From positions 3,978,501 through 4,042,500 of the forward strand of contig NZ_CP045403.1 in NCBI RefSeq assembly GCF_009363695.1: a stretch of 64,000 nt of DNA. The letters are read 5' to 3'. Position 1 is the first letter of the stretch. Every line of letters starts with the position of its first letter. The DNA comes from Bacillus sp. THAF10. GTDB taxonomy: Bacteria > Bacillota > Bacilli > Bacillales > Bacillaceae_I. Below the pieces are notes generated by a model. The model saw only the letters and a program-made list of their open reading frames with translations, made no database searches and was not told the origin of the DNA. Positions 1 to 64,000 of this stretch are shown here, piece by piece. Both the position numbers and the translations under genes were made by a program.

Positions 1-71
1 AGGTAGAAACACACTCTAGACATCAAAAACCCACCTTGTTAAAAGGGATAACTAAGAGAGGCCTACAAAAA

Positions 72-106
72 AAGAACCCATAATCACCCACGATTATAGG
101 TTCTTG
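72..106 (-). terminator. Intrinsic terminator of mqo
   Basis: An inverted repeat (AAGAACC-ATAATC arms around ACCCAC) is followed on the minus strand by a run of seven T. It lies just past the mqo stop codon, as expected for a Rho-independent terminator. Confidence 0.85.
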
Positions 107-110
107 CTCT

Positions 111-1616
111 TCAATTTAAGACGATCTCTTTTTGTTTTGCATGGAGGCCAAGGGTTTTGGCAGTCGATGCATGAATATCTTCGAATAGAGCTGGATTGTC
201 AGAGAGGGATACACCGTAAGAAGGAATCATCTCTTTGATTTTTGCCTGCCATTCGAACATGTGCTGCGGGAAGCATCTTTCCAATACTTCGAGCATGACA
301 TGAACAGCTGTAGAAGCACCAGGAGAGGCACCAAGTAAGGCAGCAACAGAGCCATCGGAAGCACTTACCACTTCGGTACCGAACTGAAGCGTTCCTTTGC
401 CTGCGTCTGTATCCTTAATTACCTGCACACGTTGGCCGGCAACGACGATTTCCCAATCCTCCGCTTTTGCATTAGGAACAAATTCGCGGAGCTCTTCCAT
501 CCGTTTTTCCTGTGACAGGAGCACCTGCTGAATCAGATACTTCGTTAGCGCCATTTCCTTAAAGCCTGCAGAAAGCATGGTCAGAAGGTTGTTTGGCTTA
601 ACAGAGGTAACGAGATCCAGATTGGAGCCTGTTTTCAAGAATTTTGGTGAGAAGCCTGCAAAAGGACCGAACAGTAAGGATTTTTTGTTATCGATATATC
701 GGGTATCAAGGTGAGGCACCGACATTGGCGGCGCGCCGACCTTTGCTTTTCCGTATACTTTAGCATGGTGCTGCGCGACGATTTCTGGATTTTTACATAC
801 TAAAAACAATCCACTTACAGGGAAGCCGCCTATTTGTTTGGACTCTGGTATGCCGGTTTTTTGCAGCAAGTGTAAGCTGCCTCCACCACCGCCTATAAAA
901 ACAAATTTTGCATGGTGAGATTCGGTCTTTCCAGTTTTTTCGTTTTGCACTTTTACTTCCCAGCCACCGTCGCTATCACGCTTTAAATCTTTTACACTAT
1001 GATTATAGTTAAGCTCCACGTTTTGCTTTTTTAAACGTTCAAACAGCATGCGTGTTAATGCCCCGAAATTCACATCTGTTCCAGAATCAATTTTTGTAGC
1101 AGCTATAGGCTCCTTGGCGGTACGCCCTTCCATCATAAGCGGCATCCATTCCTTGAGCTTGTTTGCATCGGTGGAGAATTCCATTCCTTTAAAGAGCGGA
1201 TTTGCTGACAGCGCTTCCATCCTATTTTTCAAAAAGGTGACATTATCTTGGCCTTCTACAAAGCTAATGTGAGGAATTGGCATGATAAAGTCTTCTGGTT
1301 TTTTGATCATTTTTGTTTGTACAAGATAGGACCAAAATTGTCTGGAGATCTGAAACTGCTCATTCACTTTTACGGCTTTACTAATGTCTACGGTGCCATC
1401 TGCCTTCACGGATGTATAGTTAAGCTCACATAAAGCTGCATGCCCTGTTCCAGCATTGTTCCATTCATTTGAGCTCTCTTCTCCGGCGCTTGACAATTTT
1501 TCAAACACTTTAATGTTCCATTTTGGTGCTAATTCCTTTAATAATGCCCCTAAGGTTGCACTCATGACTCCAGCACCAATTAAGATAACGTCTGTTTTTT
1601 TCTGCGAGTTGCTCAT
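111..1616 (-). CDS. mqo: Malate:quinone oxidoreductase
   Basis: FAD-dependent, membrane-associated enzyme that oxidises malate to oxaloacetate and passes electrons to the quinone pool, bypassing NAD-dependent malate dehydrogenase. The 501-residue product starts with a dinucleotide-binding motif (GAGVMS, about residues 14-19). It carries the family block around residues 45-70 ([19 protein letters not shown]), and its length is normal for Mqo. I chose the ATG at 1616 because the protein then begins at [14 protein letters not shown], as in Bacillus relatives; an upstream in-frame extension to 1688 lacks family similarity. An AGGGGATG ribosome site lies a little far (about 10 nt) upstream. It is monocistronic, with its own terminator. 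Confidence 0.96.
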
Positions 1617-1831
1617 TATTACGTCCACATCCCCTATATTTATAAAAGAGCCAGCACACCTGCATTTGTATAAAAGAGGGTGCTTCACCTAAAACATACT
1701 AAATCTATCTTAATTATCATCATATCATAATTTGCAAGAATTTTTTATAGTGGAAATTATCTACTATTATCTGATTATTATAAACGATTTAGCCGGCAGA
1801 AAAAAGAGAGAAGTCCTTCCAATTGGCTGTT

Positions 1832-2884
1832 TTAACCAGCGCAGACAATCCTGTCTCTCCCACTATCCTTAGCTTCATAAAGCAGCATGTCCACTTTTTC
1901 CACAAGCTGACCAGGATTTTCTCCGTTCTGTTTTGCCATCCCAAAGCTCATCGTGACTGAGAACGTCTCTTCTTTACATTGGAAAAGATGAGATGCAACC
2001 GCTTGCTTAATCTCCTCTAGCACCTCGGTTACTTCTGATTGTCGCTCATAATAGAGAATCAGTGCGAACTCTTCTCCACCATACCGGAATACCTTTCCAT
2101 GTTTTTCAGGGACAAAAGATGATAGTATATCTCCAATTTGTCGCAACACCCTATCTCCCATCACGTGGCCATATTTATCGTTAATTGACTTAAACTTATC
2201 AATGTCTGTGAGCGTCAGATAAAAATCCACGCCATTGTCTAAATCTTTTCGCAGGCATTCCTGAAAAGAACGATGGTTTAATAGATTGGTAAGGTAATCG
2301 CGGTTGGCCGCTTCCACCAACATGCTGTTCTCGGAATGATGCTTCCGTTCTCTCGAAACAATAATTCCGCATAACCCGCCAATTAAAAGCAAGAATAACA
2401 CGGCACTAAAATAGTCAATGAACGGGTGAAGAGAAGTGGCTTCCTCTCTCTGCATGAAAAAAATGATCGAGTACACGAGCGTAAATAAGCCCGCTGCAAT
2501 CATTCCGCCAAGAAATCTCCAATAGACTGCCACATGCAAAATAATTAAGTAGGCTAGCGGAAAAAGTGGACTTGCGAGGCCACCAGTTAAGGGAATAAGG
2601 GCAGAAAAGGCAATAAAATCAAAGACTGGCCCACCCTTTGTCATGGTGGTATACATTTTTGAACCCTCAGGGGATTTATGTAAATAGTAATCAGAAAAGC
2701 CCATATAGATGAAACCGAAGATAACGAGTAGCACAAATAACATTAGCTTCTGGAAGTCAGGTTGCGCCACATATTGAATACTGAAAACCACAATTGACAG
2801 CACTAAAAAAAACCAGCGCAACGAAGAAAAAATCACTTCAAGAGCATGGTGTGATTGGTACGCACGATCTAGCAAAGCTTTCAT
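1832..2884 (-). CDS. Membrane-anchored diguanylate cyclase (GGDEF)
   Basis: Predicted to make the second messenger cyclic di-GMP at the membrane. About 180 N-terminal residues form five or six hydrophobic segments. A linker leads to a complete GGDEF domain with the active-site sequence RYGGEEFAL near residue 269. The allosteric inhibitory site (RxxD nine to six residues before GG) is not present; the equivalent stretch is EKHG. Product feedback inhibition is therefore probably absent. An ATG at 2884 is preferred to the GTG at 2893 because the AGGAT ribosome site is too close to the latter. No EAL or HD-GYP domain is fused. The sensed signal is unknown. Confidence 0.9.
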   Translation of the reverse strand: MKALLDRAYQSHHALEVIFSSLRWFFLVLSIVVFSIQYVAQPDFQKLMLFVLLVIFGFIYMGFSDYYLHKSPEGSKMYTTMTKGGPVFDFIAFSALIPLTGGLASPLFPLAYLIILHVAVYWRFLGGMIAAGLFTLVYSIIFFMQREEATSLHPFIDYFSAVLFLLLIGGLCGIIVSRERKHHSENSMLVEAANRDYLTNLLNHRSFQECLRKDLDNGVDFYLTLTDIDKFKSINDKYGHVMGDRVLRQIGDILSSFVPEKHGKVFRYGGEEFALILYYERQSEVTEVLEEIKQAVASHLFQCKEETFSVTMSFGMAKQNGENPGQLVEKVDMLLYEAKDSGRDRIVCAG

Positions 2885-3041
2885 TCCGTCCACATCCTGT
2901 AAAATACTTTTACCTTTTTACATTATAAAGGAAAAATGGAGGGAAGCTACTATATTTTGCTTAGAAAATGGAGTTTGTTTAGGAATACGAAAGATGATGG
3001 GGAAGCATGGGGTCCGGATTGGATACCTATATGGGGTATTT

Positions 3042-3165
3042 ACAGCGGTGATTCAGCGAATATCTAAATATATCAGCGAAAACGGATGGGAATGTGGCGA
3101 AAATTTTATTTATTCAGCGGAAAGTTCACTTATTTTCAGCGAATAAAAAGATATTTCAGCGAAAG
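3042..3165. repeat. TCAGCGAA tandem array, copy 1
   Basis: Intergenic DNA with six degenerate units beginning TCAGCGAA (or TGGCGAAA) at 3053, 3073, 3095, 3114, 3136 and 3156, a spacing of 19-22 bp. The same arrangement recurs at 8257-8365 with matching first intervals (20, 22, 19). The average period is close to two DNA helical turns. No ORF with a start signal covers it; the short ORFs here look incidental. Confidence 0.8.
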
Positions 3166-3275
3166 CCTCCATCCGCTTCTATTTTAAATTGCATATACCC
3201 CTACAGGTTGAATGTTGACCGTAGAACTGAACACCTGAAGGGGGATGGAAAAATGGGGTTGGCTCAAACTCGCCA

Positions 3276-3731
3276 CTACTCTTCCTTCACCATTTTCCCA
3301 ATATAAAACACATAGCATTGCCGGTCCTCGTCGATTTCTGTGGAGTCTACGTGACATTCGCCAACGCCTGGGATGTGCACAACATCTTTTAGCAAGAATT
3401 TGAGTGCCTGCCAATGACTTTCTAGGGCTTCCGTATGAAGAAGCGGCATGTCCTGAAGGTATTTAAATTCACGAAATTCCATGTGGATGCCCTCAGGATA
3501 CGTTTTTTCTTTATAAAAATTTCTAGCCAAATCGTCTCTTTCCACAGTCAACGTCTCGGTATTGTTATTTACTGTACCTTCATTGCATACTAATTTGTAT
3601 TGAACACCATTTTTAATGAAGTAGGTACAAAGCTGGCGCGCGTAAATCTCGTCCTCGCTGATGCTGCCTTTTTTGTATTCATAGATGGGTTCGTAGCTTC
3701 CTCGGTCGTGTAAATAATAAATTAATTCCAC
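3276..3731 (-). CDS. Conserved hypothetical protein
   Basis: A soluble protein of about 151 residues that I do not recognise. It has no signal peptide, membrane segment or clear catalytic motif; it is mixed alpha/beta with many charged residues and two Cys. The GTG at 3731 is favoured because AGCAGGTG lies 7 nt upstream and the protein then starts VELIYYLHDRG. An in-frame ATG at 3776 preceded by GCAGG is the alternative (166 residues). It stands alone between a TCAGCGAA array and a dispersed repeat, convergent with nothing, so context gives no functional hint. Confidence 0.75.
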   Translation of the reverse strand: MELIYYLHDRGSYEPIYEYKKGSISEDEIYARQLCTYFIKNGVQYKLVCNEGTVNNNTETLTVERDDLARNFYKEKTYPEGIHMEFREFKYLQDMPLLHTEALESHWQALKFLLKDVVHIPGVGECHVDSTEIDEDRQCYVFYIGKMVKEE

Positions 3732-3857
3732 TCGGATACACCTGCTTTTTTTAGAATTGTCCTGTCCTTCCATCATAGCAAAAAACCTGCGAAAATATTA
3801 AAATATTTCCCCTTTTATTTCCTTTTTTTGTTACTATTAGTTTAGTTGATTTTTGTA

Positions 3858-3998
3858 AGCTCTTTTCTCAAAGCTTGTTGCTGTTTTCATGAAAAAAGTT
3901 GAACTTTTTTCCCCACTTTCACGAAAAGAGCACGACATCAAATGTCGGTACGTGTCTTAGAACGATGCGAAACAGCAACCACTTTTGCGAAAAAAGCT
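3858..3998 (+). repeat. Dispersed structured element, copy A
   Basis: One of three related elements in the window (others at 35341-35522 and 44555-44725). It has imperfect inverted ends (AGCTCTTTTC...GTTGCTG against AGCAAC...GCGAAAAAAGCT). An internal hairpin is GAAAAAAGTT/AACTTTTTTC. The invariant block AAAAGAGCACGACA is followed after exactly 36 nt by AGCAAC. GCTCTTTTC near the left end is complementary to GAAAAGAGC in the middle. It ends 25 nt before the start codon of the downstream lipoprotein, so it could be part of that gene's 5' leader. Confidence 0.75.
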
Positions 3999-4023
3999 AT
4001 TTTGCAGGAAAGGAGTAGGCCTT

Positions 4024-4359
4024 ATGACAAAAACGAAGAAAGTATTAACGAGTGTTTCTGCTACGATATTTGCGTTAGGAATGACTGGTTGTGGATCAGA
4101 GGAAGACACCTTGCCAGAAGTCCCATCGGATGATCGTTGTCAGGAGTATGAATGGGATAACGAAGAGGGCGTTTATGTTTGTGATGATGATGATTCAGAT
4201 TATTATCGTAGCTATTATCACGGCGGCAGTTTTTTTAAGAACAAATCCGCGTTAAAAAATAATTCTTCCTATAAAAGTTATCGGAACAGCACCACCTTTA
4301 AATCGAATACTTCAACGAGTAAAGGCTTCGGCAGCGGCTCATCTTTTTCTGGAGGATGA
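4024..4359 (+). CDS. YgiB/YjfM-like lipoprotein
   Basis: A 111-residue exported lipoprotein. It has a Lys-rich start, a hydrophobic core and a lipobox ending in MTGC, so it should be lipid-anchored outside the membrane. The mature part has an acidic, Cys- and Tyr-containing section and a Gly/Ser/Phe-rich tail, like the E. coli YgiB/YjfM (DUF1190) lipoproteins. The ATG at 4024 has a GGAAAGGAG site 8 nt upstream; the longer ORF from 3985 lacks one. The stop overlaps the next gene region (GGAGGATGAG), so it is translationally linked to the ATP-grasp ligase. This neighbourhood matches E. coli ygiB-ygiC and yjfM-yjfC, which supports the assignment despite weak sequence similarity. Confidence 0.82.
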   Translation: MTKTKKVLTSVSATIFALGMTGCGSEEDTLPEVPSDDRCQEYEWDNEEGVYVCDDDDSDYYRSYYHGGSFFKNKSALKNNSSYKSYRNSTTFKSNTSTSKGFGSGSSFSGG

Positions 4360-4364
4360 GGGAA

Positions 4365-5618
4365 ATGAGTAGGCATGTAAATCAGACAACACGAGATGAT
4401 TTTTATGGAAGGTATCCTACTTTTTGGAGCAATTTATATGGTCAGGAATATGCCCTTTTCACACTTCATGAGATTGAATCAGAGGAAGCAGCTCACATTC
4501 GCCAAGTAACCTATAGAGTGGGCCGAATTTTTTCCAAGATGGCGAAGCTGCTGCGAAAGCTCGATGAGGATACGCTACTGGAGCTTGGATATCCGAAAGA
4601 GACCTTGCCGTATCTAAAAATAAAGACTACGGAAGCAGAGTCCGTTATCTCGCGTGTGGATCTGGTGAAAACGAAGGATACATATAAAGTGTTAGAGATT
4701 AATAGTGACACCCCAACGTTTATTAAAGAGTTGTTTCATATCAATGGGGAAGTGTGTAAGGAGCTACAGCGCGAGAATCCGAACAATCAAGAAGAGGAAC
4801 GTTTGGGAAAAAGCGTTAAGAATGCTATTTTTGAAAGCTATCAGGATTTAGGGAAAAAGGATTTTCCAAACATTGTTTTTACGTCTCATGAAGAGAATTT
4901 CGAGGACAAACAAACGGTGTTGTACTTAATGGATATTTGTAAACTTCCTGCTCGGTATGTTCCTCTTCATAAGCTGCAAATTGCAGATGGTGAGGCGCTT
5001 CTTGATGAGGAAGGCAGCGTGATTGATGTCCTTTACCGTCAGACGTTTCCGATTGAATCGCTTATTCTTGATAAGGATGCGGAAACTGGGGCAAGTGTTG
5101 GACTCCAATTGTTAGAGCTTGTTCGTCTGAAAAAGCTTGCTGTCGTCAATCCCTTGAGTGCTTTCTTGCTTCAGTCTAAAGCGGTGCAAGCCGTAATTTG
5201 GGGACTTCATGAACAAAAAAGCGATTATTTTACAGAAGAGGAGCATCAGTGGGTCCGTGAGTATTTTCTCGCCACCTACCTTGAGCCTTCACCGTTTCTT
5301 GCCTCGGGGACAAAGTATGTGGAGAAACCGACGTTTGGCAGAGAAGGTGATTCGGTTAAAATTTTCGCGCCAACTGGTGAAAAAGTAGAGGAAGATCCGA
5401 ACAATAGCTATATCGACTATGTGCAGGTGTATCAGGAGTATATCGACCTGCCGGAGGTTTCATTTCAAATAAACCATGAGGAAAAACAGGGCCATATGAT
5501 GATTGGTACTTTCCTTGTGAATGAACAAGCAAGTGCATTTGGCTACCGTATTGGCAAACAAATCATCGATAATTTATCTTACTTTTTGCCTGTGGGGCTT
5601 AAAGAAACGAAGGAGTGA
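4365..5618 (+). CDS. Glutathionylspermidine synthase-like ATP-grasp ligase (YgiC/YjfC family)
   Basis: A 417-residue cytoplasmic protein of the ATP-grasp amide-ligase family whose founding member joins a peptide carboxylate to a polyamine. Conserved features include EINSDTPTF (about residue 113), the PTFGREGDSVKIF block near residue 327 (ATP/substrate loop) and a Gly-rich C-terminus (GTFLVNEQASAFGYRIG). There is no N-terminal amidase domain, as in YgiC/YjfC. ATG 4365 is chosen because GGAGG (4351-4355) is 9 nt upstream; the ATG at 4356 abuts it. Members of this subfamily have no proven glutathionylspermidine activity, and Bacillaceae lack glutathione, so the real substrate is unknown. It is flanked by a lipoprotein and DUF350, as in enterobacteria. 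Confidence 0.88.
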   Translation: MSRHVNQTTRDDFYGRYPTFWSNLYGQEYALFTLHEIESEEAAHIRQVTYRVGRIFSKMAKLLRKLDEDTLLELGYPKETLPYLKIKTTEAESVISRVDLVKTKDTYKVLEINSDTPTFIKELFHINGEVCKELQRENPNNQEEERLGKSVKNAIFESYQDLGKKDFPNIVFTSHEENFEDKQTVLYLMDICKLPARYVPLHKLQIADGEALLDEEGSVIDVLYRQTFPIESLILDKDAETGASVGLQLLELVRLKKLAVVNPLSAFLLQSKAVQAVIWGLHEQKSDYFTEEEHQWVREYFLATYLEPSPFLASGTKYVEKPTFGREGDSVKIFAPTGEKVEEDPNNSYIDYVQVYQEYIDLPEVSFQINHEEKQGHMMIGTFLVNEQASAFGYRIGKQIIDNLSYFLPVGLKETKE

Positions 5619-5623
5619 AAGAA

Positions 5624-6022
5624 ATGGGCAGCTATTTAGCGTCTTTTGGGATGTATGCAGGAACAGCATTTGTTCTCTTATTTGTTGGTTTATTTTTATT
5701 TGATTTAACCTCAAGAAATGAAAAAATCAAAAAGGTGGGGCAAGGAAATACAACGGCCGCACTTGTTATGGGTGGAAAGCTTCTCGGATTGGCTTTTGTC
5801 ATTGGGTCTGCGATCGCACACTCTGTCTCCTTCTTGGACATGGTAATTTGGGGAGTCATCGGGATTATCGCCCAAATCGTGTTTTACGTGCTAGCTGAAG
5901 TAGCAACGATTAATTACAGCATTAAGGAAGCCATCAACGAAGACCGCGTATCTGTCGGGATTTTGCTCATGATGTTCTCGCTTTCGATTGGTTGGATTAT
6001 TGCTAGTTCGTTGACGTACTAA
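5624..6022 (+). CDS. DUF350 family membrane protein (YjfL-like)
   Basis: A 132-residue protein with four hydrophobic segments (about residues 6-26, 45-68, 72-94 and 108-130), typical of DUF350. AGGAG overlaps the end of the ligase gene, 8 nt before ATG 5624. The three genes 4024-6022 therefore form one operon closed by a strong terminator. DUF350 proteins recur beside YgiC/YjfC ligases, and the pairing suggests a membrane partner for the ligase product. Biochemical function is unknown. Confidence 0.88.
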   Translation: MGSYLASFGMYAGTAFVLLFVGLFLFDLTSRNEKIKKVGQGNTTAALVMGGKLLGLAFVIGSAIAHSVSFLDMVIWGVIGIIAQIVFYVLAEVATINYSIKEAINEDRVSVGILLMMFSLSIGWIIASSLTY

Positions 6023-6030
6023 AAATAAAG

Positions 6031-6079
6031 AGCTGCTCAGAAGGTTGGAAATTAGCCAACTTTCTGAGCAGCTTTTTTT
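6031..6079 (+). terminator. Strong intrinsic terminator of the ATP-grasp operon
   Basis: An 18-bp stem (AGCTGCTCAGAAGGTTGG with its near-perfect complement) and a 7-nt loop are followed by seven T, right after the DUF350 stop codon. Confidence 0.95.
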
Positions 6080-6141
6080 GATATTTTGGGTGAATGGGGA
6101 CAGCAGAGGATGGATTTCCTGCTTTGTTGTCTCCATTTGGA

Positions 6142-7025
6142 CTCTATGAAGACATTAGCACTTCCTGTTGGCCTTTTGTTGTCCTCATTTGGCCTCTATG
6201 AAGACATCTCTGCTTCCGGGGCTTCCTCTGGTGTCCTCATTCCGACTCTATGGAGACATCTCGACCTCAGGGGCTTCCTCTGTTGTCCTCATTCCGACTC
6301 TATGGAGACATCTCTGCTTCCCGGGCTTCCTCTGTTGTCCTCATTCCACCTCTATGAAGACATCTCGACCTCGAGGGCTTCCTCTGTTGTCCTCATTCCG
6401 ACTCTATGGAGACATTTCTGCTTCAGGGGCTACCTCTGTTGTCCTCATTCCACCTCTATGAAGACATCTCCACCTCGAGGGCTTCCTCTGTTGTCCTCAT
6501 TCCATCTCTATGAAGACATCTCGACCTCGAGATCAACCTCTGTTGTCCTCATTCCGACTCTATGAAGACATCTCTGCTTCCGGGGCTACCTCTGTTGTCC
6601 TCATTCCACCTCTATGAAGACATCTCCACCTCGAGGGTTACCTCTGTTGTCCTCATTCCACCTCTATGAAGACATCTCGACCTACGGGGCTACCTCTGTT
6701 GTCCTCATTCCGCCTCTATGAAGACATCTCCACCTCAGGGGCTACCTCTGTTGTCCTCATTCCCCCTCTATGAAGACATCTCCACCTCGAGATCAACCTC
6801 TGTTGTCCTCATTCAGCCTCTATGGAGACATCTCCACCTCGAGGGCTACCTCTGTTGTCCTCATTTCGCCTCTATGAAGACATCTCGACCTCGAGATCAA
6901 CCTCTGTTGTCCTCATTCCACCTCTATGAAGACATCTCCACCTCGAGATCAACCTCTGTTGTCCTCATTCCGACTCTATGAAGACATCTCGACCTAGAGA
7001 TCAACCTCTGTTGTCCTCATTCATC
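6142..7025. repeat. 52-bp tandem repeat array, 17 units
   Basis: CTCTATG(A/G)AGACAT recurs at 6142 and then every 52 bp without exception to 6974 (17 starts), with a degenerate half-unit upstream near 6114-6141. Most of each unit is invariant (for example TCTGTTGTCCTCATTC). Variation is confined to short windows after GACATCTC (CGACCTCGAGATCAA, CCACCTCGAGGGCTA, CTGCTTCCGGGGCTT types) and to the two bases before the next unit. The first unit is the most diverged. 52 is not a multiple of three, and in-frame TGA codons recur, so it is not a coding repeat. It fills the space between convergent genes. Confidence 0.97.
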
Positions 7026-7048
7026 TCAACATACCCCTCTACCTAAGC

Positions 7049-8074
7049 TCAACCCACCTTAAATTTCGCTTCATAGGTGTCCTTATCACAAATAATATAA
7101 AGCTTCGCACCGCTCGGAATTTTCTCATCGAGCCTTCTGTTGATGTTCAAATCTTTCCCGTTGGACAATAAGGTTGCCCCTTTTTCAAGAATTTCGTGGA
7201 AGGCTTGCTTGTAGGTGCTCCAAGATGGGTCTGCCGTAATTTCATAGACATTATCGCCGTGCATTCTGCTTGTTAATTGTCTAAATAGATGGGTTGAACC
7301 ATTATACAGGGTGGCCTTTGCCATCAGGCGTGATGCCGTTTCCCCAGAGATCACGAACTCATCTACCTTGGCGTGGGAGAAATTCGGGATACTTTTTTCC
7401 TTGCGAATTTCCACGATCGTATAAACATTGCGGTTATGTAAGGTTGAGAGTCTTTCAACGGAGGAAGCAACTAGCAAGGTCTTCCCGTCAGAAAGCGATG
7501 CATCCTCAATTGTGTCATCAGAGAAAATCGTCACAGATTTTGCCTCTAAGACATTAGCTTGTAATAGCACGCTATCCTCGCTCGCATCTCCTTGCACATA
7601 ATCAATCTCTAAATCTCCCGGTTTCGTTTTCTTCGTATCAATTAGCACAATTGGCGCGTTTGGATTATCCTCTCGAATCTCCTCAATTGTTTTAGCTGTT
7701 TTCTCTGTCCAGCCAACAAAAATAAAATGATTCGTCTTCTTGCTATTCAATTTCCCTTCCTCCTTTAAGCGTTGATACAACGACAAAAGATTAACAACCT
7801 TTCCAATCAACACCCCTATTAGTCCAATACCAAAAACAAATAAAAACATTGCAAAAATTTTCCCTGGCACGGTGGCTGGTGAAACATCTCCATATCCCAC
7901 CGTTGTTACGGTCGTCATCGTCCACCAAACTCCCTCAAAAAAAGTGGGAAACGTGTCTGGCTCTAACGCATGTATGACAAACGAACTCCCAGCAATGACA
8001 AGAAAAGAAACTAGCACAATCCCAAAATTGTTCGTTTTCATCATGTTTTTAAAGAAACGTTGCAAAATCCACAC
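7049..8074 (-). CDS. Two-TM potassium channel with RCK (TrkA-N) domain
   Basis: A 341-residue channel subunit of MthK/YugO architecture. TM1 is about residues 17-37. The pore helix and selectivity filter TTVTTVGYGDVSP are near 58-66, and TM2 about 72-98. A cytosolic RCK domain starts near 113 (HFIFVGWTEKT) and a C-terminal regulatory portion follows. It should pass K+ and be gated by a ligand bound to the RCK ring. The GTG start has AAAGGAGG upstream. It is convergent with the ATP-grasp/DUF350 operon; K+ channels are reported in some neighbourhoods of that family. B. subtilis YugO is the closest type I can name, but orthology is not established. Confidence 0.92.
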   Translation of the reverse strand: MWILQRFFKNMMKTNNFGIVLVSFLVIAGSSFVIHALEPDTFPTFFEGVWWTMTTVTTVGYGDVSPATVPGKIFAMFLFVFGIGLIGVLIGKVVNLLSLYQRLKEEGKLNSKKTNHFIFVGWTEKTAKTIEEIREDNPNAPIVLIDTKKTKPGDLEIDYVQGDASEDSVLLQANVLEAKSVTIFSDDTIEDASLSDGKTLLVASSVERLSTLHNRNVYTIVEIRKEKSIPNFSHAKVDEFVISGETASRLMAKATLYNGSTHLFRQLTSRMHGDNVYEITADPSWSTYKQAFHEILEKGATLLSNGKDLNINRRLDEKIPSGAKLYIICDKDTYEAKFKVG

Positions 8075-8256
8075 TTAGAAGGTTCCTCCTTTACTTTTTC
8101 TCTTTCTCTATTTTAGCATTTATCTTTACTACTTTAGTAGGGGGAGAAAGGTTTCAGTTTTCGTTGCGAATAGACTGATTTTAGAAAGGTTCTTGAGGAT
8201 TTTCAGTGAAAGTTAGGTCGGTTCCTATACCCCTAGTAGGTATATACACGTGTGAT

Positions 8257-8365
8257 TCAGCGAAAATCTAAATATATCAGCGAAAACAGGGGGGATTCTG
8301 GCGACAATCACATTTTTTCAGCGATCATTCACCTATTCAAGCGAAAATAAAAATAATTAAGCGAA
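8257..8365. repeat. TCAGCGAA tandem array, copy 2
   Basis: Six degenerate units start at 8257, 8277, 8299, 8318, 8338 and 8358. Units and intervening bases resemble copy 1 at 3053-3165 (for example GATTCAGCGAA then ATCTAAATATATCAGCGAAA in both). It is in the upstream region of the potassium channel and downstream of the EamA gene. Confidence 0.8.
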
Positions 8366-8376
8366 TCCATTTTTTA

Positions 8377-9282
8377 TCAGCCTTTTTCATTGGGTATACC
8401 CCCACCTTTTTTGCTTTCCACCCTTGCTTTAGTTGCACCAATTAACAGTCCAATTCCAAGCAACACCAGCAACATCCCCAACCACGAGGTGCCACTTAAA
8501 CGTTCCCCTAATAAGAAAACCCCTAGCATGGCCGCCGTTAATGGTTCTCCTAAGGCCAAGGTCACTGCCGTAGAAGAGGAAACGTGCCTCATCCCTTTGG
8601 CGAACAATAAATAGGCGATGCCTGTTGCCATAATGCCAAGGTGAAGGCTAACACTTATGCCTCGACTACTCGCTATCCAAGAAAGATCAAACATAAATAA
8701 TAGTGGAAGTAAAAACACAGCACTAAGCGTGAACACTACAGCCACGACAGCTAACGAAGAATAGTTACCTACTAAGTTACGGCTGACAATCGCATAAATG
8801 GCAAAGGATAAACCGGCCCCTAGCGCCATCACCAATCCAACAGGGTCAACCATGACAGATTCTTTGTTCAAAAACAGCAGCATGCACCCGAAGATGGACA
8901 AAAAGGTCGACATCCACCACACCCTATTCGGACGCCTTTTTAAGAAAATCCATTCCATCAAACCCGATAAAATGGGAGCACTACCGATTGCAACCACGGT
9001 CCCAATAGCGACCCCAGTTTTCGTTACGGCTGAGAAAAACAACGGCTGATACATTGCCATGCTAAGGGCGGCGACAATCGTTGCTTTTAGAGGCCAATTT
9101 TTCAAGCTTAATTTTCCTGTAACTAGAACTAGCAGTAGTAAAAAGATGCCGCCAACAGCTAAGCGGACAGCGCCAATGGCAACGGGATGTGCGGATACGG
9201 GGGCAAATGCCTGAGCGGTTCCAGTTGTTCCCCAGAGCAAGGCTGCCATTAAAATAAGAAAGGGGGCTATTTTTTCGTTCAC
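8377..9282 (-). CDS. EamA/DMT-family transporter
   Basis: A 301-residue integral membrane protein with ten hydrophobic helices arranged as two EamA repeats (about residues 6-140 and 150-285). The first repeat carries the typical ALLWGTTG motif near residue 15. Family members export amino acids, metabolites or drugs. The GTG start has GGAGTGA upstream. It lies 86 bp downstream of an AraC regulator on the same strand, so it is probably regulated by or co-transcribed with it. The substrate cannot be deduced. Confidence 0.9.
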   Translation of the reverse strand: MNEKIAPFLILMAALLWGTTGTAQAFAPVSAHPVAIGAVRLAVGGIFLLLLVLVTGKLSLKNWPLKATIVAALSMAMYQPLFFSAVTKTGVAIGTVVAIGSAPILSGLMEWIFLKRRPNRVWWMSTFLSIFGCMLLFLNKESVMVDPVGLVMALGAGLSFAIYAIVSRNLVGNYSSLAVVAVVFTLSAVFLLPLLFMFDLSWIASSRGISVSLHLGIMATGIAYLLFAKGMRHVSSSTAVTLALGEPLTAAMLGVFLLGERLSGTSWLGMLLVLLGIGLLIGATKARVESKKGGGIPNEKG

Positions 9283-9368
9283 AAATACTCACTCCAATAA
9301 AAAAAGAATAGTTAAACCTAGCATAGAAAATCTCGCTCCAATTTTCTTTACCAAGTTTAATATTCTTT

Positions 9369-10061
9369 TTATCCTTTATGAAGCGTTCTGAATGTTTGCG
9401 GCGGCACTCCTTCTGTGCGGCCAAACCAGCGGGTAAAGGAGGATGCATTCTCAAAGCCCAGCTCCTCACTGATTCTTGACATCGACCATCCACTAGAAAG
9501 TAACAGATGTTTTGCCTCCTTCAAGCGAAGCTCCGATACATAGGCTTTCAGGCTTTTCCCCGTACGTTTTTTAAACCAGGCAGAATAATAAACTGGATGA
9601 TAATGCTCCATTTCCGCTAGCGTTTCTACCCTTAAGGCTTCCTTATAGTGGTTATGAAGATAGTCAATGGATACCGGATTAGCGTGTTGAAGCTTGCTGG
9701 TCACATATCTCGTTAAATCTCCTAAGGCCGACTTGTTATCCTGCCTTCCCGCCTCCTCCAATAGCAAATAGCGTATGGATGTCCATTGCTGATCCAAAGG
9801 AAGATACATACTGCTCGTACCTTCGGGTAAAAGGTACGTCGGCACATCCAAGATTAAAAATTCATTCCGATCCTCGGAACGAAAGTGATGATCGTAGGTT
9901 GGAGGCAGATAAAAAAAGGAATCAGGTTTCAGGTTAATCTCCTGCCATTCTGTCTGAATATCCAACGAGCCTTGTAACGGAAACAAAAACTGCCCATATT
10001 CATGCTGGTGGGAGGTTAGCTCTCTCTTATAAGACCTCTTTTCACAGGTGAGTTGGTGCAT
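9369..10061 (-). CDS. AraC-family transcriptional regulator
   Basis: A 230-residue protein with an N-terminal cupin-like sensing half (residues 10-90). A C-terminal AraC double helix-turn-helix follows (about 135-228), including RLKEAKHLLLSSGWSMSRIS and the signature ELGFENASSFTRWFGRTEGV. ATG is preceded by AAAGGAGG. It probably controls the adjacent EamA transporter gene. The first HTH copy is well conserved, so DNA binding should be intact. Confidence 0.9.
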   Translation of the reverse strand: MHQLTCEKRSYKRELTSHQHEYGQFLFPLQGSLDIQTEWQEINLKPDSFFYLPPTYDHHFRSEDRNEFLILDVPTYLLPEGTSSMYLPLDQQWTSIRYLLLEEAGRQDNKSALGDLTRYVTSKLQHANPVSIDYLHNHYKEALRVETLAEMEHYHPVYYSAWFKKRTGKSLKAYVSELRLKEAKHLLLSSGWSMSRISEELGFENASSFTRWFGRTEGVPPQTFRTLHKG

Positions 10062-10097
10062 GTGAATTCCTCCTTTATTGGGACGAGGGACCTGTCC

Positions 10098-11808
10098 GAG
10101 ACTACTGAAAAAGGGGCTTTTTTATAAGCTGTTAAGCACAACGGTTTCGTCTTTCACTTTTTTTCACAGGAAATACCAATATATTGGAAAATAATCCGGG
10201 ACTTAGTCCCTTTTTAGAGGATAGTATTGCTGCTATCCTCTTTAAATTTACGGCTAATGCAGTTAACTTGGCTTGTAAGGCCATGCTTTTTAGATCGTAC
10301 CATTTGGCACGATCTAATCCATGGAAATTTTTCATCTCGCCATTTTTCCATTCTTGGCAAGCTCTTTTCCTGTATTCTTCTTTAAACTCATCCATTTTTT
10401 GTTCCTGGCTGTATTGATAAAATTCTGGAGTATTTATTCCCAATTCTAATACTCTACCTATTGTCTTACCAGTAATACAAACCTCTCGGATGGGACAGTG
10501 TCGACATTGTTCTTTTTCAAAGTAATATTTGTAAGCCTGTCGGTGCTTACCTTTCTTATGATGCTTTCGTATAGTGTTATTGCCCTGGGCACAGAACCAC
10601 TCATCTGAGTCTTTATTATAACTAAATAAATCTTCATCAATTTTATAAGCCATTTCACTGACTGGTATGTAGGACTTAGCCTCAATTTCTTTAATTTTAT
10701 CGAGTATCGGTCTTCGAAAATAAGCTTTATCACCATATACCTTTTCTATCTTTAAGCCACTCTTTTTCGTTAACTCTATTAAATCATCAAAGTTCTTTCC
10801 ATCCACATAAGCTCCATCATCCACATGAACAGCTGTAATAATTCGGTCTTCTGTTGTAATCATAAATTCTGTTTTGTAACCAAAAAAATGAGAGGTTTTA
10901 CTCTTATGCCCAACTCTAGCGTCCTGGTCTACAATGGACCGAACGCCTTTTTGCTTCATAAATTTAGGGTCCGAAACGATAGCTTTGGCATTTTCAAGTA
11001 GTGCCTTAACTTTTGGAGAATTCTCCAAACTAATTGTTTTTTCTACTTTCTGAATAGTTTCATCGAGGTAGGATTTCATGACAGCTTTAGCTTCTTTATT
11101 ATTTTCTATCTCTTTATAGTTTGGAATGTCTTGATTAATTTCCTCCGGAACTTCACCACATTCCTTCTCCACCGTCTTGAAAATCTTTTTTGCCAATCTT
11201 TTCATGACTCTTTCAGCCGTACACTTAAAAGTGTTTGCCTCTGTATGGGTGGTATCAATGCTTATACCAGATCCTTCTAGAATCCCTTTGTCCACGCATT
11301 GCCTTATTATCTCTACAATAACTTCATCAACCGTTAGGTTGCCCTCTAATTTATTTTTACGAAATTTTGTTAACAGACTGGAATGAGGAAGATCATCATC
11401 TGGGTTTACACCTAAGAAATACATGTAAGCAAGGTTTAAAGAAGCATCTAAAATCACTTGCTCATCTGAGAGGTTATATAGATATTTAAGTACTAACAGT
11501 TTTACCATAAGTTCAGGTTCTTTGGCAGGACGGCCATAATATTTACAATATGATTTCTCAAGAGCCTCATTGATAAAACTGAAATCAATTTCGTCTTTGA
11601 GTAATTTGAGTTTATGATTTTTAGGGATTTTATTGTATAATACTGAGTAGATGCTTAATTGCATATCCTTGTCTTTAAGCATAAAAGAAAACCTTCCTTC
11701 TCTTTGATTAATTGGTTCTTGGTCGATTCAATTATATCAAATTTAGGAAGGTTTTCTTTTTTTTATTTATCATTTTACATTTTTTAGGTTGAGTTTTTCA
11801 GCGGTCTC
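10098..11808 (-). mobile_element. Complete IS1182-family insertion sequence
   Basis: A 1711-bp element with one transposase gene. Ends match as imperfect inverted repeats (GAGACTACTGAAAAA at the left, complement of GAGACCGCTGAAAAA at the right). The 9-bp direct repeat GACCTGTCC flanks it exactly (10089-10097 and 11809-11817). Removing it restores the palindrome GGGACCTGTCCC, a sequence found again at 30773-30784. The intact ends, target duplication and open reading frame indicate a recent insertion. Confidence 0.93.
10132..11682 (-). CDS. IS1182-family transposase
   Basis: A 516-residue DDE transposase. The N-terminal DUF772-type region (about residues 40-115, with YYGRPAKEPELMVKLLVLKYLY) is followed by a catalytic core with SIDTTH near residue 143, VDQDARVGHKS near 250 and a KVYGDKAYFRRP block near 315. 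The C-terminal part has CxxC/C motifs (CRHCPIREVC) and the DGLDRAKWYDLKSMALQ-type end seen in IS1182 members. It is full length and uninterrupted, so likely active. It fills almost the whole element. Confidence 0.95.
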   Translation of the reverse strand: MLKDKDMQLSIYSVLYNKIPKNHKLKLLKDEIDFSFINEALEKSYCKYYGRPAKEPELMVKLLVLKYLYNLSDEQVILDASLNLAYMYFLGVNPDDDLPHSSLLTKFRKNKLEGNLTVDEVIVEIIRQCVDKGILEGSGISIDTTHTEANTFKCTAERVMKRLAKKIFKTVEKECGEVPEEINQDIPNYKEIENNKEAKAVMKSYLDETIQKVEKTISLENSPKVKALLENAKAIVSDPKFMKQKGVRSIVDQDARVGHKSKTSHFFGYKTEFMITTEDRIITAVHVDDGAYVDGKNFDDLIELTKKSGLKIEKVYGDKAYFRRPILDKIKEIEAKSYIPVSEMAYKIDEDLFSYNKDSDEWFCAQGNNTIRKHHKKGKHRQAYKYYFEKEQCRHCPIREVCITGKTIGRVLELGINTPEFYQYSQEQKMDEFKEEYRKRACQEWKNGEMKNFHGLDRAKWYDLKSMALQAKLTALAVNLKRIAAILSSKKGLSPGLFSNILVFPVKKSERRNRCA

Positions 11809-11836
11809 GACCTGTCCCCGTGTCCCCCGTGTCCCC

Positions 11837-14104
11837 TTAGTCCCGCAACAACCTCATACTATTTACAATAACCACCAACGCGGCCCCTGTATCACTTAAC
11901 ACGGCCATCCATAAGGTGAGATCTCCTGTGAAAATCAGGATGAGGGCGGCAAGCTTGGTAAGTAGGGAAAACCACACGTTTTGCTTGATGATGGTTAAGG
12001 CTCTTCTACTCAGCGAAATCGTATGAGGGAGCTTTTCAAGATTATCGGCCATTAACACGATGTCGGCGGTTTCCATGGCGGTATCTGTGCCGGCTCCACC
12101 CATGGCGATACCTAAATCTGCAGTAGCCAGGGCAGGAGCATCATTGATTCCATCCCCTACCATCGCGACTTGTTTGCCTTCTTTTTGAAGCTTTTTCACG
12201 GCTTCTACTTTTTCCTCAGGCATTAATTCTGCAAAATAACGATCGACCCCTGTTTGGGAGGCTATTTTCTTGGCGGTTCCTTCGTTATCACCAGTCAGCA
12301 TGACCATTTCATCGATTCCCACTTGCTTTAAGGTTTCAATCGCCTGTACGGTGATGGCACGAATGGCATCAGAAACGGCGATAATTCCGAGGACCTCTGA
12401 TTGTGTTCCAACGAGAATCAGTGTGTTTCCTTCCTGCTGAAGCTGTTTGATTTGGCTAGCAATCCCGGACAAGGATACTTGTAATTCTTCAAACAATTTA
12501 GGATTCCCAACATAATACACTTGCTCATTTATGGTCGCCTGAGCACCTTTTCCGACGATGGTTCGGAAAGTATCACCAATTAGTGCTTGAATTTCTTTTT
12601 CTACAGCATAAGCAGTAATTGCTTTTGCAATCGGGTGATTGGAGTGCTCTTCAATGGTACGTGCGATGCTAAGCAGTTCTTTTTCTGTATTTTTTAGCGT
12701 AATAACCTGCGATACTTTTGGTTTCCCTTCCGTTAAGGTACCTGTTTTGTCAAAGGCGATTGCAGTAATAGCTCCTGCTTTCTCTAGGAAGGTACCTCCT
12801 TTAATCAGCACCCCATTTTTAGCAGCATTGCCAATCGCAGAGACGATGGCGACTGGGGTAGAGATCACGAGTGCACATGGACATGCTACAACAAGTAAAG
12901 CTAACCCTTTATAGGCCCATTCTGCCCACGTTCCAAAGCCAAGTAGTGGTGGCCCAATCATGATGACTAATGCGATACCAAAAACAATAGGGGTATAAAT
13001 GCTTGCAAAACGGTCGACAAAGGCTTGGGTCGGCGCCTTTTTCTCTTGTGCTTCTTCTACAAGGTGAATAATTTTCGCAATGGCGGTATCCTCCACAAGC
13101 TTGGTTATTCGAACCTCTAACGACCCATTTTCGTTAACTGTTCCCGCATAAACCGTGTCACCAACCGCTTTATCGACCGGAATGGATTCACCTGTTATCG
13201 GAGCCTGATTGACCGTGGAAACACCGGAAACAATTGCCCCATCCAACGGAATTTTTTCTCCAGGTTTCACCACAATGGTGTCGCCAACGGATACCTCTTC
13301 GACTGGCATACGTACCAGATTATTGTCTTTTTTGACTAACGCTTCTGATGGAGCCAAATCCATTAAACTGCGGATGGAGTCTCTTGTTCGTTCAATGGAC
13401 TTGTTTTGAAGCGTATTGCCTAAAGCAAACAGCCATACCACAGTTGCCCCTTCAAACCATTCGCCAATCAGCGCTGCGCCAATTGCCGCTGCTGACATCA
13501 GGACGTTCATATCTAGTGATTTACTCTTTATTGCAAAGTAGGCACTTCTCACTGGTTTATATCCACCTACAACGATGGCCGCCGCATAGAAAAGCGTGAC
13601 TAGAAAACTGCTAAGCCCTGTATAGGACCCGATAAACCCAATCGCTAAAAATATCCCCGAGATGGCGGTTAACGGAATTTCTTTTCTCTTTTCAGTTGGG
13701 GCAGCGCCACCTTTTGTGATAGGGCTTGCCGTGAATCCCGCTCTGCTCACTTCTTTCATAATCTCTTCATTCGATGTTTCATGAACAATCTGCATTTTTC
13801 CTGTTGAAAAATTTACACGCACGTCTTTTATTGCTGCATTGGTGCTAAGGTGTTTCTCAATGGTTGCTGCACAAGCGCCGCAGTCCATTCCCTCTATTCG
13901 GAAGGTATGCACTTGATTCGAACCTGATGTAATGGAAAGAGGTTCGATTGGAGAATTTGCTGCTTTTTCCCCACAACAACTGGACTCCTTTGAATCGGTA
14001 CAGCAGGAAGAGGCGTGCTGCGTTACTTCGATTGGAAGAGAAGCCTCTTGTTTATTTCCATTATTTGAACAACAACTATTCGTTTTGGTTTGATCTGTTG
14101 ACAT
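11837..14104 (-). CDS. cadA: Cadmium/zinc-exporting P1B-type ATPase
   Basis: A 755-residue ATPase that pumps Cd2+, Zn2+ and perhaps Pb2+ out of the cell. A Cys-rich N-terminal tail with four CC pairs precedes one heavy-metal-associated domain (GMDCGAC, residues 72-78). The transmembrane metal site CPC is at 408-410, the phosphorylated Asp in DKTGTLT near 452, and the hinge GDGINDAPAL further on. ATG 14104 follows AAGGGTGAG; the GTG at 14113 overlaps that site. It is 31 nt downstream of cadC and shares its operator control. The end lies beside the IS element, which did not damage it. Confidence 0.95.
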   Translation of the reverse strand: MSTDQTKTNSCCSNNGNKQEASLPIEVTQHASSCCTDSKESSCCGEKAANSPIEPLSITSGSNQVHTFRIEGMDCGACAATIEKHLSTNAAIKDVRVNFSTGKMQIVHETSNEEIMKEVSRAGFTASPITKGGAAPTEKRKEIPLTAISGIFLAIGFIGSYTGLSSFLVTLFYAAAIVVGGYKPVRSAYFAIKSKSLDMNVLMSAAAIGAALIGEWFEGATVVWLFALGNTLQNKSIERTRDSIRSLMDLAPSEALVKKDNNLVRMPVEEVSVGDTIVVKPGEKIPLDGAIVSGVSTVNQAPITGESIPVDKAVGDTVYAGTVNENGSLEVRITKLVEDTAIAKIIHLVEEAQEKKAPTQAFVDRFASIYTPIVFGIALVIMIGPPLLGFGTWAEWAYKGLALLVVACPCALVISTPVAIVSAIGNAAKNGVLIKGGTFLEKAGAITAIAFDKTGTLTEGKPKVSQVITLKNTEKELLSIARTIEEHSNHPIAKAITAYAVEKEIQALIGDTFRTIVGKGAQATINEQVYYVGNPKLFEELQVSLSGIASQIKQLQQEGNTLILVGTQSEVLGIIAVSDAIRAITVQAIETLKQVGIDEMVMLTGDNEGTAKKIASQTGVDRYFAELMPEEKVEAVKKLQKEGKQVAMVGDGINDAPALATADLGIAMGGAGTDTAMETADIVLMADNLEKLPHTISLSRRALTIIKQNVWFSLLTKLAALILIFTGDLTLWMAVLSDTGAALVVIVNSMRLLRD

Positions 14105-14135
14105 AGCTCTCACCCTTCGTCTAGTTTCTGGCTGT

Positions 14136-14519
14136 CTATTTTTGATCGATTTCTTCTTTGGAATGTATTAACGCTATCGAAACAAGCTGATGAATATGGT
14201 CATCTGCTAAGGAATAAAAGACCAACTTCCCTTCTTTACGGTACTTCGCTAAGTTCATGTTTTTTAACATCCGCAGATGATGGGAAGCAGTGGCCGTGGA
14301 GGATCCAATAATATTGGCAACATCACACACACATAGTTCCTTCTCTAGCGTTAACGCATAGGCTATCTTAAGTCTGGTGGGATCGGAAAGTGCTTTGAAA
14401 ATTAACTCCACACCGTTCACTTCTTCTACTCTATTTTTTAGGGTGTTTACTTTAGGTTCATCAAAACAAAAGGTCTCACATGTATCCTTTTCAGCAGTTG
14501 GAGCCAATTTTTCTGACAT
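14136..14519 (-). CDS. cadC: ArsR/SmtB-family metal-sensing repressor
   Basis: A 127-residue winged-helix repressor that releases DNA on binding Cd/Pb/Zn. Metal ligands expected from S. aureus CadC are present: Cys14 and Cys18 (C-x3-C at the N-terminus) plus ELCVCD with Cys63 and Cys65. The recognition helix follows (SSTATASHHLRML). It is the first gene of the cadCA operon. Two palindromes upstream (14536-14551 and 14604-14623) are likely binding sites. Confidence 0.95.
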   Translation of the reverse strand: MSEKLAPTAEKDTCETFCFDEPKVNTLKNRVEEVNGVELIFKALSDPTRLKIAYALTLEKELCVCDVANIIGSSTATASHHLRMLKNMNLAKYRKEGKLVFYSLADDHIHQLVSIALIHSKEEIDQK

Positions 14520-14535
14520 GTATCTTCACTCCCAT

Positions 14536-14551
14536 TCAAACGTTCGTTTGA
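14536..14551 (-). promoter_or_regulatory. CadC operator candidate, proximal
   Basis: A perfect palindrome TCAAACG-TT-CGTTTGA lies 16 bp before the cadC start codon. ArsR/CadC operators typically have TCAAA half-sites. Confidence 0.7.
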
Positions 14552-14603
14552 TTATTAGTTCTACGACTATCGTATGCCACCTTTTTAAAATTGTCAAAGG
14601 TTT

Positions 14604-14623
14604 ATTCAAATATTCTTTTGAAT
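14604..14623 (-). promoter_or_regulatory. CadC operator candidate, distal
   Basis: ATTCAAA-TATTCT-TTTGAAT is a perfect 7-6-7 inverted repeat of the kind bound by CadC. It is 68 bp from the proximal palindrome. The TCAAA/TTTGA half-sites match. Confidence 0.8.
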
Positions 14624-14631
14624 GATAAATA

Positions 14632-14670
14632 AAAAAAAGGAAAAAACGCAATCGTCTTTTCCTTTTTTTT
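14632..14670 (-). terminator. Terminator of the FAD oxidoreductase gene
   Basis: AAAAGGAAAA and TTTTCCTTTT arms around a 12-nt loop overlap the stop codon at 14669. A T-rich run follows on the minus strand. Confidence 0.75.
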
Positions 14671-15835
14671 ATCCAATTTTTATTCCTGATACAATTTTTT
14701 CTGCTGCCTGTCTTGCTCCAGATATGTTTCTGGCAATTGGGCCAATCTGTAGTTCAGCTAGCGCTCCTGTCACATAGAGTCCTTCTGCCCATTCCAAATG
14801 GGACGAAACAATTGGGTATCCGCACTCCGCACATTTTAGCTTTTCCCTTTTAATTAATGGGGTAATCCACTCTTTCCCTGGAAGAGTGGGCACAAAACCA
14901 GTGGCTAAAATGATGGTCTTTGCAAATAGTTCTTTTCCTGTTTTCGTTTCCAACAAGGTCCCTTCTTCTACTAGATTGAACGAATCAATTTCTTCGTCCA
15001 TCCAGTCAAGGTGTCCTTTTTTCTTCAGGTGAATTAGCTTTATATGAAGATCCTGTGTGATGGATCCACGATGTCTAGCATCTACAATTTCCTTCCGTCG
15101 TCTTGAGTAATCCGTATTTTTCCGAAAGGAGATCTGGTTTTTGGGGCCAAGCCATCCTGGATCACTATCAAATAGCTTTACTCTGAAAGGATGTCTTTTT
15201 ACCATCGTTACCTCTCCTGGGAACAGGGCTGCCAGCTTATTGGCAAGATGAGCTGCCGTCATCCCCCCGCCAATTACCGCAATTGGACCCGTTAAAGAAG
15301 GAATGTCCAAGGAATCTTCAAAAATATGGTGAATGTTTTTTCCCTCTTTCCTTAACTCGAGTGCCCATTCAGGCCAGGAAGGTTGCTCTCCGATACCAAT
15401 GGCGATGATAATATTTTTAGCTTCCATCGTGTTTCCTTCATCATCTATAATCTGCCAATGTTGATTTTTCTTTTTTACCTCTGTTACTCTGCCCTGTATC
15501 CAGCATTCATGTAGTTTTAAATCCTGATACAAATGATCACAATGCTTATTAAATAGCGCTAGGGATGGCCGTTGATAACGCCCATAAAAAGAGTCCTCAG
15601 AGAATTGTTTCGAGAAATTTCTCAAACCGGATGGATTTATATCCATATGATGAACGGCAGGTGACCTTAAATATGGCATGGAAATAGTGTCTGTCCATCG
15701 TTTCCAGTTTTCCAGCGGTTTCTTATGTGGATCAATGATACGCAGTTTTGAAGTCGTCGTTTTGTTGCTTTGGAGAAGGTAGGTAGCGGAAGTCATTCCC
15801 TGCACTCCCCCACCAATAATAATCCAATCAAACAT
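14669..15835 (-). CDS. FAD/NAD(P)-dependent oxidoreductase, probably zinc-regulated
   Basis: A 388-residue two-dinucleotide-domain flavoprotein. The FAD site is IIIGGGVQGM (residues 6-15), the NAD(P) site is IAVIGGGMTAAHLA near 185, and the ATGFVPTLPG motif near 313 is typical of SidA/IucD-like monooxygenases and related reductases. A C-terminal CAECGYP motif (near 337) is unusual and could bind metal or be redox active. The reaction is unknown. It stands alone between terminators. The striking feature is a palindrome matching the B. subtilis Zur box directly before the ribosome site, so expression is probably induced by zinc starvation. Confidence 0.82.
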   Translation of the reverse strand: MFDWIIIGGGVQGMTSATYLLQSNKTTTSKLRIIDPHKKPLENWKRWTDTISMPYLRSPAVHHMDINPSGLRNFSKQFSEDSFYGRYQRPSLALFNKHCDHLYQDLKLHECWIQGRVTEVKKKNQHWQIIDDEGNTMEAKNIIIAIGIGEQPSWPEWALELRKEGKNIHHIFEDSLDIPSLTGPIAVIGGGMTAAHLANKLAALFPGEVTMVKRHPFRVKLFDSDPGWLGPKNQISFRKNTDYSRRRKEIVDARHRGSITQDLHIKLIHLKKKGHLDWMDEEIDSFNLVEEGTLLETKTGKELFAKTIILATGFVPTLPGKEWITPLIKREKLKCAECGYPIVSSHLEWAEGLYVTGALAELQIGPIARNISGARQAAEKIVSGIKIG

Positions 15836-15852
15836 CGTTGGTTCACCTCGTT

Positions 15853-15873
15853 AAATCGTAACAATTACGATTT
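15853..15873 (-). promoter_or_regulatory. Zur box candidate 1
   Basis: Perfect inverted repeat with 9-bp arms AAATCGTAA and TTACGATTT around CAA. It agrees with the B. subtilis Zur consensus (TCGTAATNATTACGA core) at all but one core base. It lies 17 bp before the FAD gene start codon, overlapping the promoter/leader, so binding would repress. Confidence 0.8.
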
Positions 15874-15975
15874 TATAGTTAAAAAAATTTATAAAGGGAG
15901 CCGAGTAGCACTCCTATAATTGATAACTTTTATCATCAAAGTATATAGTGTACTAATGAAAATTTCAATATACAA

Positions 15976-15992
15976 AACGTAATAATTACTAT
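15976..15992 (-). promoter_or_regulatory. Zur box candidate 2
   Basis: GTAAT-A-ATTAC is a perfect 5-1-5 core, extended to AACGTAAT/ATTACTATT with one mismatch per arm from the Zur consensus. It is about 140 bp upstream of the FAD gene. Confidence 0.5.
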
Positions 15993-16005
15993 TTATAAAA
16001 TGGAT

Positions 16006-16037
16006 GAAAAAAGGTGACCTTTTAGTAGGGTCACCTT
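16006..16037 (-). terminator. Terminator of the DUF1232 gene
   Basis: AAGGTGACC and GGTCACCTT arms with a 9-nt loop are followed by six T on the minus strand, 12 nt past the stop codon. Confidence 0.9.
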
Positions 16038-16048
16038 ACGTTTACATC

Positions 16049-16330
16049 TTATTTATCCAAAAGCTTATATTTCTCTTTTAAAGAAGCTGGTGCCATTTTG
16101 ACCAGTCGCTCTAACACAAAGGTGATTATGACAATGTCATCAACTGCACCAAACAACAATACATAATCTGGGATCAGGTCAAAAGGGAAAACGACGTACC
16201 CGAGCAGAAGCACAAACCCCGTTATTTTTTTCGTCCCTGATACTTCCCTTGACCTAAAATAGTCCACGAGAAAGGGAATGAACCTCCAGAACGTAAATAC
16301 GAAGCGCAACCGCTTGAGCACTTTTCTCAT
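16049..16330 (-). CDS. YkvA/DUF1232 family small membrane protein
   Basis: A protein of about 93 residues with the DUF1232 signature (YVVFPFDLIPDYVLLFGAVDD, shown here split: YVVFPFDLIPD then VDDIVIITFVLERL) and two hydrophobic stretches. The family is widespread and of unknown function. The ATG at 16330 has AAGGTGGGGAG upstream; a GTG at 16342 is the alternative. It has its own terminator and no functional neighbour. Confidence 0.85.
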   Translation of the reverse strand: MRKVLKRLRFVFTFWRFIPFLVDYFRSREVSGTKKITGFVLLLGYVVFPFDLIPDYVLLFGAVDDIVIITFVLERLVKMAPASLKEKYKLLDK

Positions 16331-16392
16331 CCTTCTCCCCACCTTTTCACTAGGTTAAACTTCATAAAGTATACTACACAATAGGAAAATGT

Positions 16393-16647
16393 CTATTGCC
16401 ATCTCTCCAATTTATGAAGGTTTTTCACATACCATCCTGCCATAAACTTTGGAAATCCCATATCTATGCATTTCGTTTTTACGAATTGTTTCATTTCCTC
16501 TACTGACATATCCTTTTGGGTGAACTCTCCTTCTTGATAGCAGTGCTTACAGTACATGGCGCTTTTTGCTTGGTTATCTTCTGTACCGCGATCATCGCTT
16601 TTCTTTAAAGGCATGGCACAGCTTTGGCACTTTTTATATTCTTTCAT
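16393..16647 (-). CDS. Putative zinc-ribbon protein
   Basis: An 84-residue protein whose first 40 residues hold two Cys pairs (CQSC at 7-10, CKHC at 33-36), a zinc ribbon of the Zn_ribbon_2 type. The remainder is helical with a conserved-looking KFMAGWYVKNLHKLE end. Such proteins often accompany transcription or stress genes, but the role is unknown. ATG 16647 has AGAGGTGAAA upstream. Confidence 0.8.
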   Translation of the reverse strand: MKEYKKCQSCAMPLKKSDDRGTEDNQAKSAMYCKHCYQEGEFTQKDMSVEEMKQFVKTKCIDMGFPKFMAGWYVKNLHKLERWQ

Positions 16648-16668
16648 CGTTTCACCTCTTGTCTTTAT

Positions 16669-17295
16669 TTACACTTCTAATGCTTTGTATATTTTTTTGA
16701 CTCTTTTTAGTTGCGGCGCAGTAAGATATTTTTCTCTTTTTTGTAGCACATCCAAAAACGCTGCTTTGTTATCCGCTGTTACGGCAATCAGGGTGCTCTC
16801 AGCATGCTGGGGAATTTCCTTAGGTCTACAATTCTCTAAGTGCTCTAGCAGGTAAGGAAAGATCCTTCTACAATTTTTATTATCGACAGCTGCGAGCTTT
16901 GCAAGTGTCAGCACACCCTTATCATTCGTAATAACAGAGCCGTTTTTCATAGCACGAATGATGGTTTCATAATGAGCCATAATCGTCTCCGAGGCTACCT
17001 CTGCAATGGTAGTTATTGCCGTCATAGCGCCCCACACCAAACGGTTATTACGGCTATTTAGCAGTTCTATGAATATAAGCTCATATTGGCTGATAAGCTC
17101 TGGCTTCACTTGACCAATTTCGTATAATACTTTGATACAGTCGTGTTGTATCTTTTTGTCCTTGTTCGATAGATGATGGACAACTTCTTCAATTCCCTCG
17201 TGATTTTCTTCCTCTGCTAGCCTATGGGCAAGTTCGATATTAGGCTCTTCATCGTTACGGCCTTGCTGTGAAGCTACTAAGTGCAAAATGGTCAT
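16669..17295 (-). CDS. HEAT-repeat-like protein
   Basis: A 208-residue all-helical protein. Repeated helical pairs (for example EGIEEVVHHLSNKDKKIQHD and NRLVWGAMTAITTIAEVA) are typical of HEAT/armadillo scaffolds, used for protein-protein contacts. ATG 17295 has GGAAGGAG 5 nt upstream; the longer ORF start at 17328 does not. It shares direction and close spacing with the zinc-ribbon gene and may be co-transcribed. No catalytic motif is seen. Confidence 0.75.
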   Translation of the reverse strand: MTILHLVASQQGRNDEEPNIELAHRLAEEENHEGIEEVVHHLSNKDKKIQHDCIKVLYEIGQVKPELISQYELIFIELLNSRNNRLVWGAMTAITTIAEVASETIMAHYETIIRAMKNGSVITNDKGVLTLAKLAAVDNKNCRRIFPYLLEHLENCRPKEIPQHAESTLIAVTADNKAAFLDVLQKREKYLTAPQLKRVKKIYKALEV

Positions 17296-17355
17296 GCTAC
17301 TCCTTCCTTTCTTTGTGTTTCTATTCACTACACTAGCACATGTAATCAGACACCT

Positions 17356-18270
17356 TTATGTCGTATATCTATCAAAAATTTTTTTGGCCCGATCCTTCAT
17401 GATGTCCCTAATATGTTGTGGTCCAAGGACTTCCACCTGATCTCCTAAGCTTAGGATCATTCGATAAATCCATTCGTCCTCAGGAAACGTTTCCGTCACA
17501 TAAATCCACCCATCATCACGGAAGTCCAGTCCTTCAAAATCTAAAAAATCCTCAAGTTCATTTAAGGCTTGCTGTGTAACCCTAATGCTCAAAGTCACCA
17601 TTTCACGTTCATGCTGATAAAAGTTATATTCCTTAACTTGTCCACGATGTTCTATTGCTAAATTGGTGAGTGTTACGTTTCTCATACGGCCTAACTTGAA
17701 TAGTCGATACTCCTCTCTTAATGTACAAAAGGAATACACATACCATTTGTTTATTTTTAAAATCAAGGTTATTGGCTCGATTTTACGTTCGGTGGCGTTC
17801 CCATTGATATCAATGTATTCAAAAGAAACTACTTTTTTTGACTCAATCGCTTGTTTGATTATCTGCACTTTTTCTATTCGTTTTTCCGTCGGTCCCCACC
17901 CACCGAAGTCTAAAAAAATAGGAGCTTGATTTATTGGATTTGCATTTGTTTTTATAGAAGAAAGCTTTTCAATAATTTGCTTTAACTGTTTGTCATCGTA
18001 GCTTTTATATACTCCATGTAAGGCAGTAAGCAGCAACTCGTGCTCGATATCATTAAATAGACCTGTACTGATTTTATAGTCTTCTAAAATCCCATAGCCG
18101 CCATTGGACCCTTTATAGGAGACGATGGGGATTCCTGCCATGTTAATGGAGTCCATGTCTCGTTGAATGGTTCGGACAGAGACTTCAAATTCCTCTGCAA
18201 GCTCTTTCGCTGTTACTCTATTTTTGTTTAACAATTTTATTATAATTGCAAGTAATCTCTCGACTTTCAT
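17356..18270 (-). CDS. YafY-type WYL-domain transcriptional regulator
   Basis: A 304-residue regulator. It has an N-terminal winged helix HTH_11 (residues 4-58, with RVTAKELAEEFEVSVRTIQRD), a linker and a WYL ligand-binding domain (about 140-215, KKVVSFEYIDINGN and INKWYVYSFC). A C-terminal WCX-like extension ends near 300. WYL domains sense nucleotides or small ligands. The target is unknown; the region upstream contains no divergent gene, only repeats. Confidence 0.88.
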   Translation of the reverse strand: MKVERLLAIIIKLLNKNRVTAKELAEEFEVSVRTIQRDMDSINMAGIPIVSYKGSNGGYGILEDYKISTGLFNDIEHELLLTALHGVYKSYDDKQLKQIIEKLSSIKTNANPINQAPIFLDFGGWGPTEKRIEKVQIIKQAIESKKVVSFEYIDINGNATERKIEPITLILKINKWYVYSFCTLREEYRLFKLGRMRNVTLTNLAIEHRGQVKEYNFYQHEREMVTLSIRVTQQALNELEDFLDFEGLDFRDDGWIYVTETFPEDEWIYRMILSLGDQVEVLGPQHIRDIMKDRAKKIFDRYTT

Positions 18271-18393
18271 ACACTATCTCCCCCAAATCCTCATCCGTCT
18301 CCTTCTATCATATATTATGATGAGATAGGCTTCGGAAAGTAAAGATAACTTTGGTTGCAACGTTTAAAAAGCCAGTTAAAGCGGTGTTTTAAG

Positions 18394-18426
18394 GCAAAAA
18401 AATAGTGACCTGATTTAGAGGTCACC
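18394..18426 (-). terminator. Terminator for the ABC operon
   Basis: GTGACCT/AGGTCAC arms with a 7-nt loop and seven T on the minus strand. It lies about 220 bp past the last permease gene (18644). Confidence 0.7.
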
Positions 18427-18449
18427 ATTACTTTTAGTTATGATAAAAA

Positions 18450-18512
18450 GCTCGTGCCGAAATGAGTGGAGTTGATGCCAAAACACACCGAGTTCGTGCC
18501 AAAAAGCTTTTT
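18450..18512. repeat. 21-bp-period degenerate repeat (GTGCC units)
   Basis: Three units start exactly 21 bp apart (18450, 18471, 18492). They have a G(C/T)T(C/G)(G/A)TGCC(G/A)AAA core, in non-coding DNA downstream of the ABC operon. The rest of 18271-18643 holds a terminator and no credible gene. Confidence 0.65.
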
Positions 18513-18643
18513 CAGCAATAGAATACGCGTCTCTTTTCTACATTAACGAAGGAACGGTAATCGTTTTTTATCTGTTTATATTCGATATTTATTCCTGTTA
18601 CGATTTCTATGCTGCTTGTTTCGTACCCATTTTTCAGTTTATG

Positions 18644-19357
18644 TTATCTGTTATACTCAATATGTTTTGTCTTCCCAAAAAATAATATTGATATTATTGT
18701 TGCGATTAATGTTCCAAGGAAGATAAAAATAATAATTACTAAATAACTTGATTTAACGGAGGAGAAGTACAGAACTCTATATGGATATGACCATGGATTT
18801 AAAATCCAATAGGGGGTTGAAGAAAAAAATATACTGGAAACACCACCAAGAAGCGCTACCAACAAAGAAATAGTTGGAGACTGTTTAATTACCAAACAAA
18901 TTACAAAATGAATGTTGACCAGTATGAATACGCTAATAATGATAAATAAGATAGGTTTTAGTTGAGTTGTTATTGATTCTTGAACCCCCCCACCAGCTAA
19001 ATAAATAAAAATGCACGCTATTGCTATCGAAATGACTATATAAATAGTAATAATTAAATAGGTGAACAGTAATTTTGTCTTAAACATATGTGTAATTGAT
19101 ATTCCGTTATAAATAGAGTTTAAGTAACCATTTTTTCTATATTCATTACTAAATGAATAGGAGATGATTAGCCCAATTGCGATAATAATAAATAATCGAA
19201 AAAACAAGCCAGTAGTCGTAATAAATAGATTACTTTTCTGGACATCTGCTAATATTCCTAAGATTCCTTGAAATGAAATAGGGAGAATACTTAAAAAAAT
19301 AATGATTAGATAAACACCGGTCCGATGCATTTTTTTGAACTCTCCTAGTACAACCAT
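18644..19357 (-). CDS. ABC-2 type permease (immunity/export type)
   Basis: A 237-residue membrane protein with six hydrophobic helices, typical of ABC-2 permeases such as those of bacitracin or lantibiotic immunity pumps. ATG 19357 is chosen because GGAGG lies 5 nt upstream; the ATG at 19369 overlaps that site. It is last in a five-gene, AT-rich, minus-strand cluster. It presumably dimerises with the preceding permease and is driven by the ATPase at 20100-21017. Confidence 0.82.
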   Translation of the reverse strand: MVVLGEFKKMHRTGVYLIIIFLSILPISFQGILGILADVQKSNLFITTTGLFFRLFIIIAIGLIISYSFSNEYRKNGYLNSIYNGISITHMFKTKLLFTYLIITIYIVISIAIACIFIYLAGGGVQESITTQLKPILFIIISVFILVNIHFVICLVIKQSPTISLLVALLGGVSSIFFSSTPYWILNPWSYPYRVLYFSSVKSSYLVIIIFIFLGTLIATIISILFFGKTKHIEYNR

Positions 19358-19372
19358 TTTTTCCTCCATAAA

Positions 19373-20110
19373 TTAATAGTAATCATAGTAATTTTTTCTT
19401 ATTGATACAAAAAACATAATGCACATTAATAATGTAGTAAGGATTATATATTTTATTATTGTATTCTGGTCAGGTGCAATGCTTCCTAAAACCTGGTCTA
19501 AATAATAAATTGGTATCGCGCTACTAACTGTTTTAGGCAAAACACTTTTTGTCATTAATAGAAATATCCAGACCACTGATAACGACATAGCTTGTATACC
19601 ATTCTTTAGAAATATATGAAAGATAAGTTGACTATAAGGAATTGTTAACCCAATAAAATAATATACAACGTACGACTTAGACAATATTTCAAAATCTAAT
19701 TTGATTTCAAGAAAATTGGTGTAAACAAGTGAAAAGCTAAAGGTAAAAAAAATAAATAGAGTATAAATTAGTAAGAATAGGAGATGTTTTGAAAGAATTA
19801 GGTTACTTTTTCTGATTGGTTGGGTTAGTATTATACTCCATGTACCTCTTTTATTTTCTAATGAGACTAGTAGGTTCCATAAGACTGCTGAAAATAAGAT
19901 TAGGATAAAGGTAGTAAAAAAATGAGATATTGATAAATATTTGTGTATCCTTAACGAATCTTCTATATCTAACGCAGTTTGGTTATATGAAAAATAAATA
20001 ATACTAACCATACAATTAAGAATGACTGCTGATACCCCGATTACTATTATCCTGTTTCTCCCTATTTTCAATACTTCTCCTTCAATTTGGTTTCTTACAT
20101 TATGTAACAT
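19373..20110 (-). CDS. ABC-2 type permease
   Basis: A 245-residue membrane protein with six hydrophobic segments and a charged cytosolic start (LHNVRNQIEGEVLKIGRNRI). It begins inside the end of the ATPase gene (11-bp overlap, AAGGAGT site). Composition and topology match the partner permease gene downstream. It probably expels or excludes a peptide antibiotic, but the substrate is not evident. Confidence 0.82.
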   Translation of the reverse strand: MLHNVRNQIEGEVLKIGRNRIIVIGVSAVILNCMVSIIYFSYNQTALDIEDSLRIHKYLSISHFFTTFILILFSAVLWNLLVSLENKRGTWSIILTQPIRKSNLILSKHLLFLLIYTLFIFFTFSFSLVYTNFLEIKLDFEILSKSYVVYYFIGLTIPYSQLIFHIFLKNGIQAMSLSVVWIFLLMTKSVLPKTVSSAIPIYYLDQVLGSIAPDQNTIIKYIILTTLLMCIMFFVSIRKNYYDYY

Positions 20111-21017
20111 GCAGAGACTCCTTTTTACTAGTAAGAGTAAGAAACATTTCTTCTAAAGTTTGTTTTCTTGAGGTAATTTCATATATATTGACATTATTCT
20201 CAACTAGCAACCGTACAATTCTGGCTACCAATTGCTCAGATATGTTTAATATAAATTGACCAAAATTGTTTATATTAAATGGTATTTCTTCGTTTTCTAA
20301 TATTGTTTTGGTTAATTCCAATTGATCAACCTTTAATATATATTCACCTGAGGCTAGAACTTTATTTAATTTACCTTCATAAACTAGCTTCCCTTTGTTA
20401 ATCAATGAAATATAATCTGCCATCATCTCTATTTCTGCCAAGTTATGACTAGAGACAAATACAGTTTTCCCTCTGTTTTTAGACAATTCAATCAATAAAT
20501 GTCTAATTTCATGAATTCCTTCTGGATCCAAACCATTTGTGGGTTCATCTAATATTAAAATTTCCGGGTCATTTAATAGAGCAAAGGCAAGACCTAACCT
20601 TTGCTTCATACCCAGCGAATAATTTCTCACCTTTTTATCCCTTGCATCGTATATTCCTGTTATTTTTAATACTCGATCAACCTCTGATAAGGGTTTATTA
20701 ATTACCTTTTGAATATATGCTAGATTCTCAAATGCACTTAAATTAGGATAATAATTTGGAGAATCTATAAAGCAGCCCACTTGACTAAAAAGAGACTCTT
20801 TCCAACTATTAATATTCTTATCTTTAATTATAACTTCCCCTTCATCTGGAGAAATAAGACCTATTAACATTCTCATAGTTGTAGTTTTACCCGCTCCATT
20901 AGGGCCTAGAAAGCCATATAAAGACCCTTGTGGGATATTTAGTGATAAATCCTCTACTACAGTTTGAGTCAAAAATGATTTAGTAAGATGTTTAATTTGA
21001 ATAATTGGTTGCAACAT
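20100..21017 (-). CDS. ABC transporter ATPase, BcrA-like
   Basis: A 305-residue nucleotide-binding subunit. Walker A is GPNGAGKTTT (residues 39-48), the signature motif NYSLGMKQRLGLA is near 137, Walker B is ILILDEPTNGLDPEG near 155 and the switch His lies in VSSHN near 190. A C-terminal extension of about 90 residues is typical of bacitracin/lantibiotic immunity ATPases. The start codon overlaps the RDD gene stop (TAATG). Confidence 0.93.
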   Translation of the reverse strand: MLQPIIQIKHLTKSFLTQTVVEDLSLNIPQGSLYGFLGPNGAGKTTTMRMLIGLISPDEGEVIIKDKNINSWKESLFSQVGCFIDSPNYYPNLSAFENLAYIQKVINKPLSEVDRVLKITGIYDARDKKVRNYSLGMKQRLGLAFALLNDPEILILDEPTNGLDPEGIHEIRHLLIELSKNRGKTVFVSSHNLAEIEMMADYISLINKGKLVYEGKLNKVLASGEYILKVDQLELTKTILENEEIPFNINNFGQFILNISEQLVARIVRLLVENNVNIYEITSRKQTLEEMFLTLTSKKESLHVT

Positions 21018-21505
21018 TACCGCTCCTTAGGCAAAATGATAGTTTTAGTTATTAGATCATGCAATGTCAAACCTCGATTATTAAATATTCCTAAAAGAAA
21101 TCCTATGCCTAATGCGCCATACGAGACAAATGAAGAAAAATAACGCATTAAAACTTGTATAAATGAAATTTTTTTGTTCTTTCTATAACTTTGATATTCT
21201 AAGCGAAAAAATTCCATTCCTATAGTACTCTTACTCTTAAATATAATGGGAATTACCGCCCAAAAAATAACTCCTAATACCACAAAAATCAATAACTTTA
21301 AAATGATAATTGAAGAAAATGATTGAATTTCATTTAATTCATCAATAGATAAAGGATTAATCGGATTTATTGGTACTCTAAGATATAAACTTTGATTATT
21401 GAAAGATTCAACAATTTTTGCAAAAATAAAAAAACTTATGTTAAATAAAAGCACATCAATAATAAATGCACCTATCTTCTTAAAAATGAGATTCCACTTT
21501 TCCAT
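21017..21505 (-). CDS. RDD family membrane protein
   Basis: A 162-residue protein. It starts KWNLIFKKIGAFIIDVLLFN, the RDD-type first helix, then has further hydrophobic segments and an SKSTIGMEFFRLEY motif. RDD proteins are poorly characterised and some are linked to ion or drug transport. ATG 21505 has AAGAAGGG 9 nt upstream. It sits between a peptide exporter remnant and an immunity-type ABC transporter, so a role in peptide self-protection is an inference only. Confidence 0.75.
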   Translation of the reverse strand: MEKWNLIFKKIGAFIIDVLLFNISFFIFAKIVESFNNQSLYLRVPINPINPLSIDELNEIQSFSSIIILKLLIFVVLGVIFWAVIPIIFKSKSTIGMEFFRLEYQSYRKNKKISFIQVLMRYFSSFVSYGALGIGFLLGIFNNRGLTLHDLITKTIILPKER

Positions 21506-22913
21506 TTTCAACATCCCTTCTTAATACTAATTGACCATTAATTAATTCAAACACTTTATCAGCTTTTTTTAATACTCTTTCATCATGAGTGATAATGATT
21601 TTTGTTGCTGTAACCGAAAAAATATTATCAATAATGATATCTCCTGTTTTCTTGTCCAAATGATTAGTTGGTTCATCTAATACTAAAATAGGATATTTTT
21701 TCAAAAATAACCTCAGCATTGCTAGACGTTGTCTTTGACCACCAGAAAAATTTCTCCCGCTTTCTGCAATCGTTATATCATTTATACTCTTGAACTGCAG
21801 GTAATCCCCAAGGTTCAGTTTATTAATATATGATTGAATTTCTAGTGGGTTATACATCACATCAAAAATTGATAGATTCTCTAATAATGTACTGCTAAAT
21901 AATACCCCATCCTGAGTCATTAAACCGATATTCTTTCTTAAACCATTACTATTTATGTTCTCAATATTATCCCCGCCTATCATTACTTTTCCTGAAGTAG
22001 GCTTGTGAACTTTCATTAATATATTTGCTAAAGTTGACTTACCGCTACCACTTTTCCCGAAAATTGCGATACTTTCGTTTGCATTAATTTCAAGATTAAT
22101 ATTATCCAAAATTTTAGTATTTTCGATTTCATAGCTTATAGCTTCAAAAGAAATATTATTCTTTTCTAACTTTATATTTTGCGATACCTCTTCATTATCA
22201 GCCGTTTCTTCAAAAACATCTTGAACTCTTAACATTATTGGGCCAATTGCATTCCAATTTATAATAGAACTAACAATTTTTGTGACTGGTCCAAAAGCAA
22301 TACTTGCCATCGTAATAAAAAAGAAAACATTTGATAAACTTACTTGGTTCCGAGTAAAGTCATAAAAACCAATAATTAAAAATAGAATCATAGAAATGGT
22401 AGACAAGGAACTATTTAATGACTCAAAGGTATATTGCTTAACCATGCGTTTGTTTACTACTCTTAAATAGTTCTTATAAGAATCATTCCATTTTTTCCTT
22501 ATTTTATCATATATTCCAGTAACTTTAATAAAATAATGCTCCTTTAGTGATTCATTGATATTCCCACGGTGGTCTGCAAGATGAAAATTCTCCACTAAAG
22601 AAATTTTATATAAATGTTTACTATATAAAATATTTATCACAATTGTCATTGTTATTAACGACATTAGAATTAAAGCATATGTTGGATTTTGTAAATAGAT
22701 GTTAACTAAAACTGGTACAATAACAATTAAAGAAACTATTAAGTTAATTAGGTCATTTACTACGAAATTTCTAATTCTTTCTAGTCCCATTATTCGTACT
22801 GTCAAATCCCCTACGCTGCGTGTTTGAACTTGCCTCACAGAAAGGCTAAAAATATGATCAAAAATTTTGGTTGTACTTTTTTCATCCGTTTTCCTTTGAA
22901 TTTTCGATAAATC
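21480..22913 (-). pseudogene. Truncated peptide-exporting ABC transporter
   Basis: The ATPase half is intact: Walker A GKSGSGKSTL, signature NFSGGQRQRLAML, Walker B ILVLDEPTNHLD. The membrane half has lost its start. Similarity to bacteriocin exporters is visible at IFSLSVRQVQTRSVGDLTVRI and continues upstream of the first usable GTG (22838) to about 22905. It then stops at an in-frame TAA (22917-22919) near the join with a LuxR fragment. The first two TM helices and any C39 peptidase domain are missing. A 452-residue product could still be made from 22838, but full transport is unlikely. Confidence 0.8.
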
Positions 22914-23055
22914 AAATTATGAGATCAGCGAAGAATTAATGGTCAGTAAACGTACTGTTGAACATCATATCTCTTCCATTATTCGAAAATTAAATGCTGA
23001 TTCAAGAGTTGGTGCGGTCGTTAATGGTATTAAAAAAGGTTTACTTCATGTTTAG
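22912..23055 (+). pseudogene. LuxR/NarL-type DNA-binding domain fragment
   Basis: Plus-strand frame from 22912 to TAG 23053-23055 reads as a LuxR C-terminal helix-turn-helix (ISEELMVSKRTVEHHIS, then IIRKLNADSRVGAVVNG). There is no start codon and no receiver or sensor part. Homology begins right where the divergent exporter gene breaks off, so one rearrangement probably truncated both. Confidence 0.8.
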
Positions 23056-23233
23056 TTTCAGAAATAAATTAATCCCTTAATAGACTTAATTTAAGATGAA
23101 AAGTGAATAAAGAATTTCTTTATATCAGTTAAATCCCCTCCCCTCACATCTTCCCATAGCTAGTATATATAGGAGAAATAACACTATATGATTACTTGTT
23201 TCTATGGTAAAGAACAAACAGGTCGGGGGTTGT

Positions 23234-23428
23234 TCAGGATGGGGGAAATTCTCGTGTTTTAAAACATTTTTCACAAATGCATTGTACCCCTATAAACTCT
23301 TTTGGCACTTGTTGCAGAACTTTCGGATCCATTTTTAGAGACATACACCAACAGGTTTTAACATCCTCATCTACTTTGCACTGATTATGGTTGTTGCATA
23401 TGGGACAACGATGTTTATCCACGGGCAT
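23234..23428 (-). CDS. Cysteine-rich CWC family protein
   Basis: A protein of about 64 residues with Cys pairs CPIC, CWCM and CICEKCF, the CWC domain arrangement, probably binding zinc. Its ATG at 23428 lies inside the end of adaB and is preceded by AAAGGG, so it is translationally coupled. It is the last gene of the alkylation repair operon, but its role there is unknown. Confidence 0.75.
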   Translation of the reverse strand: MPVDKHRCPICNNHNQCKVDEDVKTCWCMSLKMDPKVLQQVPKEFIGVQCICEKCFKTREFPPS

Positions 23429-23915
23429 CTTCCCTTTCTTGACACCATTTCTTCTCATGTTGAAGTAGCCATTCTTTTCTCCAAAGACCTCCTGCATAAC
23501 CGGTTAATGTTCCATTTGAGCCTATTACTCTATGACAAGGAAAGACGATGCTTAATTGATTTTTTCCGTTTGCATTCCCTACAGCTCTAATAGCCTTTTC
23601 ATTTCCAATGGAATCGGCAATATGTTGATAGGTTACCGTTTCCGCATAGGGGATTTCTATTAATGCTTTCCAAACTGTTTGTTGAAAGTCCGTGCCCTTT
23701 AATTGATAAGAGAAGGAGAAATTTTGGCGCTCTCCCTTGAAGTATTCATCAAGCTGGGTATAGCATTCTGTTAATACAGAAGGAGTTTGTGCTTGTAAAA
23801 GGTTCTTCTTTTTCTCCTTTTCAGAAAAGAAAATGGAGAGGATGGCTTCATTGGTAGCCATTATTTCGATTACCCCAATTGGTGATTCATAATCTAATTT
23901 ATGGATGCTAGTCAT
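23415..23915 (-). CDS. adaB: Methylated-DNA--protein-cysteine methyltransferase
   Basis: A 166-residue suicide repair enzyme that transfers the methyl group from O6-methylguanine to its active Cys in PCHRV (near residue 128). The wing motif GYAGGLWRKEWLLQHE follows. ATG 23915 has GGAGG 8 nt upstream; the longer ORF to 23975 is not supported. It overlaps alkA by 8 bp. Ogt is the alternative name; the adaA-alkA-adaB order favours adaB. Confidence 0.92.
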   Translation of the reverse strand: MTSIHKLDYESPIGVIEIMATNEAILSIFFSEKEKKKNLLQAQTPSVLTECYTQLDEYFKGERQNFSFSYQLKGTDFQQTVWKALIEIPYAETVTYQHIADSIGNEKAIRAVGNANGKNQLSIVFPCHRVIGSNGTLTGYAGGLWRKEWLLQHEKKWCQEREDARG

Positions 23916-24816
23916 ATAAGGACCTCCAAAGATAAAAGGTTGCATACGCCTCCCAGCCCTCCCAATTGGCTGCATAGGCTTGTACTTCTGAAATAGATGG
24001 TTTATTTTCTAAACTCAGCAGCTGCTTTAAGGCATTATGAAGGCCAACATCAGCTACTGGGAAGGACGAAGGGAGATGCAGGCATTTCATCATCACGTAA
24101 TCTGCTGTCCAGGCTCCGACTCCTCTTATCGTCATTAATGATTTTTTTATTTCATGACATTCATTTTTTTGAAATAGTAAGCCTTTTGAAAGGTCGCCAT
24201 TTGCCATCATTTTGGCAATCCCGATGATGTATTCGGCTTTCCGACTAGTAAATTGAAGCTCTCTTAATTCCGCTACGTCTAGTAATGCAATTTTTTCAAA
24301 TGATGGAAATAGCCAGTAGGTTTCTCCCTCGCAAGTCATGCTCTCCCCAAACTGTTCGACAAAGCGTTTTTTTAAGGTGTAGGCAAAAGTTAAATTGATT
24401 TGCTGACCCATAATGGCCCATACTAGTGCTTCAAAAAGATCAGGGATACATAAAATGCGCAATCCATGATAGCGATGAACTAGGGTTTTTAATACCTTAT
24501 CTTGCCGTGCCATCTCATAAAACCCCTCTAAATTTTGCTCCAAGTCAAACCATTCCCAAAAATATTCTGCCACTTTTTTACGATAGTAACTGGAGGGTGA
24601 TTGTGCGGGGAACTCCACTATAATGGCATGATTAACGTAATCAAGCTTACATAATAGTAACGCTTCTTTCACTTTAATAAGTTTATAGATAGATCCCTCT
24701 TTCACTTGATGTAGAATTTCCAGGTTCGATCTGTTCAAAAAAATTAAACACTCATCGAAATTGAATTCCTTTGGAGGATACAGTTCGATTGTAGCTTCTT
24801 TATCACGCCAATTCAT
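23908..24816 (-). CDS. alkA: DNA-3-methyladenine glycosylase II
   Basis: A 302-residue base-excision glycosylase that removes alkylated purines. The helix-hairpin-helix motif (IRGVGAWTADYVMM, near residue 215) is followed by the catalytic Asp in FPVADVGLHNALK. ATG 24816 has AAAGGA 8 nt upstream and overlaps the adaA stop by 14 bp. It belongs to the adaptive-response operon. Confidence 0.93.
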   Translation of the reverse strand: MNWRDKEATIELYPPKEFNFDECLIFLNRSNLEILHQVKEGSIYKLIKVKEALLLCKLDYVNHAIIVEFPAQSPSSYYRKKVAEYFWEWFDLEQNLEGFYEMARQDKVLKTLVHRYHGLRILCIPDLFEALVWAIMGQQINLTFAYTLKKRFVEQFGESMTCEGETYWLFPSFEKIALLDVAELRELQFTSRKAEYIIGIAKMMANGDLSKGLLFQKNECHEIKKSLMTIRGVGAWTADYVMMKCLHLPSSFPVADVGLHNALKQLLSLENKPSISEVQAYAANWEGWEAYATFYLWRSLYD

Positions 24817-25375
24817 GGAGATGTTCCTTTCGATATTCACTAGGTGAACAAGACTTTAGGCTTCGAAACACTTTGTAAAAATTAGAGGGGCTCCGAAATC
24901 CCGCCTCATAGCAAATTTCCAGGTTCGTTAATGTTGTATTTTTTAAAAGGTGCGCTGCCTTATCCACACGAATTTTTTCTAAGTACGAGCGAGGAGTCTC
25001 CGACGTTTCCTGTTTAAACAAGCGTTCTAAATAGAAAGGACTTAGGCCAACTTGATCTGCAATATCTTTTAACATCAAATGTTGCTTATAATGATTGATT
25101 AGAAAGCTTATAACATTTCTCACAACTTCAATATGTGGGGAATGTTCAATTTCTGGCTGACATCTCTTACATGCGCGGAAACCAGCATTCTCCACTTCCA
25201 AGATACAACTGTAAAATTCCACATTTATTTTCTTCGGTTTTCTTGAGCGACAGGAGGGGCGGCAATATATCTTGGTCGTTTTGACTGCTGTAAAAAATAC
25301 CCCATCATACTTACGATCACACGCAATAATTTTCTCCCACATCTCTTCAAATGAAAGTTTGATATCGGTTTCCAT
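24803..25375 (-). CDS. adaA: Ada-type methylphosphotriester-sensing activator
   Basis: A 190-residue protein. Residues 12-85 are the Ada zinc domain, whose Cys residues in YCRPSC and CKRCQPE bind Zn and accept a methyl group from DNA phosphotriesters. Residues 95-185 form an AraC-type double HTH (MLKDIADQVGLSPFYLERLFKQ, then EAGFRSPSNFYKVF). Methylation turns it into an activator of its own operon. It is first of four overlapping genes. Confidence 0.94.
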   Translation of the reverse strand: METDIKLSFEEMWEKIIACDRKYDGVFFTAVKTTKIYCRPSCRSRKPKKINVEFYSCILEVENAGFRACKRCQPEIEHSPHIEVVRNVISFLINHYKQHLMLKDIADQVGLSPFYLERLFKQETSETPRSYLEKIRVDKAAHLLKNTTLTNLEICYEAGFRSPSNFYKVFRSLKSCSPSEYRKEHLHELA

Positions 25376-25476
25376 ATCCCTTTACTCTCCCTTCCTGCCC
25401 TATTTTCTTTATTTTAACAAGTATTGAACGCTCTTTTCATCCTTATTCTTGCTCTTATGGTCTGAAATGAGGGAAT

Positions 25477-25504
25477 AAAAAGAAGACAGGTTTCCCTGTC
25501 CCTT
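25477..25504 (-). terminator. Terminator after the small membrane protein gene
   Basis: GACAGG/CCTGTC stem with a four-base loop and a following T-run on the minus strand, 6 nt beyond the 25511 stop codon. Confidence 0.7.
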
Positions 25505-25510
25505 AATCAC

Positions 25511-25783
25511 CTATAGTAACACCAACATCCCCACACCAATGACCCACACCATAGGAATAAGGTTTATTACGACGGCAGCTCGTTTCTTTTTGTTATGAAG
25601 GACCCATGCAAAGATAGAACAAATGATTACTGCAAGTGGATAGGCACTGATGGTTAACACAAAGAGACTATTCCAAAAAGCAATTCCATTATCAAAAGCC
25701 ATAAAAGACAATCCCCATATTGGAAGCCAGAAAACCAAACTCACCAGATAAAATAGTTGGCTTACTACCAAAAAAAGTTTCAT
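25511..25783 (-). CDS. Small membrane protein of unknown function
   Basis: A 90-residue protein with three strong hydrophobic helices (about 5-25, 35-60, 68-88) and a KKKR cytosolic loop. I do not recognise the family. It has its own terminator and is separated from adaA by 135 bp. Coding likelihood rests on length, membrane pattern and a clean frame. Confidence 0.6.
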   Translation of the reverse strand: MKLFLVVSQLFYLVSLVFWLPIWGLSFMAFDNGIAFWNSLFVLTISAYPLAVIICSIFAWVLHNKKKRAAVVINLIPMVWVIGVGMLVLL

Positions 25784-25905
25784 AGTCTCACCATCTCGCT
25801 TGTATTTTCCTGCCCTACCATTAGTATATTTTCTGCCATCTGGAAAAATGCTAAAGGACGGAGGAACAGGAAAGTACAGCTCCCTCGTCCCACTACCTAC
25901 CCTTT

Positions 25906-25921
25906 TGTTTCACGTGTAACA
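25906..25921. other. parS-like ParB (Spo0J) binding site 1
   Basis: TGTTTCACGTGTAACA; on the minus strand TGTTACACGTGAAACA, an exact fit to the B. subtilis consensus TGTTNCACGTGAAACA. It lies between convergently or singly transcribed membrane protein genes. An identical 16-mer is at 53756. Confidence 0.8.
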
Positions 25922-25928
25922 CCTTTTC

Positions 25929-26675
25929 TTAACCAGTAATGTTAGCAGTCTGTTTCCAATAGCTACTCACACTTCTCATCACAAATACAAATCCCATATA
26001 ACCATACAAGACCAATAGCCCTGGCCAGAGATAAAAGTAATTGTATGGGATGAAGCTACCTAATAGTTCAAATGCTGGATTTGTCGGTGCAGCATATTTG
26101 ATAAAGGTATAAAAGTAATTGATTTCGAGATTAGTAACACTCATCAAGAACAGGTTCAATAGGTGCATCATGCCGGCAATAACGAGTCCAGTTAGACTGA
26201 CACGTATTGCTTTTTTGAAGGATGGCGAAGGATCATACAGCCCCCACCTGCTTGCAAGCAGTGGAATCGCAACATTTAAAAAATGAAAAACAAAGAATGA
26301 TAGCGTTAAAAGAGAAAATGGCTCTGCAATATAATCTTTACTCGGCAGGATAAGTGCTGCAAAGGCGCCAGGTACACATAAATAGAATGCAAAATCCATC
26401 AAAGTAGTATTCTTAATCAGGAGAGCAAGAGGAATAATGATTACCCCGATGTAGCACAAATGAAAAGGCAATAGCGTGAGCCAGTGCCACCCGTCCAGAT
26501 AAAAGCAATAGTTATTAATTAAAAGAGCAACAAAACTGATCCCGGATAATAAATACAACACCTTCGTTTTGTTCTGTACATTACGTTTCTTTATCATGAA
26601 TAAAATGGCAACATAAATTCCAATGGCAACTACATCGTAGTAAAATAATGGAATGGCCTCGAGCAGCTTCGTCAT
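25929..26675 (-). CDS. YwaF/TIGR02206 family membrane protein
   Basis: A 248-residue protein with seven hydrophobic helices and the family's HW.TLLPFHLCYIG stretch (near residue 72). Length and topology match the TIGR02206 (B. subtilis YwaF) group, of unknown function. ATG is preceded by AAGGAGGGTG, within which the upstream small ORF ends. Confidence 0.85.
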   Translation of the reverse strand: MTKLLEAIPLFYYDVVAIGIYVAILFMIKKRNVQNKTKVLYLLSGISFVALLINNYCFYLDGWHWLTLLPFHLCYIGVIIIPLALLIKNTTLMDFAFYLCVPGAFAALILPSKDYIAEPFSLLTLSFFVFHFLNVAIPLLASRWGLYDPSPSFKKAIRVSLTGLVIAGMMHLLNLFLMSVTNLEINYFYTFIKYAAPTNPAFELLGSFIPYNYFYLWPGLLVLYGYMGFVFVMRSVSSYWKQTANITG

Positions 26676-26689
26676 AGATCACCCTCCTT

Positions 26690-26795
26690 TCATAAAAATT
26701 TACTCTCTAACTTTTTCTCCATTTGAGTCTTATGACCTGCTTCATTGCAAATTAACCTGTAAAAAAAAGAGAATTCATCGGTATTTGATGAATCC
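26690..26795 (-). other. Start-less small ORF, paralogue 1
   Basis: Open frame ending at 26690 that reads TDEFSFFYRLICNEAGHKTQ then MEKKLESKFL. It resembles the start-less frame at 53797-53925 but has no ATG/GTG/TTG in the conserved part. GGGGGGAGG lies just upstream. It may be a decayed small gene or use an unusual start. Confidence 0.35.
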
Positions 26796-26807
26796 TCCCC
26801 CCTCTTC

Positions 26808-27944
26808 CTACTTATATTTTCTATTAAAATCTTCATAAGAATTGTCGCAAACTTTATTTCTGCCTGTGCGCTTTGCTTTGTACAAACACTCGTCAGCAAC
26901 ATAGACAATTTGTTTAGCATCACTCTCGGTTTCTGGATAGGTTGCAACACCTATGGAAACCGTGATGTGGATGGATTTTATAGGTGAAACTATAAATTTG
27001 TGAGCTTCTACTGCTTTTCTGATACGCTCTGCGATTTCCATTGCATGAGCGTGCGGGCTATCAGGTAAAATGACGGAAAACTCCTCTCCCCCATTTCTAG
27101 AAACAACATCAAATGAGCGAGTCGTATTTTTTAGAACCTTTCCCAATTCTGTTAGTATCGTATCACCGACAGGGTGTCCATAGGTGTCGTTCACGTTTTT
27201 AAAATGATCAATATCAATGATTAATAGCGATAATCGCTCCCCTTTATCTACAGCATTGCTAGTTAGGGTATTCCAAATCGCATCGAACTGACGGACATTA
27301 TTTAAGCCAGTCAGAAAATCAATGGTTGATTCTTTTTCATACTTCATTAAGAGATACTGTGTTTTTCTTATATATTCAACGAAGAAGATAGAAGTAAGCC
27401 CACCAATAATGGAAATCACCCAATACGATGGAATTAAAATAGTTAAAACACCGTAATCATCAACCAGAAAGGAGATAAAGACGCTAAATACAATATTGGA
27501 GAAAACAATCATAACCAAACTTTTCTTGTAGGATAGTCGACCTAGGTTATTTTTATCACATAATTTGTTGATGACTACAAAACCAATGATCAAAATTGCC
27601 ATTAGCAACAATGCTGCAATGGCAGAATTAGTGAATCCAAATATAAATCTTCCGAGGATAATTAAAACCGCGCTGATAAGAGCTTGCGGGATGCCTAAAA
27701 ACATAATAATCAGCATTACTGGTATGAAACGTAAGTCGACGATGGTTTCTTGCGTTATCTGTATCGAATAATACATCAAGATAAAACCTAAAATTCCTCC
27801 TGCCATCCCATCAATAATAACGGAAACAAGATAATTTCTTTTATCTAATTGAGCCTTCCATCGTAATTGCAAGTAGATAAAAATCAAGGAAAACATAACA
27901 CAAAGATTGAAAAACAAATCATTAAACAAATCTAACAAAAACAA
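26808..27944 (-). CDS. LytS-like 5TM diguanylate cyclase (GGDEF)
   Basis: A 378-residue c-di-GMP synthase. The N-terminus (about residues 10-195) is a 5TM receptor of the LytS type (VDLRFIPVMLIIMFLG, ISAVLIILGRFIFG). The C-terminal GGDEF domain has GGEEF at 285-289 and an intact inhibitory site RSFD nine to six residues before it, so feedback control is expected. The ATG (with GGAGG) is upstream of a long AT-rich leader. No phosphodiesterase domain. Confidence 0.93.
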   Translation of the reverse strand: MFLLDLFNDLFFNLCVMFSLIFIYLQLRWKAQLDKRNYLVSVIIDGMAGGILGFILMYYSIQITQETIVDLRFIPVMLIIMFLGIPQALISAVLIILGRFIFGFTNSAIAALLLMAILIIGFVVINKLCDKNNLGRLSYKKSLVMIVFSNIVFSVFISFLVDDYGVLTILIPSYWVISIIGGLTSIFFVEYIRKTQYLLMKYEKESTIDFLTGLNNVRQFDAIWNTLTSNAVDKGERLSLLIIDIDHFKNVNDTYGHPVGDTILTELGKVLKNTTRSFDVVSRNGGEEFSVILPDSPHAHAMEIAERIRKAVEAHKFIVSPIKSIHITVSIGVATYPETESDAKQIVYVADECLYKAKRTGRNKVCDNSYEDFNRKYK

Positions 27945-28016
27945 AATCCTCCTTTAATGCCTTTCACACTTCACTCGAACCATTCATTGCCCTGTTTTGT
28001 GCTGACAAGTTGAAAT

Positions 28017-28502
28017 TTATACAAGTAGTTTCATTCTTATAGTCTTTAGGATATGTCCATCAAAATCATCATCAAATTCTGAGACAACCTGAAATCCTTT
28101 TGCCTCATAAAAGGCTTTTCCAATTGCATTGTCTTTTTCGACATTGATATACATTTCTTTGACACCATCTAAGTAAATTATCCCTTTTTCAAGCAGCTTT
28201 GTTCCAATTCCATTCCCTTGAAACTCAGGATATAGATAAATAGCTGCAAGCTCTACTTTCCCCTCGTCTTTTACTCCAGAGAAGTTAGCAAAACCGACTA
28301 TTTTCCCTTCCATTTCTGCTACAAAAACAATCGACTGCTCTAAGCGCCGATGCATCATAGCATCGTTATAAGCAGACTGCAAAAAATTATCCTGAACCTC
28401 GCGTGGAATTATTCCCTCATACGTGTGATTCCAGCTGATCTTCGCTACCTGCTGTACCTGCTGAATATCTTCTTCGTTCATTTTACGGATAACCAATTTC
28501 AT
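28017..28502 (-). CDS. GNAT family N-acetyltransferase
   Basis: A 161-residue single-domain acetyltransferase. The acetyl-CoA loop is YPEFQGNGIGTKLLEKGI (residues 92-109), followed by the beta-bulge strand YINVEKDNAIGKAFYEAKGF. Substrate unknown. It is monocistronic. Confidence 0.9.
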   Translation of the reverse strand: MKLVIRKMNEEDIQQVQQVAKISWNHTYEGIIPREVQDNFLQSAYNDAMMHRRLEQSIVFVAEMEGKIVGFANFSGVKDEGKVELAAIYLYPEFQGNGIGTKLLEKGIIYLDGVKEMYINVEKDNAIGKAFYEAKGFQVVSEFDDDFDGHILKTIRMKLLV

Positions 28503-28735
28503 TTTTATCAGTCCTTTTAATTTCTATATAATTCCAATAGAATTACATTATAACATTGGGTTTTTAGAAAAAGATATTTCTTTACAAAAATAAATAATAG
28601 ATTTATAGAGTAAGAAAATTTAGATAATTTTTAGAGGAATTGCCTTATAAATCTAGCGTACTATCGGGGTAATTTTATAAGGGAGACGACACTTCAAAAT
28701 AAGTGTCGTATGACTGTCAGGAGAAAAATATGAAA

Positions 28736-29039
28736 GCTGGGACAAAACTTAAAAACGCAACAAAAAGACGACCAATATTAATGCCGGCATTAAATACCGC
28801 TATTGCTTTCCGTGCAAGACTTCGCTTTCCGCGGGTGACCCGTGAGCCTCCTCGGCTTCGCCTGCGGGGTCTCACTTTGGCCACTTCTTTAAGCAGGAGT
28901 CTACGTCTTGCACTCCAATCAACCGCTGGTGTCATCTAAGAAGTAAAAGTATATTTTAATACTTAAAAAACCGAACTGGTTTGATCAAATACTCCAATCA
29001 GTTCGGTTTTTACTTAGGCTAAAACACTCTTGTCCCAGC
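28736..29039. repeat. MITE-like repeat with GCTGGGACAA ends
   Basis: A 304-bp non-autonomous element with inverted ends GCTGGGACAA (28736) and TTGTCCCAGC (29039). It contains a GC-rich block common in Bacillaceae intergenic repeats (TTTCCGCGGG, GTGAGCCTCCTCGGC, GCGGGGTCTCAC, CAGGAGTCTACGT) and a strong hairpin (AACCGAACTG/CAGTTCGGTT, 28970-29009). GC content is far above the flanks. ORFs inside it are incidental. No transposase. Confidence 0.75.
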
Positions 29040-29065
29040 CTCTTTTCTTGAGTAATTTTCAAGTG

Positions 29066-30091
29066 TCACTGTGACTCGTTTAAGTCAATAACAATCGGTT
29101 CCATCTCTATTTTTGTATGGCCCTTACCACTATTAAGACTCGCAATCTGGGTTGTCTGAATGATGAGTTTTGTGGCGCCTTCTTTCATGGGACCGAAATC
29201 GCTGGTTCCTTTAAATGATTTGTAATCATCTGTTGTCTTACCGCCACCACCAGTTCCATTCATATATACATTTCCGAGGTCATCGGTTATATGAAATACA
29301 GGTGTCACACTTTCCCACTCTTGTAGGAGTTCATCCGCTACCTCTTGTTCGTAGTTAATAACGGTGGATACGTCTGTGAACTCAACAGATTTAAGTGTAA
29401 ATTGGGTATTTTCGTGTTGAACTGTTTCATTGATCAACTCCATTTCCCCATTTAAACGATCGAGGGAAAAAGCAAAAGACCAATCTCCTTCTAATTCCAT
29501 ATCATTCGATAAACTTTTAAAAACTCCTGGCTCCCATGCTATCTCGACTGTTTCTGGATAGTCCTCCGTTTCGAAATAAGGAGTAATCGTGGCCAACCCT
29601 ACAAAGCGATTGTCACTTATTTTTGTGATTTTTTCAGTACCTCCCATCCCAATTGCACTCGCAACATCAAACCAGTTGGTGGTACGGAACTCCATTTCAT
29701 TTTTTATCTCTTGTTCTGTTTCTAAGGCATAGGAAATGGTAATATTCGTTCCATCATAGACAGCATTGTCTATCATCACAGTCGTACCATTGCTCGTTTG
29801 TGCAAGGCCAATATCAGTGGAGAAGGTATCAAAGCTCGTGTAATCTCTTTCTTCCTCATTAAAATAATGGATAACATTATCCATAAAGGGGATTTGTGAT
29901 GCAATGGAAGGAAATGCAAATGCAACGGATGTAACAGTAAAACCTACCATCATAGCTGCCGCTACTAGAGGTTTTCTGACAGTCCTTTTTTGTTGTTCAG
30001 CTTTCGCTTTTTTTACTCCTAATTTCGATCGTTCATGTAGCTCTTTTGGGATTTGTATCTTTTTCAACTCTTGATTAATATTACTGTTCAC
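29066..30091 (-). CDS. DUF4179 membrane protein, probable anti-sigma factor
   Basis: A 341-residue protein. A short basic cytosolic N-terminus (residues 1-43) is followed by one TM helix (about 44-64) and a large extracytoplasmic DUF4179 domain. The gene begins inside the end of the preceding ECF sigma gene (11-bp overlap). This is the standard arrangement for a membrane anti-sigma factor that holds its partner until an envelope signal arrives. No zinc-binding anti-sigma motif is present. Confidence 0.85.
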   Translation of the reverse strand: MNSNINQELKKIQIPKELHERSKLGVKKAKAEQQKRTVRKPLVAAAMMVGFTVTSVAFAFPSIASQIPFMDNVIHYFNEEERDYTSFDTFSTDIGLAQTSNGTTVMIDNAVYDGTNITISYALETEQEIKNEMEFRTTNWFDVASAIGMGGTEKITKISDNRFVGLATITPYFETEDYPETVEIAWEPGVFKSLSNDMELEGDWSFAFSLDRLNGEMELINETVQHENTQFTLKSVEFTDVSTVINYEQEVADELLQEWESVTPVFHITDDLGNVYMNGTGGGGKTTDDYKSFKGTSDFGPMKEGATKLIIQTTQIASLNSGKGHTKIEMEPIVIDLNESQ

Positions 30092-30644
30092 AAATATCCC
30101 CCTCCTTAAATTGCTTTCGAAGTTTATTTAACGCACGGTAGAGAATTGATTTTGCCGTCCCAAGTGGAATTTCCAAAAGTTCCGAAATCTCTTTAAATGT
30201 ATGATTGTGATAGTATCGCAGTAATACGATACTTTTTTCGTCCTCATCCAACGCTTCTATCAACTCTTTTAATGAAATCGATAGCGTCATGTCCTCATTC
30301 TCAGTACCCATAAACTCCTCATAACCTGGGTTTAAATGAACGATCTTTTTATTTCTCCTTACGATATTCGTTGCAACATTCATGGTAATCTTCATTAACC
30401 ATGTTTTGAAGAATTCTGGTTTTTTCAATGTATGGAGCTTTTTAAATGATTGATAGGCTACTTCTTGCACAACATCCAACGCATCGTTTTGATTTTTCAC
30501 AAAGACATACGCCATTCGATAGATATCTTCTTCATACTCCTGAAACAGCTTCAAAAATGCTTTATCGTTCCCTTTTTGGGCTTTTTTTACTAAAGCAATG
30601 ATAGCAATTCCTCCCTTCTTGTTTCTCTTACATCTATTAGACAA
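30081..30644 (-). CDS. ECF-type RNA polymerase sigma factor
   Basis: Regions sigma2 (LFQEYEEDIYRMAYVFVKNQ, DALDVVQEVAYQSFKK) and sigma4 (LLRYYHNHTFKEISELLEIP, GTAKSILYRALNKLRK) are both complete. The only canonical in-frame start is TTG 30644 (GAAGG 4 nt upstream), giving 187 residues with an atypical Lys/Arg-rich head. Family members begin about at ALVKKAQKGND, and the strongest ribosome site, GGGAGG, lies 7-10 nt before in-frame ATC/ATT codons at 30602 and 30599. The true start is uncertain. Confidence 0.9.
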   Translation of the reverse strand: MSNRCKRNKKGGIAIIALVKKAQKGNDKAFLKLFQEYEEDIYRMAYVFVKNQNDALDVVQEVAYQSFKKLHTLKKPEFFKTWLMKITMNVATNIVRRNKKIVHLNPGYEEFMGTENEDMTLSISLKELIEALDEDEKSIVLLRYYHNHTFKEISELLEIPLGTAKSILYRALNKLRKQFKEGDICEQ

Positions 30645-30771
30645 ATTACCTTCACATTTGGCTTAAACATTTGGATTTTTTCTTAAAAAATAATCCACAT
30701 CTTCCAAAAAATGATAAAATAATACCATTAAACTATTTAACTATTTGGATGGACTACGAAAAAGTGGGACA

Positions 30772-30785
30772 AGGGACCTGTCCCT
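30772..30785. repeat. GGGACCTGTCCC intergenic palindrome
   Basis: AGGGACCTGTCCCT in a TGGGACA context 28 bp upstream of the MHYT gene. It is the same palindrome that the IS1182 element interrupts at 10089/11817. Confidence 0.7.
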
Positions 30786-30812
30786 CCGTCTCAAAAAGGA
30801 GCAATTATTTTC

Positions 30813-33239
30813 ATGGAAGCTATATCAAGCTCATACCATTTACCACTTGTGCTACTCTCGATTTTAATTGCGATCATGGCCTCGTACGCGGCGCTAGATT
30901 TGGGTACTCAGGTCCGGAAAGCGACGTCCTATGTGCAATTGGCATGGGGGAGTGCGGGTGCATTAGCCATGGGGATGGGGATTTGGGCCATGCATTTTGT
31001 TGCAATGCTCGCCTTTCACCTTAACATACCTGTTCAATATGATTATCGTGTTGTTGTCCTTTCTATCCTGCCGGCGATTCTATCTTCGGGCATCGCTTTA
31101 TATATCATCAGTAGAAAAGACATGAATACCATCCATGTTTTTCTTGGGGCTTTCTTTATTGCAACGGGCATTGTTTCTATGCATTATATCGGCATGGAAG
31201 CGATGATGATGGATGCTGACATTGTTTATGATACCTTTCTCTTTGCACTCTCGATCCTTATCGCCTTTGTGGCATCGGTAGTGGCAATTTATCTTATCTC
31301 TTTTGTTAGTCAACACTATCAATCCAAGAAAATATGGTGGAGAAAATTTATTAGCTCGCTCATTATGGGTGCTGCCATTTCGGGTATGCACTATACGGGA
31401 ATGGCTGCAGCTAGCTACGAAGGACATTCTCACCTTACGGGTTTGTATGAGGGGTTTAACAGTACCTATTTAGCCTATGGGATAGGACTCGTCGTTCTTA
31501 TTTTACTAGGGTTTGTGTTTGTGAGTGTGTTGATTGATCGCCGTTTTGAAAATCAATCGATTATTTCGGAGCGCAGATTCTTATCGGTACTTGAATCTGC
31601 TAATGATGCCATTATTTTATCCGACAATACAGGTACCATCATTTCATGGAACACCGGAGCAGAGAAAATTTTTGGTTTTAAAAAAGAGGAAGTCGTTGGC
31701 CAAAAGCTACAAACGATTATTCCGAAAAGATACCAGAAAGCACACCGAAAAGGAATGGAACGCTATATCGCGACTGGAGAGCAAAAGGTAATCGGGAATA
31801 CCGTAGAGCTAGAAGCCGTGAAAAAAGATGGTAGTGAAATCCCCATTGAGTTATCTTTGGCCTCTTGGAAGGAAGAAGAAGCCATTTACTTTAGCAGTAT
31901 AATCAGAGATATTACCGAAAGAAAAAGAAATGAGAAAAAAATGAACCAAATGGTGTACCTCGATTCTCTGACAGGTCTGCCTAACCGTTTGTTATTGAAC
32001 GACCGTTTATCGTTAGCAATGGACCAAGCTGACCAGAATCATGATTCGTTAAGCATCATGTTCATCGACTTAGATCGTTTTAAATATATTAATGATACGC
32101 TTGGACATGCCGTTGGAGACCAGCTGTTAATTGAAGTGGCCAATCGCATTCAGTCTTTCTTAGGGAAACACGATACGTTATCCAGACAAGGTGGGGACGA
32201 ATTTATTGTATTGCTTCCACATACGACGGCAGTTGAAGCAACGAAGCGAGCCAAAGCAATTGTTGATGCCCTTAACTCTTCCTTAATCGTGGAGGATCAA
32301 GAACTATACATCACCCCATCTATTGGGATCGCCATGTACCCTACAGATGGAAAAGACATCGACACCCTAATAAAAAATGCCGACACGGCCATGTACCAAG
32401 TAAAGGAGCTAGGCAAAAACAATTTTCAATTTTACACGCCTGCCATGAACGAAGCGGTTTCTAGAAGAATGACATTAGAAATTGGCTTACGCAAAGCCTT
32501 GGAACGGGATGAATTTACGGTTGCCTATCAGCCACAAATAGACGTTACCACCAATGAAATCATTGGTGCAGAAGCACTCCTTCGCTGGAATCACCCAGAA
32601 TGGGGCAGCATCTCCCCTGCTGAGTTCATTCCAATCGCAGAAGAAACCGGCCTCATCCTGCAAATTGGTGAGTGGATCTTAAAGGAAGCATGTCTACAAA
32701 ACAAACGATGGCAAGACCAAGGCTATAACCCACTTAGGATGGCAGTGAATATCTCTTCTCGCCAGTTCCAACAAAGCGACTTACTGGACCGTGTAAAAAA
32801 CATCCTGCAAGAAACTGGCTTAGCAGCCCACTATCTTGAACTAGAACTAACAGAAAGCATTATCCAGGATTCCAAACATGCAGTAGTAAAAATGCAACAA
32901 TTAAAGGATATGGGCATCCATCTTTCCATAGATGACTTCGGGACGGGATATTCCTCGCTAAATTATCTGAAGACATTCCCAATCCACACTCTAAAAATTG
33001 ACCAAAGCTTCACGAGAAACATCTATGCGGATCCAAAAGACGCATCTCTAGTAGAAACCATCATCACCATGGCCCACAACCTAAATTTAAAAGTAATCGC
33101 TGAAGGCGTTGAAACTGTCGAGCAGCTTCAATTCCTGCAGCAAAAGCAATGTAATGAGGCACAAGGATACTACTTCAGCCGACCGATTTCCGCAGAGGAT
33201 ATGCGAGGGTTGTTGGAGGGGAATACAGTTAATGTTTAA
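30813..33239 (+). CDS. MHYT-PAS-GGDEF-EAL c-di-GMP signalling protein
   Basis: An 808-residue sensor. The membrane MHYT domain has MHFVAM (60-65), MHYIGM (123-128) and MHYTGM (192-197), thought to bind copper and sense oxygen, CO or NO. A PAS domain spans about 250-370. The GGDEF has SRQGGDEF (GG at 460) and the EAL has AEALLRW (587-589) and DDFGTGYSSL (707-716). Both catalytic motifs look intact, so it could be bifunctional. ATG has AAAAGGAGC upstream. A strong terminator follows, so it is monocistronic. Confidence 0.95.
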   Translation: MEAISSSYHLPLVLLSILIAIMASYAALDLGTQVRKATSYVQLAWGSAGALAMGMGIWAMHFVAMLAFHLNIPVQYDYRVVVLSILPAILSSGIALYIISRKDMNTIHVFLGAFFIATGIVSMHYIGMEAMMMDADIVYDTFLFALSILIAFVASVVAIYLISFVSQHYQSKKIWWRKFISSLIMGAAISGMHYTGMAAASYEGHSHLTGLYEGFNSTYLAYGIGLVVLILLGFVFVSVLIDRRFENQSIISERRFLSVLESANDAIILSDNTGTIISWNTGAEKIFGFKKEEVVGQKLQTIIPKRYQKAHRKGMERYIATGEQKVIGNTVELEAVKKDGSEIPIELSLASWKEEEAIYFSSIIRDITERKRNEKKMNQMVYLDSLTGLPNRLLLNDRLSLAMDQADQNHDSLSIMFIDLDRFKYINDTLGHAVGDQLLIEVANRIQSFLGKHDTLSRQGGDEFIVLLPHTTAVEATKRAKAIVDALNSSLIVEDQELYITPSIGIAMYPTDGKDIDTLIKNADTAMYQVKELGKNNFQFYTPAMNEAVSRRMTLEIGLRKALERDEFTVAYQPQIDVTTNEIIGAEALLRWNHPEWGSISPAEFIPIAEETGLILQIGEWILKEACLQNKRWQDQGYNPLRMAVNISSRQFQQSDLLDRVKNILQETGLAAHYLELELTESIIQDSKHAVVKMQQLKDMGIHLSIDDFGTGYSSLNYLKTFPIHTLKIDQSFTRNIYADPKDASLVETIITMAHNLNLKVIAEGVETVEQLQFLQQKQCNEAQGYYFSRPISAEDMRGLLEGNTVNV

Positions 33240-33240
33240 G

Positions 33241-33280
33241 AAAAAGTGTGTTACGCCGATGAGTGGCGTAACACTTTTTG
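33241..33280 (+). terminator. Terminator of the MHYT gene
   Basis: GTGTTACGCC/GGCGTAACAC perfect 10-bp stem with a 7-nt loop and T5, directly after the stop codon. Confidence 0.93.
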
Positions 33281-33484
33281 TTTTGTTTAGAGAAGAGCTT
33301 TTCATCTACTCGTATTTTCGTAATTTACATATTTATTTTCATTTGGTAAAATATTTTGCATAAGGTAAACTTTTTAGGCGTAATGCATAAATACATAAAA
33401 ATTTTTATCCTATTTTTTTACCTAATACAAAAAAGTTTCTATAAGGAAAAAGTAGTAGATGATATGATGAGGAGGAGTAATGGA

Positions 33485-34030
33485 ATGGCAATTCAAGCAA
33501 AAATTATTAAAAAGGGGTGGATGTTTCCAATTGTCATTGTTTTCATGCGTGTTCTCTTCGGGGTGGGTTGGCTTTTAGCCGGGGTGACCAAAATCTCTGA
33601 TAAATTATGGTTTAAAAAGCCTGGGGAATTTCTGACTACCTATTTAAACAGTGCATTAGAGAAGCCAGATGTACCAGTATTTTATAAACATTTTATTGAA
33701 CTTGTGGCATTGGAACATGTGATGGCATTAAACTACGTCATCCCTATCGTACAAATTATAATAGGAGTTTTTATCGTGATGGGTTTTTTTACTATCCCAT
33801 CTATCTTAACCTGCCTCTTTATGCACATTAATTTTATACTGTCTGGAAATATGAATTTCATGAGCCTTGTTCTTTATACAAGTGCCTTTACACTCATCAT
33901 TTTTCGCAGAGAGGTCTATCTTTTTAGTCTGGATAAGCTTCTCAACCTTGCTTATTTTGTTACAAGCAAGAAAGACAAATTAGAAAAAACCATCGATCCT
34001 GATAAAGAAAGATTGTTCAGTAACACCTAA
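33485..34030 (+). CDS. DoxX/DoxD-like membrane protein
   Basis: A 181-residue protein with four hydrophobic helices and the DoxX-type opening MRVLFGVGWLLAGVTKISDK (about residues 15-34). A middle insert is EFLTTYLNSALEKPDVPVFY. The family includes quinone-linked thiosulfate oxidoreductase subunits and redox-stress membrane proteins. ATG 33485 has GGAGGAG about 9 nt upstream; the longer frame from 33356 is AT-rich and not supported. Confidence 0.8.
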   Translation: MAIQAKIIKKGWMFPIVIVFMRVLFGVGWLLAGVTKISDKLWFKKPGEFLTTYLNSALEKPDVPVFYKHFIELVALEHVMALNYVIPIVQIIIGVFIVMGFFTIPSILTCLFMHINFILSGNMNFMSLVLYTSAFTLIIFRREVYLFSLDKLLNLAYFVTSKKDKLEKTIDPDKERLFSNT

Positions 34031-34047
34031 CATCAAATATTAAAATG

Positions 34048-34080
34048 AGGGAACAGGTCCTTAAATCTGTTCCCTTGTTT
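34048..34080. terminator. Shared terminator of converging genes
   Basis: AGGGAACAG/CTGTTCCCT arms with a short loop and T-rich flank between the convergent DoxX and NADH:flavin oxidoreductase genes. Confidence 0.75.
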
Positions 34081-34083
34081 GAC

Positions 34084-35316
34084 TTATCCTCGTTTCTTCG
34101 TAAACCCGTGTGTTCCTTGACTCCATAACACATGTAAAATCGTCGACCATGCACTAAGCTTTTCCTTAGGATTCTTGCCTTTTCCTATTCGAGCTAGCTG
34201 TTGCCCATACCAGCCAATTTCAAGCATCGGAATGTTTTTATCCACCTTTGTCATACCTGTTGTAATAGGCGGCATCATCACTTTTTCTAGCTCTCCATTC
34301 AACAAACGATTCGGTAAATCTGGATAAAGGGCAAAGGGACGTGCGATGCCAATCATGTCAATTTCATCTTCAGTGAGGGCATCTATCATCCCTGCTTTCG
34401 TACGAAAACCTCCTGTCACGACGATAGGAGTCGCAACTAGCTTCCTAACTTTTTCTGCATAGTGTAAAAAGTAAGCTTCACGCTGTCTCGTGCTTTCTTT
34501 TTCAGGTGCCCCCATCATCGCGGGCTTTTCATACGTTCCACCAGAGATCTCAATTAAATCTATTCCTGCTTCGGATAGTTTTTGAACAACTGCCATCGAT
34601 TCTTCTTCCGTAAAGCCACCACGCTGAAAGTCTGCTGAGTTTAGTTTGATTCCTATCGGAAAGTCCTCTCCAACTTGCTGTCGGATTTCTTTATATACTT
34701 CTAAAACAAAGCGCATTCGATTTTGTAGGCTTCCTCCCCATTCATCGACTCGTTGATTGTGGTGAGAGGACAAAAACTGATTCACCAAGTAACCATGGGC
34801 TCCATGGATTTGCACGCCGGTAAAGCCTGCTTTTTTCGCGATCCTCGCACTATTACCAAAACGTTTAATGACCTCTTTAATTTCTTCTGAAGTCAGCGCT
34901 CGTGGTGTGTTAAAAAATCTCCCTACTTTTCCAGATAGAGGGATAGCGCTTGGTGCCACTGGTTCTTTGGAGATGAATTTCGGCGATTGCTTCCCTGGGT
35001 GATTCAGTTGCATCCACAAATGGGTATTATTTTTTGTGCCTGCTTTCGCCCATTTTGATAGCATCTCTAAATCCTTTTCATCTTCTATAACGACGTTCCC
35101 AGGTTCTCCGAGTGCACGGCGATCAATCATGACATTTCCAGTAACAGAAAGACCAACGCCGCCCTCTGCCCACTTTTCATATAGTTTTACTAAGGACGTG
35201 GTTGGCGCATGATCTGCTGTTCCTTGCGCCTCGCTCATTGCTGATTTAAAGATACGATTTTTGATTACCGTTCCATTGGGTAAGGTCAGAGGAGCAGCTA
35301 AAATATTGTTTTCCAT
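34084..35316 (-). CDS. NADH:flavin oxidoreductase (old yellow enzyme family)
   Basis: A 410-residue TIM-barrel flavoenzyme that reduces activated alkenes, quinones or nitro compounds. The FMN/substrate motif is VQIHGAHGYLVNQFLSSHHN (near residue 170) with WGGSLQNRMRF after it; GGF near 320 is the phosphate loop. ATG 35316 is preceded by AAGGGA. A structured dispersed repeat ends 25 bp upstream, and an ArsR gene on the same strand lies beyond it. It is likely under that regulator's control. Confidence 0.93.
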   Translation of the reverse strand: MENNILAAPLTLPNGTVIKNRIFKSAMSEAQGTADHAPTTSLVKLYEKWAEGGVGLSVTGNVMIDRRALGEPGNVVIEDEKDLEMLSKWAKAGTKNNTHLWMQLNHPGKQSPKFISKEPVAPSAIPLSGKVGRFFNTPRALTSEEIKEVIKRFGNSARIAKKAGFTGVQIHGAHGYLVNQFLSSHHNQRVDEWGGSLQNRMRFVLEVYKEIRQQVGEDFPIGIKLNSADFQRGGFTEEESMAVVQKLSEAGIDLIEISGGTYEKPAMMGAPEKESTRQREAYFLHYAEKVRKLVATPIVVTGGFRTKAGMIDALTEDEIDMIGIARPFALYPDLPNRLLNGELEKVMMPPITTGMTKVDKNIPMLEIGWYGQQLARIGKGKNPKEKLSAWSTILHVLWSQGTHGFTKKRG

Positions 35317-35340
35317 TATGATGTTCCCTTCTTTCTTTTT

Positions 35341-35522
35341 GGCTGTTTTCGCAAACATTGTTGCTACTGCGTATAGTTAAGACACACGTGATAAAGGTTG
35401 CTGTCGTGCTCTTTTCCTGGAGGAGTTTATACACTTAGCAATTTTTCTTCGCATAATGATTGGAAAAAGTCTTAAAGCCGACTTTTTCTTAGGTTTTTAG
35501 CAACAATTTTTTGAAAAGAGCC
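35341..35522 (-). repeat. Dispersed structured element, copy C
   Basis: Minus-strand orientation. Ends are GGCTCTTTTC...GTTGCT and AGCAAC...TTTGCGAAAACAGCC (imperfect inverted repeats). It has an internal hairpin GAAAAAGTCGG/CTTTAAGACTTTTTC, then AAAAGAGCACGACA and AGCAAC exactly 36 nt later. Left GCTCTTTTC pairs perfectly with GAAAAGAGC. It is in the leader of the NADH:flavin oxidoreductase gene, ending 24 nt before its ATG, as copy A does. Confidence 0.75.
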
Positions 35523-35545
35523 TTCTTTTTTTAGATGTGGATAAT

Positions 35546-35824
35546 TTATTCGCAACAAGTAGTGATAAATTCTGTGAATCCTTGAAGCGATTTTATAATC
35601 TGTTCTTTGTCTGGATAATAGTAAACTTCTTTACCTTCTTTTTTCGAAAGTAAAATGCCAGCTCGCTTTAATACAGCAAGATGTTCGGAGGCAGTAGACT
35701 GGCCTATACCAACTAACTCCGCAATTTCATTGACTGTTAACCTACTCTTCTCTTTGAACAGAAACATGATCTCCTGCCTTTTTTCACTTGCTAACGCTTT
35801 TAAGAAACTTTGAACGTCATTCAT
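35546..35824 (-). CDS. ArsR-family transcriptional repressor
   Basis: A 92-residue winged helix with recognition helix IGQSTASEHLAVLKRAGIL (about 39-57) and a C-terminal TTCCE. It lacks the alpha-3 CxC of arsenic/cadmium sensors, so it probably senses through the C-terminal Cys pair or another ligand. A perfect palindrome is just upstream (35853-35874), between it and the divergent CLC gene. The next gene downstream is a flavin reductase, suggesting response to reactive electrophiles. Confidence 0.9.
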   Translation of the reverse strand: MNDVQSFLKALASEKRQEIMFLFKEKSRLTVNEIAELVGIGQSTASEHLAVLKRAGILLSKKEGKEVYYYPDKEQIIKSLQGFTEFITTCCE

Positions 35825-35852
35825 GCTTATGATTTCTCCACCTTCATATCGT

Positions 35853-35874
35853 TATATCGGAATATACCGATATA
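35853..35874. promoter_or_regulatory. Operator palindrome in the ArsR/CLC divergent region
   Basis: TATATCGG and CCGATATA, perfect 8-bp arms around AATATA. It lies 28 bp from the arsR start codon and about 95 bp from the CLC start, a typical ArsR autoregulatory site. Confidence 0.75.
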
Positions 35875-35969
35875 ATAGCATGCATTCCTTTAAATAGGCA
35901 ACTGATATGCTCTTAAATAATTTTATTGCATCTGGTAAAAATAACATTGTCTGTTAGAACTGGTTAGAA

Positions 35970-37283
35970 ATGAGTGATTTTTGGATGCTTTTGAAGTATA
36001 AAACCTTTTTTACCCTTCTTGCTCAATGGAGTTTCTTTGGAAGCATCATTGGTTTCATGGTGGGCTCGACCACCACCTTTCTTTTAAAAACAAATGATTA
36101 TCTTGGAGATGTACGATTACAAAACGATTGGCTTATCCTCCTTCTTCCTTTTGGAGGCATTGTCATCGGTTACTTATATATGAATTACGGGAAGGTTTTC
36201 TCGAATAATACGTTACATGACACGGCTGAGTTAAATAACCTGGTCATCGACGCCGTTCATGGGAGTAAAAAAGTGCCGATGAGAATGGGTCCAATCGTCT
36301 ATATTGGTACCTTTATTACCGTCATATTGGGGGGCTCAACAGGGAGAGAAGGGGCAGCAATTCAAATGGGCGGCAGTGTGGCCTCAGCCGTCAACCACTT
36401 CTTTAAAGTAAACAAATTGGACTCAAAAATTCTCATCATGAGCGGAATAAGTGCTGGCTTTGGCGCTGCCTTTGGGGCACCCATAACGGGGGTTGTTTTC
36501 GGTATGGAAATGGCCACATTAGGAAAATTGAAATTTGAAGCACTTGTCCCATGTCTTACTTCAAGCTTTGTTGCACACTACATCACAACAGCAGCTTGGG
36601 GACATCAACATGAGGAACTTATCATCCAAAGCGTACCAGAGATATCACTGATTACGTTTATAAAAGTTATCCTTCTAACTGTAGTCTTCTGCTGGGTTAG
36701 TGTTTTATATTGTCAGTTGCGCCACGGGATACAACATTTTTCAGAGAAAATTTTCAAAAAGAATCATATGAAAAGAGCGTTCTTTGGAGGAATCGTAGTT
36801 GTAGCGTTAACTTTCCTGATTGGCTCACAAGACTACAATGGCCGGGGCATTGAGATGTTAGAACAATCCTTCAAGGAAGAAGTCCCTCCTTATTCTTTCC
36901 TGGCCAAGCTTGCTTTTACTGCGATATCGATTGGTAGCGGCTTTGTAGGAGGGGAAGCCATCCCTTTATTCTTCATTGGCGCAACCTTAGGCAATGCGTT
37001 GCATACTTTTATCGATCTACCTCTTTCCTTTCTGGCTGCATTAGGCTTGATTGCCGCGTTTAGTGCAGGTACCAACACCCCTTTGGCAGCATTTCTCCTC
37101 GCAATGGAAATGTTTAATGGACAAGGATTGGAATACTTCTTTGTAGCCTGTCTTGTTAGCTATCTATTTTCAGGACATCACGGACTATGGCCTTCTCAAA
37201 AGATTTATGACCCGAAAAGCAGGTTATATCAGCTTCCCCCTGGAGAAACCAATGAAAATGTAGAAAATAGAAAAAACCACTAA
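35970..37283 (+). CDS. CLC-family channel/antiporter, probably fluoride type
   Basis: A 437-residue membrane protein. The gating Glu is in GREGAAIQMGG (125-135, Glu127), the CLC selectivity region. Where chloride CLCs have GSGIP, this has ELNNLVIDAVH (residues 87-97), resembling the CLC-F fluoride/proton antiporters as I recall them. The C-terminal helix region (IGSGFVGGEAIPLFFIGATLG) is normal. It has a poor ribosome site. No fluoride riboswitch is recognisable upstream. It is divergent from arsR. Confidence 0.85.
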   Translation: MSDFWMLLKYKTFFTLLAQWSFFGSIIGFMVGSTTTFLLKTNDYLGDVRLQNDWLILLLPFGGIVIGYLYMNYGKVFSNNTLHDTAELNNLVIDAVHGSKKVPMRMGPIVYIGTFITVILGGSTGREGAAIQMGGSVASAVNHFFKVNKLDSKILIMSGISAGFGAAFGAPITGVVFGMEMATLGKLKFEALVPCLTSSFVAHYITTAAWGHQHEELIIQSVPEISLITFIKVILLTVVFCWVSVLYCQLRHGIQHFSEKIFKKNHMKRAFFGGIVVVALTFLIGSQDYNGRGIEMLEQSFKEEVPPYSFLAKLAFTAISIGSGFVGGEAIPLFFIGATLGNALHTFIDLPLSFLAALGLIAAFSAGTNTPLAAFLLAMEMFNGQGLEYFFVACLVSYLFSGHHGLWPSQKIYDPKSRLYQLPPGETNENVENRKNH

Positions 37284-37298
37284 TACCTTTATTTAAAA

Positions 37299-37324
37299 AG
37301 TCCTAATTTTACAAAAATTAGGAC
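37299..37324 (+). terminator. Terminator-like hairpin after CLC gene
   Basis: AGTCCTAATTTT/AAAATTAGGACT perfect 12-bp stem with a 2-nt centre. T-run is poor. Confidence 0.6.
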
Positions 37325-37390
37325 TATCTCATTTCTGAAGGTCATGCTTTAATTAAAGAAGATGGAAATAAATATAAAGGGTGGGGAATT

Positions 37391-39271
37391 ATGACGGATG
37401 AGAAATTTGAATTGCTCGTAAAAAAACTCGAAACAAAGGCGGAAGAAAATCCTGGGAGATATCGCTTTAAAGTGCTCTTATTAACGGCACTTGGCTATGG
37501 ATATATTTTATTCTTTCTCTCCTTGGTGTTAGTTTTACTGACTATTTCCGTTCTGTATATGACGGACGGAAATTTTTCGTCTGGCAGTCTGAAATTATTT
37601 TTAGTAACTGGTGCTCTATCTTTTTTCATTATTAAGTCGCTATATTTGACAATATCACTGCCAGAGGGGTATTACTTAAAGAAAAACGAAGCACCTGAAT
37701 TGGAGAAAGCCATCTCCACTATTAGTACTCAGCTTAAAACACCTAAAATTCATGCGATTGTGTTGGACAATGATTTCAATGCCGCTGTGATGCAGCATCA
37801 TAAATTTGGACTATTTGGTCCGAAGAAAAACATCTTGATGATTGGGATTCCACTGATGTCTGGCCTCAGCCGGGAGCAGTTTACCACTGTTTTAGCCCAT
37901 GAGCTAGCGCATATTTCCCATTCCGATACCTCATTCGGTGCGATGATCTACCGTGTGAGAAAAACTTGGGCGCAGCTTATGACTTCCCTAGAAAATAATG
38001 AACAGTTTGGAACCTTCTTATTCCGCAAGTTTATTCAATGGTTTTATCCTCGGTATTCGGCCCACACCTTTGTCATGGCCCGCCAGCAGGAGTATGCTGC
38101 AGATGCCGCAGCTGCAAAAGTAACATCACCTGAAGCAGTAAGGGATACTTTATGTACCGTCTCCATTGGCGGACAGTACTATTATGAGAATTTCTTTCAT
38201 GAGCTTTTCCAAGAAGGCTCCAAAACGAACGTCGTGCCTCACCCGTATACACAATTTTTCAGTAGATACCAAAAACTTAATCCCGCATTAGCAAACGAAT
38301 TTCTACAAAATGCCCTTTCAAGGGAAAGCAATGTAGAGGATACCCATCCATGCTTGACTGCGCGATTGAATGCTGTTGGGATGAAACCGGACATTCCAAC
38401 GAATAAGGAATCTGCCATCGACTTTTTCTTTGCCAATCCAAAAGCAATCCTCCAGCAATTTAATCAAGAATGGTTAGAGCACAACAAGGAAAGATGGAAC
38501 GAGCAAATCGCTTCCTATAATGATGCAAAAAGTAGATTGCAAGAATTAGAACAGAGTAAGGAACTTGATATCCATGGCAAATATGAAAAGGCGATTCTAA
38601 CTCGCAATCTAGTTGGATATGAACCGGCTATTCCCTTGCTAGAGGAAATGATTGTGGAGTTTTCGGAAGAGAGAGTTGCACCGGCTTACCTTGCACTCGG
38701 AAACATCTACTTGCATCAGGAAGATACTGCCCAAAAAGGCGAGCGTTACGTCAAAAAAGCGATGGAAATTGATTGGGAGCTAAAGGAAGAGGCTTTAGAC
38801 ACTCTTTGTGAATACTACTATCACACTGGCAACATGGAGGCATTTGAGGAAACTAGAATCCAGCTTGAAGCCTGGCCAACTCTATTAAAGCAGTTTGAAG
38901 AGGAAGCCTCTGACCTCAACCTCGACGACCAGTATATGGCACACGACCAAGCACCAGAACAAGTGAAGGAAATTGCCGACAATCTCCTTCCTCACAGTGA
39001 AATTGTGGAGGCGTATTTCATTCGAAAAGTGGTGAGTGTCATACCAGAGAGAAAGATATATTTACTTGGATTGAAGGTGCAAGTCCCAGAAGCTATCGAC
39101 CAAGACGAATACACAGAGCAATTATTAGATAAATATTCAGAAGAACTAGAGATTGTGGATAACATCCAGTTTTTCCTTCTGAATGGGAATGAGGAATTTG
39201 AGGCGAAAATGAAGGAAGTCGAAGGATCGCAGATATTAGAAAAGAGCGTACACAAGGAACACGTATCCTAA
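37391..39271 (+). CDS. M48 family membrane metalloprotease with TPR-like tail
   Basis: A 626-residue protein. Two TM helices (about 27-55 and 66-90) precede the M48 zinc-protease core with HELAH (170-174) and a third ligand Glu in EYAADAAAA near 237. A helical, TPR-like C-terminal half follows (about 340-500, LALGNIYLHQEDTAQKGER). It is likely a membrane-protein quality-control protease with a protein-binding tail. GGGTGGGG ribosome site upstream. It is monocistronic, with a terminator. Confidence 0.92.
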   Translation: MTDEKFELLVKKLETKAEENPGRYRFKVLLLTALGYGYILFFLSLVLVLLTISVLYMTDGNFSSGSLKLFLVTGALSFFIIKSLYLTISLPEGYYLKKNEAPELEKAISTISTQLKTPKIHAIVLDNDFNAAVMQHHKFGLFGPKKNILMIGIPLMSGLSREQFTTVLAHELAHISHSDTSFGAMIYRVRKTWAQLMTSLENNEQFGTFLFRKFIQWFYPRYSAHTFVMARQQEYAADAAAAKVTSPEAVRDTLCTVSIGGQYYYENFFHELFQEGSKTNVVPHPYTQFFSRYQKLNPALANEFLQNALSRESNVEDTHPCLTARLNAVGMKPDIPTNKESAIDFFFANPKAILQQFNQEWLEHNKERWNEQIASYNDAKSRLQELEQSKELDIHGKYEKAILTRNLVGYEPAIPLLEEMIVEFSEERVAPAYLALGNIYLHQEDTAQKGERYVKKAMEIDWELKEEALDTLCEYYYHTGNMEAFEETRIQLEAWPTLLKQFEEEASDLNLDDQYMAHDQAPEQVKEIADNLLPHSEIVEAYFIRKVVSVIPERKIYLLGLKVQVPEAIDQDEYTEQLLDKYSEELEIVDNIQFFLLNGNEEFEAKMKEVEGSQILEKSVHKEHVS

Positions 39272-39287
39272 ATATGTCATAACAGAT

Positions 39288-39335
39288 AAAAGCCAGGGAG
39301 CCTTCATTTTTCGGAGGAATCCCTGGCTTTTTTTT
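39288..39335 (+). terminator. Terminator of the M48 protease gene
   Basis: AAAGCCAGGGA/TCCCTGGCTTT stem followed by a run of T, 17 nt past the stop codon. Confidence 0.92.
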
Positions 39336-39410
39336 AAGCGTTTCAATAGGTTAAAGAGTTATCTGTTTCGTCGCTGTGTTTAGAGGCAGAAATAATTCCC
39401 TAGCCTACAA

Positions 39411-40443
39411 CTAATCTCTTAATCTCTTTAAAATCCGGTAATGTCCTTTTCCGGGAATATATCCAAAGGTTCGATTTAGATGTTGTATAGGAGCGTTACT
39501 TTTCTCAGAATCGGTAGTCATCGTTTGCGCTCCTGCTTTCCTTGCCGTCTCAATGGATAGAGCTTTTAATGCTTTTGCAATGTCACGCCCACGATATTCT
39601 TTATGAACGCCTGTATAGTTTGTATACACTACTATAGTTTGTATACACTACTCCTTCCTCTTCTGTGGTGAATAATTGAGTCACGCCCACGAACCGCTCC
39701 CCATCAACTGCAATGAAAACCCAATCTTTGCGCGAAAAATTTTCTGGCATGAACTCTTTTTTCCATTGATCAAATGGAGCAACACTACCGTACTGACCTG
39801 GGTTATCCTTTGAGGTATCCACCCACAATTCATACAATTTTCTTTCGGTATCGTCTGTTATAGTTTCAGCAAGTGTAACAAACTGAATGCAAGACTTTGT
39901 TACTTGTTCTACTAAACTCGCATATCTAGCAAAGTCAAATTGATGGACGTCCAACTCAAGGTCAAATACATGAGCATCCAAAGAATAACCACGTTTCTGG
40001 ACAAAAGGAAGGGAAGCATCAATCCAATCCATTATGACGGATGTTAAGACAGAAGCTTACTGTTCATTTGCCCAATTTTCAAGATGTGCTAAAATCCTCT
40101 CTCCTACCCCCTGGCCACTGTAATCAGGATGAGCACAAAAAATACACCCCACACTACCAGCATCAACCCAAGGAGCACGAAAAACAGCACCATACCCAAT
40201 CACTTGACCGTGATCATTTTCTGCAATCACTCTTGTTCTACCAAAACCAATCAAGAGACCCTCTTCATTTAATGTCAAATTTGATGTCGTTGGAATTTGC
40301 GAATCCTCTTCAGCAAGGGTTTGAGCCGTTGTTGATCCTGGTTCTACCATATTAAGAAGGGTAGCAATGTGCTCATAATCTTCTGGGATTCTAATATCTC
40401 GAAGCTTTATGTGACAAGGTTTACTAGATTCAGTAATAGACAT
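39411..40443 (-). pseudogene. Tandem GNAT acetyltransferase with two inactivating lesions
   Basis: The frame starting at ATG 40443 (AAGGAGAAG site) encodes a GNAT domain through HPDYSGQGVGERILAHLENW and then hits TAA at 40057-40059. The same frame resumes with ASVLTSVIMDWIDASLPFVQKRG, the usual continuation of two-domain GNATs. Later a 19-bp exact tandem duplication (39614-39632 and 39633-39651) shifts the frame; removing one copy restores VVYTNYTGVHKEYRGRDIAK and the second GNAT end. One nonsense codon plus one frameshift thus split a gene of about 343 codons into three ORFs. Confidence 0.88.
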
Positions 40444-40690
40444 ATGTATCTTCTCCTTCGTGTTTACAAGAACGATATTTTTTACTGTAAGAACAGCCAT
40501 TGACTTCCTTTTAATTCCATTACGAACATATATTATTTCTAGTAGATCCCTCTTTTTTCCTTTTTGGGTTAAAAAAATAAGGATTCGGCAAAAACAGTGT
40601 AAGGTTAAAAAGGTTATTCCTTTAACAGTAGATTTCAGCAAAGGATGTTCTGGAGGATATCTAAAGGAATTTGGATAATATATATTCAAA

Positions 40691-40729
40691 CTAAAAGTGT
40701 TACGTCAATGGAGGCCCAACACTTTTTTT
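40691..40729 (+). terminator. Orphan terminator-like hairpin
   Basis: AAAAGTGTT/AACACTTTT arms with T7 on the plus strand, but no plus-strand gene precedes it. Confidence 0.5.
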
Positions 40730-41260
40730 ATAGAAATGCAACTTGGTTTATTATGCTACAGTTTCTGTATCAAAAATGTACTTGGCTCTTAATCCTCTGA
40801 GAGTTGACTTATTTTTAAATACTTATCTACTACCAGTTCACTTATTATACTTCTAGTGTAATATTTTCTTATATTTGTTCCTTTTAAATTTCTTTATTGT
40901 ATTTAAAATTATTAGAAGATAAAGAGAAAAACCCAATTTTTTCATCCCCGTTTCAAGGTTCATATCCACTTTACTCTTCTAACTCTATGAATATTCTTTT
41001 AGGAATAAAGATAGTTATTATTGTATGATTATGGTATTTTTATATTAGAAGAGCTTCTATTTTTTCCCAATAGTTACCTTATTTAACCAAAAACCATCAT
41101 GGATTCAATCGAATCAGAAGTTTTCCCATTTTATGAAAATTAGTTATACCTTCTATCATTTTGTGAAATTTATTTAAAATGTTTAATAGAATAAGTAAAT
41201 CTATGATGAAATGCAGGACAATAATTGTCGCTGAAAACTTTAATAAGGGGGATTTTAGAA
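40730..41260. other. AT-rich non-coding stretch
   Basis: About 530 bp with no ORF carrying a ribosome site, no repeat recognised and no RNA gene evident. It is distinctly AT-rich, as is the gene pair downstream, which fits horizontal acquisition. Confidence 0.5.
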
Positions 41261-42289
41261 GTGCTTAAGAAGCTATTTGCATTATTTACTATTTTGATGT
41301 TAACTTTTAGCATAGTACCTTCCGGGTTTGCAAAGGGAAATGACACTAACAAACATCCAGAATTTAGTTTTAATACGGGAAATGATAGAAAAATAGATTC
41401 TTTCGAAAGTAAAGGAAATATTGTTTACAAAATCGAAAACACACTTGAAGAACAGATGAATTTTATTAGTAAAAATAACCTACCGAATGATTTAAAGAAT
41501 GAAAATGCAACTCAAACTTTAACTAAGACTGAAGAAAAAGCATTTATGCAAAAGCTAGGAATTACAGGGTATAAAATAAACCATGTAGAAACAGGTAAAA
41601 ATGAAAATGGCGAGGACTATATTGCTACTTACTACACCCCCATATATACTACCGAGAAAGATAACTTACTTTATAGCAACTTAGTTAATACAAACTCTTT
41701 TGATCCAGGTGAAGGTGCACTAAGAATTTATATGACATTTGAGAACCTTTATTATGATCATCAATTTGATTCTGTTAGAGGATTGAAAAGCACTTTAGAA
41801 AGAGAAAGTTACTCTAAAACATTCTCGTTTATTTCCGGTCAAGTTACTTCTAATAAAGTATGGATAAGTGTACTAAGTACATTTTTCACTGGTGGTGTAG
41901 CAGCTGCAATTGACCAGTGGGCATTAGGAGATGGTAAAGCTTCAAGTTGGATTAGAGAAGCATATAAGAATGGACAGGTTTATACAGGTGGAAAATGGAA
42001 AACTTATTTTACTTCTAATCAACATGAAGTGTATTGGTCACACAAACAATTTGCATATGACAGATATTCAGGTCAACAATTAGCTACAACAGACTTTAAC
42101 TATTTACCGGCCAATGGATATTTACCTTTCGAATGGGTACCGCAAGTTAATTTCTCTAACAATACTTACATCTTAAATGTTGCACAAAATCAATACAAGG
42201 CTGGTAGAGGACCACTTCAAGATAACGGCTATCCAAATACTTATTACACAAGTAACTGGAAACAAAAAGGATCTGGGAGAAACTACTAA
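41261..42289 (+). CDS. Secreted protein of unknown function
   Basis: A 342-residue exported protein. An N-terminal LKKL start and hydrophobic core end in a likely signal-peptidase site (GFAKG, around residue 24). GTG 41261 has AAGGGGGA 8 nt upstream. The mature part has no known motif that I recognise. It contains a possibly membrane-active hydrophobic segment (WISVLSTFFTGGVAAAIDQWAL, about 206-227; text split for clarity at FFTGG) and an aromatic- and Asn/Tyr/Gly-rich C-terminal third. A large secreted bacteriocin or a surface binding protein is possible but unproven. The next gene is a small membrane-anchored protein 60 bp on, which could be a partner. Confidence 0.7.
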   Translation: MLKKLFALFTILMLTFSIVPSGFAKGNDTNKHPEFSFNTGNDRKIDSFESKGNIVYKIENTLEEQMNFISKNNLPNDLKNENATQTLTKTEEKAFMQKLGITGYKINHVETGKNENGEDYIATYYTPIYTTEKDNLLYSNLVNTNSFDPGEGALRIYMTFENLYYDHQFDSVRGLKSTLERESYSKTFSFISGQVTSNKVWISVLSTFFTGGVAAAIDQWALGDGKASSWIREAYKNGQVYTGGKWKTYFTSNQHEVYWSHKQFAYDRYSGQQLATTDFNYLPANGYLPFEWVPQVNFSNNTYILNVAQNQYKAGRGPLQDNGYPNTYYTSNWKQKGSGRNY

Positions 42290-42303
42290 GATTCACTATT
42301 ATA

Positions 42304-42333
42304 TAACCCCTTTCATCAAAAGGGGTTATTTTG
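42304..42333 (+). terminator. Hairpin between the secreted protein and its neighbour
   Basis: TAACCCCTTT/AAAGGGGTTA stem then ATTTTGTTT. Likely a terminator or attenuator reducing read-through into the following gene. Confidence 0.7.
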
Positions 42334-42349
42334 TTTAGGAGGAAACTAC

Positions 42350-42772
42350 TTGAAGAAAATCTTACTCACTGCTTCAATACTCGTTATTGTCATATCAAGT
42401 TTATTTTACATAGTAATAGATAATTCATTCAATAAACCCTATAATTTAGTAGAAGAACTTTTTACGAATGAAAAAAAATTAAACAATATAAATATAAGTG
42501 TTCTAACTGAAAAGCAATGGAAAGAAATCTCGGAAACATCCCCTTTCGTAAAAGTAAGAGAACCCGTAGATATTAAGCGAATTACATCTTGCCCAAATTT
42601 GCTATTTGAAGAAGGAAATGCTCCACTTATTTATAAAATTAAAGAGTTTCAATCTAAACAAATTAACATAACTGTTAGATGTTTAAATAATGATCAATCT
42701 CTTTCTTTCCAGTCTTTGATTCTTTTGGAGAAAGTTGAAGGAGAATGGAAAATAGTCGGTGAAGTCAAATAA
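42350..42772 (+). CDS. Small membrane-anchored or exported protein
   Basis: A 140-residue protein beginning KKILLTASILVIVISSLFYI, an uncleaved anchor or signal peptide, then a soluble domain with two Cys (in TSCPN and VRCLN) that could form a disulphide. TTG start with TAGGAGGAAA upstream. No known family. It directly follows the secreted protein gene and may be its immunity or accessory protein, an inference from proximity only. Confidence 0.65.
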   Translation: MKKILLTASILVIVISSLFYIVIDNSFNKPYNLVEELFTNEKKLNNINISVLTEKQWKEISETSPFVKVREPVDIKRITSCPNLLFEEGNAPLIYKIKEFQSKQINITVRCLNNDQSLSFQSLILLEKVEGEWKIVGEVK

Positions 42773-42800
42773 TAGTTTTTTATATAAAAAACTATAAAAG
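42773..42800 (+). terminator. Hairpin after the small exported protein
   Basis: ATAGTTTTTT/AAAAAACTAT arms immediately after the stop codon. Confidence 0.55.
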
Positions 42801-42861
42801 CTAATGACCTTTTATATATTATCCCCGGCTATTAGTTACTATCTCTTTTTCTCTAAAAAAA

Positions 42862-42892
42862 TTTAACAGGTCAGATCACTATCCCATCTGAC
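42862..42892 (-). terminator. Terminator of msrA
   Basis: GTCAGAT/ATCTGAC stem followed by a TTAAATTTTTTT-type tract on the minus strand. Confidence 0.7.
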
Positions 42893-42911
42893 TACTTTTT
42901 CTTAAATTCCC

Positions 42912-43382
42912 TTACTTATATTTATTTAACAACGCTTCAGGAATATGACAATAATCATCTGGGCACCGTGTTAACCTATCCTGATGCTCCTCCGCACTTC
43001 TTACATAGTTTGAAAGCGGCAATACTTCGACGACGATACGGTTAGCATCGCTGCGATTCTGAATAAACTTCCTCGCCGCTTCTAAATGTTTGGCGTCTTC
43101 ACTATACATACCTGTTCTATATTTCTCCCCAACATCCGCTCCTTGTTTATTCAAGCTATACGGATCGATTATCTCAAAGAAATATTCCATTAATCTCTCC
43201 AGGCTTACAACCCTCTGATCAAATTCTGTTTTCACACATTCCGCATAGCCATCATACTCGCCATCCAGTGTGTTAGTTTTGCCATTCGCTCTTCCCGCTT
43301 CGGTAAACGTAACACCAGGTAATGTTTTAATAAATGCCTGAACTCCCCAGAGACATCCACCTGCGAAATATACTGTTTCCAT
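42912..43382 (-). CDS. msrA: Peptide methionine-S-sulfoxide reductase
   Basis: A 156-residue enzyme repairing oxidised Met. The active-site motif is GGCLWG (Cys9), a Leu variant of the usual GCFW. Glu and Tyr positions are retained (DGYAECVKTEFD), and a resolving Cys is likely in DDYCHIP near the end. It is shorter than typical MsrA but complete at both ends. A 45-residue ORF precedes it by 19 nt and may be co-transcribed. Confidence 0.88.
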   Translation of the reverse strand: METVYFAGGCLWGVQAFIKTLPGVTFTEAGRANGKTNTLDGEYDGYAECVKTEFDQRVVSLERLMEYFFEIIDPYSLNKQGADVGEKYRTGMYSEDAKHLEAARKFIQNRSDANRIVVEVLPLSNYVRSAEEHQDRLTRCPDDYCHIPEALLNKYK

Positions 43383-43401
43383 GTTGGTTCTCCGTTCAAA
43401 A

Positions 43402-43539
43402 TTAGTTTTGACTTAACTTCTCTAAAGCCTTCCCGTTTTGCTTCACAGCTTTCTCAAAGCTTTCTTGAATCATTTCTTTTCGGGTTACTTTCTGATCCTC
43501 TTTTTTGTTCCCTGCATTCGTTTCATCTTTCTTTGTCAT
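43402..43539 (-). CDS. Small highly charged protein upstream of msrA
   Basis: A 45-residue ORF (starts MTKKDETNAGNKKED, ends EKLSQN) with GGAG 9 nt before ATG 43539. It is Lys/Glu-rich, helical, soluble and lacks Cys. It ends 19 nt before msrA, so probably is the first gene of that operon. Family not recognised. Confidence 0.65.
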   Translation of the reverse strand: MTKKDETNAGNKKEDQKVTRKEMIQESFEKAVKQNGKALEKLSQN

Positions 43540-43612
43540 GCTTTCCACTCCAAACGATTACTAAATACTCCTATTATAACATCCGTTATTAAAGGTTATC
43601 TTCATCTAGCAG

Positions 43613-44479
43613 TCAATTTTTCTCCACAAAAAACATCGAAAGCGCACCTAGTCCAACATGTGTTCCAACCGACACTCCCATCTGCATGATGTGGATGTCC
43701 CCCTTGAAATCTGTTTCTTTTTCCAGTTTCACTTTGAGGTTTTGCGCAACCTTTATGTCGGAGGTGTAGCCTATGATCACAAATTCCGTCATCTTTTCAT
43801 CGTTCCGTTTGATGAACTCCTGCACATAATGCACGAGGACCCGCTTTAGTCCTCTTTCCTTTGCAACTATTGCCCCTTTTCCATTTTTCATGGTCATAAT
43901 TGGCTTCAGCATCAAAAGCTTGCCGAGGAATGCGCTGGCATTTGACAGCCTTCCACTCTTAATCAGATGATCTAAGTCATCGACAGAAAGGTAATGCTTC
44001 ACATTGGTTTTATACGTTTCGTTAAACTCTACTAGCTCCTCGAAGGTTGCCCCTCGCTCTCGCATTAACGCACTCTTTAGCAACAGCAAGCCGCTCCCGT
44101 GGCTCATACATTTGGAATCCACCACATGGATTTTCACCGTGGAATCAGGATTCTCCTCGTAAAAATATCCCTTCGCCAGCTCAGCAGATTGATAGGCTCC
44201 ACTTGTCCCGCTAGACATACAAATACAAAGAATTTCCTTATATCCACTCTCAATCGCATTTTTCATGATCGCCAAATATTCCACAGGACTTGGCATCCCC
44301 GTCGTCGGAAACTCCGAAAGCGCCTCCATCATTCCATAAAACTCATCCGGCATTATATCCACTCTATCCTTATAGGTCTTTCCCTCTATATTAATCGACA
44401 ACGGCGCCATGCTAATGTCATACATCTCCAACACTTCATCTGCCAAATCACAAGTTGAGTCCGCCATTAATTTAATCAT
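43613..44479 (-). CDS. DegV family fatty-acid-binding protein
   Basis: A 288-residue protein of the DegV/FakB fold, which holds a fatty acid for phosphorylation by fatty acid kinase. The N-terminal KLMADSTCDLADE block, TTGMPSPVEYL near residue 65 and the lipid-contact segment SSGTSGAYQSA near 92 are present. ATG 44479 has TTGGAGG 7 nt upstream. It is monocistronic. Which fatty acid it binds cannot be told. Confidence 0.93.
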   Translation of the reverse strand: MIKLMADSTCDLADEVLEMYDISMAPLSINIEGKTYKDRVDIMPDEFYGMMEALSEFPTTGMPSPVEYLAIMKNAIESGYKEILCICMSSGTSGAYQSAELAKGYFYEENPDSTVKIHVVDSKCMSHGSGLLLLKSALMRERGATFEELVEFNETYKTNVKHYLSVDDLDHLIKSGRLSNASAFLGKLLMLKPIMTMKNGKGAIVAKERGLKRVLVHYVQEFIKRNDEKMTEFVIIGYTSDIKVAQNLKVKLEKETDFKGDIHIMQMGVSVGTHVGLGALSMFFVEKN

Positions 44480-44554
44480 TTTGTTCCTCCAATAAAACAT
44501 ACTGCTCTAATCTTAACCGAAAGGGGATGGATAGACTATTGTTTTTATTTTCTA

Positions 44555-44725
44555 GGCTCGTTTCTAACAGATTATTGAAAAAGTTGGGTTTAAGACTTTT
44601 TCCAATCTTATGCAAATAAAAATGGGATTATGTTTAAATCTCCCTATACAAAAAGAGCACGACAACCACATTGCTTACTGTATTTTTAGGTATGTGCAAC
44701 AGCAACAAGGTTTGCGATAATAGCC
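44555..44725 (+). repeat. Dispersed structured element, copy B
   Basis: Core identical in plan to copies A and C: GGCTCGTTTC left end, hairpin GAAAAAGTTGG/TTTAAGACTTTTTC, AAAAGAGCACGACA, then AGCAAC after exactly 36 nt, and a right end GGTTTGCGATAATAGCC. The stretch TTTAAGACTTTTTCCAATC is shared with copy C. It lies between the divergently placed degV start and the PHP operon end; here no gene starts immediately downstream in the same orientation. Confidence 0.75.
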
Positions 44726-44733
44726 TACTAAAA

Positions 44734-44760
44734 AGAAAGACACCATCAGGTCGATGGTGT
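44734..44760 (-). terminator. Terminator of the seven-gene ABC operon
   Basis: ACACCATC/GATGGTGT stem with a 5-nt loop and a T-rich tail on the minus strand, 24 nt after the PHP gene stop. Confidence 0.85.
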
Positions 44761-44783
44761 AAATGTATATGTCCGCTTTGCCC

Positions 44784-45788
44784 TTACAGGGATATCTCCA
44801 TTCTCTTTCTTTGTTCGAATCCTACCACCTTTGTATAGTTGTTCTCATGCAAGAGCATTCGTGCGTGATCAAGGTTTGTACCGAGATCATCAGGATAATG
44901 TGCGTCTGATGAAAGGGTTAGCGGTACTTGGTGCTTCGCGAGTACGTTAAGATAGCTAGGACTTGGGCATGCTTCTTTTATTGGATAGCGATAGGATAGC
45001 CCTGTGTTAATTTCTGAAGCGAGGTTATGCTTCTTAATCGTTGTTGCGACTCGCTCGTAATTCTCAAGCAATTGACCTTCATCTGGGCGATATCCGAACA
45101 CCTTTAGGTTATCTAGATGTGCGATAACATCAAACAAATTTGATTCGATTGACTGGCACACATAGGATGTATGCGTATGGTACAAGTCTCGTAGGTTCAT
45201 CTCCTTAAAATAATGCTGAGTTTCAGGATTATCAAAGCCCCAGCCCCGGACGAAGTGCACCGATCCGATGATATAATCCCAAGGCTTGTCGGAGATTAAA
45301 CGTTCAAGCTCTTCTTCCCCTTGAGGAAAAAAGTCAGCCTCCAGTCCGAGGCGAAGTGTCACGCCTTGAGACTTCCATTTTTCCTGCTGGGACTGAATAA
45401 ATTCAATGAACTCATTCATGGATGGGATGGTGGCCACATGGTTGAGCCAACGAGCTTGCACGCTTCCTAGTTCGTCCGCTTCAAGATGCATATGCTTGGT
45501 GAAATAGTCTAGGCATTCTTGGAAGCGATACAAATGTTCAACGATTCCCACTTCTTTTAAGCCTAGCTGTTTTGCACGCTCAAGGTATAAATCAAGCCAA
45601 GCCTCTGAGTAACAGCCTTGACGGATACGGTCGCTGATATCACTTGAGAGATGATTGATCCATTCCAAGGAGTGGCGGTTTTCCTTAAGGTCCTTATCTT
45701 TAAAAAAGGCGAGCGCCTTTGCAGTGCGTGCGAGCCAATTTGTCGAGTATGGCCCTTCTTCTAGGTGCACATGATAGTCAAGTTTCAA
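44784..45788 (-). CDS. PHP-domain phosphoesterase (histidinol-phosphatase-like)
   Basis: A 334-residue PHP hydrolase. Metal-site motifs are DYHVHLEEGPYS (residues 4-15), LGLEADFF near 150, IGSVHF near 175 and LSSDAHYPDDLG near 303. Members remove phosphate from small phosphomonoesters or cyclic phosphates. It is last in a transport operon that also holds an alkaline-phosphatase-fold enzyme. A catabolic step acting on the imported organophosphate is therefore more likely than histidine biosynthesis. The N-terminal insert (residues 15-70) is longer than in HisK. Confidence 0.85.
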   Translation of the reverse strand: MKLDYHVHLEEGPYSTNWLARTAKALAFFKDKDLKENRHSLEWINHLSSDISDRIRQGCYSEAWLDLYLERAKQLGLKEVGIVEHLYRFQECLDYFTKHMHLEADELGSVQARWLNHVATIPSMNEFIEFIQSQQEKWKSQGVTLRLGLEADFFPQGEEELERLISDKPWDYIIGSVHFVRGWGFDNPETQHYFKEMNLRDLYHTHTSYVCQSIESNLFDVIAHLDNLKVFGYRPDEGQLLENYERVATTIKKHNLASEINTGLSYRYPIKEACPSPSYLNVLAKHQVPLTLSSDAHYPDDLGTNLDHARMLLHENNYTKVVGFEQRKRMEISL

Positions 45789-45802
45789 GATGTCACTTCC
45801 TT

Positions 45803-46594
45803 TTACTCATTCGCTACTATCCAGTCTACATTTCGTAATCCCTCATGTCCGTGCCATGCTTGAGGGAGTAAGTTGTTACATACAATCGCATCCACTTCAT
45901 CTAGCCGACAAATTTTACAAAAGGCATCTACCCCTATTTTGGAATGATCGGCAAGGACGAAAATTTCCTTTGAGGCTTTAATCATGGATTTGGAAATCAT
46001 TGATTCACTAAGATCATAGTCACTAATGCCGTTTTGCAAGGACATACCTCCCGCAGAGATAAAGGCTTGGTCTATGATGAAATTTTCTAAAACCATTTCC
46101 GTAATCTTTCCTGTAATGGAATGCTGCTTAATATTTAGCTCGCCACCAAGTAATATAACTTGTCCGGAAAACTCATGTCGGTTTAGTGAATCAAGCAGGA
46201 TCGATGAAACTGGAAGTGAGTTCGTTAGAATGGTTACGTTTTCTTTATTCTTAATGTGCCTGGCAAGTTCAAGCATGGTTGTACCAATATCAATCACAAG
46301 GGTGGTGCCATCTTTAATGAACTCCGCCGCTTTTTTTCCGATTAATTTTTTTTCCTGTTCTAGAATGCTTTTTCGATTATTTAGTGAAGGTTCGCCGTGC
46401 TGATAGCTTGAAAGAACTGCCCCACCATAGACTCTTTTGATGAGGCTATCTTTTTCAAGCTGATCCAAGTCACGACGAATGGTTTCCGATGTAACAGAAA
46501 ATTGTTCTGCTAAACTCGTTACTTGTACTTTTTGTTTTAACTTTAGTTGATCGAGGATAAATCGTTTTCGTTCTTCAGGAAACAAGTCTTTCAT
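45803..46594 (-). CDS. DeoR/GlpR-family transcriptional repressor
   Basis: A 263-residue regulator. The N-terminal DeoR HTH is VTSLAEQFSVTSETIRRDLD, followed by the DeoRC sensor with KRVYGGAV and IDIGTTMLELARHI motifs, which bind sugar phosphates or other phosphorylated ligands. It is embedded in the operon it presumably controls. Two 20-bp direct repeats upstream of the first gene (51272-51311) are the likely operator. Confidence 0.9.
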   Translation of the reverse strand: MKDLFPEERKRFILDQLKLKQKVQVTSLAEQFSVTSETIRRDLDQLEKDSLIKRVYGGAVLSSYQHGEPSLNNRKSILEQEKKLIGKKAAEFIKDGTTLVIDIGTTMLELARHIKNKENVTILTNSLPVSSILLDSLNRHEFSGQVILLGGELNIKQHSITGKITEMVLENFIIDQAFISAGGMSLQNGISDYDLSESMISKSMIKASKEIFVLADHSKIGVDAFCKICRLDEVDAIVCNNLLPQAWHGHEGLRNVDWIVANE

Positions 46595-46608
46595 CACCTT
46601 TCTATCTC

Positions 46609-47613
46609 CTACAGAGAGCTACATGCCGTTTTTGGAATGATCAAACGAACATCTTCTCCTTCTGCGTAGCTTGCCGTTCGATTAATCTCATCAACTAGGA
46701 CACTATGATTGTCTACTTGAACCTTATAGCTTACTATGTTTCCATTTAACATTTTACGTTTGATTTGTCCGTTAAGCACATACTGCTCATCATTGGTTAA
46801 TAGGGTTTCTTTGCTAGAAGTGAGGAGTATGCTTTCAGGCCGAATGGCGACGTCTTGTTGGGCAACCATCCCTGTACATTCTCCCCACTCTGTAGCGGAA
46901 AATAAATTGTAGGCACCAATGAAGCTAGCAACGAACTTGTTTTTTGGTTTCGTATAAATTTCTTCAGGAGATCCTGCTTGCTCAATGATTCCTCTGTTCA
47001 TGACATAGATAGTATCACTTAAAATCATGGCTTCCTTCTGGTCATGGGTGACAAAGATTGTCGTAATATCAAGCTCGCGTTGGATTTTTTTTACTTCCTC
47101 TTGTAGCGATTTTCTAATTTTTGCATCCAAGGCACTAAACGGCTCATCTAGTAAAAGAACGCTAGGCTCCATTATGAGCGAACGAGCAAAGGCAACGCGT
47201 TGCTGTTGACCACCCGATAGCTCATGTGGGTAGCGCTTCTCAAGGTCACCCAAGTCCATCATGTCCATCATCTTCTTTACCTTCGACTCAACATTGCCCT
47301 CTTTCTTCATCTTCAAGCCGTATGAAATGTTTTGAAACACAGTCATATTCGGAAATAGAGCATACGATTGAAAGACCATCCCAATTCCACGTTTTCGTGA
47401 AGGAAGATGGGTAATGTCTTGGTTGTTAACCATGATGTTTCCTGCATCAACCCCTGTAATTCCCGCAATAGAACGGAGCAAGGTACTTTTACCACAACCG
47501 CTTTGGCCAAGTAATGTAACAAATTCTCCCTTTTCAATGGAGAAGGAAAGGTTATCAAGAACCGTTTTATCATCATAGCGTTTTACTAATGAATCTACTT
47601 GTACATAACTCAT
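46609..47613 (-). CDS. ABC importer ATPase (PotA/FbpC type)
   Basis: A 334-residue ATP-binding subunit. Walker A is GQSGCGKSTL (36-45), signature ELSGGQQQRVAFARS near 133, Walker B VLLLDEPFSALD near 155, and the H-loop VTHDQKEAM. A C-terminal TOBE domain follows (AIRPESILL near 252). It powers the permease pair encoded just upstream (4-bp overlap). Confidence 0.93.
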   Translation of the reverse strand: MSYVQVDSLVKRYDDKTVLDNLSFSIEKGEFVTLLGQSGCGKSTLLRSIAGITGVDAGNIMVNNQDITHLPSRKRGIGMVFQSYALFPNMTVFQNISYGLKMKKEGNVESKVKKMMDMMDLGDLEKRYPHELSGGQQQRVAFARSLIMEPSVLLLDEPFSALDAKIRKSLQEEVKKIQRELDITTIFVTHDQKEAMILSDTIYVMNRGIIEQAGSPEEIYTKPKNKFVASFIGAYNLFSATEWGECTGMVAQQDVAIRPESILLTSSKETLLTNDEQYVLNGQIKRKMLNGNIVSYKVQVDNHSVLVDEINRTASYAEGEDVRLIIPKTACSSL

Positions 47614-48470
47614 TTTACCTCTCCTTCATGGATGGAAATTTTCATAGGTTGCTTTGTTTTTAGGAAAATCGATTTTTTCTTCGTAGTTTGACTAGACTTC
47701 TTTGATTGTAAGGTTAAAAGGAAGCCAGTAATGATAATAATAATGGTGTAATACGAAATAACGATCGCGCTCGTTAAATGACCATTTTTACTGAGCTGTT
47801 GGTAAAGATAGATTTGTAACGTTTCATAGCGTCCCCCAACAAGTATGTTTGCTAGCGCAAATTCACCAAAGAGCATGGAAATGGAAAGCAACGTAGCAGC
47901 CAAAATTCCCTTTGAGATATTCGGAAGAACAACGGATAATATCGCTTTAACCTTTGATGCCCCGAGAAGTTCTGCTGCTTGAATGAGCTCGATCGCATTG
48001 ACCGAATACAAGCTATTTCTAATGCCTTGATACACAAATGGAATGATAATCACCGCATAAATTCCTATTAAAATCCATGGTGTTCCAACGATCGTGAACG
48101 TGCTAGAAGAATACAAGTTTAGTAGTCCAATGGCTGAAGCAACAGCAGGAACACCGTAGGGCAACATCGAGATAAGCTTCAGGACCATCTCTTGCTTTGG
48201 GAAGTAGAGAAGGACAACAAATATCGTGATCAGCATAATGACCATGCTCAAGCCGACCCCACCAGCGATGACAAAGATGGAACGCCCTAGTGCCTGAAAA
48301 AAACGTTCATCTTGGAAAAGCTGGATGTACCATGAGAAAGTCCATGACTCTGGTAAAATCGTCGTACTCCAATTTTTAGAAAGCGAATAAACGAGCGTTC
48401 CAGCGAGTGGAAGTAGTAAATAGATTGCTAGTAAGATGACGATGAAAAGATGTATAGGCTTGGTTTTCAT
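47610..48470 (-). CDS. ABC importer permease
   Basis: A 286-residue inner-membrane subunit with six hydrophobic helices. The coupling EAA motif is AAELLGASKVKAILSVVLPNI (about 185-204). It overlaps both neighbours by 4 bp, so the permease/ATPase trio is translationally coupled. C-terminal residues after 255 form a Lys/Ser-rich tail. Confidence 0.92.
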   Translation of the reverse strand: MKTKPIHLFIVILLAIYLLLPLAGTLVYSLSKNWSTTILPESWTFSWYIQLFQDERFFQALGRSIFVIAGGVGLSMVIMLITIFVVLLYFPKQEMVLKLISMLPYGVPAVASAIGLLNLYSSSTFTIVGTPWILIGIYAVIIIPFVYQGIRNSLYSVNAIELIQAAELLGASKVKAILSVVLPNISKGILAATLLSISMLFGEFALANILVGGRYETLQIYLYQQLSKNGHLTSAIVISYYTIIIIITGFLLTLQSKKSSQTTKKKSIFLKTKQPMKISIHEGEVK

Positions 48471-49309
48471 TTAATATCCCGCCTAACTTTACGCATGATT
48501 TTTTCATTTAACCAAAGGGAACCAAGCATAATTACTGCAAGGATGACCCCAAAGGCACTCGCAAGATTCGGATCTAAGAACACATCTCCTGAAATGAGTG
48601 AACCAATTTGCAATGGTATTAAGTTATACGTTGAGCCAACGAGTGCGTATGCTGTTGCATAAGCCCCAAGTGAGTTTGCAAGTAATATCGTGTACGTTCC
48701 AAAAATTCCTGGTAATAAAACAGGAAGTCCAATTTTTAGCCAATACTGAAGCGACCTACCCCCAAGTAGGTTGGAAGCATAGCGCCACTCGTTATTTAAC
48801 GCTTGATAGGTTGGAAGTAGCAGCATTATCGCAAACGGCACTTGGAAGTAAACATAGACAATGATCAATCCAACCCAAGAATACAAATTAAAGCTCTCCG
48901 CAATCGGAAGTCCTAATTCTGAAAATAACAATGTGAATAGCCCATTGTTTCCAAGTAAAACGATAAAGGATACAGCAAGGGGAATGCCTTCAAAATAAGA
49001 CGTCATATTGGTAATCATAACCATGTATTTATTCCCTCTGCTTGCTAGCGTCGTAATGGAATAACCACCGATTGCTGCTATAATAATCGCAATCGAGGCT
49101 GAAATAATCGAGATTTGCAAACTATTTGTGATGGATTGGAGATAAAAGGCATCACTAAAAATGATTTGAAATTGTTCTAATCCAAATGCTCCGTCACTTC
49201 CTCTGAAGCTTTGAACAAGCATGTTCACAAGAGGAGCAAGCAAAAACCCACATAAAACAAGAGCAAATGGCACAAGCCAAATTAATATAAGCAGCTTTGA
49301 ACGTACCAA
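48467..49309 (-). CDS. ABC importer permease
   Basis: A 280-residue permease partner. Its EAA-type loop is ASNLLGGRSLQYWLKIGLPVL near residue 178, with six TM helices. The GTG/ATG start is 22 nt after the phosphoesterase gene. Together with the gene above it forms a heterodimeric channel of the iron/putrescine/phosphonate type. Confidence 0.92.
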   Translation of the reverse strand: MVRSKLLILIWLVPFALVLCGFLLAPLVNMLVQSFRGSDGAFGLEQFQIIFSDAFYLQSITNSLQISIISASIAIIIAAIGGYSITTLASRGNKYMVMITNMTSYFEGIPLAVSFIVLLGNNGLFTLLFSELGLPIAESFNLYSWVGLIIVYVYFQVPFAIMLLLPTYQALNNEWRYASNLLGGRSLQYWLKIGLPVLLPGIFGTYTILLANSLGAYATAYALVGSTYNLIPLQIGSLISGDVFLDPNLASAFGVILAVIMLGSLWLNEKIMRKVRRDIK

Positions 49310-49331
49310 CGAAAACGTCCTCCTTTTTCGG

Positions 49332-50156
49332 TTACAGCAATGATTGCACTGTCGGTGGTAGTGGTTGCATGTTCGCTGATGGATCTATATTCATTAAGTG
49401 ACACATCAACGGAGCAAAGGCTAGCTGACCAAAAGTGATATCCTGAACGCCTTTTTTTACTTTGTCACTGATGACATAAAATGGCACCATTCGTTCACCA
49501 TCCGTTGTTCCGCCATGAAGTCCCCATTCTGACATGCCGTGATCAGCTGTAACGACCACTTGATAGCCTTCCTTCAGCCAAATCGGAATGAGCTCAGAAA
49601 GAAGATTATCCACATTCAAAATTCGTGCACGATATTCCTTTGAATTGCTACCAAATTTGTGCCCCTCATCATCCACATTCATGGAATGAATATAGAGAAA
49701 GTCTGGATTTACTTGACGACGCAAGAACTCTCCATCAAGGAATAGATGGCTATCTGGGTAATGATCCTCCCAATAAAAGCGTCCATTTTGAATCGGCTTC
49801 TCTGTGTGTAGTTGGTCACGGTCCTCGATAAAATGAAACGGTGCACGGTTGTATAATTCACTAACCCAAAAGTAAGAAGCCGTTGCATTTGTCAAACCAT
49901 GCTTTTTCGTTAAATGAAAAAGGCTTTCTTGCTCGGATAATCTGACCATATTGTTATGTGTAATTCCATTCACTGAGCTAGGTGTACCGGTTAATAACAC
50001 TTCATATAAAGGTCTTGAGATACTAGGAAGCTCTGAAACTACTTGGCAGCGAGTAGCCTTCTTGCTCGCTGCTAAGTGTTCCATGAATCCTAAGTTCTCA
50101 ATCGCTAAGTCGTGACGCATGCCGTCAACAACAACGACGATGAGCTTATTTGACAT
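49332..50156 (-). CDS. Alkaline-phosphatase-superfamily phosphoesterase
   Basis: A 274-residue enzyme without signal peptide. Metal/nucleophile motifs are VVVDGMRHD (7-15), ELPSISRPLYEVLLTGTP (41-58, nucleophile Ser/Thr), NVDDEGHKFG near 164, TADHGMSEWG near 205 and a His in GLHGGTTDGERMVPF. This pattern fits nucleotide pyrophosphatase/phosphodiesterases and phosphonoacetate hydrolases. Located between binding protein and permeases, it probably hydrolyses the imported compound in the cytoplasm. It overlaps the binding-protein gene by 11 bp. Confidence 0.88.
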   Translation of the reverse strand: MSNKLIVVVVDGMRHDLAIENLGFMEHLAASKKATRCQVVSELPSISRPLYEVLLTGTPSSVNGITHNNMVRLSEQESLFHLTKKHGLTNATASYFWVSELYNRAPFHFIEDRDQLHTEKPIQNGRFYWEDHYPDSHLFLDGEFLRRQVNPDFLYIHSMNVDDEGHKFGSNSKEYRARILNVDNLLSELIPIWLKEGYQVVVTADHGMSEWGLHGGTTDGERMVPFYVISDKVKKGVQDITFGQLAFAPLMCHLMNIDPSANMQPLPPTVQSLL

Positions 50157-51255
50157 GAACTAAAACCTCACTCTGCCATAGACGTGGTAATTCTTTTGCT
50201 GTTTTTTCCCAGGCTTTTAAATCTTTAATTGGTACAGCATTTTTGTATTCCTCTTCTGGAACCATTTTTGCTGCAACATCCTCTGGTAGTTTAACGTTTT
50301 CTCGGATTGGTCGTGCATAGCCTTTTGCAAGGTTTACTTGACCTTCGTCACTTAAAATGTACTCACGGGTTAACATCGCAGCATGTGGCTGCTTGGCATT
50401 TTTGTTAATGATTGTTGCATAGCCACTAACGATAGAACCTTCTTTAGGGATTTTCACATCAAAACGCTCGCGATCTACCGCATCTGCATAGCCTAATGAG
50501 TTAAAGTCCCACATAATCCCAACTTCCATTTCTCCTGTTTCCATACCTGACACACTCAAGTTATTCGCAGTACTCAAACGCCCTTGTTTTGCAAGTTCAG
50601 CAAAGAAGTCGAGTCCTGGTTGAAGATTCGTTTCATCTCCCCCGTGTGCCAACGCGGCAGCAAGTACTGCAATTTGGGATTGTGATTCCGTCTTAACGTC
50701 ACCAACTGAAACCATGTAGTCTCCTTCTAGAAGGTCTTGCCATGATGTTGGTGCGTCCTCCACTTGCTTTTTATCTGTTACGAAGGAAATGGTTCCTTGG
50801 TAGCCAACCACCCAGTGTCCTTCGTCATCCTTGGCCCAATCAGGAATCTCATCCCAGTAAGAAGTCTTATATGGCAAGGTGATGCCTTTTTCTTTCGCAA
50901 TTGGACCAAACGAAACTCCTACATCCCCAATATCTGCTGTTGCATTTTTTCCTTCAGACTCCATCTTGGCAATTTCTTCTGCACTCGACATATCTGTATC
51001 TGTATGATCTAGTCCATATTTTTCGTTCATGTCTTCCCATGTCTCTTTCCAGTTCGCCCAAGCATCAGGCATGCCGACACTGTTCACAGCGCCCTCTTCC
51101 TTTGCTTTTCCTTCAATTTCTTCAAGACTTAAAGAATTTGGATCAAATGACAATTCATCGCTTGTTGCATCACCTGCTCCACAAGCCGTTAAGCTCATTA
51201 ATCCAATTCCTAACACGACATTACGAATAATTGTTTTACCTTTAAGAAAAGTCAT
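50146..51255 (-). CDS. ABC importer substrate-binding lipoprotein
   Basis: A 369-residue extracytoplasmic lipoprotein (lipobox LTAC at about residues 22-25) of the iron/thiamine/phosphonate solute-binding class 6 fold (EGAVNSVGMPDAW near 54, SWQDLLEG near 165, VGIMWDFNSLGY near 240). It delivers the substrate to the two permeases. ATG with AGGGAGGAAG. First gene of a seven-gene operon. Confidence 0.9.
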   Translation of the reverse strand: MTFLKGKTIIRNVVLGIGLMSLTACGAGDATSDELSFDPNSLSLEEIEGKAKEEGAVNSVGMPDAWANWKETWEDMNEKYGLDHTDTDMSSAEEIAKMESEGKNATADIGDVGVSFGPIAKEKGITLPYKTSYWDEIPDWAKDDEGHWVVGYQGTISFVTDKKQVEDAPTSWQDLLEGDYMVSVGDVKTESQSQIAVLAAALAHGGDETNLQPGLDFFAELAKQGRLSTANNLSVSGMETGEMEVGIMWDFNSLGYADAVDRERFDVKIPKEGSIVSGYATIINKNAKQPHAAMLTREYILSDEGQVNLAKGYARPIRENVKLPEDVAAKMVPEEEYKNAVPIKDLKAWEKTAKELPRLWQSEVLVHVK

Positions 51256-51271
51256 CTGACTTCCTCCCTAT

Positions 51272-51311
51272 TTGTTGTTTTTTGTTGTATTCTGTTGTTT
51301 TTTGTTGTATT
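51272..51311 (-). promoter_or_regulatory. Two 20-bp direct repeats, likely DeoR operator
   Basis: Minus-strand AATACAACAAAAAACAACAG is followed immediately by a second copy differing in the last base. The repeats lie 17-56 bp before the first gene. DeoR/GlpR sites often contain ACAAAAAACA-type repeats. Confidence 0.7.
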
Positions 51312-51454
51312 TCTTGTCTTCACTATACGAATAGATTGTTAATCCCACATAAAGGTATTGTAAAAAAATAATTATCAATTGTTACAAAACTAAAAATGAT
51401 AGATAGGTTAGGTGCACAAAAAGGGAGGAAAAGAGATAGCATTTTTTAAAAGCC

Positions 51455-51511
51455 AAAAAAGGTGCTAACCTTCCATATGAAAAGAACAATCCATACGGAA
51501 GGTTAAACACC
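51455..51511 (-). terminator. Minus-strand hairpin terminator upstream of the operon
   Basis: GGTG-TAACCTTCC-TATG and CATA-GGAAGGTTA-CACC arms, then TTTTTTGG on the minus strand. It lies 200 bp upstream of the binding-protein start with no minus-strand gene before it. It could be an attenuator, small-RNA end or insulator. Confidence 0.65.
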
Positions 51512-51645
51512 CTAGCCTTCTTTTGCTTATGTATTGGAGAAAAAATTTTATATTCGAAAAGTAAGTTTTGAGATATATTGGTAATATGCGGATTCGGTAA
51601 GAGAGAAATGTGCCTGTCTCTCTGTCGTAAAGGGAGGATAACTTA

Positions 51646-52722
51646 GTGAGGAAACACTATATTGATGTGATAAGAGTAGTAGCCATTATGTTACTCATTC
51701 CATTTCATACTGCAAGAATGTATGATTATTACCCGTTCTACATAAAAGGTGACGAAAGCATGATCTTACAGCTGTTTGCGATATTTTTGTCACAGTGGCG
51801 GATGCCGATTCTTTTCTTAGTTTCAGGTGTAGGGACATATTTCATCCTTCGTTCTAGAAGCAACAGATCCTTCATTCGCGATCGATTGACAAGATTACTC
51901 ATTCCCTTTATTTTTGCTGTATTAGTGATAGTTCCCCCTCAAGGATACTTTGCCTCCTTAAGTAAGGGAATCATTCCTCCTACTACAAGTTATTGGGAGT
52001 ACTATCCTACCTTCTTTACCTTTGATCTTTCACAGATTGACGGATTTACTGGAACGTTTACTCCGGCTCACATGTGGTTCATCTTATTTTTAGTCGTATT
52101 TTCGTTACTAAGCATTGCTGTTTTTCGCTTCATCCAACATAAGGAGAGTATGGTGACCTCTTCTACTTCTTCATGGTTTTTATATTTATTGATCATCCCT
52201 ATTTTTGTTACAGATATTGTGTTATTAGGGATGGAGTTTAACCCATTCTACTATTTTACTTTTTTTCTCTACGGGGCATACATCGTAAAAGAAACGGAAA
52301 TCGAGCGAATAGTAGAGAAAGAACGAACACGCCTATTATTGCTTGCTATTGTAAGCATGAGCGCTGTACTCTTCTTATATTGGCTGCACCTTACTAACGG
52401 CTATACTACTCCACTGATACTATTCACGTTGTTACAAGCCATCACCACCTTTGCATGGATTTTTGCAATAATTGGTTATTTCAAGGCCTATATGAACATA
52501 AAAAATAAATGGATTGCCTCTGTGAATAAAAAGGTTTTTACCATTTATATCCTTCACCAAACACTGATTGTGATTATTGGGTATTATTTGCAAGAGCTTT
52601 CTCTATCGATATGGGTTGAATTTATCCTTATTAATCTACTTACTTTCCTCTCGATTGGCTTGCTCTATTACCTTTTCATCAAACGCTTTACCTTTGTAAA
52701 AACTTTATTTGGAGCAAAATAA
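51646..52722 (+). CDS. Acyltransferase family 3 membrane protein
   Basis: A 358-residue integral membrane protein with about ten hydrophobic helices. The acyltransferase-3 opening is YIDVIRVVAIMLLIPFHTARMY (His near residue 21; shown in part), followed by FLSQWRMPILFLVSGVG near 47 and the RLLIPFIFAV block. Such enzymes O-acylate surface polysaccharides, peptidoglycan or lipids. GTG start with AAAGGGAGG. Hairpins follow the gene. Acceptor unknown. Confidence 0.9.
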   Translation: MRKHYIDVIRVVAIMLLIPFHTARMYDYYPFYIKGDESMILQLFAIFLSQWRMPILFLVSGVGTYFILRSRSNRSFIRDRLTRLLIPFIFAVLVIVPPQGYFASLSKGIIPPTTSYWEYYPTFFTFDLSQIDGFTGTFTPAHMWFILFLVVFSLLSIAVFRFIQHKESMVTSSTSSWFLYLLIIPIFVTDIVLLGMEFNPFYYFTFFLYGAYIVKETEIERIVEKERTRLLLLAIVSMSAVLFLYWLHLTNGYTTPLILFTLLQAITTFAWIFAIIGYFKAYMNIKNKWIASVNKKVFTIYILHQTLIVIIGYYLQELSLSIWVEFILINLLTFLSIGLLYYLFIKRFTFVKTLFGAK

Positions 52723-52726
52723 AAAA

Positions 52727-52796
52727 ACAGGTAGATATGGAATACCTGTCTTAAAAAGGCAGGTGTTCTACCCTATGTGGGTTGTTTCACCTGCTC
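52727..52796 (+). terminator. Hairpins after the acyltransferase gene
   Basis: ACAGGTA/TACCTGT (52727-52749) and GCAGGTG/CACCTGC (52759-52794) stems. T-tracts are poor, so this is only a probable terminator between convergent genes. Confidence 0.5.
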
Positions 52797-52805
52797 CCTC
52801 AAGCC

Positions 52806-53147
52806 TTACGTTAACTTTCCAGCATATAACGCTTTCGTATAAGTATAAAATACACTGATTACCACAACGAAGAAAATTACTTGTTTAATAAAAACAGGTA
52901 TGCCTATATTGGAGAAAATCAATAGTACTAAGGCTGCAGTGATAACAGTGTCTAATAGTGTGATCTTTACTCTCAAATCCGTACGTATTAAGCCATTTTT
53001 CACGGCAACGGCTACGCCTCCTACTACCAGAATAAAAACCCAAAACAAATATAATTCTTGATTTATCTTGTAGCCAAATAAAGGGATATAAAGGAGAGCA
53101 TATGCCCATTTTGACGCTCTCAGCAATTTATGTGATTGTTCATTCAA
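52806..53147 (-). CDS. Small four-TM membrane protein
   Basis: A 113-residue protein with four hydrophobic helices (about 15-32, 33-50, 61-83, 84-105). TTG start with GGAGGTG 7 nt upstream. I do not recognise the family. It is possibly linked with the lipoprotein gene on the same strand 118 bp away. Confidence 0.65.
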   Translation of the reverse strand: MNEQSHKLLRASKWAYALLYIPLFGYKINQELYLFWVFILVVGGVAVAVKNGLIRTDLRVKITLLDTVITAALVLLIFSNIGIPVFIKQVIFFVVVISVFYTYTKALYAGKLT

Positions 53148-53264
53148 TCATGTACACCTCCATTTTATATATTGAAGGGAAAGGTGTTTTCATCCTTCTA
53201 TGTTTGAAAGGTTTAAACGGTCGTTTTTCCTGTTAACTTCCCCTCCAAAAGAAACTCCCCTATT

Positions 53265-53732
53265 CTAATAGGAAAATAGAATCGGAGAGTTTAAATTCTC
53301 TTCTGTCACAATATAAAAAATGGTGTAAGTATCAAACTTTAAGTGAAGAAATTCCATCTCATGATTTTCTAACCCTACTGGAACCTCTTGGCTTTCATTA
53401 ACTACACCCCATACGTGGGAATCACCGTCTATTTCTGATCCAGCACTCCACGAAATGCCATCCTCATCAACAAGCTCTAAAGGTTTTCTATTATGGTTTC
53501 TCAGCGTTTTATCCAAGAAGTAAAAAAAGTAGATTGTCTCATTCCACTCATAAAGGATGATATCCTTATTGTCTATACTGTGTGTTAGTAATACGTTTTC
53601 TTCAGAGTATGTACTGTTTATGATGTTTTCTATTTCTTTAACATTATAATCTTTGCCTTCTACGTTTAAGGAACAGCCAACTAATAGGATAATACAAAAT
53701 AACTGGATAATAGTTTGGGTTAATTTGATCAT
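53265..53732 (-). CDS. Small lipoprotein of unknown function
   Basis: A 155-residue protein with signal peptide and lipobox LVGC (residues 17-20), so lipid-anchored outside the membrane. The mature domain is mixed beta with many acidic residues and no recognised motif. ATG with GGAGG upstream. A parS-like site lies 24 bp before it. Confidence 0.75.
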   Translation of the reverse strand: MIKLTQTIIQLFCIILLVGCSLNVEGKDYNVKEIENIINSTYSEENVLLTHSIDNKDIILYEWNETIYFFYFLDKTLRNHNRKPLELVDEDGISWSAGSEIDGDSHVWGVVNESQEVPVGLENHEMEFLHLKFDTYTIFYIVTEENLNSPILFSY

Positions 53733-53755
53733 GATTCCTCCAAATCTATGAAATA

Positions 53756-53771
53756 TGTTTCACGTGTAACA
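53756..53771. other. parS-like ParB (Spo0J) binding site 2
   Basis: TGTTTCACGTGTAACA, identical in all 16 bases and orientation to site 1 at 25906. Minus strand TGTTACACGTGAAACA fits the B. subtilis consensus. Confidence 0.8.
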
Positions 53772-53796
53772 CCATTCTTCCATTTAACCAGCAATC

Positions 53797-53925
53797 TTAA
53801 TCTAACAAAAAATCACTTTCTATCTTTTTCTTCATTTGTGCTTTATAACCTGCATGCCATTTGTGATTTATTGTAAATTTTTTAAAAAAGACAAAAAGTA
53901 GTTCATCTATGGAATTGATTTTTAG
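53797..53925 (-). other. Start-less small ORF, paralogue 2
   Basis: Minus-strand frame reads IDELLFVFFKKFTINHKWHA then GYKAQMKKKIESDFLLD and stops at 53797. It resembles the start-less frame at 26690 but has no canonical start codon. The remaining 53733-54074 bases hold only the parS-like site and no other gene. Confidence 0.3.
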
Positions 53926-54074
53926 CTAAATTTACTATCAGCGTATGGACAAACACCTATCACCAATACCCTGCACACATTGCATTTGGCGGTAAAAAAC
54001 AATGAGGGATGCAACAACAATGTATTTATGGGCTTCTTCTAAATTGAAGAAAGGCATTTCATTAGAAACAAAGA

Positions 54075-54118
54075 AACACCTTTCGCTCGTAACTTAATGG
54101 AGCGAAAGGTGTTTTTTT
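54075..54118. terminator. Strong terminator after nitroreductase
   Basis: AACACCTTTCGCTC/GAGCGAAAGGTGTT perfect 14-bp stem with an 11-nt loop and T7 on the plus strand. On the minus strand T-rich sequence also follows, so it can serve the nitroreductase gene. Confidence 0.85.
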
Positions 54119-54165
54119 ATTGTGAGAGGGACAGGCATCGCTTTCCCCACGACCACATAGTCTAT

Positions 54166-54876
54166 TTATTCAAATCGATTCCAATTTATTAACTCATTAA
54201 GAGGAAGACGAGTTTTTTCAAAACCTGCTTTCGCGCCTTTGCCTAGGGAGATTAACATGATAGCTTCGTAGTTTTCCGGTACATTAAATTCTTTCATGAA
54301 TTTTGCCTCATCGTATCCACCCATTGGAACGGTATCATAGCCTTTTGCTTTAGCTGCCAGCATTAATTGCATAGAGACAAGTCCGCCGTCAATATGAGAA
54401 ATTTTCGCTAAGCGTTCTTTAGGAAAAGATCCGTAACCATCCAAAATGCTGTTCACATACATGTCTTTTACGTCTTCTGGCATTCTTCCCTTTTCAGCGA
54501 TGGCACTATAAATACGGTCGGCATTCTTGTATGCCTCTCTGTCTCCAAGGACTGCAATGACCACAGAAGCATCGACAATTTGTTGCTGATTATTGGCGAT
54601 TGGCAACAAACGCTCTTTTTCCATTTGATCTTCAATAACGAGAAATCTCCATGGTTGAAGGTTGCTAGATGATGGTGCTAACGTAGCTGCTTCAAGAATT
54701 TCTAAGACTTCACTTTTATCTATTTTGAATTCAGGATCATATTGTCTTACGGAACGGCGTTCTTTCGCGACAGTCAGAAAATCTGTGTCCTCTAATTGTT
54801 TGGGCGCTTCTTTGGTGGTATCAATTTCTTTTACTTTATTTAAATATTCTTCTTTACTCATCGTTTTTTTAGACAT
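54166..54876 (-). CDS. Nitroreductase family oxidoreductase
   Basis: A 236-residue FMN-dependent reductase. FMN-binding motifs are ERRSVRQYDPEFKI (residues 35-48), LAPSSSNLQPWRFLVIED near 68-85 and a C-terminal LISLGKGAKAG. It likely reduces nitroaromatics, quinones or related electrophiles with NAD(P)H. It is preceded by a strong promoter embedded in an inverted repeat and by an Rrf2 regulator on the same strand. Confidence 0.92.
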   Translation of the reverse strand: MSKKTMSKEEYLNKVKEIDTTKEAPKQLEDTDFLTVAKERRSVRQYDPEFKIDKSEVLEILEAATLAPSSSNLQPWRFLVIEDQMEKERLLPIANNQQQIVDASVVIAVLGDREAYKNADRIYSAIAEKGRMPEDVKDMYVNSILDGYGSFPKERLAKISHIDGGLVSMQLMLAAKAKGYDTVPMGGYDEAKFMKEFNVPENYEAIMLISLGKGAKAGFEKTRLPLNELINWNRFE

Positions 54877-54912
54877 TTATAAATCCCCTTTAACTGTATT
54901 TTCTACAAGAAC

Positions 54913-54952
54913 AGTATATGACGTTAACTGTTCCTTTGTCAACTACAGTTAA
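54913..54952 (-). promoter_or_regulatory. Nitroreductase promoter inside an inverted repeat
   Basis: Minus strand TTGACA (54937-54942), 18-bp spacer and TATACT (54913-54918). A perfect inverted repeat TTAACTGT...ACAGTTAA (54924-54952) spans the -35 box, a natural repressor site for the Rrf2 protein next door. Confidence 0.75.
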
Positions 54953-54987
54953 TCAAGAGAAAAATAAAAAAGCGAAACAGCTATGTT

Positions 54988-55401
54988 TCACTTTTTCATT
55001 AAATCAGCTATGGTCTTTTGTTCTAAACCTGCAACGACCCAGCCTTCCATTTCATCGCGTAATGTACAAAGGGATTCACGAGTAGTATCAGCAAAACATT
55101 CTTTACTTTCTACATTAAAGAACCCCTTAGGAAAGGTTTCCGCTTTCATGGCATCATATACTTCTGACAATTTGATTTCACTTGGATCTTTGACAAGAAA
55201 ATATCCACCGTCTCGGCCTTCTTTCGCCTCAATTAATTCGGTCTTAACCAGATGCCTTAATATTTTTCTTAAAAAGACAGATTTAGAATTAAGTTTCTCG
55301 GCTAATTCTCCACTCGGACAACGGCCTTCATTATTAGCAAGCACTACGAGTGCCTGAATGGCCACACTGAACCACCTTGTACTCGTTACCTTTTCACTCA
55401 T
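54988..55401 (-). CDS. Rrf2-family transcriptional regulator
   Basis: A 137-residue winged-helix regulator. HTH block is LAEKLNSKSVFLRKILRHLVKTELI (about 29-53; in part), then the wing EGRDGGYFLVKDPSEIKLSEV. Only one Cys pair (ECFADTTRESLC) sits in the sensor loop, so Fe-S binding with three Cys is not certain. It probably represses the nitroreductase gene 111 bp downstream. Confidence 0.9.
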   Translation of the reverse strand: MSEKVTSTRWFSVAIQALVVLANNEGRCPSGELAEKLNSKSVFLRKILRHLVKTELIEAKEGRDGGYFLVKDPSEIKLSEVYDAMKAETFPKGFFNVESKECFADTTRESLCTLRDEMEGWVVAGLEQKTIADLMKK

Positions 55402-55493
55402 TGTTTCACCTCTTCATCTACACTTTATTCTGAAACATCTCCCATAAAAAGTCAAAGTGTTTAGGAAGGGGGGGAAGGTGAATGTGTTTGAGG

Positions 55494-55552
55494 TACAGGC
55501 ACCGCGACCCGTCTTTACTTTAAAGGTTAAAAGGGTTGAGGTGCCTGTCCCC
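55494..55552. repeat. AGGCACC/GGTGCCT hairpin element
   Basis: Imperfect inverted repeat TACAGGCACC...GGTGCCTGTCCCC with a 22-nt loop, next to the anti-sigma stop codon. It belongs to the GGGACAGG-type intergenic palindromes seen in Bacillaceae, and may end transcription. Confidence 0.5.
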
Positions 55553-56212
55553 TTATTTCCTTTCCCAAATCAACGTCATTGGTTCGAGAAGTTCTTCCCA
55601 TGTTTGCTCTTTTTCTTTTGTTACTTTATTAAGATCAAAATACCCATAGTAAATTGCATCAACAGTTCCACTATTTACTAACTCTAATGGATCAGGTCCA
55701 ATTCTTTTGTCCTCTAGTAAAAAGTTACTAGTAGGTGAATGGGCAATTGTTTCATTATAATAAACCAGGCTAATATTTTTCAGTTCTCCATCTATTTCAA
55801 CTTCTAAGGGAGACGTCGTATGTGTTCCTGCATGGCTTTCTCCAAAATAATTTAAAACAAGCATTCCGTCTTCCGTTTCTTCCATTTTAAATAAATCTGT
55901 TGTATAGGAAATTGGCTTTTCGTAATAAAATATAAATGAAAAGATTGCAAACCCTAGTATGATGGTGGTTAATACAGACCCAAAAATAAGCAGCCATTTT
56001 TTTCGATTCCATCGTTTTTTAATTTTGCTGAACAAAGTTACTTTATTTTCAATTGGTACATAAAGTGTTTCCTTCATTTGTTCATACTCATTTTTACAAA
56101 CCTCACACGTTCGTAAATGTTCACTAACTAATGATTTTGTATCTTCACTTACTACCCCATCGATATAAAGTGGTAATAAATCCTGAATCACCGTACATTT
56201 AATTTCCGTCAT
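55553..56212 (-). CDS. Zinc-finger anti-sigma factor
   Basis: A 219-residue protein. Residues 1-45 carry the ZAS motif with HLRTCEVC (His-x3-Cys-x2-Cys) that grips ECF sigma factors. A TM helix lies at about 75-95 and the rest is extracytoplasmic. It starts inside the end of the sigma gene (14-bp overlap). It should inhibit that sigma factor until an envelope signal triggers release. Confidence 0.92.
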   Translation of the reverse strand: MTEIKCTVIQDLLPLYIDGVVSEDTKSLVSEHLRTCEVCKNEYEQMKETLYVPIENKVTLFSKIKKRWNRKKWLLIFGSVLTTIILGFAIFSFIFYYEKPISYTTDLFKMEETEDGMLVLNYFGESHAGTHTTSPLEVEIDGELKNISLVYYNETIAHSPTSNFLLEDKRIGPDPLELVNSGTVDAIYYGYFDLNKVTKEKEQTWEELLEPMTLIWERK

Positions 56213-56690
56213 CTTGTTTCTCCTCCATATAAGCCATTATTTTCTTTTTCGCACGATAATACGTTACCCTTGCCCAACTATCACTTTTTCCAAATAGCTG
56301 CCCAATTGTCTCAAAAGAAAGTTCACCAAATGTTCGAAGGGAGAAAACTTCTTTATATGGCTCTTCCATTGCATGTAAAAATTGATGTATCTCAAGTGCA
56401 CGGTCCTCATTCATCAAATAATCTACAAGTTGGACATCTTTTTGCACAACATTTTCTTCCATATTTATCTCACGTTGTTGTTTTTGGTGTTGTGTAAAAT
56501 ATGTATTCTTAGCAATCGTGAAAAGCCATGACCTTACATCTTTTTTGCCATCAAATTGATGAAATGATTTCAGCGCCTTAAAAAATGCTTCTTGTGTAAT
56601 TTCTTCTGCTTTATCTTTGTCTGATACTAGAGATTTTGTATAGAAGTAAACATCCTTAAAATAAACTTTATAAATCTCCTCAAAGTTCAC
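56199..56690 (-). CDS. ECF-type RNA polymerase sigma factor
   Basis: A 163-residue sigma factor. Sigma2 is VYFYTKSLVSDKDKAEEITQEAFFKALKSF (about 15-45; in part DKAEEITQEAFF) and sigma4 is FETIGQLFGKSDSWARVTYYRAKKK (about 128-152). GTG start with AAGGAGGGG. It is coupled to its anti-sigma factor gene. The upstream region contains GTAACG/CGTTAG blocks, but I could not place a confident ECF promoter. Confidence 0.92.
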   Translation of the reverse strand: MNFEEIYKVYFKDVYFYTKSLVSDKDKAEEITQEAFFKALKSFHQFDGKKDVRSWLFTIAKNTYFTQHQKQQREINMEENVVQKDVQLVDYLMNEDRALEIHQFLHAMEEPYKEVFSLRTFGELSFETIGQLFGKSDSWARVTYYRAKKKIMAYMEEKQDDGN

Positions 56691-56750
56691 TTTCTCCCCT
56701 CCTTCACTTAAATAACTAACGAAAAAATAAAACGTTACAAGATTTTCAAA

Positions 56751-56783
56751 AAAAAATAGACATATTCATTTTACCTGAATATG
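56751..56783 (-). terminator. Terminator of the MBL hydrolase gene
   Basis: CATATTCA/TGAATATG perfect stem, then nine T on the minus strand, 85 bp past the MBL stop codon. It insulates the ECF operon that follows. Confidence 0.85.
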
Positions 56784-56867
56784 CCTACGTATTAATTGCA
56801 AATTTATTTTTGGTGGGTTGAGATGTTGAAGCTTATAATACCGTTTGAAATCTTATAACTGATGGGA

Positions 56868-57971
56868 TTATTTCCACCATGAAGATGGAGATGTTGATAA
56901 GTCTCCTGTTAATATGATTGTTTCTCCAATTGGAGGAGCAATTACATTAACGTTTGCTTTTTTTGCCTCTGCTAAAGCTTGTTCTATAGGCTCTGTCCAA
57001 CTATGAAAAGCAAGCGTAAACGCTCCCCAGTGAATGGGCATCATATATTCCCCATTGACATCTACATGAGCCTGTACAGCTTCTTCGGGTGTCATATGAA
57101 CCCAAGGCCAACGTCTGTCATATTGACCTCCTTCTATTAAAGCGATGTTAAACGGGCCGTATTTTTCCCCGATTTCCTTAAAATGAGTGTCATACCCACC
57201 ATCTCCACTCGTATAGAAACGAGTTTGACTCCCAAGTATGACCCAGCCACCCCATAATGTCGAATCACGATTAAAGAGCCCTCTTCCAGAGAAGTGCTTG
57301 GAGGGAGTCAAGGCCACCGTTAGACCCTGGAACTCCTTTTCCTCCCACCAATTAAGTTCCGTAATTTTTTCCATTGCCACTCCCCAACGGACCAAATGCG
57401 CGCTGACACCGTAAGGAACGAAGAAATGGTCCACCTTATCCTTCAACTTTCGTATAGACGGATAATCTAAGTGATCGTAATGATCATGAGTAATAAAAAC
57501 AGCATCAATAGGCGGCATTTCATCAATAATATGCAGCATATCTTCACTGTAGCGCTTACTTCCTATAAAAGAAACAGGCGAAGCAACCTTCCCAAGCATT
57601 GGATCAAATAGCATTTTTTTATTGTCGAGGCTGAGTAAAAAAGCAGAATGACCAAACCAGGTTAAACTATCTTCTTCACTTTTTATTTTGTCCCAATCCA
57701 TGTTGGAAACAGGTAATGGACGGGCAGGATTGCGGTCTTTGACACCAAAAATAGAATCCTTCATCATCGAGAAGTAATCCACTACACGCATGCTCATCTT
57801 GGTGGATACCTGATTAACAAATTTCCCATTAACATAATTATCAAAAGAAGTGTATTGTTCTTTCTGACTGCTATTCGGATTTCCTCCGAACACTGCATGC
57901 ATATTCACAAACAAAGCTACGATAATACATAAAACAAATAAAAATATGAAAAAATAGATCATTTTTTTCAT
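56868..57971 (-). CDS. Membrane-anchored MBL-fold metallohydrolase (NAPE-PLD/UlaG-like)
   Basis: A 367-residue protein with an N-terminal membrane anchor (residues 4-24) and a metallo-beta-lactamase domain. The zinc motif is THDHYDHLD near 165, further ligands lie in SKHFSGRG near 223 and DGGYDTH near 258, and a His in PIHWGAF near 322. The family acts on phosphodiesters such as phospholipid derivatives. Substrate unknown. Confidence 0.9.
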   Translation of the reverse strand: MKKMIYFFIFLFVLCIIVALFVNMHAVFGGNPNSSQKEQYTSFDNYVNGKFVNQVSTKMSMRVVDYFSMMKDSIFGVKDRNPARPLPVSNMDWDKIKSEEDSLTWFGHSAFLLSLDNKKMLFDPMLGKVASPVSFIGSKRYSEDMLHIIDEMPPIDAVFITHDHYDHLDYPSIRKLKDKVDHFFVPYGVSAHLVRWGVAMEKITELNWWEEKEFQGLTVALTPSKHFSGRGLFNRDSTLWGGWVILGSQTRFYTSGDGGYDTHFKEIGEKYGPFNIALIEGGQYDRRWPWVHMTPEEAVQAHVDVNGEYMMPIHWGAFTLAFHSWTEPIEQALAEAKKANVNVIAPPIGETIILTGDLSTSPSSWWK

Positions 57972-58101
57972 GATTCCTTTCTCTGAATGCTTGATACTCT
58001 ATCTTATCATATTAGTTTGTCAAATGATTACTTATGATACCGCTCACCTTGTTCATTAAAATTTAAGCATTGCTGCTTTACCTTATTTTCTTTCCTTCTT
58101 A

Positions 58102-59130
58102 TTAAGATTGATTAATTGTTCCTTTTATATATTCAGGAAGAATCAATCTCCCCTCCATATAATCTTTTAGGGAAAATACCACCGGTTTACAATTTTCACC
58201 CACTCCAATTATCAGGCTTAAATCTGCTGGTGAATAGACAACCGTATGCAGCGTACCAAAGTACTCTTTGTAGTGATTAAAAAACAATGGCGAACGTTCA
58301 TCATTAAAATGAAAATAAGCAGACATAGGTGTTAGACTTTCCCTTAATAAGGAATTTACATACTCCTTCCGTTTTACCGATTGTTGTATTTGTAATCTAT
58401 TTTTCGCTCTTAATACATCTGATTCAAAGTGGTTTGTGCATATTAGAGGATTGGAGGAATGTATAATCTGAAGTTGTGGTGAAGCTTCTACTAGTACACT
58501 ATTTCCTTTTTGGTCTGTGATGGAGTAATTGTAGCAATAGCCATGAGGGATATTGGTGATGAATGCTATCGCCTCTTCCGTATTTGCGCATTGTTCTAGT
58601 AGCATTCTAACAATACTTGTTGCAATAAACCCCTCTTCCCTATGCTCGTTATTCACAAAATGTAACCCAACCACGAGCCCTTTTTCATTCATTCCATCCA
58701 GTCTTCCAATTACCTGCTGACTAAAGCCAACAGTAACATAGCCATCCTTAGGATTCGTGAATACAAGCCTTGCATCGTACATTTCTGGGCTAAAATCATA
58801 ATTGCGCACGTAATAGCCGTCGTTTACCAATGTAGTACACCCCATTTCTGGAAATACTACATCATATCCGCTAAAAAGTTTAATAGTGGCATCTAATTCC
58901 ATACCTAATCCTGCTGCCAACCCTTCTAGTTCTTGTAATATATTTGGAGAGACATCCTTTATTATTTCCTTAGCCATTTCTACATTGGAGTTTTTCGTCA
59001 GCTCCTTAAGCTGGTTCAATTCTTCAAGGATTGGTAATGACCGTAATTCCTTCCCTTGTGCCAAGCCAAATTGATAATAGTTCCCGCTCAATTCTACTAT
59101 TCTAACAACCAACTCTTTATTTAAAAGCAT
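58102..59130 (-). CDS. C45-family Ntn-hydrolase (acyltransferase-like)
   Basis: A 342-residue protein of the penicillin acyltransferase/C45 group. The catalytic Cys lies in MGCTTLVNDGYYVRNYDF (near residue 98), with no leader cleavage visible. Further motifs are GRLDGMNEKGLVVGLHFVN near 150 and an NYSITD block near 204. It likely hydrolyses a linear amide bond. It starts inside the end of the MerR gene (14-bp overlap), so the two are coupled. Confidence 0.88.
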   Translation of the reverse strand: MLLNKELVVRIVELSGNYYQFGLAQGKELRSLPILEELNQLKELTKNSNVEMAKEIIKDVSPNILQELEGLAAGLGMELDATIKLFSGYDVVFPEMGCTTLVNDGYYVRNYDFSPEMYDARLVFTNPKDGYVTVGFSQQVIGRLDGMNEKGLVVGLHFVNNEHREEGFIATSIVRMLLEQCANTEEAIAFITNIPHGYCYNYSITDQKGNSVLVEASPQLQIIHSSNPLICTNHFESDVLRAKNRLQIQQSVKRKEYVNSLLRESLTPMSAYFHFNDERSPLFFNHYKEYFGTLHTVVYSPADLSLIIGVGENCKPVVFSLKDYMEGRLILPEYIKGTINQS

Positions 59131-59911
59131 TTTGCATATCCTCCCTTTTTCCCACTCGAGTGACAGGCATTAATAAATCGATATTTGTGAAGTCATCTCC
59201 ACGATACCATTCTAGGATGGAACCTGTTGGAATCCAATTATGTTCGTTTGCATAATTTATTAATTTTCGATAGCCTTTTTGTATTTCGGTTAAGGGTTCA
59301 TGAAAGGGCAATGCAATACATATACAGGAAGGCATATTTTCTCTTAATGCACTTTCAGATAGTCCGCTAATCTGAATGTCATACGGGACCCCAAAGCCTA
59401 TATGAGCTTTAATTACATCTTTTCCTGAAACATATCTTAAATAACAACTTTTTACAGGAACATTTAATTTTGCAAGCTCTTTCCCTCTTTTTATAAAATA
59501 TTCTCCAAACTTCCCGGTTTCAGACTCGGCTAAGAACCAAATAATCGTTTCCTCAGCATTTTCAATCAAATAAATTTGATTCTTCGCGGAATCACTTTCT
59601 AAATACCGCAAGCTTACATTCAAGACATCTAGCCTCTCTTTTATCATTTCGACCCAATGATCCATCAATTTTTTTCGAGTATGGTCATCCTCTTCTTTTA
59701 AATACACTTGAATGTCTTTTAACGGGACATCAGCCAGACGCAAACTGGATATCAACTTAATCGTTGCCACTTGATCATCTGAATAAACTCTATACCCACT
59801 GCTATTTCTCCCTACTGAATGAAGTAGATTTTTTGACTCATAATACCTTAACGCACTTTTAGAGATACCGGTTCGATCAGAAAAATCTTGTATAGTCATG
59901 AACTTACTCAA
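59117..59911 (-). CDS. MerR-family activator with GyrI-like ligand domain
   Basis: A 264-residue regulator. The MerR HTH is FSDRTGISKSALRYYESKNL (10-29) and SGYRVYSDDQV. A coiled-coil dimer helix follows (about 75-120), then a GyrI/BmrR-type ligand domain. TTG 59911 has AGGGGGTG 8 nt upstream. The promoter before it has the 19-bp spacer diagnostic of MerR-activated promoters, so it should activate its own operon with the C45 hydrolase. Confidence 0.92.
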   Translation of the reverse strand: MSKFMTIQDFSDRTGISKSALRYYESKNLLHSVGRNSSGYRVYSDDQVATIKLISSLRLADVPLKDIQVYLKEEDDHTRKKLMDHWVEMIKERLDVLNVSLRYLESDSAKNQIYLIENAEETIIWFLAESETGKFGEYFIKRGKELAKLNVPVKSCYLRYVSGKDVIKAHIGFGVPYDIQISGLSESALRENMPSCICIALPFHEPLTEIQKGYRKLINYANEHNWIPTGSILEWYRGDDFTNIDLLMPVTRVGKREDMQNAFK

Positions 59912-59934
59912 ATTAATTACACCCCCTAAAATTC

Positions 59935-59965
59935 ATGTTACAGCTTCAAGCTACTTTAAGGTCAA
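59935..59965 (-). promoter_or_regulatory. MerR-type promoter with 19-bp spacer
   Basis: TTGACC (-35, 59960-59965) and TAACAT (-10, 59935-59940) separated by exactly 19 bp. The spacer holds an imperfect dyad CTTAAAGT-AGCTTGAAG. Confidence 0.8.
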
Positions 59966-59980
59966 GAAAAATTTCAAAAT

Positions 59981-60003
59981 AAAAAGCTTGCTAGTTAGCA
60001 AGC
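59981..60003 (-). terminator. Minus-strand hairpin terminator
   Basis: GCTTGCTA/TAGCAAGC stem with a 2-nt loop and T5 on the minus strand. It may end transcription from the small genes at 60722-61052. Confidence 0.7.
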
Positions 60004-60123
60004 CGCTTAAGGAAGTTTAAATGAATTCTTACGATATTCTCTGTTCTTGATTTGGTTAAAGAACCTTATTTATTTTTGAAACGGTTAGCCCTATCTATCA
60101 AATTTCAAAACTAATTGTCTAGA

Positions 60124-60482
60124 TAAAGTGCTAGTAATATTATTTGATCTGATATTGGTTGTATCTATACCTATTCAATTACTAGAGCCATTCATTAATA
60201 CATATACCCATGCTGTTTGATGAGATATAGTAACATCAACAACAGTTGGATATGGTGAAATTTCTCCTAAAATTATTATTGGCAGATTGATAGCAGTTTT
60301 TCTAATAGATATTCTGAATCGGTTTCTTTGGATTAGTTACAAGTTCTGTAGCAGCATATTTTTAAAAGCCTTCAGTTAAAGCAGAAAGTTCGATAGTGGT
60401 GATCCTTAAATCTGAAATAGAACGTATCGATGAACTATCCGAACAAGAATTACAAAGAGTGTTGTCTATTATTAAGGACTAA
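60124..60482 (+). pseudogene. Decayed two-TM potassium channel
   Basis: Frame at about 60130 reads VLVILFDLILVVSIPIQLLEP. It then meets two adjacent TGA codons (60208-60214 region) where channels have a Trp pair, and continues in the same frame as DIVTSTTVGYGEISPKIIIG, an intact selectivity filter. A shift then moves to GLVTSSVAAYF, a stop, and a final segment SEIERIDELSEQELQRVLS to TAA. It has at least four lesions and no start codon. The channel gene is dead. Confidence 0.85.
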
Positions 60483-60510
60483 AGGAAGCAAAAAAATGAT
60501 GAAAACATGT

Positions 60511-60540
60511 AAGGAGGTTTTATATCCCTCCTTTATTTCC
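60511..60540 (+). terminator. Terminator of the former channel gene
   Basis: AAGGAGG/CCTCCTT stem with a 9-nt loop then TATTTCC, 29 nt after the pseudogene stop. It remains intact though the gene is not. Confidence 0.7.
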
Positions 60541-60721
60541 CATCATTTATACTTTCATCTTTTTCTTTTACTTTTTGGCAATAGTAAGTTATAAAGATTG
60601 CGCCTTTTTTCACGTTAAAAATCGCATAATTCCAATAATAGGTCGTATACTTAAATGGCAAAAAAATTTAATTTTGAGGCTATTAAAAGATATGTATTTA
60701 AAAACACTTCTAAGAGCTTTA

Positions 60722-60826
60722 TTATTTAAATAATTTCCCAAATGCCTTACCTGTAGCTTTCCCTGCAGCTTTCCTTGGAAGTCGCTTACCTACTTTACCC
60801 TTTATACCTAGTAACCTGGCAATCAA
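60722..60826 (-). CDS. Very basic 34-residue peptide ORF
   Basis: TTG 60826 (AGAGG 9 nt upstream) starts a peptide with 11 Lys/Arg and no acidic residue: IARLLGIKGKVGKRLPRKAA then GKATGKAFGKLFK. It is Gly-spaced and amphipathic in pattern. It follows a 54-residue ORF and the YHYH gene on the same strand. It may be a real peptide (nucleic-acid-binding or membrane-active) or the tail of a larger broken gene; the frame upstream has no other start. Confidence 0.4.
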   Translation of the reverse strand: MIARLLGIKGKVGKRLPRKAAGKATGKAFGKLFK

Positions 60827-60887
60827 GGAAAACAACCTCTAGTTTTATTAATACTCACCTTATCCACACCAATATTTTCAATTCAAC

Positions 60888-61052
60888 CTACAGATTTTGG
60901 GCTTTTTGTTCTTTCTTCCGTAAACGGTGCACTTCTTTTTCAGTACGATATTTACTAACTTTTTCTCTTACTACGTTAGGTTCTTGCTTTGTCGATAAAG
61001 CTTTAACAAAGATGTCTTCTACCTTGTAACATACAGCTTTATACAATCCCAT
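60888..61052 (-). CDS. Small charged protein downstream of the YHYH gene
   Basis: A 54-residue ORF starting MGLYKAVCYKVEDIFVKALS and ending in a Lys/Arg/Glu-rich helix. AGGGGGA 6 nt before ATG 61052 overlaps the YHYH gene stop (10-bp spacing), so it is co-transcribed. No family recognised. Confidence 0.6.
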   Translation of the reverse strand: MGLYKAVCYKVEDIFVKALSTKQEPNVVREKVSKYRTEKEVHRLRKKEQKAQNL

Positions 61053-61062
61053 ATAAATCCCC

Positions 61063-62286
61063 CTAGCGAATCATTTTTCTTGCAACATAAAATCTTCTGC
61101 CTAACCAAGCTAATGCAACTACACCGACTCCTCCAGCTGCCGCCTTCTGATTTGACTCTACTTCTTCTTTATATTCTTTAAAACCTAATTCATAATAATG
61201 GTAAAAAATTACTTCTCCTTTTTCAAATTCAGCTGGAATATCTTTTGCGTTTCCTTCTCTCCCTAATGCGTATGCCATTTTCTGAATTTCAATAACTTCT
61301 TTATTTGATTCAAAGCCTTTTCTATACCATCCAATAAATTTATCATTAGATATTGAAGGCTTTTCATAATCTATCATTTTAAAAGACGCTTCATAACCTT
61401 GATTGATATAATCTTCTTGTAACTCAGCTTGGGCTTTTTCATACCCTTCTTTGTACGCCTTAATGTACATGTCTTCGAGGTCATCAGGAAGTGAGTACAC
61501 ATCATTTTTTCCATCTTTATATCCTAAATTAATAAGATCATTTTTCTTTGCTTCCACCCGTTCATTGAGAGCTTTAGAGAAACCTGATTCATATGACTCT
61601 TTTAGAATTTGATTAAAAATATATACTTTTGGAATTTTTATTTCGTCCTGTTTTTGCCCCAAAGAATAGCCTTCTTCATATGCCTTTGTTTTATCAGCTT
61701 CTAACGCTTTTTTACCATCTTCATATCCCTTGTTATATCCTGCTTCATAGCCTTGTTTATAGGCATCAGAACCAGAAGTTGCTGTACTATTTTTTGGAAG
61801 ACTTTGTATTCCATCCAGATAACCTTGTTCATATCCTGATGCTTCACCTGTTTCATTATCTTGTTGATCCTGTTTATATTGAGCTTGTTCAGGGCTATTA
61901 TTTACCTTTGTTTTATCATAACCAGTCGGTGGTTCACAGGGAATCCCATCGTCAACAACTCCATTACCAAATCCATCTAAATTCTCTGGATCATATGTAG
62001 CTGAGTAACCTTTTGCATTCCAGTATTCAACAACTTCATCATATGTTGCAAAATCAGAACAATTTTTATCTCGTCGAGTAACAGGAGCCGGAGCAGTACC
62101 ACCACCGCTTGATGAGCCTCCGCCACCATTATGATAATGATAGCCAGTACATAAACCTTTAGCAATAGACTTTTCACTACAATTGTGACCACCGCTGGAA
62201 TCCGTTCTTCCTGAGTGTGCGTCTACAACTGTTGCAATGAATAAAATAGAAAAAAAGAAACACAAAGCGGTTATATTTTTATTCAA
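61063..62286 (-). CDS. YHYH-domain surface protein with excalibur-like region
   Basis: A 407-residue exported protein. Signal peptide residues 1-23, then the YHYH motif (HSGRTDSSGGHNCSEK, GLCTGYHYHNGGG), a Gly/Ser linker and an excalibur-like Cys/Asp motif (DDGIPCEPP). A long repeated region of YxxGY units (SDAYKQGYEAGYNKGYEDGK) spans about 170-290. The C-terminal hydrophobic helix (GGVGVVALAWLGRRFYVARK) anchors it in the membrane. A surface-exposed, perhaps Ca-binding stalk protein; role unknown. Confidence 0.85.
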   Translation of the reverse strand: MNKNITALCFFFSILFIATVVDAHSGRTDSSGGHNCSEKSIAKGLCTGYHYHNGGGGSSSGGGTAPAPVTRRDKNCSDFATYDEVVEYWNAKGYSATYDPENLDGFGNGVVDDGIPCEPPTGYDKTKVNNSPEQAQYKQDQQDNETGEASGYEQGYLDGIQSLPKNSTATSGSDAYKQGYEAGYNKGYEDGKKALEADKTKAYEEGYSLGQKQDEIKIPKVYIFNQILKESYESGFSKALNERVEAKKNDLINLGYKDGKNDVYSLPDDLEDMYIKAYKEGYEKAQAELQEDYINQGYEASFKMIDYEKPSISNDKFIGWYRKGFESNKEVIEIQKMAYALGREGNAKDIPAEFEKGEVIFYHYYELGFKEYKEEVESNQKAAAGGVGVVALAWLGRRFYVARKMIR

Positions 62287-62718
62287 ACCTAATCACTTCT
62301 CCCCAAAATACAGCTAATAATATCAAAGACTCATATAGTTTATCGCTGCTAATTAATTGTAAATATTTCATTTCTAATATTAATTTTACTTATATTCCAC
62401 TTAATTACAATATTAAGTTTCGAACTTTTAATTTGTATTTTTTTCCACATCTCTTTCCAATAAATGATAAAATAAAATGAATAACTCTTCCTAGAGGTAA
62501 GAGTATTTTGATTATTTTCTCTAATAAGAATGCTAACAATAGATGAAAAATTATTCGAATGCATAATGTGTAGAAGGATAAAGATGGTGATGTACTTGTA
62601 TAGTCACTGTGTAGGAGAAGCAGTTGTCGAATCTAGAGGGCGGGGACATAATTTTTTAGTATTTTATAAAATGGGAAAAACGAGGTTGCCAGTATGAGTG
62701 CAATTATTTTAAATTGGG

Positions 62719-62904
62719 CACGAGAAGTTCCATCAATCTGCAACTTATAATATTGAGACCAGTTTAATTAACTATTTCATTGCAGATAACCGTTATGAAT
62801 TGCAAAATGTTAGTCAAACTAGCTCTAGGGGCACACATGATTATTATGAAAAGAAGTATTATAATAGTGAACTATTTCCGGAAATTTGGGAGAAGCTCCG
62901 AGAA
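62719..62904 (+). pseudogene. Fragment of a DUF2075/GIY-YIG-type protein
   Basis: Open frame reading HEKFHQSATYNIETSLINYF then ADNRYELQNVSQTSSRGTHD and YYEKKYYNSELFPEIWEKLR. This resembles the N-terminal part of DUF2075 (GIY-YIG plus helicase) proteins, as I recall them. It has no start or downstream helicase and breaks at about 62902 against MazG sequence. Confidence 0.55.
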
Positions 62905-63136
62905 CCCAAAAGACCTTGCTATCTCAATTTCTATCGAAGCTGCTGAATTGCTAGAAGACTTTCAATGGATTAGTAGCGAAGAAGCACTTAATGCAAATAA
63001 AGAAAACCTCCGTGAAGATATCGCGGATGTTTTAATCTATTCTTTAATGTTGTGTTCAGATCTTGGGTTGGATGTTAGGGAGATTGTGGAAGAAAAGATT
63101 TTGAAGAATGGGAGGAAGTACCCTGTTGAAAAATAG
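62903..63136 (+). pseudogene. MazG-type nucleotide pyrophosphohydrolase fragment
   Basis: From NPKDLAISISIEAAELLEDF through EDIADVLIYSLMLCSDLGLD to RKYPVEK this is the C-terminal three-quarters of a MazG-like enzyme, with EAAEL and EDIADV metal motifs intact. The first about 25 residues are replaced by a DUF2075 fragment in another frame. An ORF from 62780 crosses the junction, but a functional product is doubtful. Confidence 0.75.
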
Positions 63137-63497
63137 ATTCTTCGTAATTTGCAAGGACTAAAATTTCTATAAAATTGTTGGCGTGGCTGTGACGTTGTTT
63201 TTTAAAAAAAATTCAATAATGTCTATATGTATAAACTAATTTTTCTAGAGTTAAAGATTGAATGTAAATATCTAGTACTATAATTTTCTTGATTTTCTCC
63301 CGCGTTCATACTTCAAAGTTTAGAATCCTTTCTGAGACAGGGTTTAAACCATTTTGTTTATTCTTCGAAAAATACATCTAAAGTTACTATCATATTCAAT
63401 GAATCTCTCTCTTTGGTAAAATATTTAATAAATTGAAACAATCAATTTTCTAAACCGTATCATCTATTAAACTAAATGTAGATAGGAGTGAAACAAT
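63137..63497. other. AT-rich spacer
   Basis: About 360 bp without a credible gene, repeat or RNA. An AGGAGTG site at its end serves the next gene. Confidence 0.5.
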
Positions 63498-63986
63498 TTG
63501 GTTAACAACAACGCAAATATTAATAAAAAAGATGACGTTCCTTTTGGAATCGGTTTATCATTCTCTTTTATTTTTCTAGCTATATTCATATATATGTATC
63601 CAGAGTATTTAGGTGGTAGTACAGTAACAATAATATTTAGTTCAATATGCATCTTAATTGGTGTAATGGGGCTTGGTATAGAACTAAACAAGCTTAATGA
63701 AAGGAAAAATTCGGGATTTGATAACCTTGGAATAGGACTTGGTTTACTATTTTTATGGGCGATTTTACACTATTTCTTCCCTTATTTATTGGTAAATTGG
63801 TTAATATTAATTATTCTTTTCTTTGCAATAATTGGAATTATGAGTGGCCTAGCTAACTTAATATCCAACATAATGACAGCAAAAACTAAAAAGAAACTAC
63901 TTGTTGAAATTCCTATTATAATAACTCAATTAGGTGCAACTATAATTGCAATTTATAAAATTTTGGTTGAATTAAAACTAATTTAG
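63498..63986 (+). CDS. Membrane protein of unknown function
   Basis: A 162-residue protein with five hydrophobic helices (about 17-35, 41-60, 76-95, 98-118, 136-158) and charged loops. TTG start with ATAGGAGTG 8 nt upstream. The family is not recognised. AT-rich like the surrounding 60-64 kb region. Confidence 0.65.
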   Translation: MVNNNANINKKDDVPFGIGLSFSFIFLAIFIYMYPEYLGGSTVTIIFSSICILIGVMGLGIELNKLNERKNSGFDNLGIGLGLLFLWAILHYFFPYLLVNWLILIILFFAIIGIMSGLANLISNIMTAKTKKKLLVEIPIIITQLGATIIAIYKILVELKLI

Positions 63987-64000
63987 TAACCTTAATTAAT

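Follow-up and report, generated by a model that had tools for sequence, protein, structure and literature searches.

The dispersed repeat found three times in the window, the 64,000-nucleotide stretch of DNA analysed here, belongs to a MITE family whose mobiliser was very probably an IS1595-family transposase. The element is about 183 bp long, and relatives occur in other Bacillaceae. The preliminary description had counted three copies; fetched stretches of the same 4.09-Mb Sutcliffiella-like chromosome contain 76 full or nearly full ones. What sets this otherwise mostly ordinary MITE apart is the conserved layout of its interior, for which a role in transposition at the DNA level seems to us more likely than one as RNA.

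Copies of the element in the window

All three proposed copies, A, B and C, were borne out (Table 1). A search of the window with AGAGCACGACA-N20..48-AGCAAC gives three matches, each spanning 53 nt with 36 nt from AAAAGAGCACGACA to AGCAAC, and no match is found in 100 dinucleotide shuffles. As had been described, each copy contains the AAAAAGT/ACTTTTT hairpin and has inverted outer ends. Two further features, both assigned earlier to copies A and C, are found in A and B. One is the full complementarity of the left-end sequence GCTCTTTTC to the middle motif GAAAAGAGC; copy C has GCTCGTTTC at its left end and AAAAAGAGC in the middle. The other is the placement just ahead of a co-oriented start codon, with copy A ending 25 nt upstream of the ATG at 4024 and copy B 24 nt upstream of the ATG at 35316 (minus strand). 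Copy C is flanked by a DegV-family gene, whose 5′ end faces it, and by a PHP-domain gene, whose 3′ end faces it; both genes are on the opposite strand.

Table 1 Features of the three MITE copies and neighbouring genes in the window
Feature	Position	Strand	Remarks
MITE copy A	3858..3998	+	141 bp, left arm short
Left terminal repeat, copy A	3858..3882	+	
Hairpin H1, copy A	3891..3911	+	GAAAAAAGTTGAACTTTTTTC
Middle motif, copy A	3923..3931	+	GAAAAGAGC, left-end complement
Right terminal repeat, copy A	3974..3998	+	
Left target duplication, copy A	3850..3857	.	TTTTTGTA; partner ATTTTGCA at 3999-4006, 6/8
Gene downstream of copy A	4024..4359	+	no Pfam match
MITE copy B	35341..35522	-	182 bp
Left terminal repeat, copy B	35499..35522	-	
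Hairpin H1, copy B	35463..35488	-	
Middle motif, copy B	35408..35416	-	GAAAAGAGC
Right terminal repeat, copy B	35341..35365	-	
Target duplication, copy B	35523..35530	.	AAAAAGAA, perfect; partner at 35333-35340
Gene downstream of copy B	34084..35316	-	Oxidored_FMN (PF00724)
MITE copy C	44555..44725	+	171 bp, ends decayed, target duplication not visible
Hairpin H1, copy C	44577..44602	+	
Middle motif, copy C	44650..44658	+	AAAAAGAGC, decayed
Right terminal repeat, copy C	44701..44725	+	

Ends, target duplications and distribution

Genome-wide, the AGAGCACGACA-N20..48-AGCAAC pattern has 54 matches (22 on the forward and 32 on the reverse strand), and a reversed-pattern control does not match at all. 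The terminal inverted repeats are 25 bp long and imperfect, with inward-read consensus sequences GGCTCTTTTCTAAAAGATTGTTGCT and GGCTGTTTTCGCAAACTTTGTTGCT. Target duplications were scored in 153 copies (76 from this chromosome, 68 from other Sutcliffiella and 9 from elsewhere), which are not independent, one insertion shared by two strains being counted twice. The mean identity of the paired 8-bp flanks is 0.773 versus 0.490 (s.d. 0.011) for shuffled partners, and the signal is weaker at 7 bp (0.545) and 9 bp (0.527). The 8-bp duplication is perfect in 53 of the 153 copies and matches at seven or more positions in 86; the target is AT-palindromic. Among the 76 copies of this chromosome, whose median pairwise identity is 0.79, 36 retain at least seven of eight positions, a clear duplication having been lost in 41% or more.

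An empty site was identified for one insertion (L097), which is missing in two genomes (G009 and G014), with 7 and 11 nt between the aligned flanks. The same comparison for copy B met relatives that are too distant, its neighbouring genes aligning at only approximately 64–73%. The copies are mostly intergenic, 2 of the 145 in the gene-context analysis lying inside an ORF (gene calls were ORF-based, and 6 copies could not be placed). Terminator-like flanks adjoin 26/153 copies on the left and 20/153 on the right, versus 34/600 T-rich control sites, a control that includes coding DNA. Of 299 genomes sampled from the order, 34 contain the end motif, which has no match in viral contigs. Model R1 has matches in 146/299 genomes, a result that gives neither copy count nor spread, as only 16 candidates were scored per genome, a weak match may reflect nothing more than the end repeat and the training set included some of the genomes.

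The element is short and non-coding, with terminal inverted repeats, a fixed 8-bp duplication, dispersed copies and one empty site. The earlier reading as a MITE family is well supported by the inverted ends, the duplications, the empty site and the ends held in common with IS1595-family transposase loci.

The probable mobilizing transposase

The same terminal repeats surround IS1595-family (PF12762, ISXO2-like DDE) transposase genes in other Bacillales genomes, belonging to other genera. Among 45 PF12762 loci examined, 9 share the 25-bp ends of the MITE, as TTTTC-type pairs flanked by 8-bp duplications matching at seven or more positions, and 11 have ends of the related GGCTCTGTTAAA type. Duplications of IS1595-family elements are usually 8 bp (PMC8101967). 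The MITE differs from these ISs in having no transposase gene. A PF12762 match is absent from this genome, so the mobiliser is one that we infer; a matching gene is not required of a MITE. Among the 11 genomes of the genus in the sample, only G002 has PF12762 and its ends differ at three scored positions; a mobiliser with identical ends is thus not known inside the genus. Several genomes rich in copies have no PF12762 match. An IS1595-family DDE transposase would have moved the element by binding its terminal repeats, leaving the 8-bp duplication on insertion.

Mobilization by another transposase family is very improbable. ISL3 was the first guess, on what we took to be a likeness of ends and duplication, and is largely refuted: PF01610 has no match in this genome and, among 16 genomes of the genus, is present only in G005 and G010, and seven scanned PF01610 loci have no convincing copy of the MITE ends, which IS1595 loci do have. 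Candidate autonomous elements were also rejected. The ends of a 2.9-kb pair (G000:1479968-1482849) belong to separate MITEs flanking ordinary genes, and inward-facing end pairs in G205 and G293 are likewise separate MITEs.

Conserved layout of the interior

The 36-nt spacing, described as invariant, holds in all three window copies and is common rather than invariant in the family. Spacing, covariation and gaps were analysed in 134 copies of 165–190 nt, 7 of them from outside the genus; the spacing is 36 nt in 105, 35 nt in 10, 37 nt in 10 and another length in 9. Relative to substitutions, gaps are 1.7- to 2.5-fold scarcer in this interval than in the left interior. The right variable segment has more substitutions than the left (0.252 in copies of this chromosome, 0.353 in all) and fewer gaps per substitution (0.052 and 0.104, respectively, versus 0.131 and 0.178). 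A right arm of 74–76 nt recurs in other genera. The spacing had been taken to argue for a selected structure; its length is indeed constrained, but the right arm shows no conserved pairing, with no pair predicted by RNAalifold on its 76 nt and a mean folding z-score, among 60 of the 134 copies, of +0.28 on one strand and +0.29 on the other.

Conservation is also seen in the middle motif that complements the left end, and several other interiors elsewhere share such a complement. Of 14 distinct interiors 8 have one, as do 28 of 46 end pairs versus 5.6% in shuffles; two of the 46 are from Sutcliffiella, and some pairs in one locus overlap. By contrast, nine IS1595-type ISs have no end-complement (at most one mismatch) within 240 nt of an end; most have one-mismatch copies deeper inside. 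A hairpin like H1 in the 55 nt beside an IS end exceeded shuffles in 1 of 18 cases (L224, right end), and a 6-bp AAAAAG/CTTTTT repeat in IS L203 is within chance. The conserved layout was not seen in ISs encoding the transposase.

The MITE may also be compared with the bcr family of the Bacillus cereus group, likewise dispersed, intergenic and structured repeats in a Bacillus relative (Bcr1; PMC2267715). QMITE-type bacterial MITEs have a similar anatomy (7–9-bp duplications, 23–29-bp ends; PMC10969869), size, AT-richness and intergenic location; they belong to another host and are not known to have an internal complement of one end.

Possible roles of the interior

The preliminary description had proposed a mobile structured RNA leader as the alternative to a MITE. 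A leader RNA is not supported, because the downstream genes of 137 placed copies are oriented without bias, 69 in the same and 68 in the opposite direction (ORF-based calls); in addition, copy C precedes no gene and the window has no Rfam match at gathering score. A lenient threshold gave one weak, chance-level match (copy B), and among 20 loci of relatives the sole matches at gathering score are a T-box (L185) and a SAM riboswitch (L182). A functional RNA of any sort, whether leader or small RNA, folded through H1 and left end–middle pairing and spread by the MITE's transposition, is unlikely, as the unbiased gene orientation, the lack of an Rfam match and the unstructured right arm all speak against it. 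In favour of this reading, the left-arm hairpin H1 covaries, with 9.04 of 11 pairs being Watson–Crick versus 8.20 (s.d. 0.07), a value reached by none of 300 permutations, and the left interior folds better than shuffles on both strands (mean z −1.97 on plus and −1.71 on minus, 60 copies). G–U exceeds A–C in the inner H1 pairs (29.6 versus 12.6, weighted), but with the outer pairs included the values are 39.2 versus 31.2. At position 11 of the left end–middle helix, 96% of 26 rows, mostly from outside Sutcliffiella, are paired versus 50% when permuted, but the figure is 41% for the 134 copies, and in these mostly Sutcliffiella copies the helix shows no covariation (8.388 versus 8.374, reached by 70 of 500 permutations). 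The pattern that had been set against a selected structure, no covariation and random placement with target duplications only, is not fully what is found, because H1 covaries.

A neutral interior, in which an old MITE was amplified by chance and the layout reflects shared ancestry and few indels in a short arm, is rather unlikely. All copies are related, the 26 rows and 14 interiors derived from outside form few groups, and quasi-palindrome correction could keep a hairpin without selection. However, the right segment is richer in substitutions yet poorer in gaps per substitution than the left, and the end-complement recurs across interiors, and across end pairs more often than in shuffles.

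We tentatively favour a cis-acting role at the DNA level, in which the constrained interior would aid transposition. Its parts are the left-arm hairpin and a second instance of the outer end box (GAAAAGAGC) approximately 76 nt from the right end; it could act as an accessory site and spacer through putative binding of the transposase or a host protein. Against this DNA-level role, H1 covaries as a folded strand would, and most of the middle-to-end pairing facts tested equally fit an RNA or single-stranded DNA helix. A broader and rather speculative reading is a Bacillales-wide non-autonomous superfamily that joins IS1595-type ends to an interior plan of its own, comprising a middle end-complement, a right arm of near-fixed length and a covarying hairpin, with little other similarity between interiors. 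The interior would then be an independent nucleic-acid module that either governs transposition of the element carrying it, by serving as an accessory transpososome site or as a switch that competes with the ends, or works as a mobile small RNA.

The repeat that dots Sutcliffiella intergenic regions now has ends, a target and a probable mobiliser, and annotators need not call it a riboswitch. If its interior plan is selected, each genome would offer many natural variants for learning which parts of a MITE are required in addition to the ends. Copy-rich genomes without PF12762 make it possible to test whether the element persists once its driver is lost; if the superfamily reading is true, such parasites could outlive the transposase that moves them.

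Copies and spread of the family

The stretches described at 3858–3998 (+, copy A), 35341–35522 (−, copy B) and 44555–44725 (+, copy C) are present as described, and belong to a MITE family of about 183 bp with imperfect 25-bp terminal inverted repeats. Their shared two-box pattern (one box, a 36-nt spacer and then AGCAAC) matches three times in the window, each over 53 nt, against 0 in 100 shuffles, and 54 times in the whole THAF10 genome (control, 0), where the chromosome holding the window has 4,087,834 bases. Searched exactly in named genomes, the pattern gave 73 stretches, mainly in Sutcliffiella (horikoshii, deserti, rhizosphaerae) and Bacillus horikoshii FJAT-14233, with further matches in Bacillus sp. 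RO1, Metabacillus idriensis and [Bacillus] enclensis. Five stretches lie in Amycolatopsis, Castellaniella, an Acidobacteria MAG and Choladousia (two), of which the two judged, L039 and L088, look like chance matches. From fetched loci, 153 copies were collected, allowing at most 3 mismatches in the core and 11 and 10 at the ends; THAF10 supplied 76 of these, other Sutcliffiella 68 and further genomes 9. Most of the THAF10 copies are not recent, as their median pairwise identity is 0.79 and their median nearest-neighbour identity 0.90.

Insertion and target duplications

Across the 153 copies, identity between the two 8-base flanks averages 0.773, whereas shuffled partners give 0.490 (s.d. 0.011); agreement is 0.545 at 7 bp and 0.527 at 9 bp. 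Duplications are perfect in 53 of the 153 and match at 7/8 or better in 86 (26 and 36 of the 76 THAF10 copies), and the target is nearly palindromic, T-rich and then A-rich. Copy B has a perfect duplication, AAAAAGAA, copy A one of 6/8, and none is visible in the flanks of copy C. An FJAT-14233 insertion (L097:4520–4702) is missing from genomes G009 and G014, where the aligned flanks are 7 and 11 nt apart; in G003 they are separated by 44 nt. These 8-bp duplications and the empty site bear out one of two readings in the preliminary description, a MITE family, which transposes or did so in the past.

At L036:1199–1763 (G000:C1, about 1887137–1887701), three copies of 0.98–0.99 identity stand in direct tandem, separated by one shared 8-bp TTTTCATA. 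Doubled left ends, with GCTCTTTTC repeated 13–16 nt apart, occur at four places (L016, L024, L035 and L121); the likeness of the left end CTTTTCTAAAAG to the insertion target suggests self-targeted nested insertion. In S. deserti (L069:3560–3967), a short MerR-like frame, named by eye, ends within the sequence flanking a MITE copy whose 8-bp duplication is TTTAATAA, and looks truncated by the insertion.

Interior architecture

The commonest lengths among the 153 copies are 184 (49 copies), 183 (31) and 185 bp (16).

Anatomy of a full MITE copy
Feature	Extent or position	Source
Left end	25 bp	alignment of copies
Hairpin H1	columns 35–43 with 52–60	alignment of copies
Variable stretch	between H1 and middle motif	alignment of copies
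Middle motif GAAAAGAGC	column 109	alignment of copies
ACGACA, then 36-nt variable stretch	3′ of middle motif	alignment of copies
Right end	25 bp, from column 160	alignment of copies

The left-arm hairpin H1 covaries, with 9.04 of 11 pairs Watson–Crick against 8.20 (s.d. 0.07) on permutation (reached in 0 of 300). Its outermost pair is G–C in 20, U–A in 14, A–U in 3 and C–G in 1 of a 42-copy alignment, and the stem is perfect over 8 bp or more in 95 of 134 left arms. The left end is complementary to the middle motif at 9/9 positions in 94 of 134 copies; their covariation does not exceed permutation (8.388 versus 8.374; reached in 70 of 500), and because permuting partners changes so little, this complementarity is, within this set, conservation and not covariation.

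In a wider sample of 46 end pairs, 44 from outside the genus, 28 (61%) have an internal inverted copy of one end's outer 9 bases with at most one mismatch, against 5.6% (s.d. 3.4) of Markov shuffles; among distinct interiors the figure is 8/14. The internal complement mostly fits the GGCTC end and less the GGCTG end, L175 being an exception. At position 11, adjoining it, 96% of 26 rows show a pair, with 50% expected from permutation (reached in 0 of 2000); these rows derive from few groups, so that independent events are few. Positions 12 and 13 in these rows do not pair above permutation, and position 11 pairs in only 41% of the 134 copies. Either a helix or a second protein-binding site could account for this covariation and the tracking of end variants. 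Other MITEs with the same ends (L172, L182, L185, L186 and L187) contain GC-rich interior stretches, GCTTTCCGCGGGGC being an example, and the end-complement was not found in them.

Most right arms, from middle motif to right end, are 76 nt long (115 of 153 copies), with 14 at 75 nt and 12 at 77 nt. Several families in other genera fall at 74–76 nt, and a further group differs in having a 91–102-nt arm with the hairpin on the opposite side. The 36-nt spacing, earlier called invariant, is the prevailing length of the right variable segment (105 of 134), the remainder differing; the commonest left length occurs in 44 of 134. The right segment has more substitutions, yet fewer gaps per substitution, than the left. 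A search of the right arm for conserved pairing found none, and its folding is not in excess.

A candidate mobiliser

A sample of 299 genomes from the order, covering 116 genera, yielded end motifs with an ACTTTGTTGCT half in 34 genomes and 18 genera. A 1105-bp element with MITE-type ends in G038 (L167:1501–2605) combines a nucleotidyltransferase gene (PF06042, E 2.8e-59) with a remnant similar to the C-terminus of an IS1595-type transposase (PF12762, E 0.0071, below the curated cut-off). PF12762 was therefore searched and matched in 60 of the 299 genomes; at the 45 loci examined, TTTTC-type end pairs flanked by duplications matching at 7/8 or better were seen in 9 cases, and related GGCTCTGTTAAA-type ends in 11. 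Duplications of 8 bp, as in the MITE family, are described as usual for IS1595-family elements (PMC8101967). PF12762 has no match in the THAF10 chromosome and, among 11 genomes of the genus in the sample, matches G002 alone, so that an IS1595-type driver is inferred, not observed. Exact left/right end motifs number 27, 22, 33 and 60 in G000, G004, G009 and G014, all without a PF12762 match; G002 has 9, and three PF12762 matches.

Ten full ISs have no end-complement (at most one mismatch) within 240 nt of an end, and 9 of the 10 have one with a single mismatch deeper inside. An end-adjacent hairpin beyond shuffles occurs at 1 of 18 ends of nine ISs; the 6-bp A/T repeat that L203 has close to the H1 position is within chance. 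The MITE interior thus does not appear to be simply what is left of the examined ISs; an unseen parent could differ.

Function and novelty

The other earlier reading, a mobile structured RNA leader, is not supported for the family. Of the 145 copies inspected, an ORF encloses 2 and 6 are unplaced; the remaining 137 divide into 69 that share the orientation of the gene downstream and 68 that oppose it, which counts against a leader function. Individual copies close upstream of start codons, A and B among them, may still affect their neighbours. At 35316–35358 (−), a flavin oxidoreductase frame is open in frame from an ATG (35358) within copy B's right end, probably by coincidence, given a nearer ATG at 35316.

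MITEs and IS1595 ends are already known kinds. Neither this family nor an IS1595-driven MITE in Bacillaceae was found in searches of an open-licence literature library. A stem-loop survey lists families Bhal-1 and Bhal-2 in B. halodurans (PMC2267715), one of which could be related to the present family. The unusual part is the interior plan common to these elements. That this interior is neutral seems unlikely, and that it functions as RNA unlikelier still; both rank behind a role at the DNA level in transposition, which in our judgement would best, if tentatively, fit the interior constraints.
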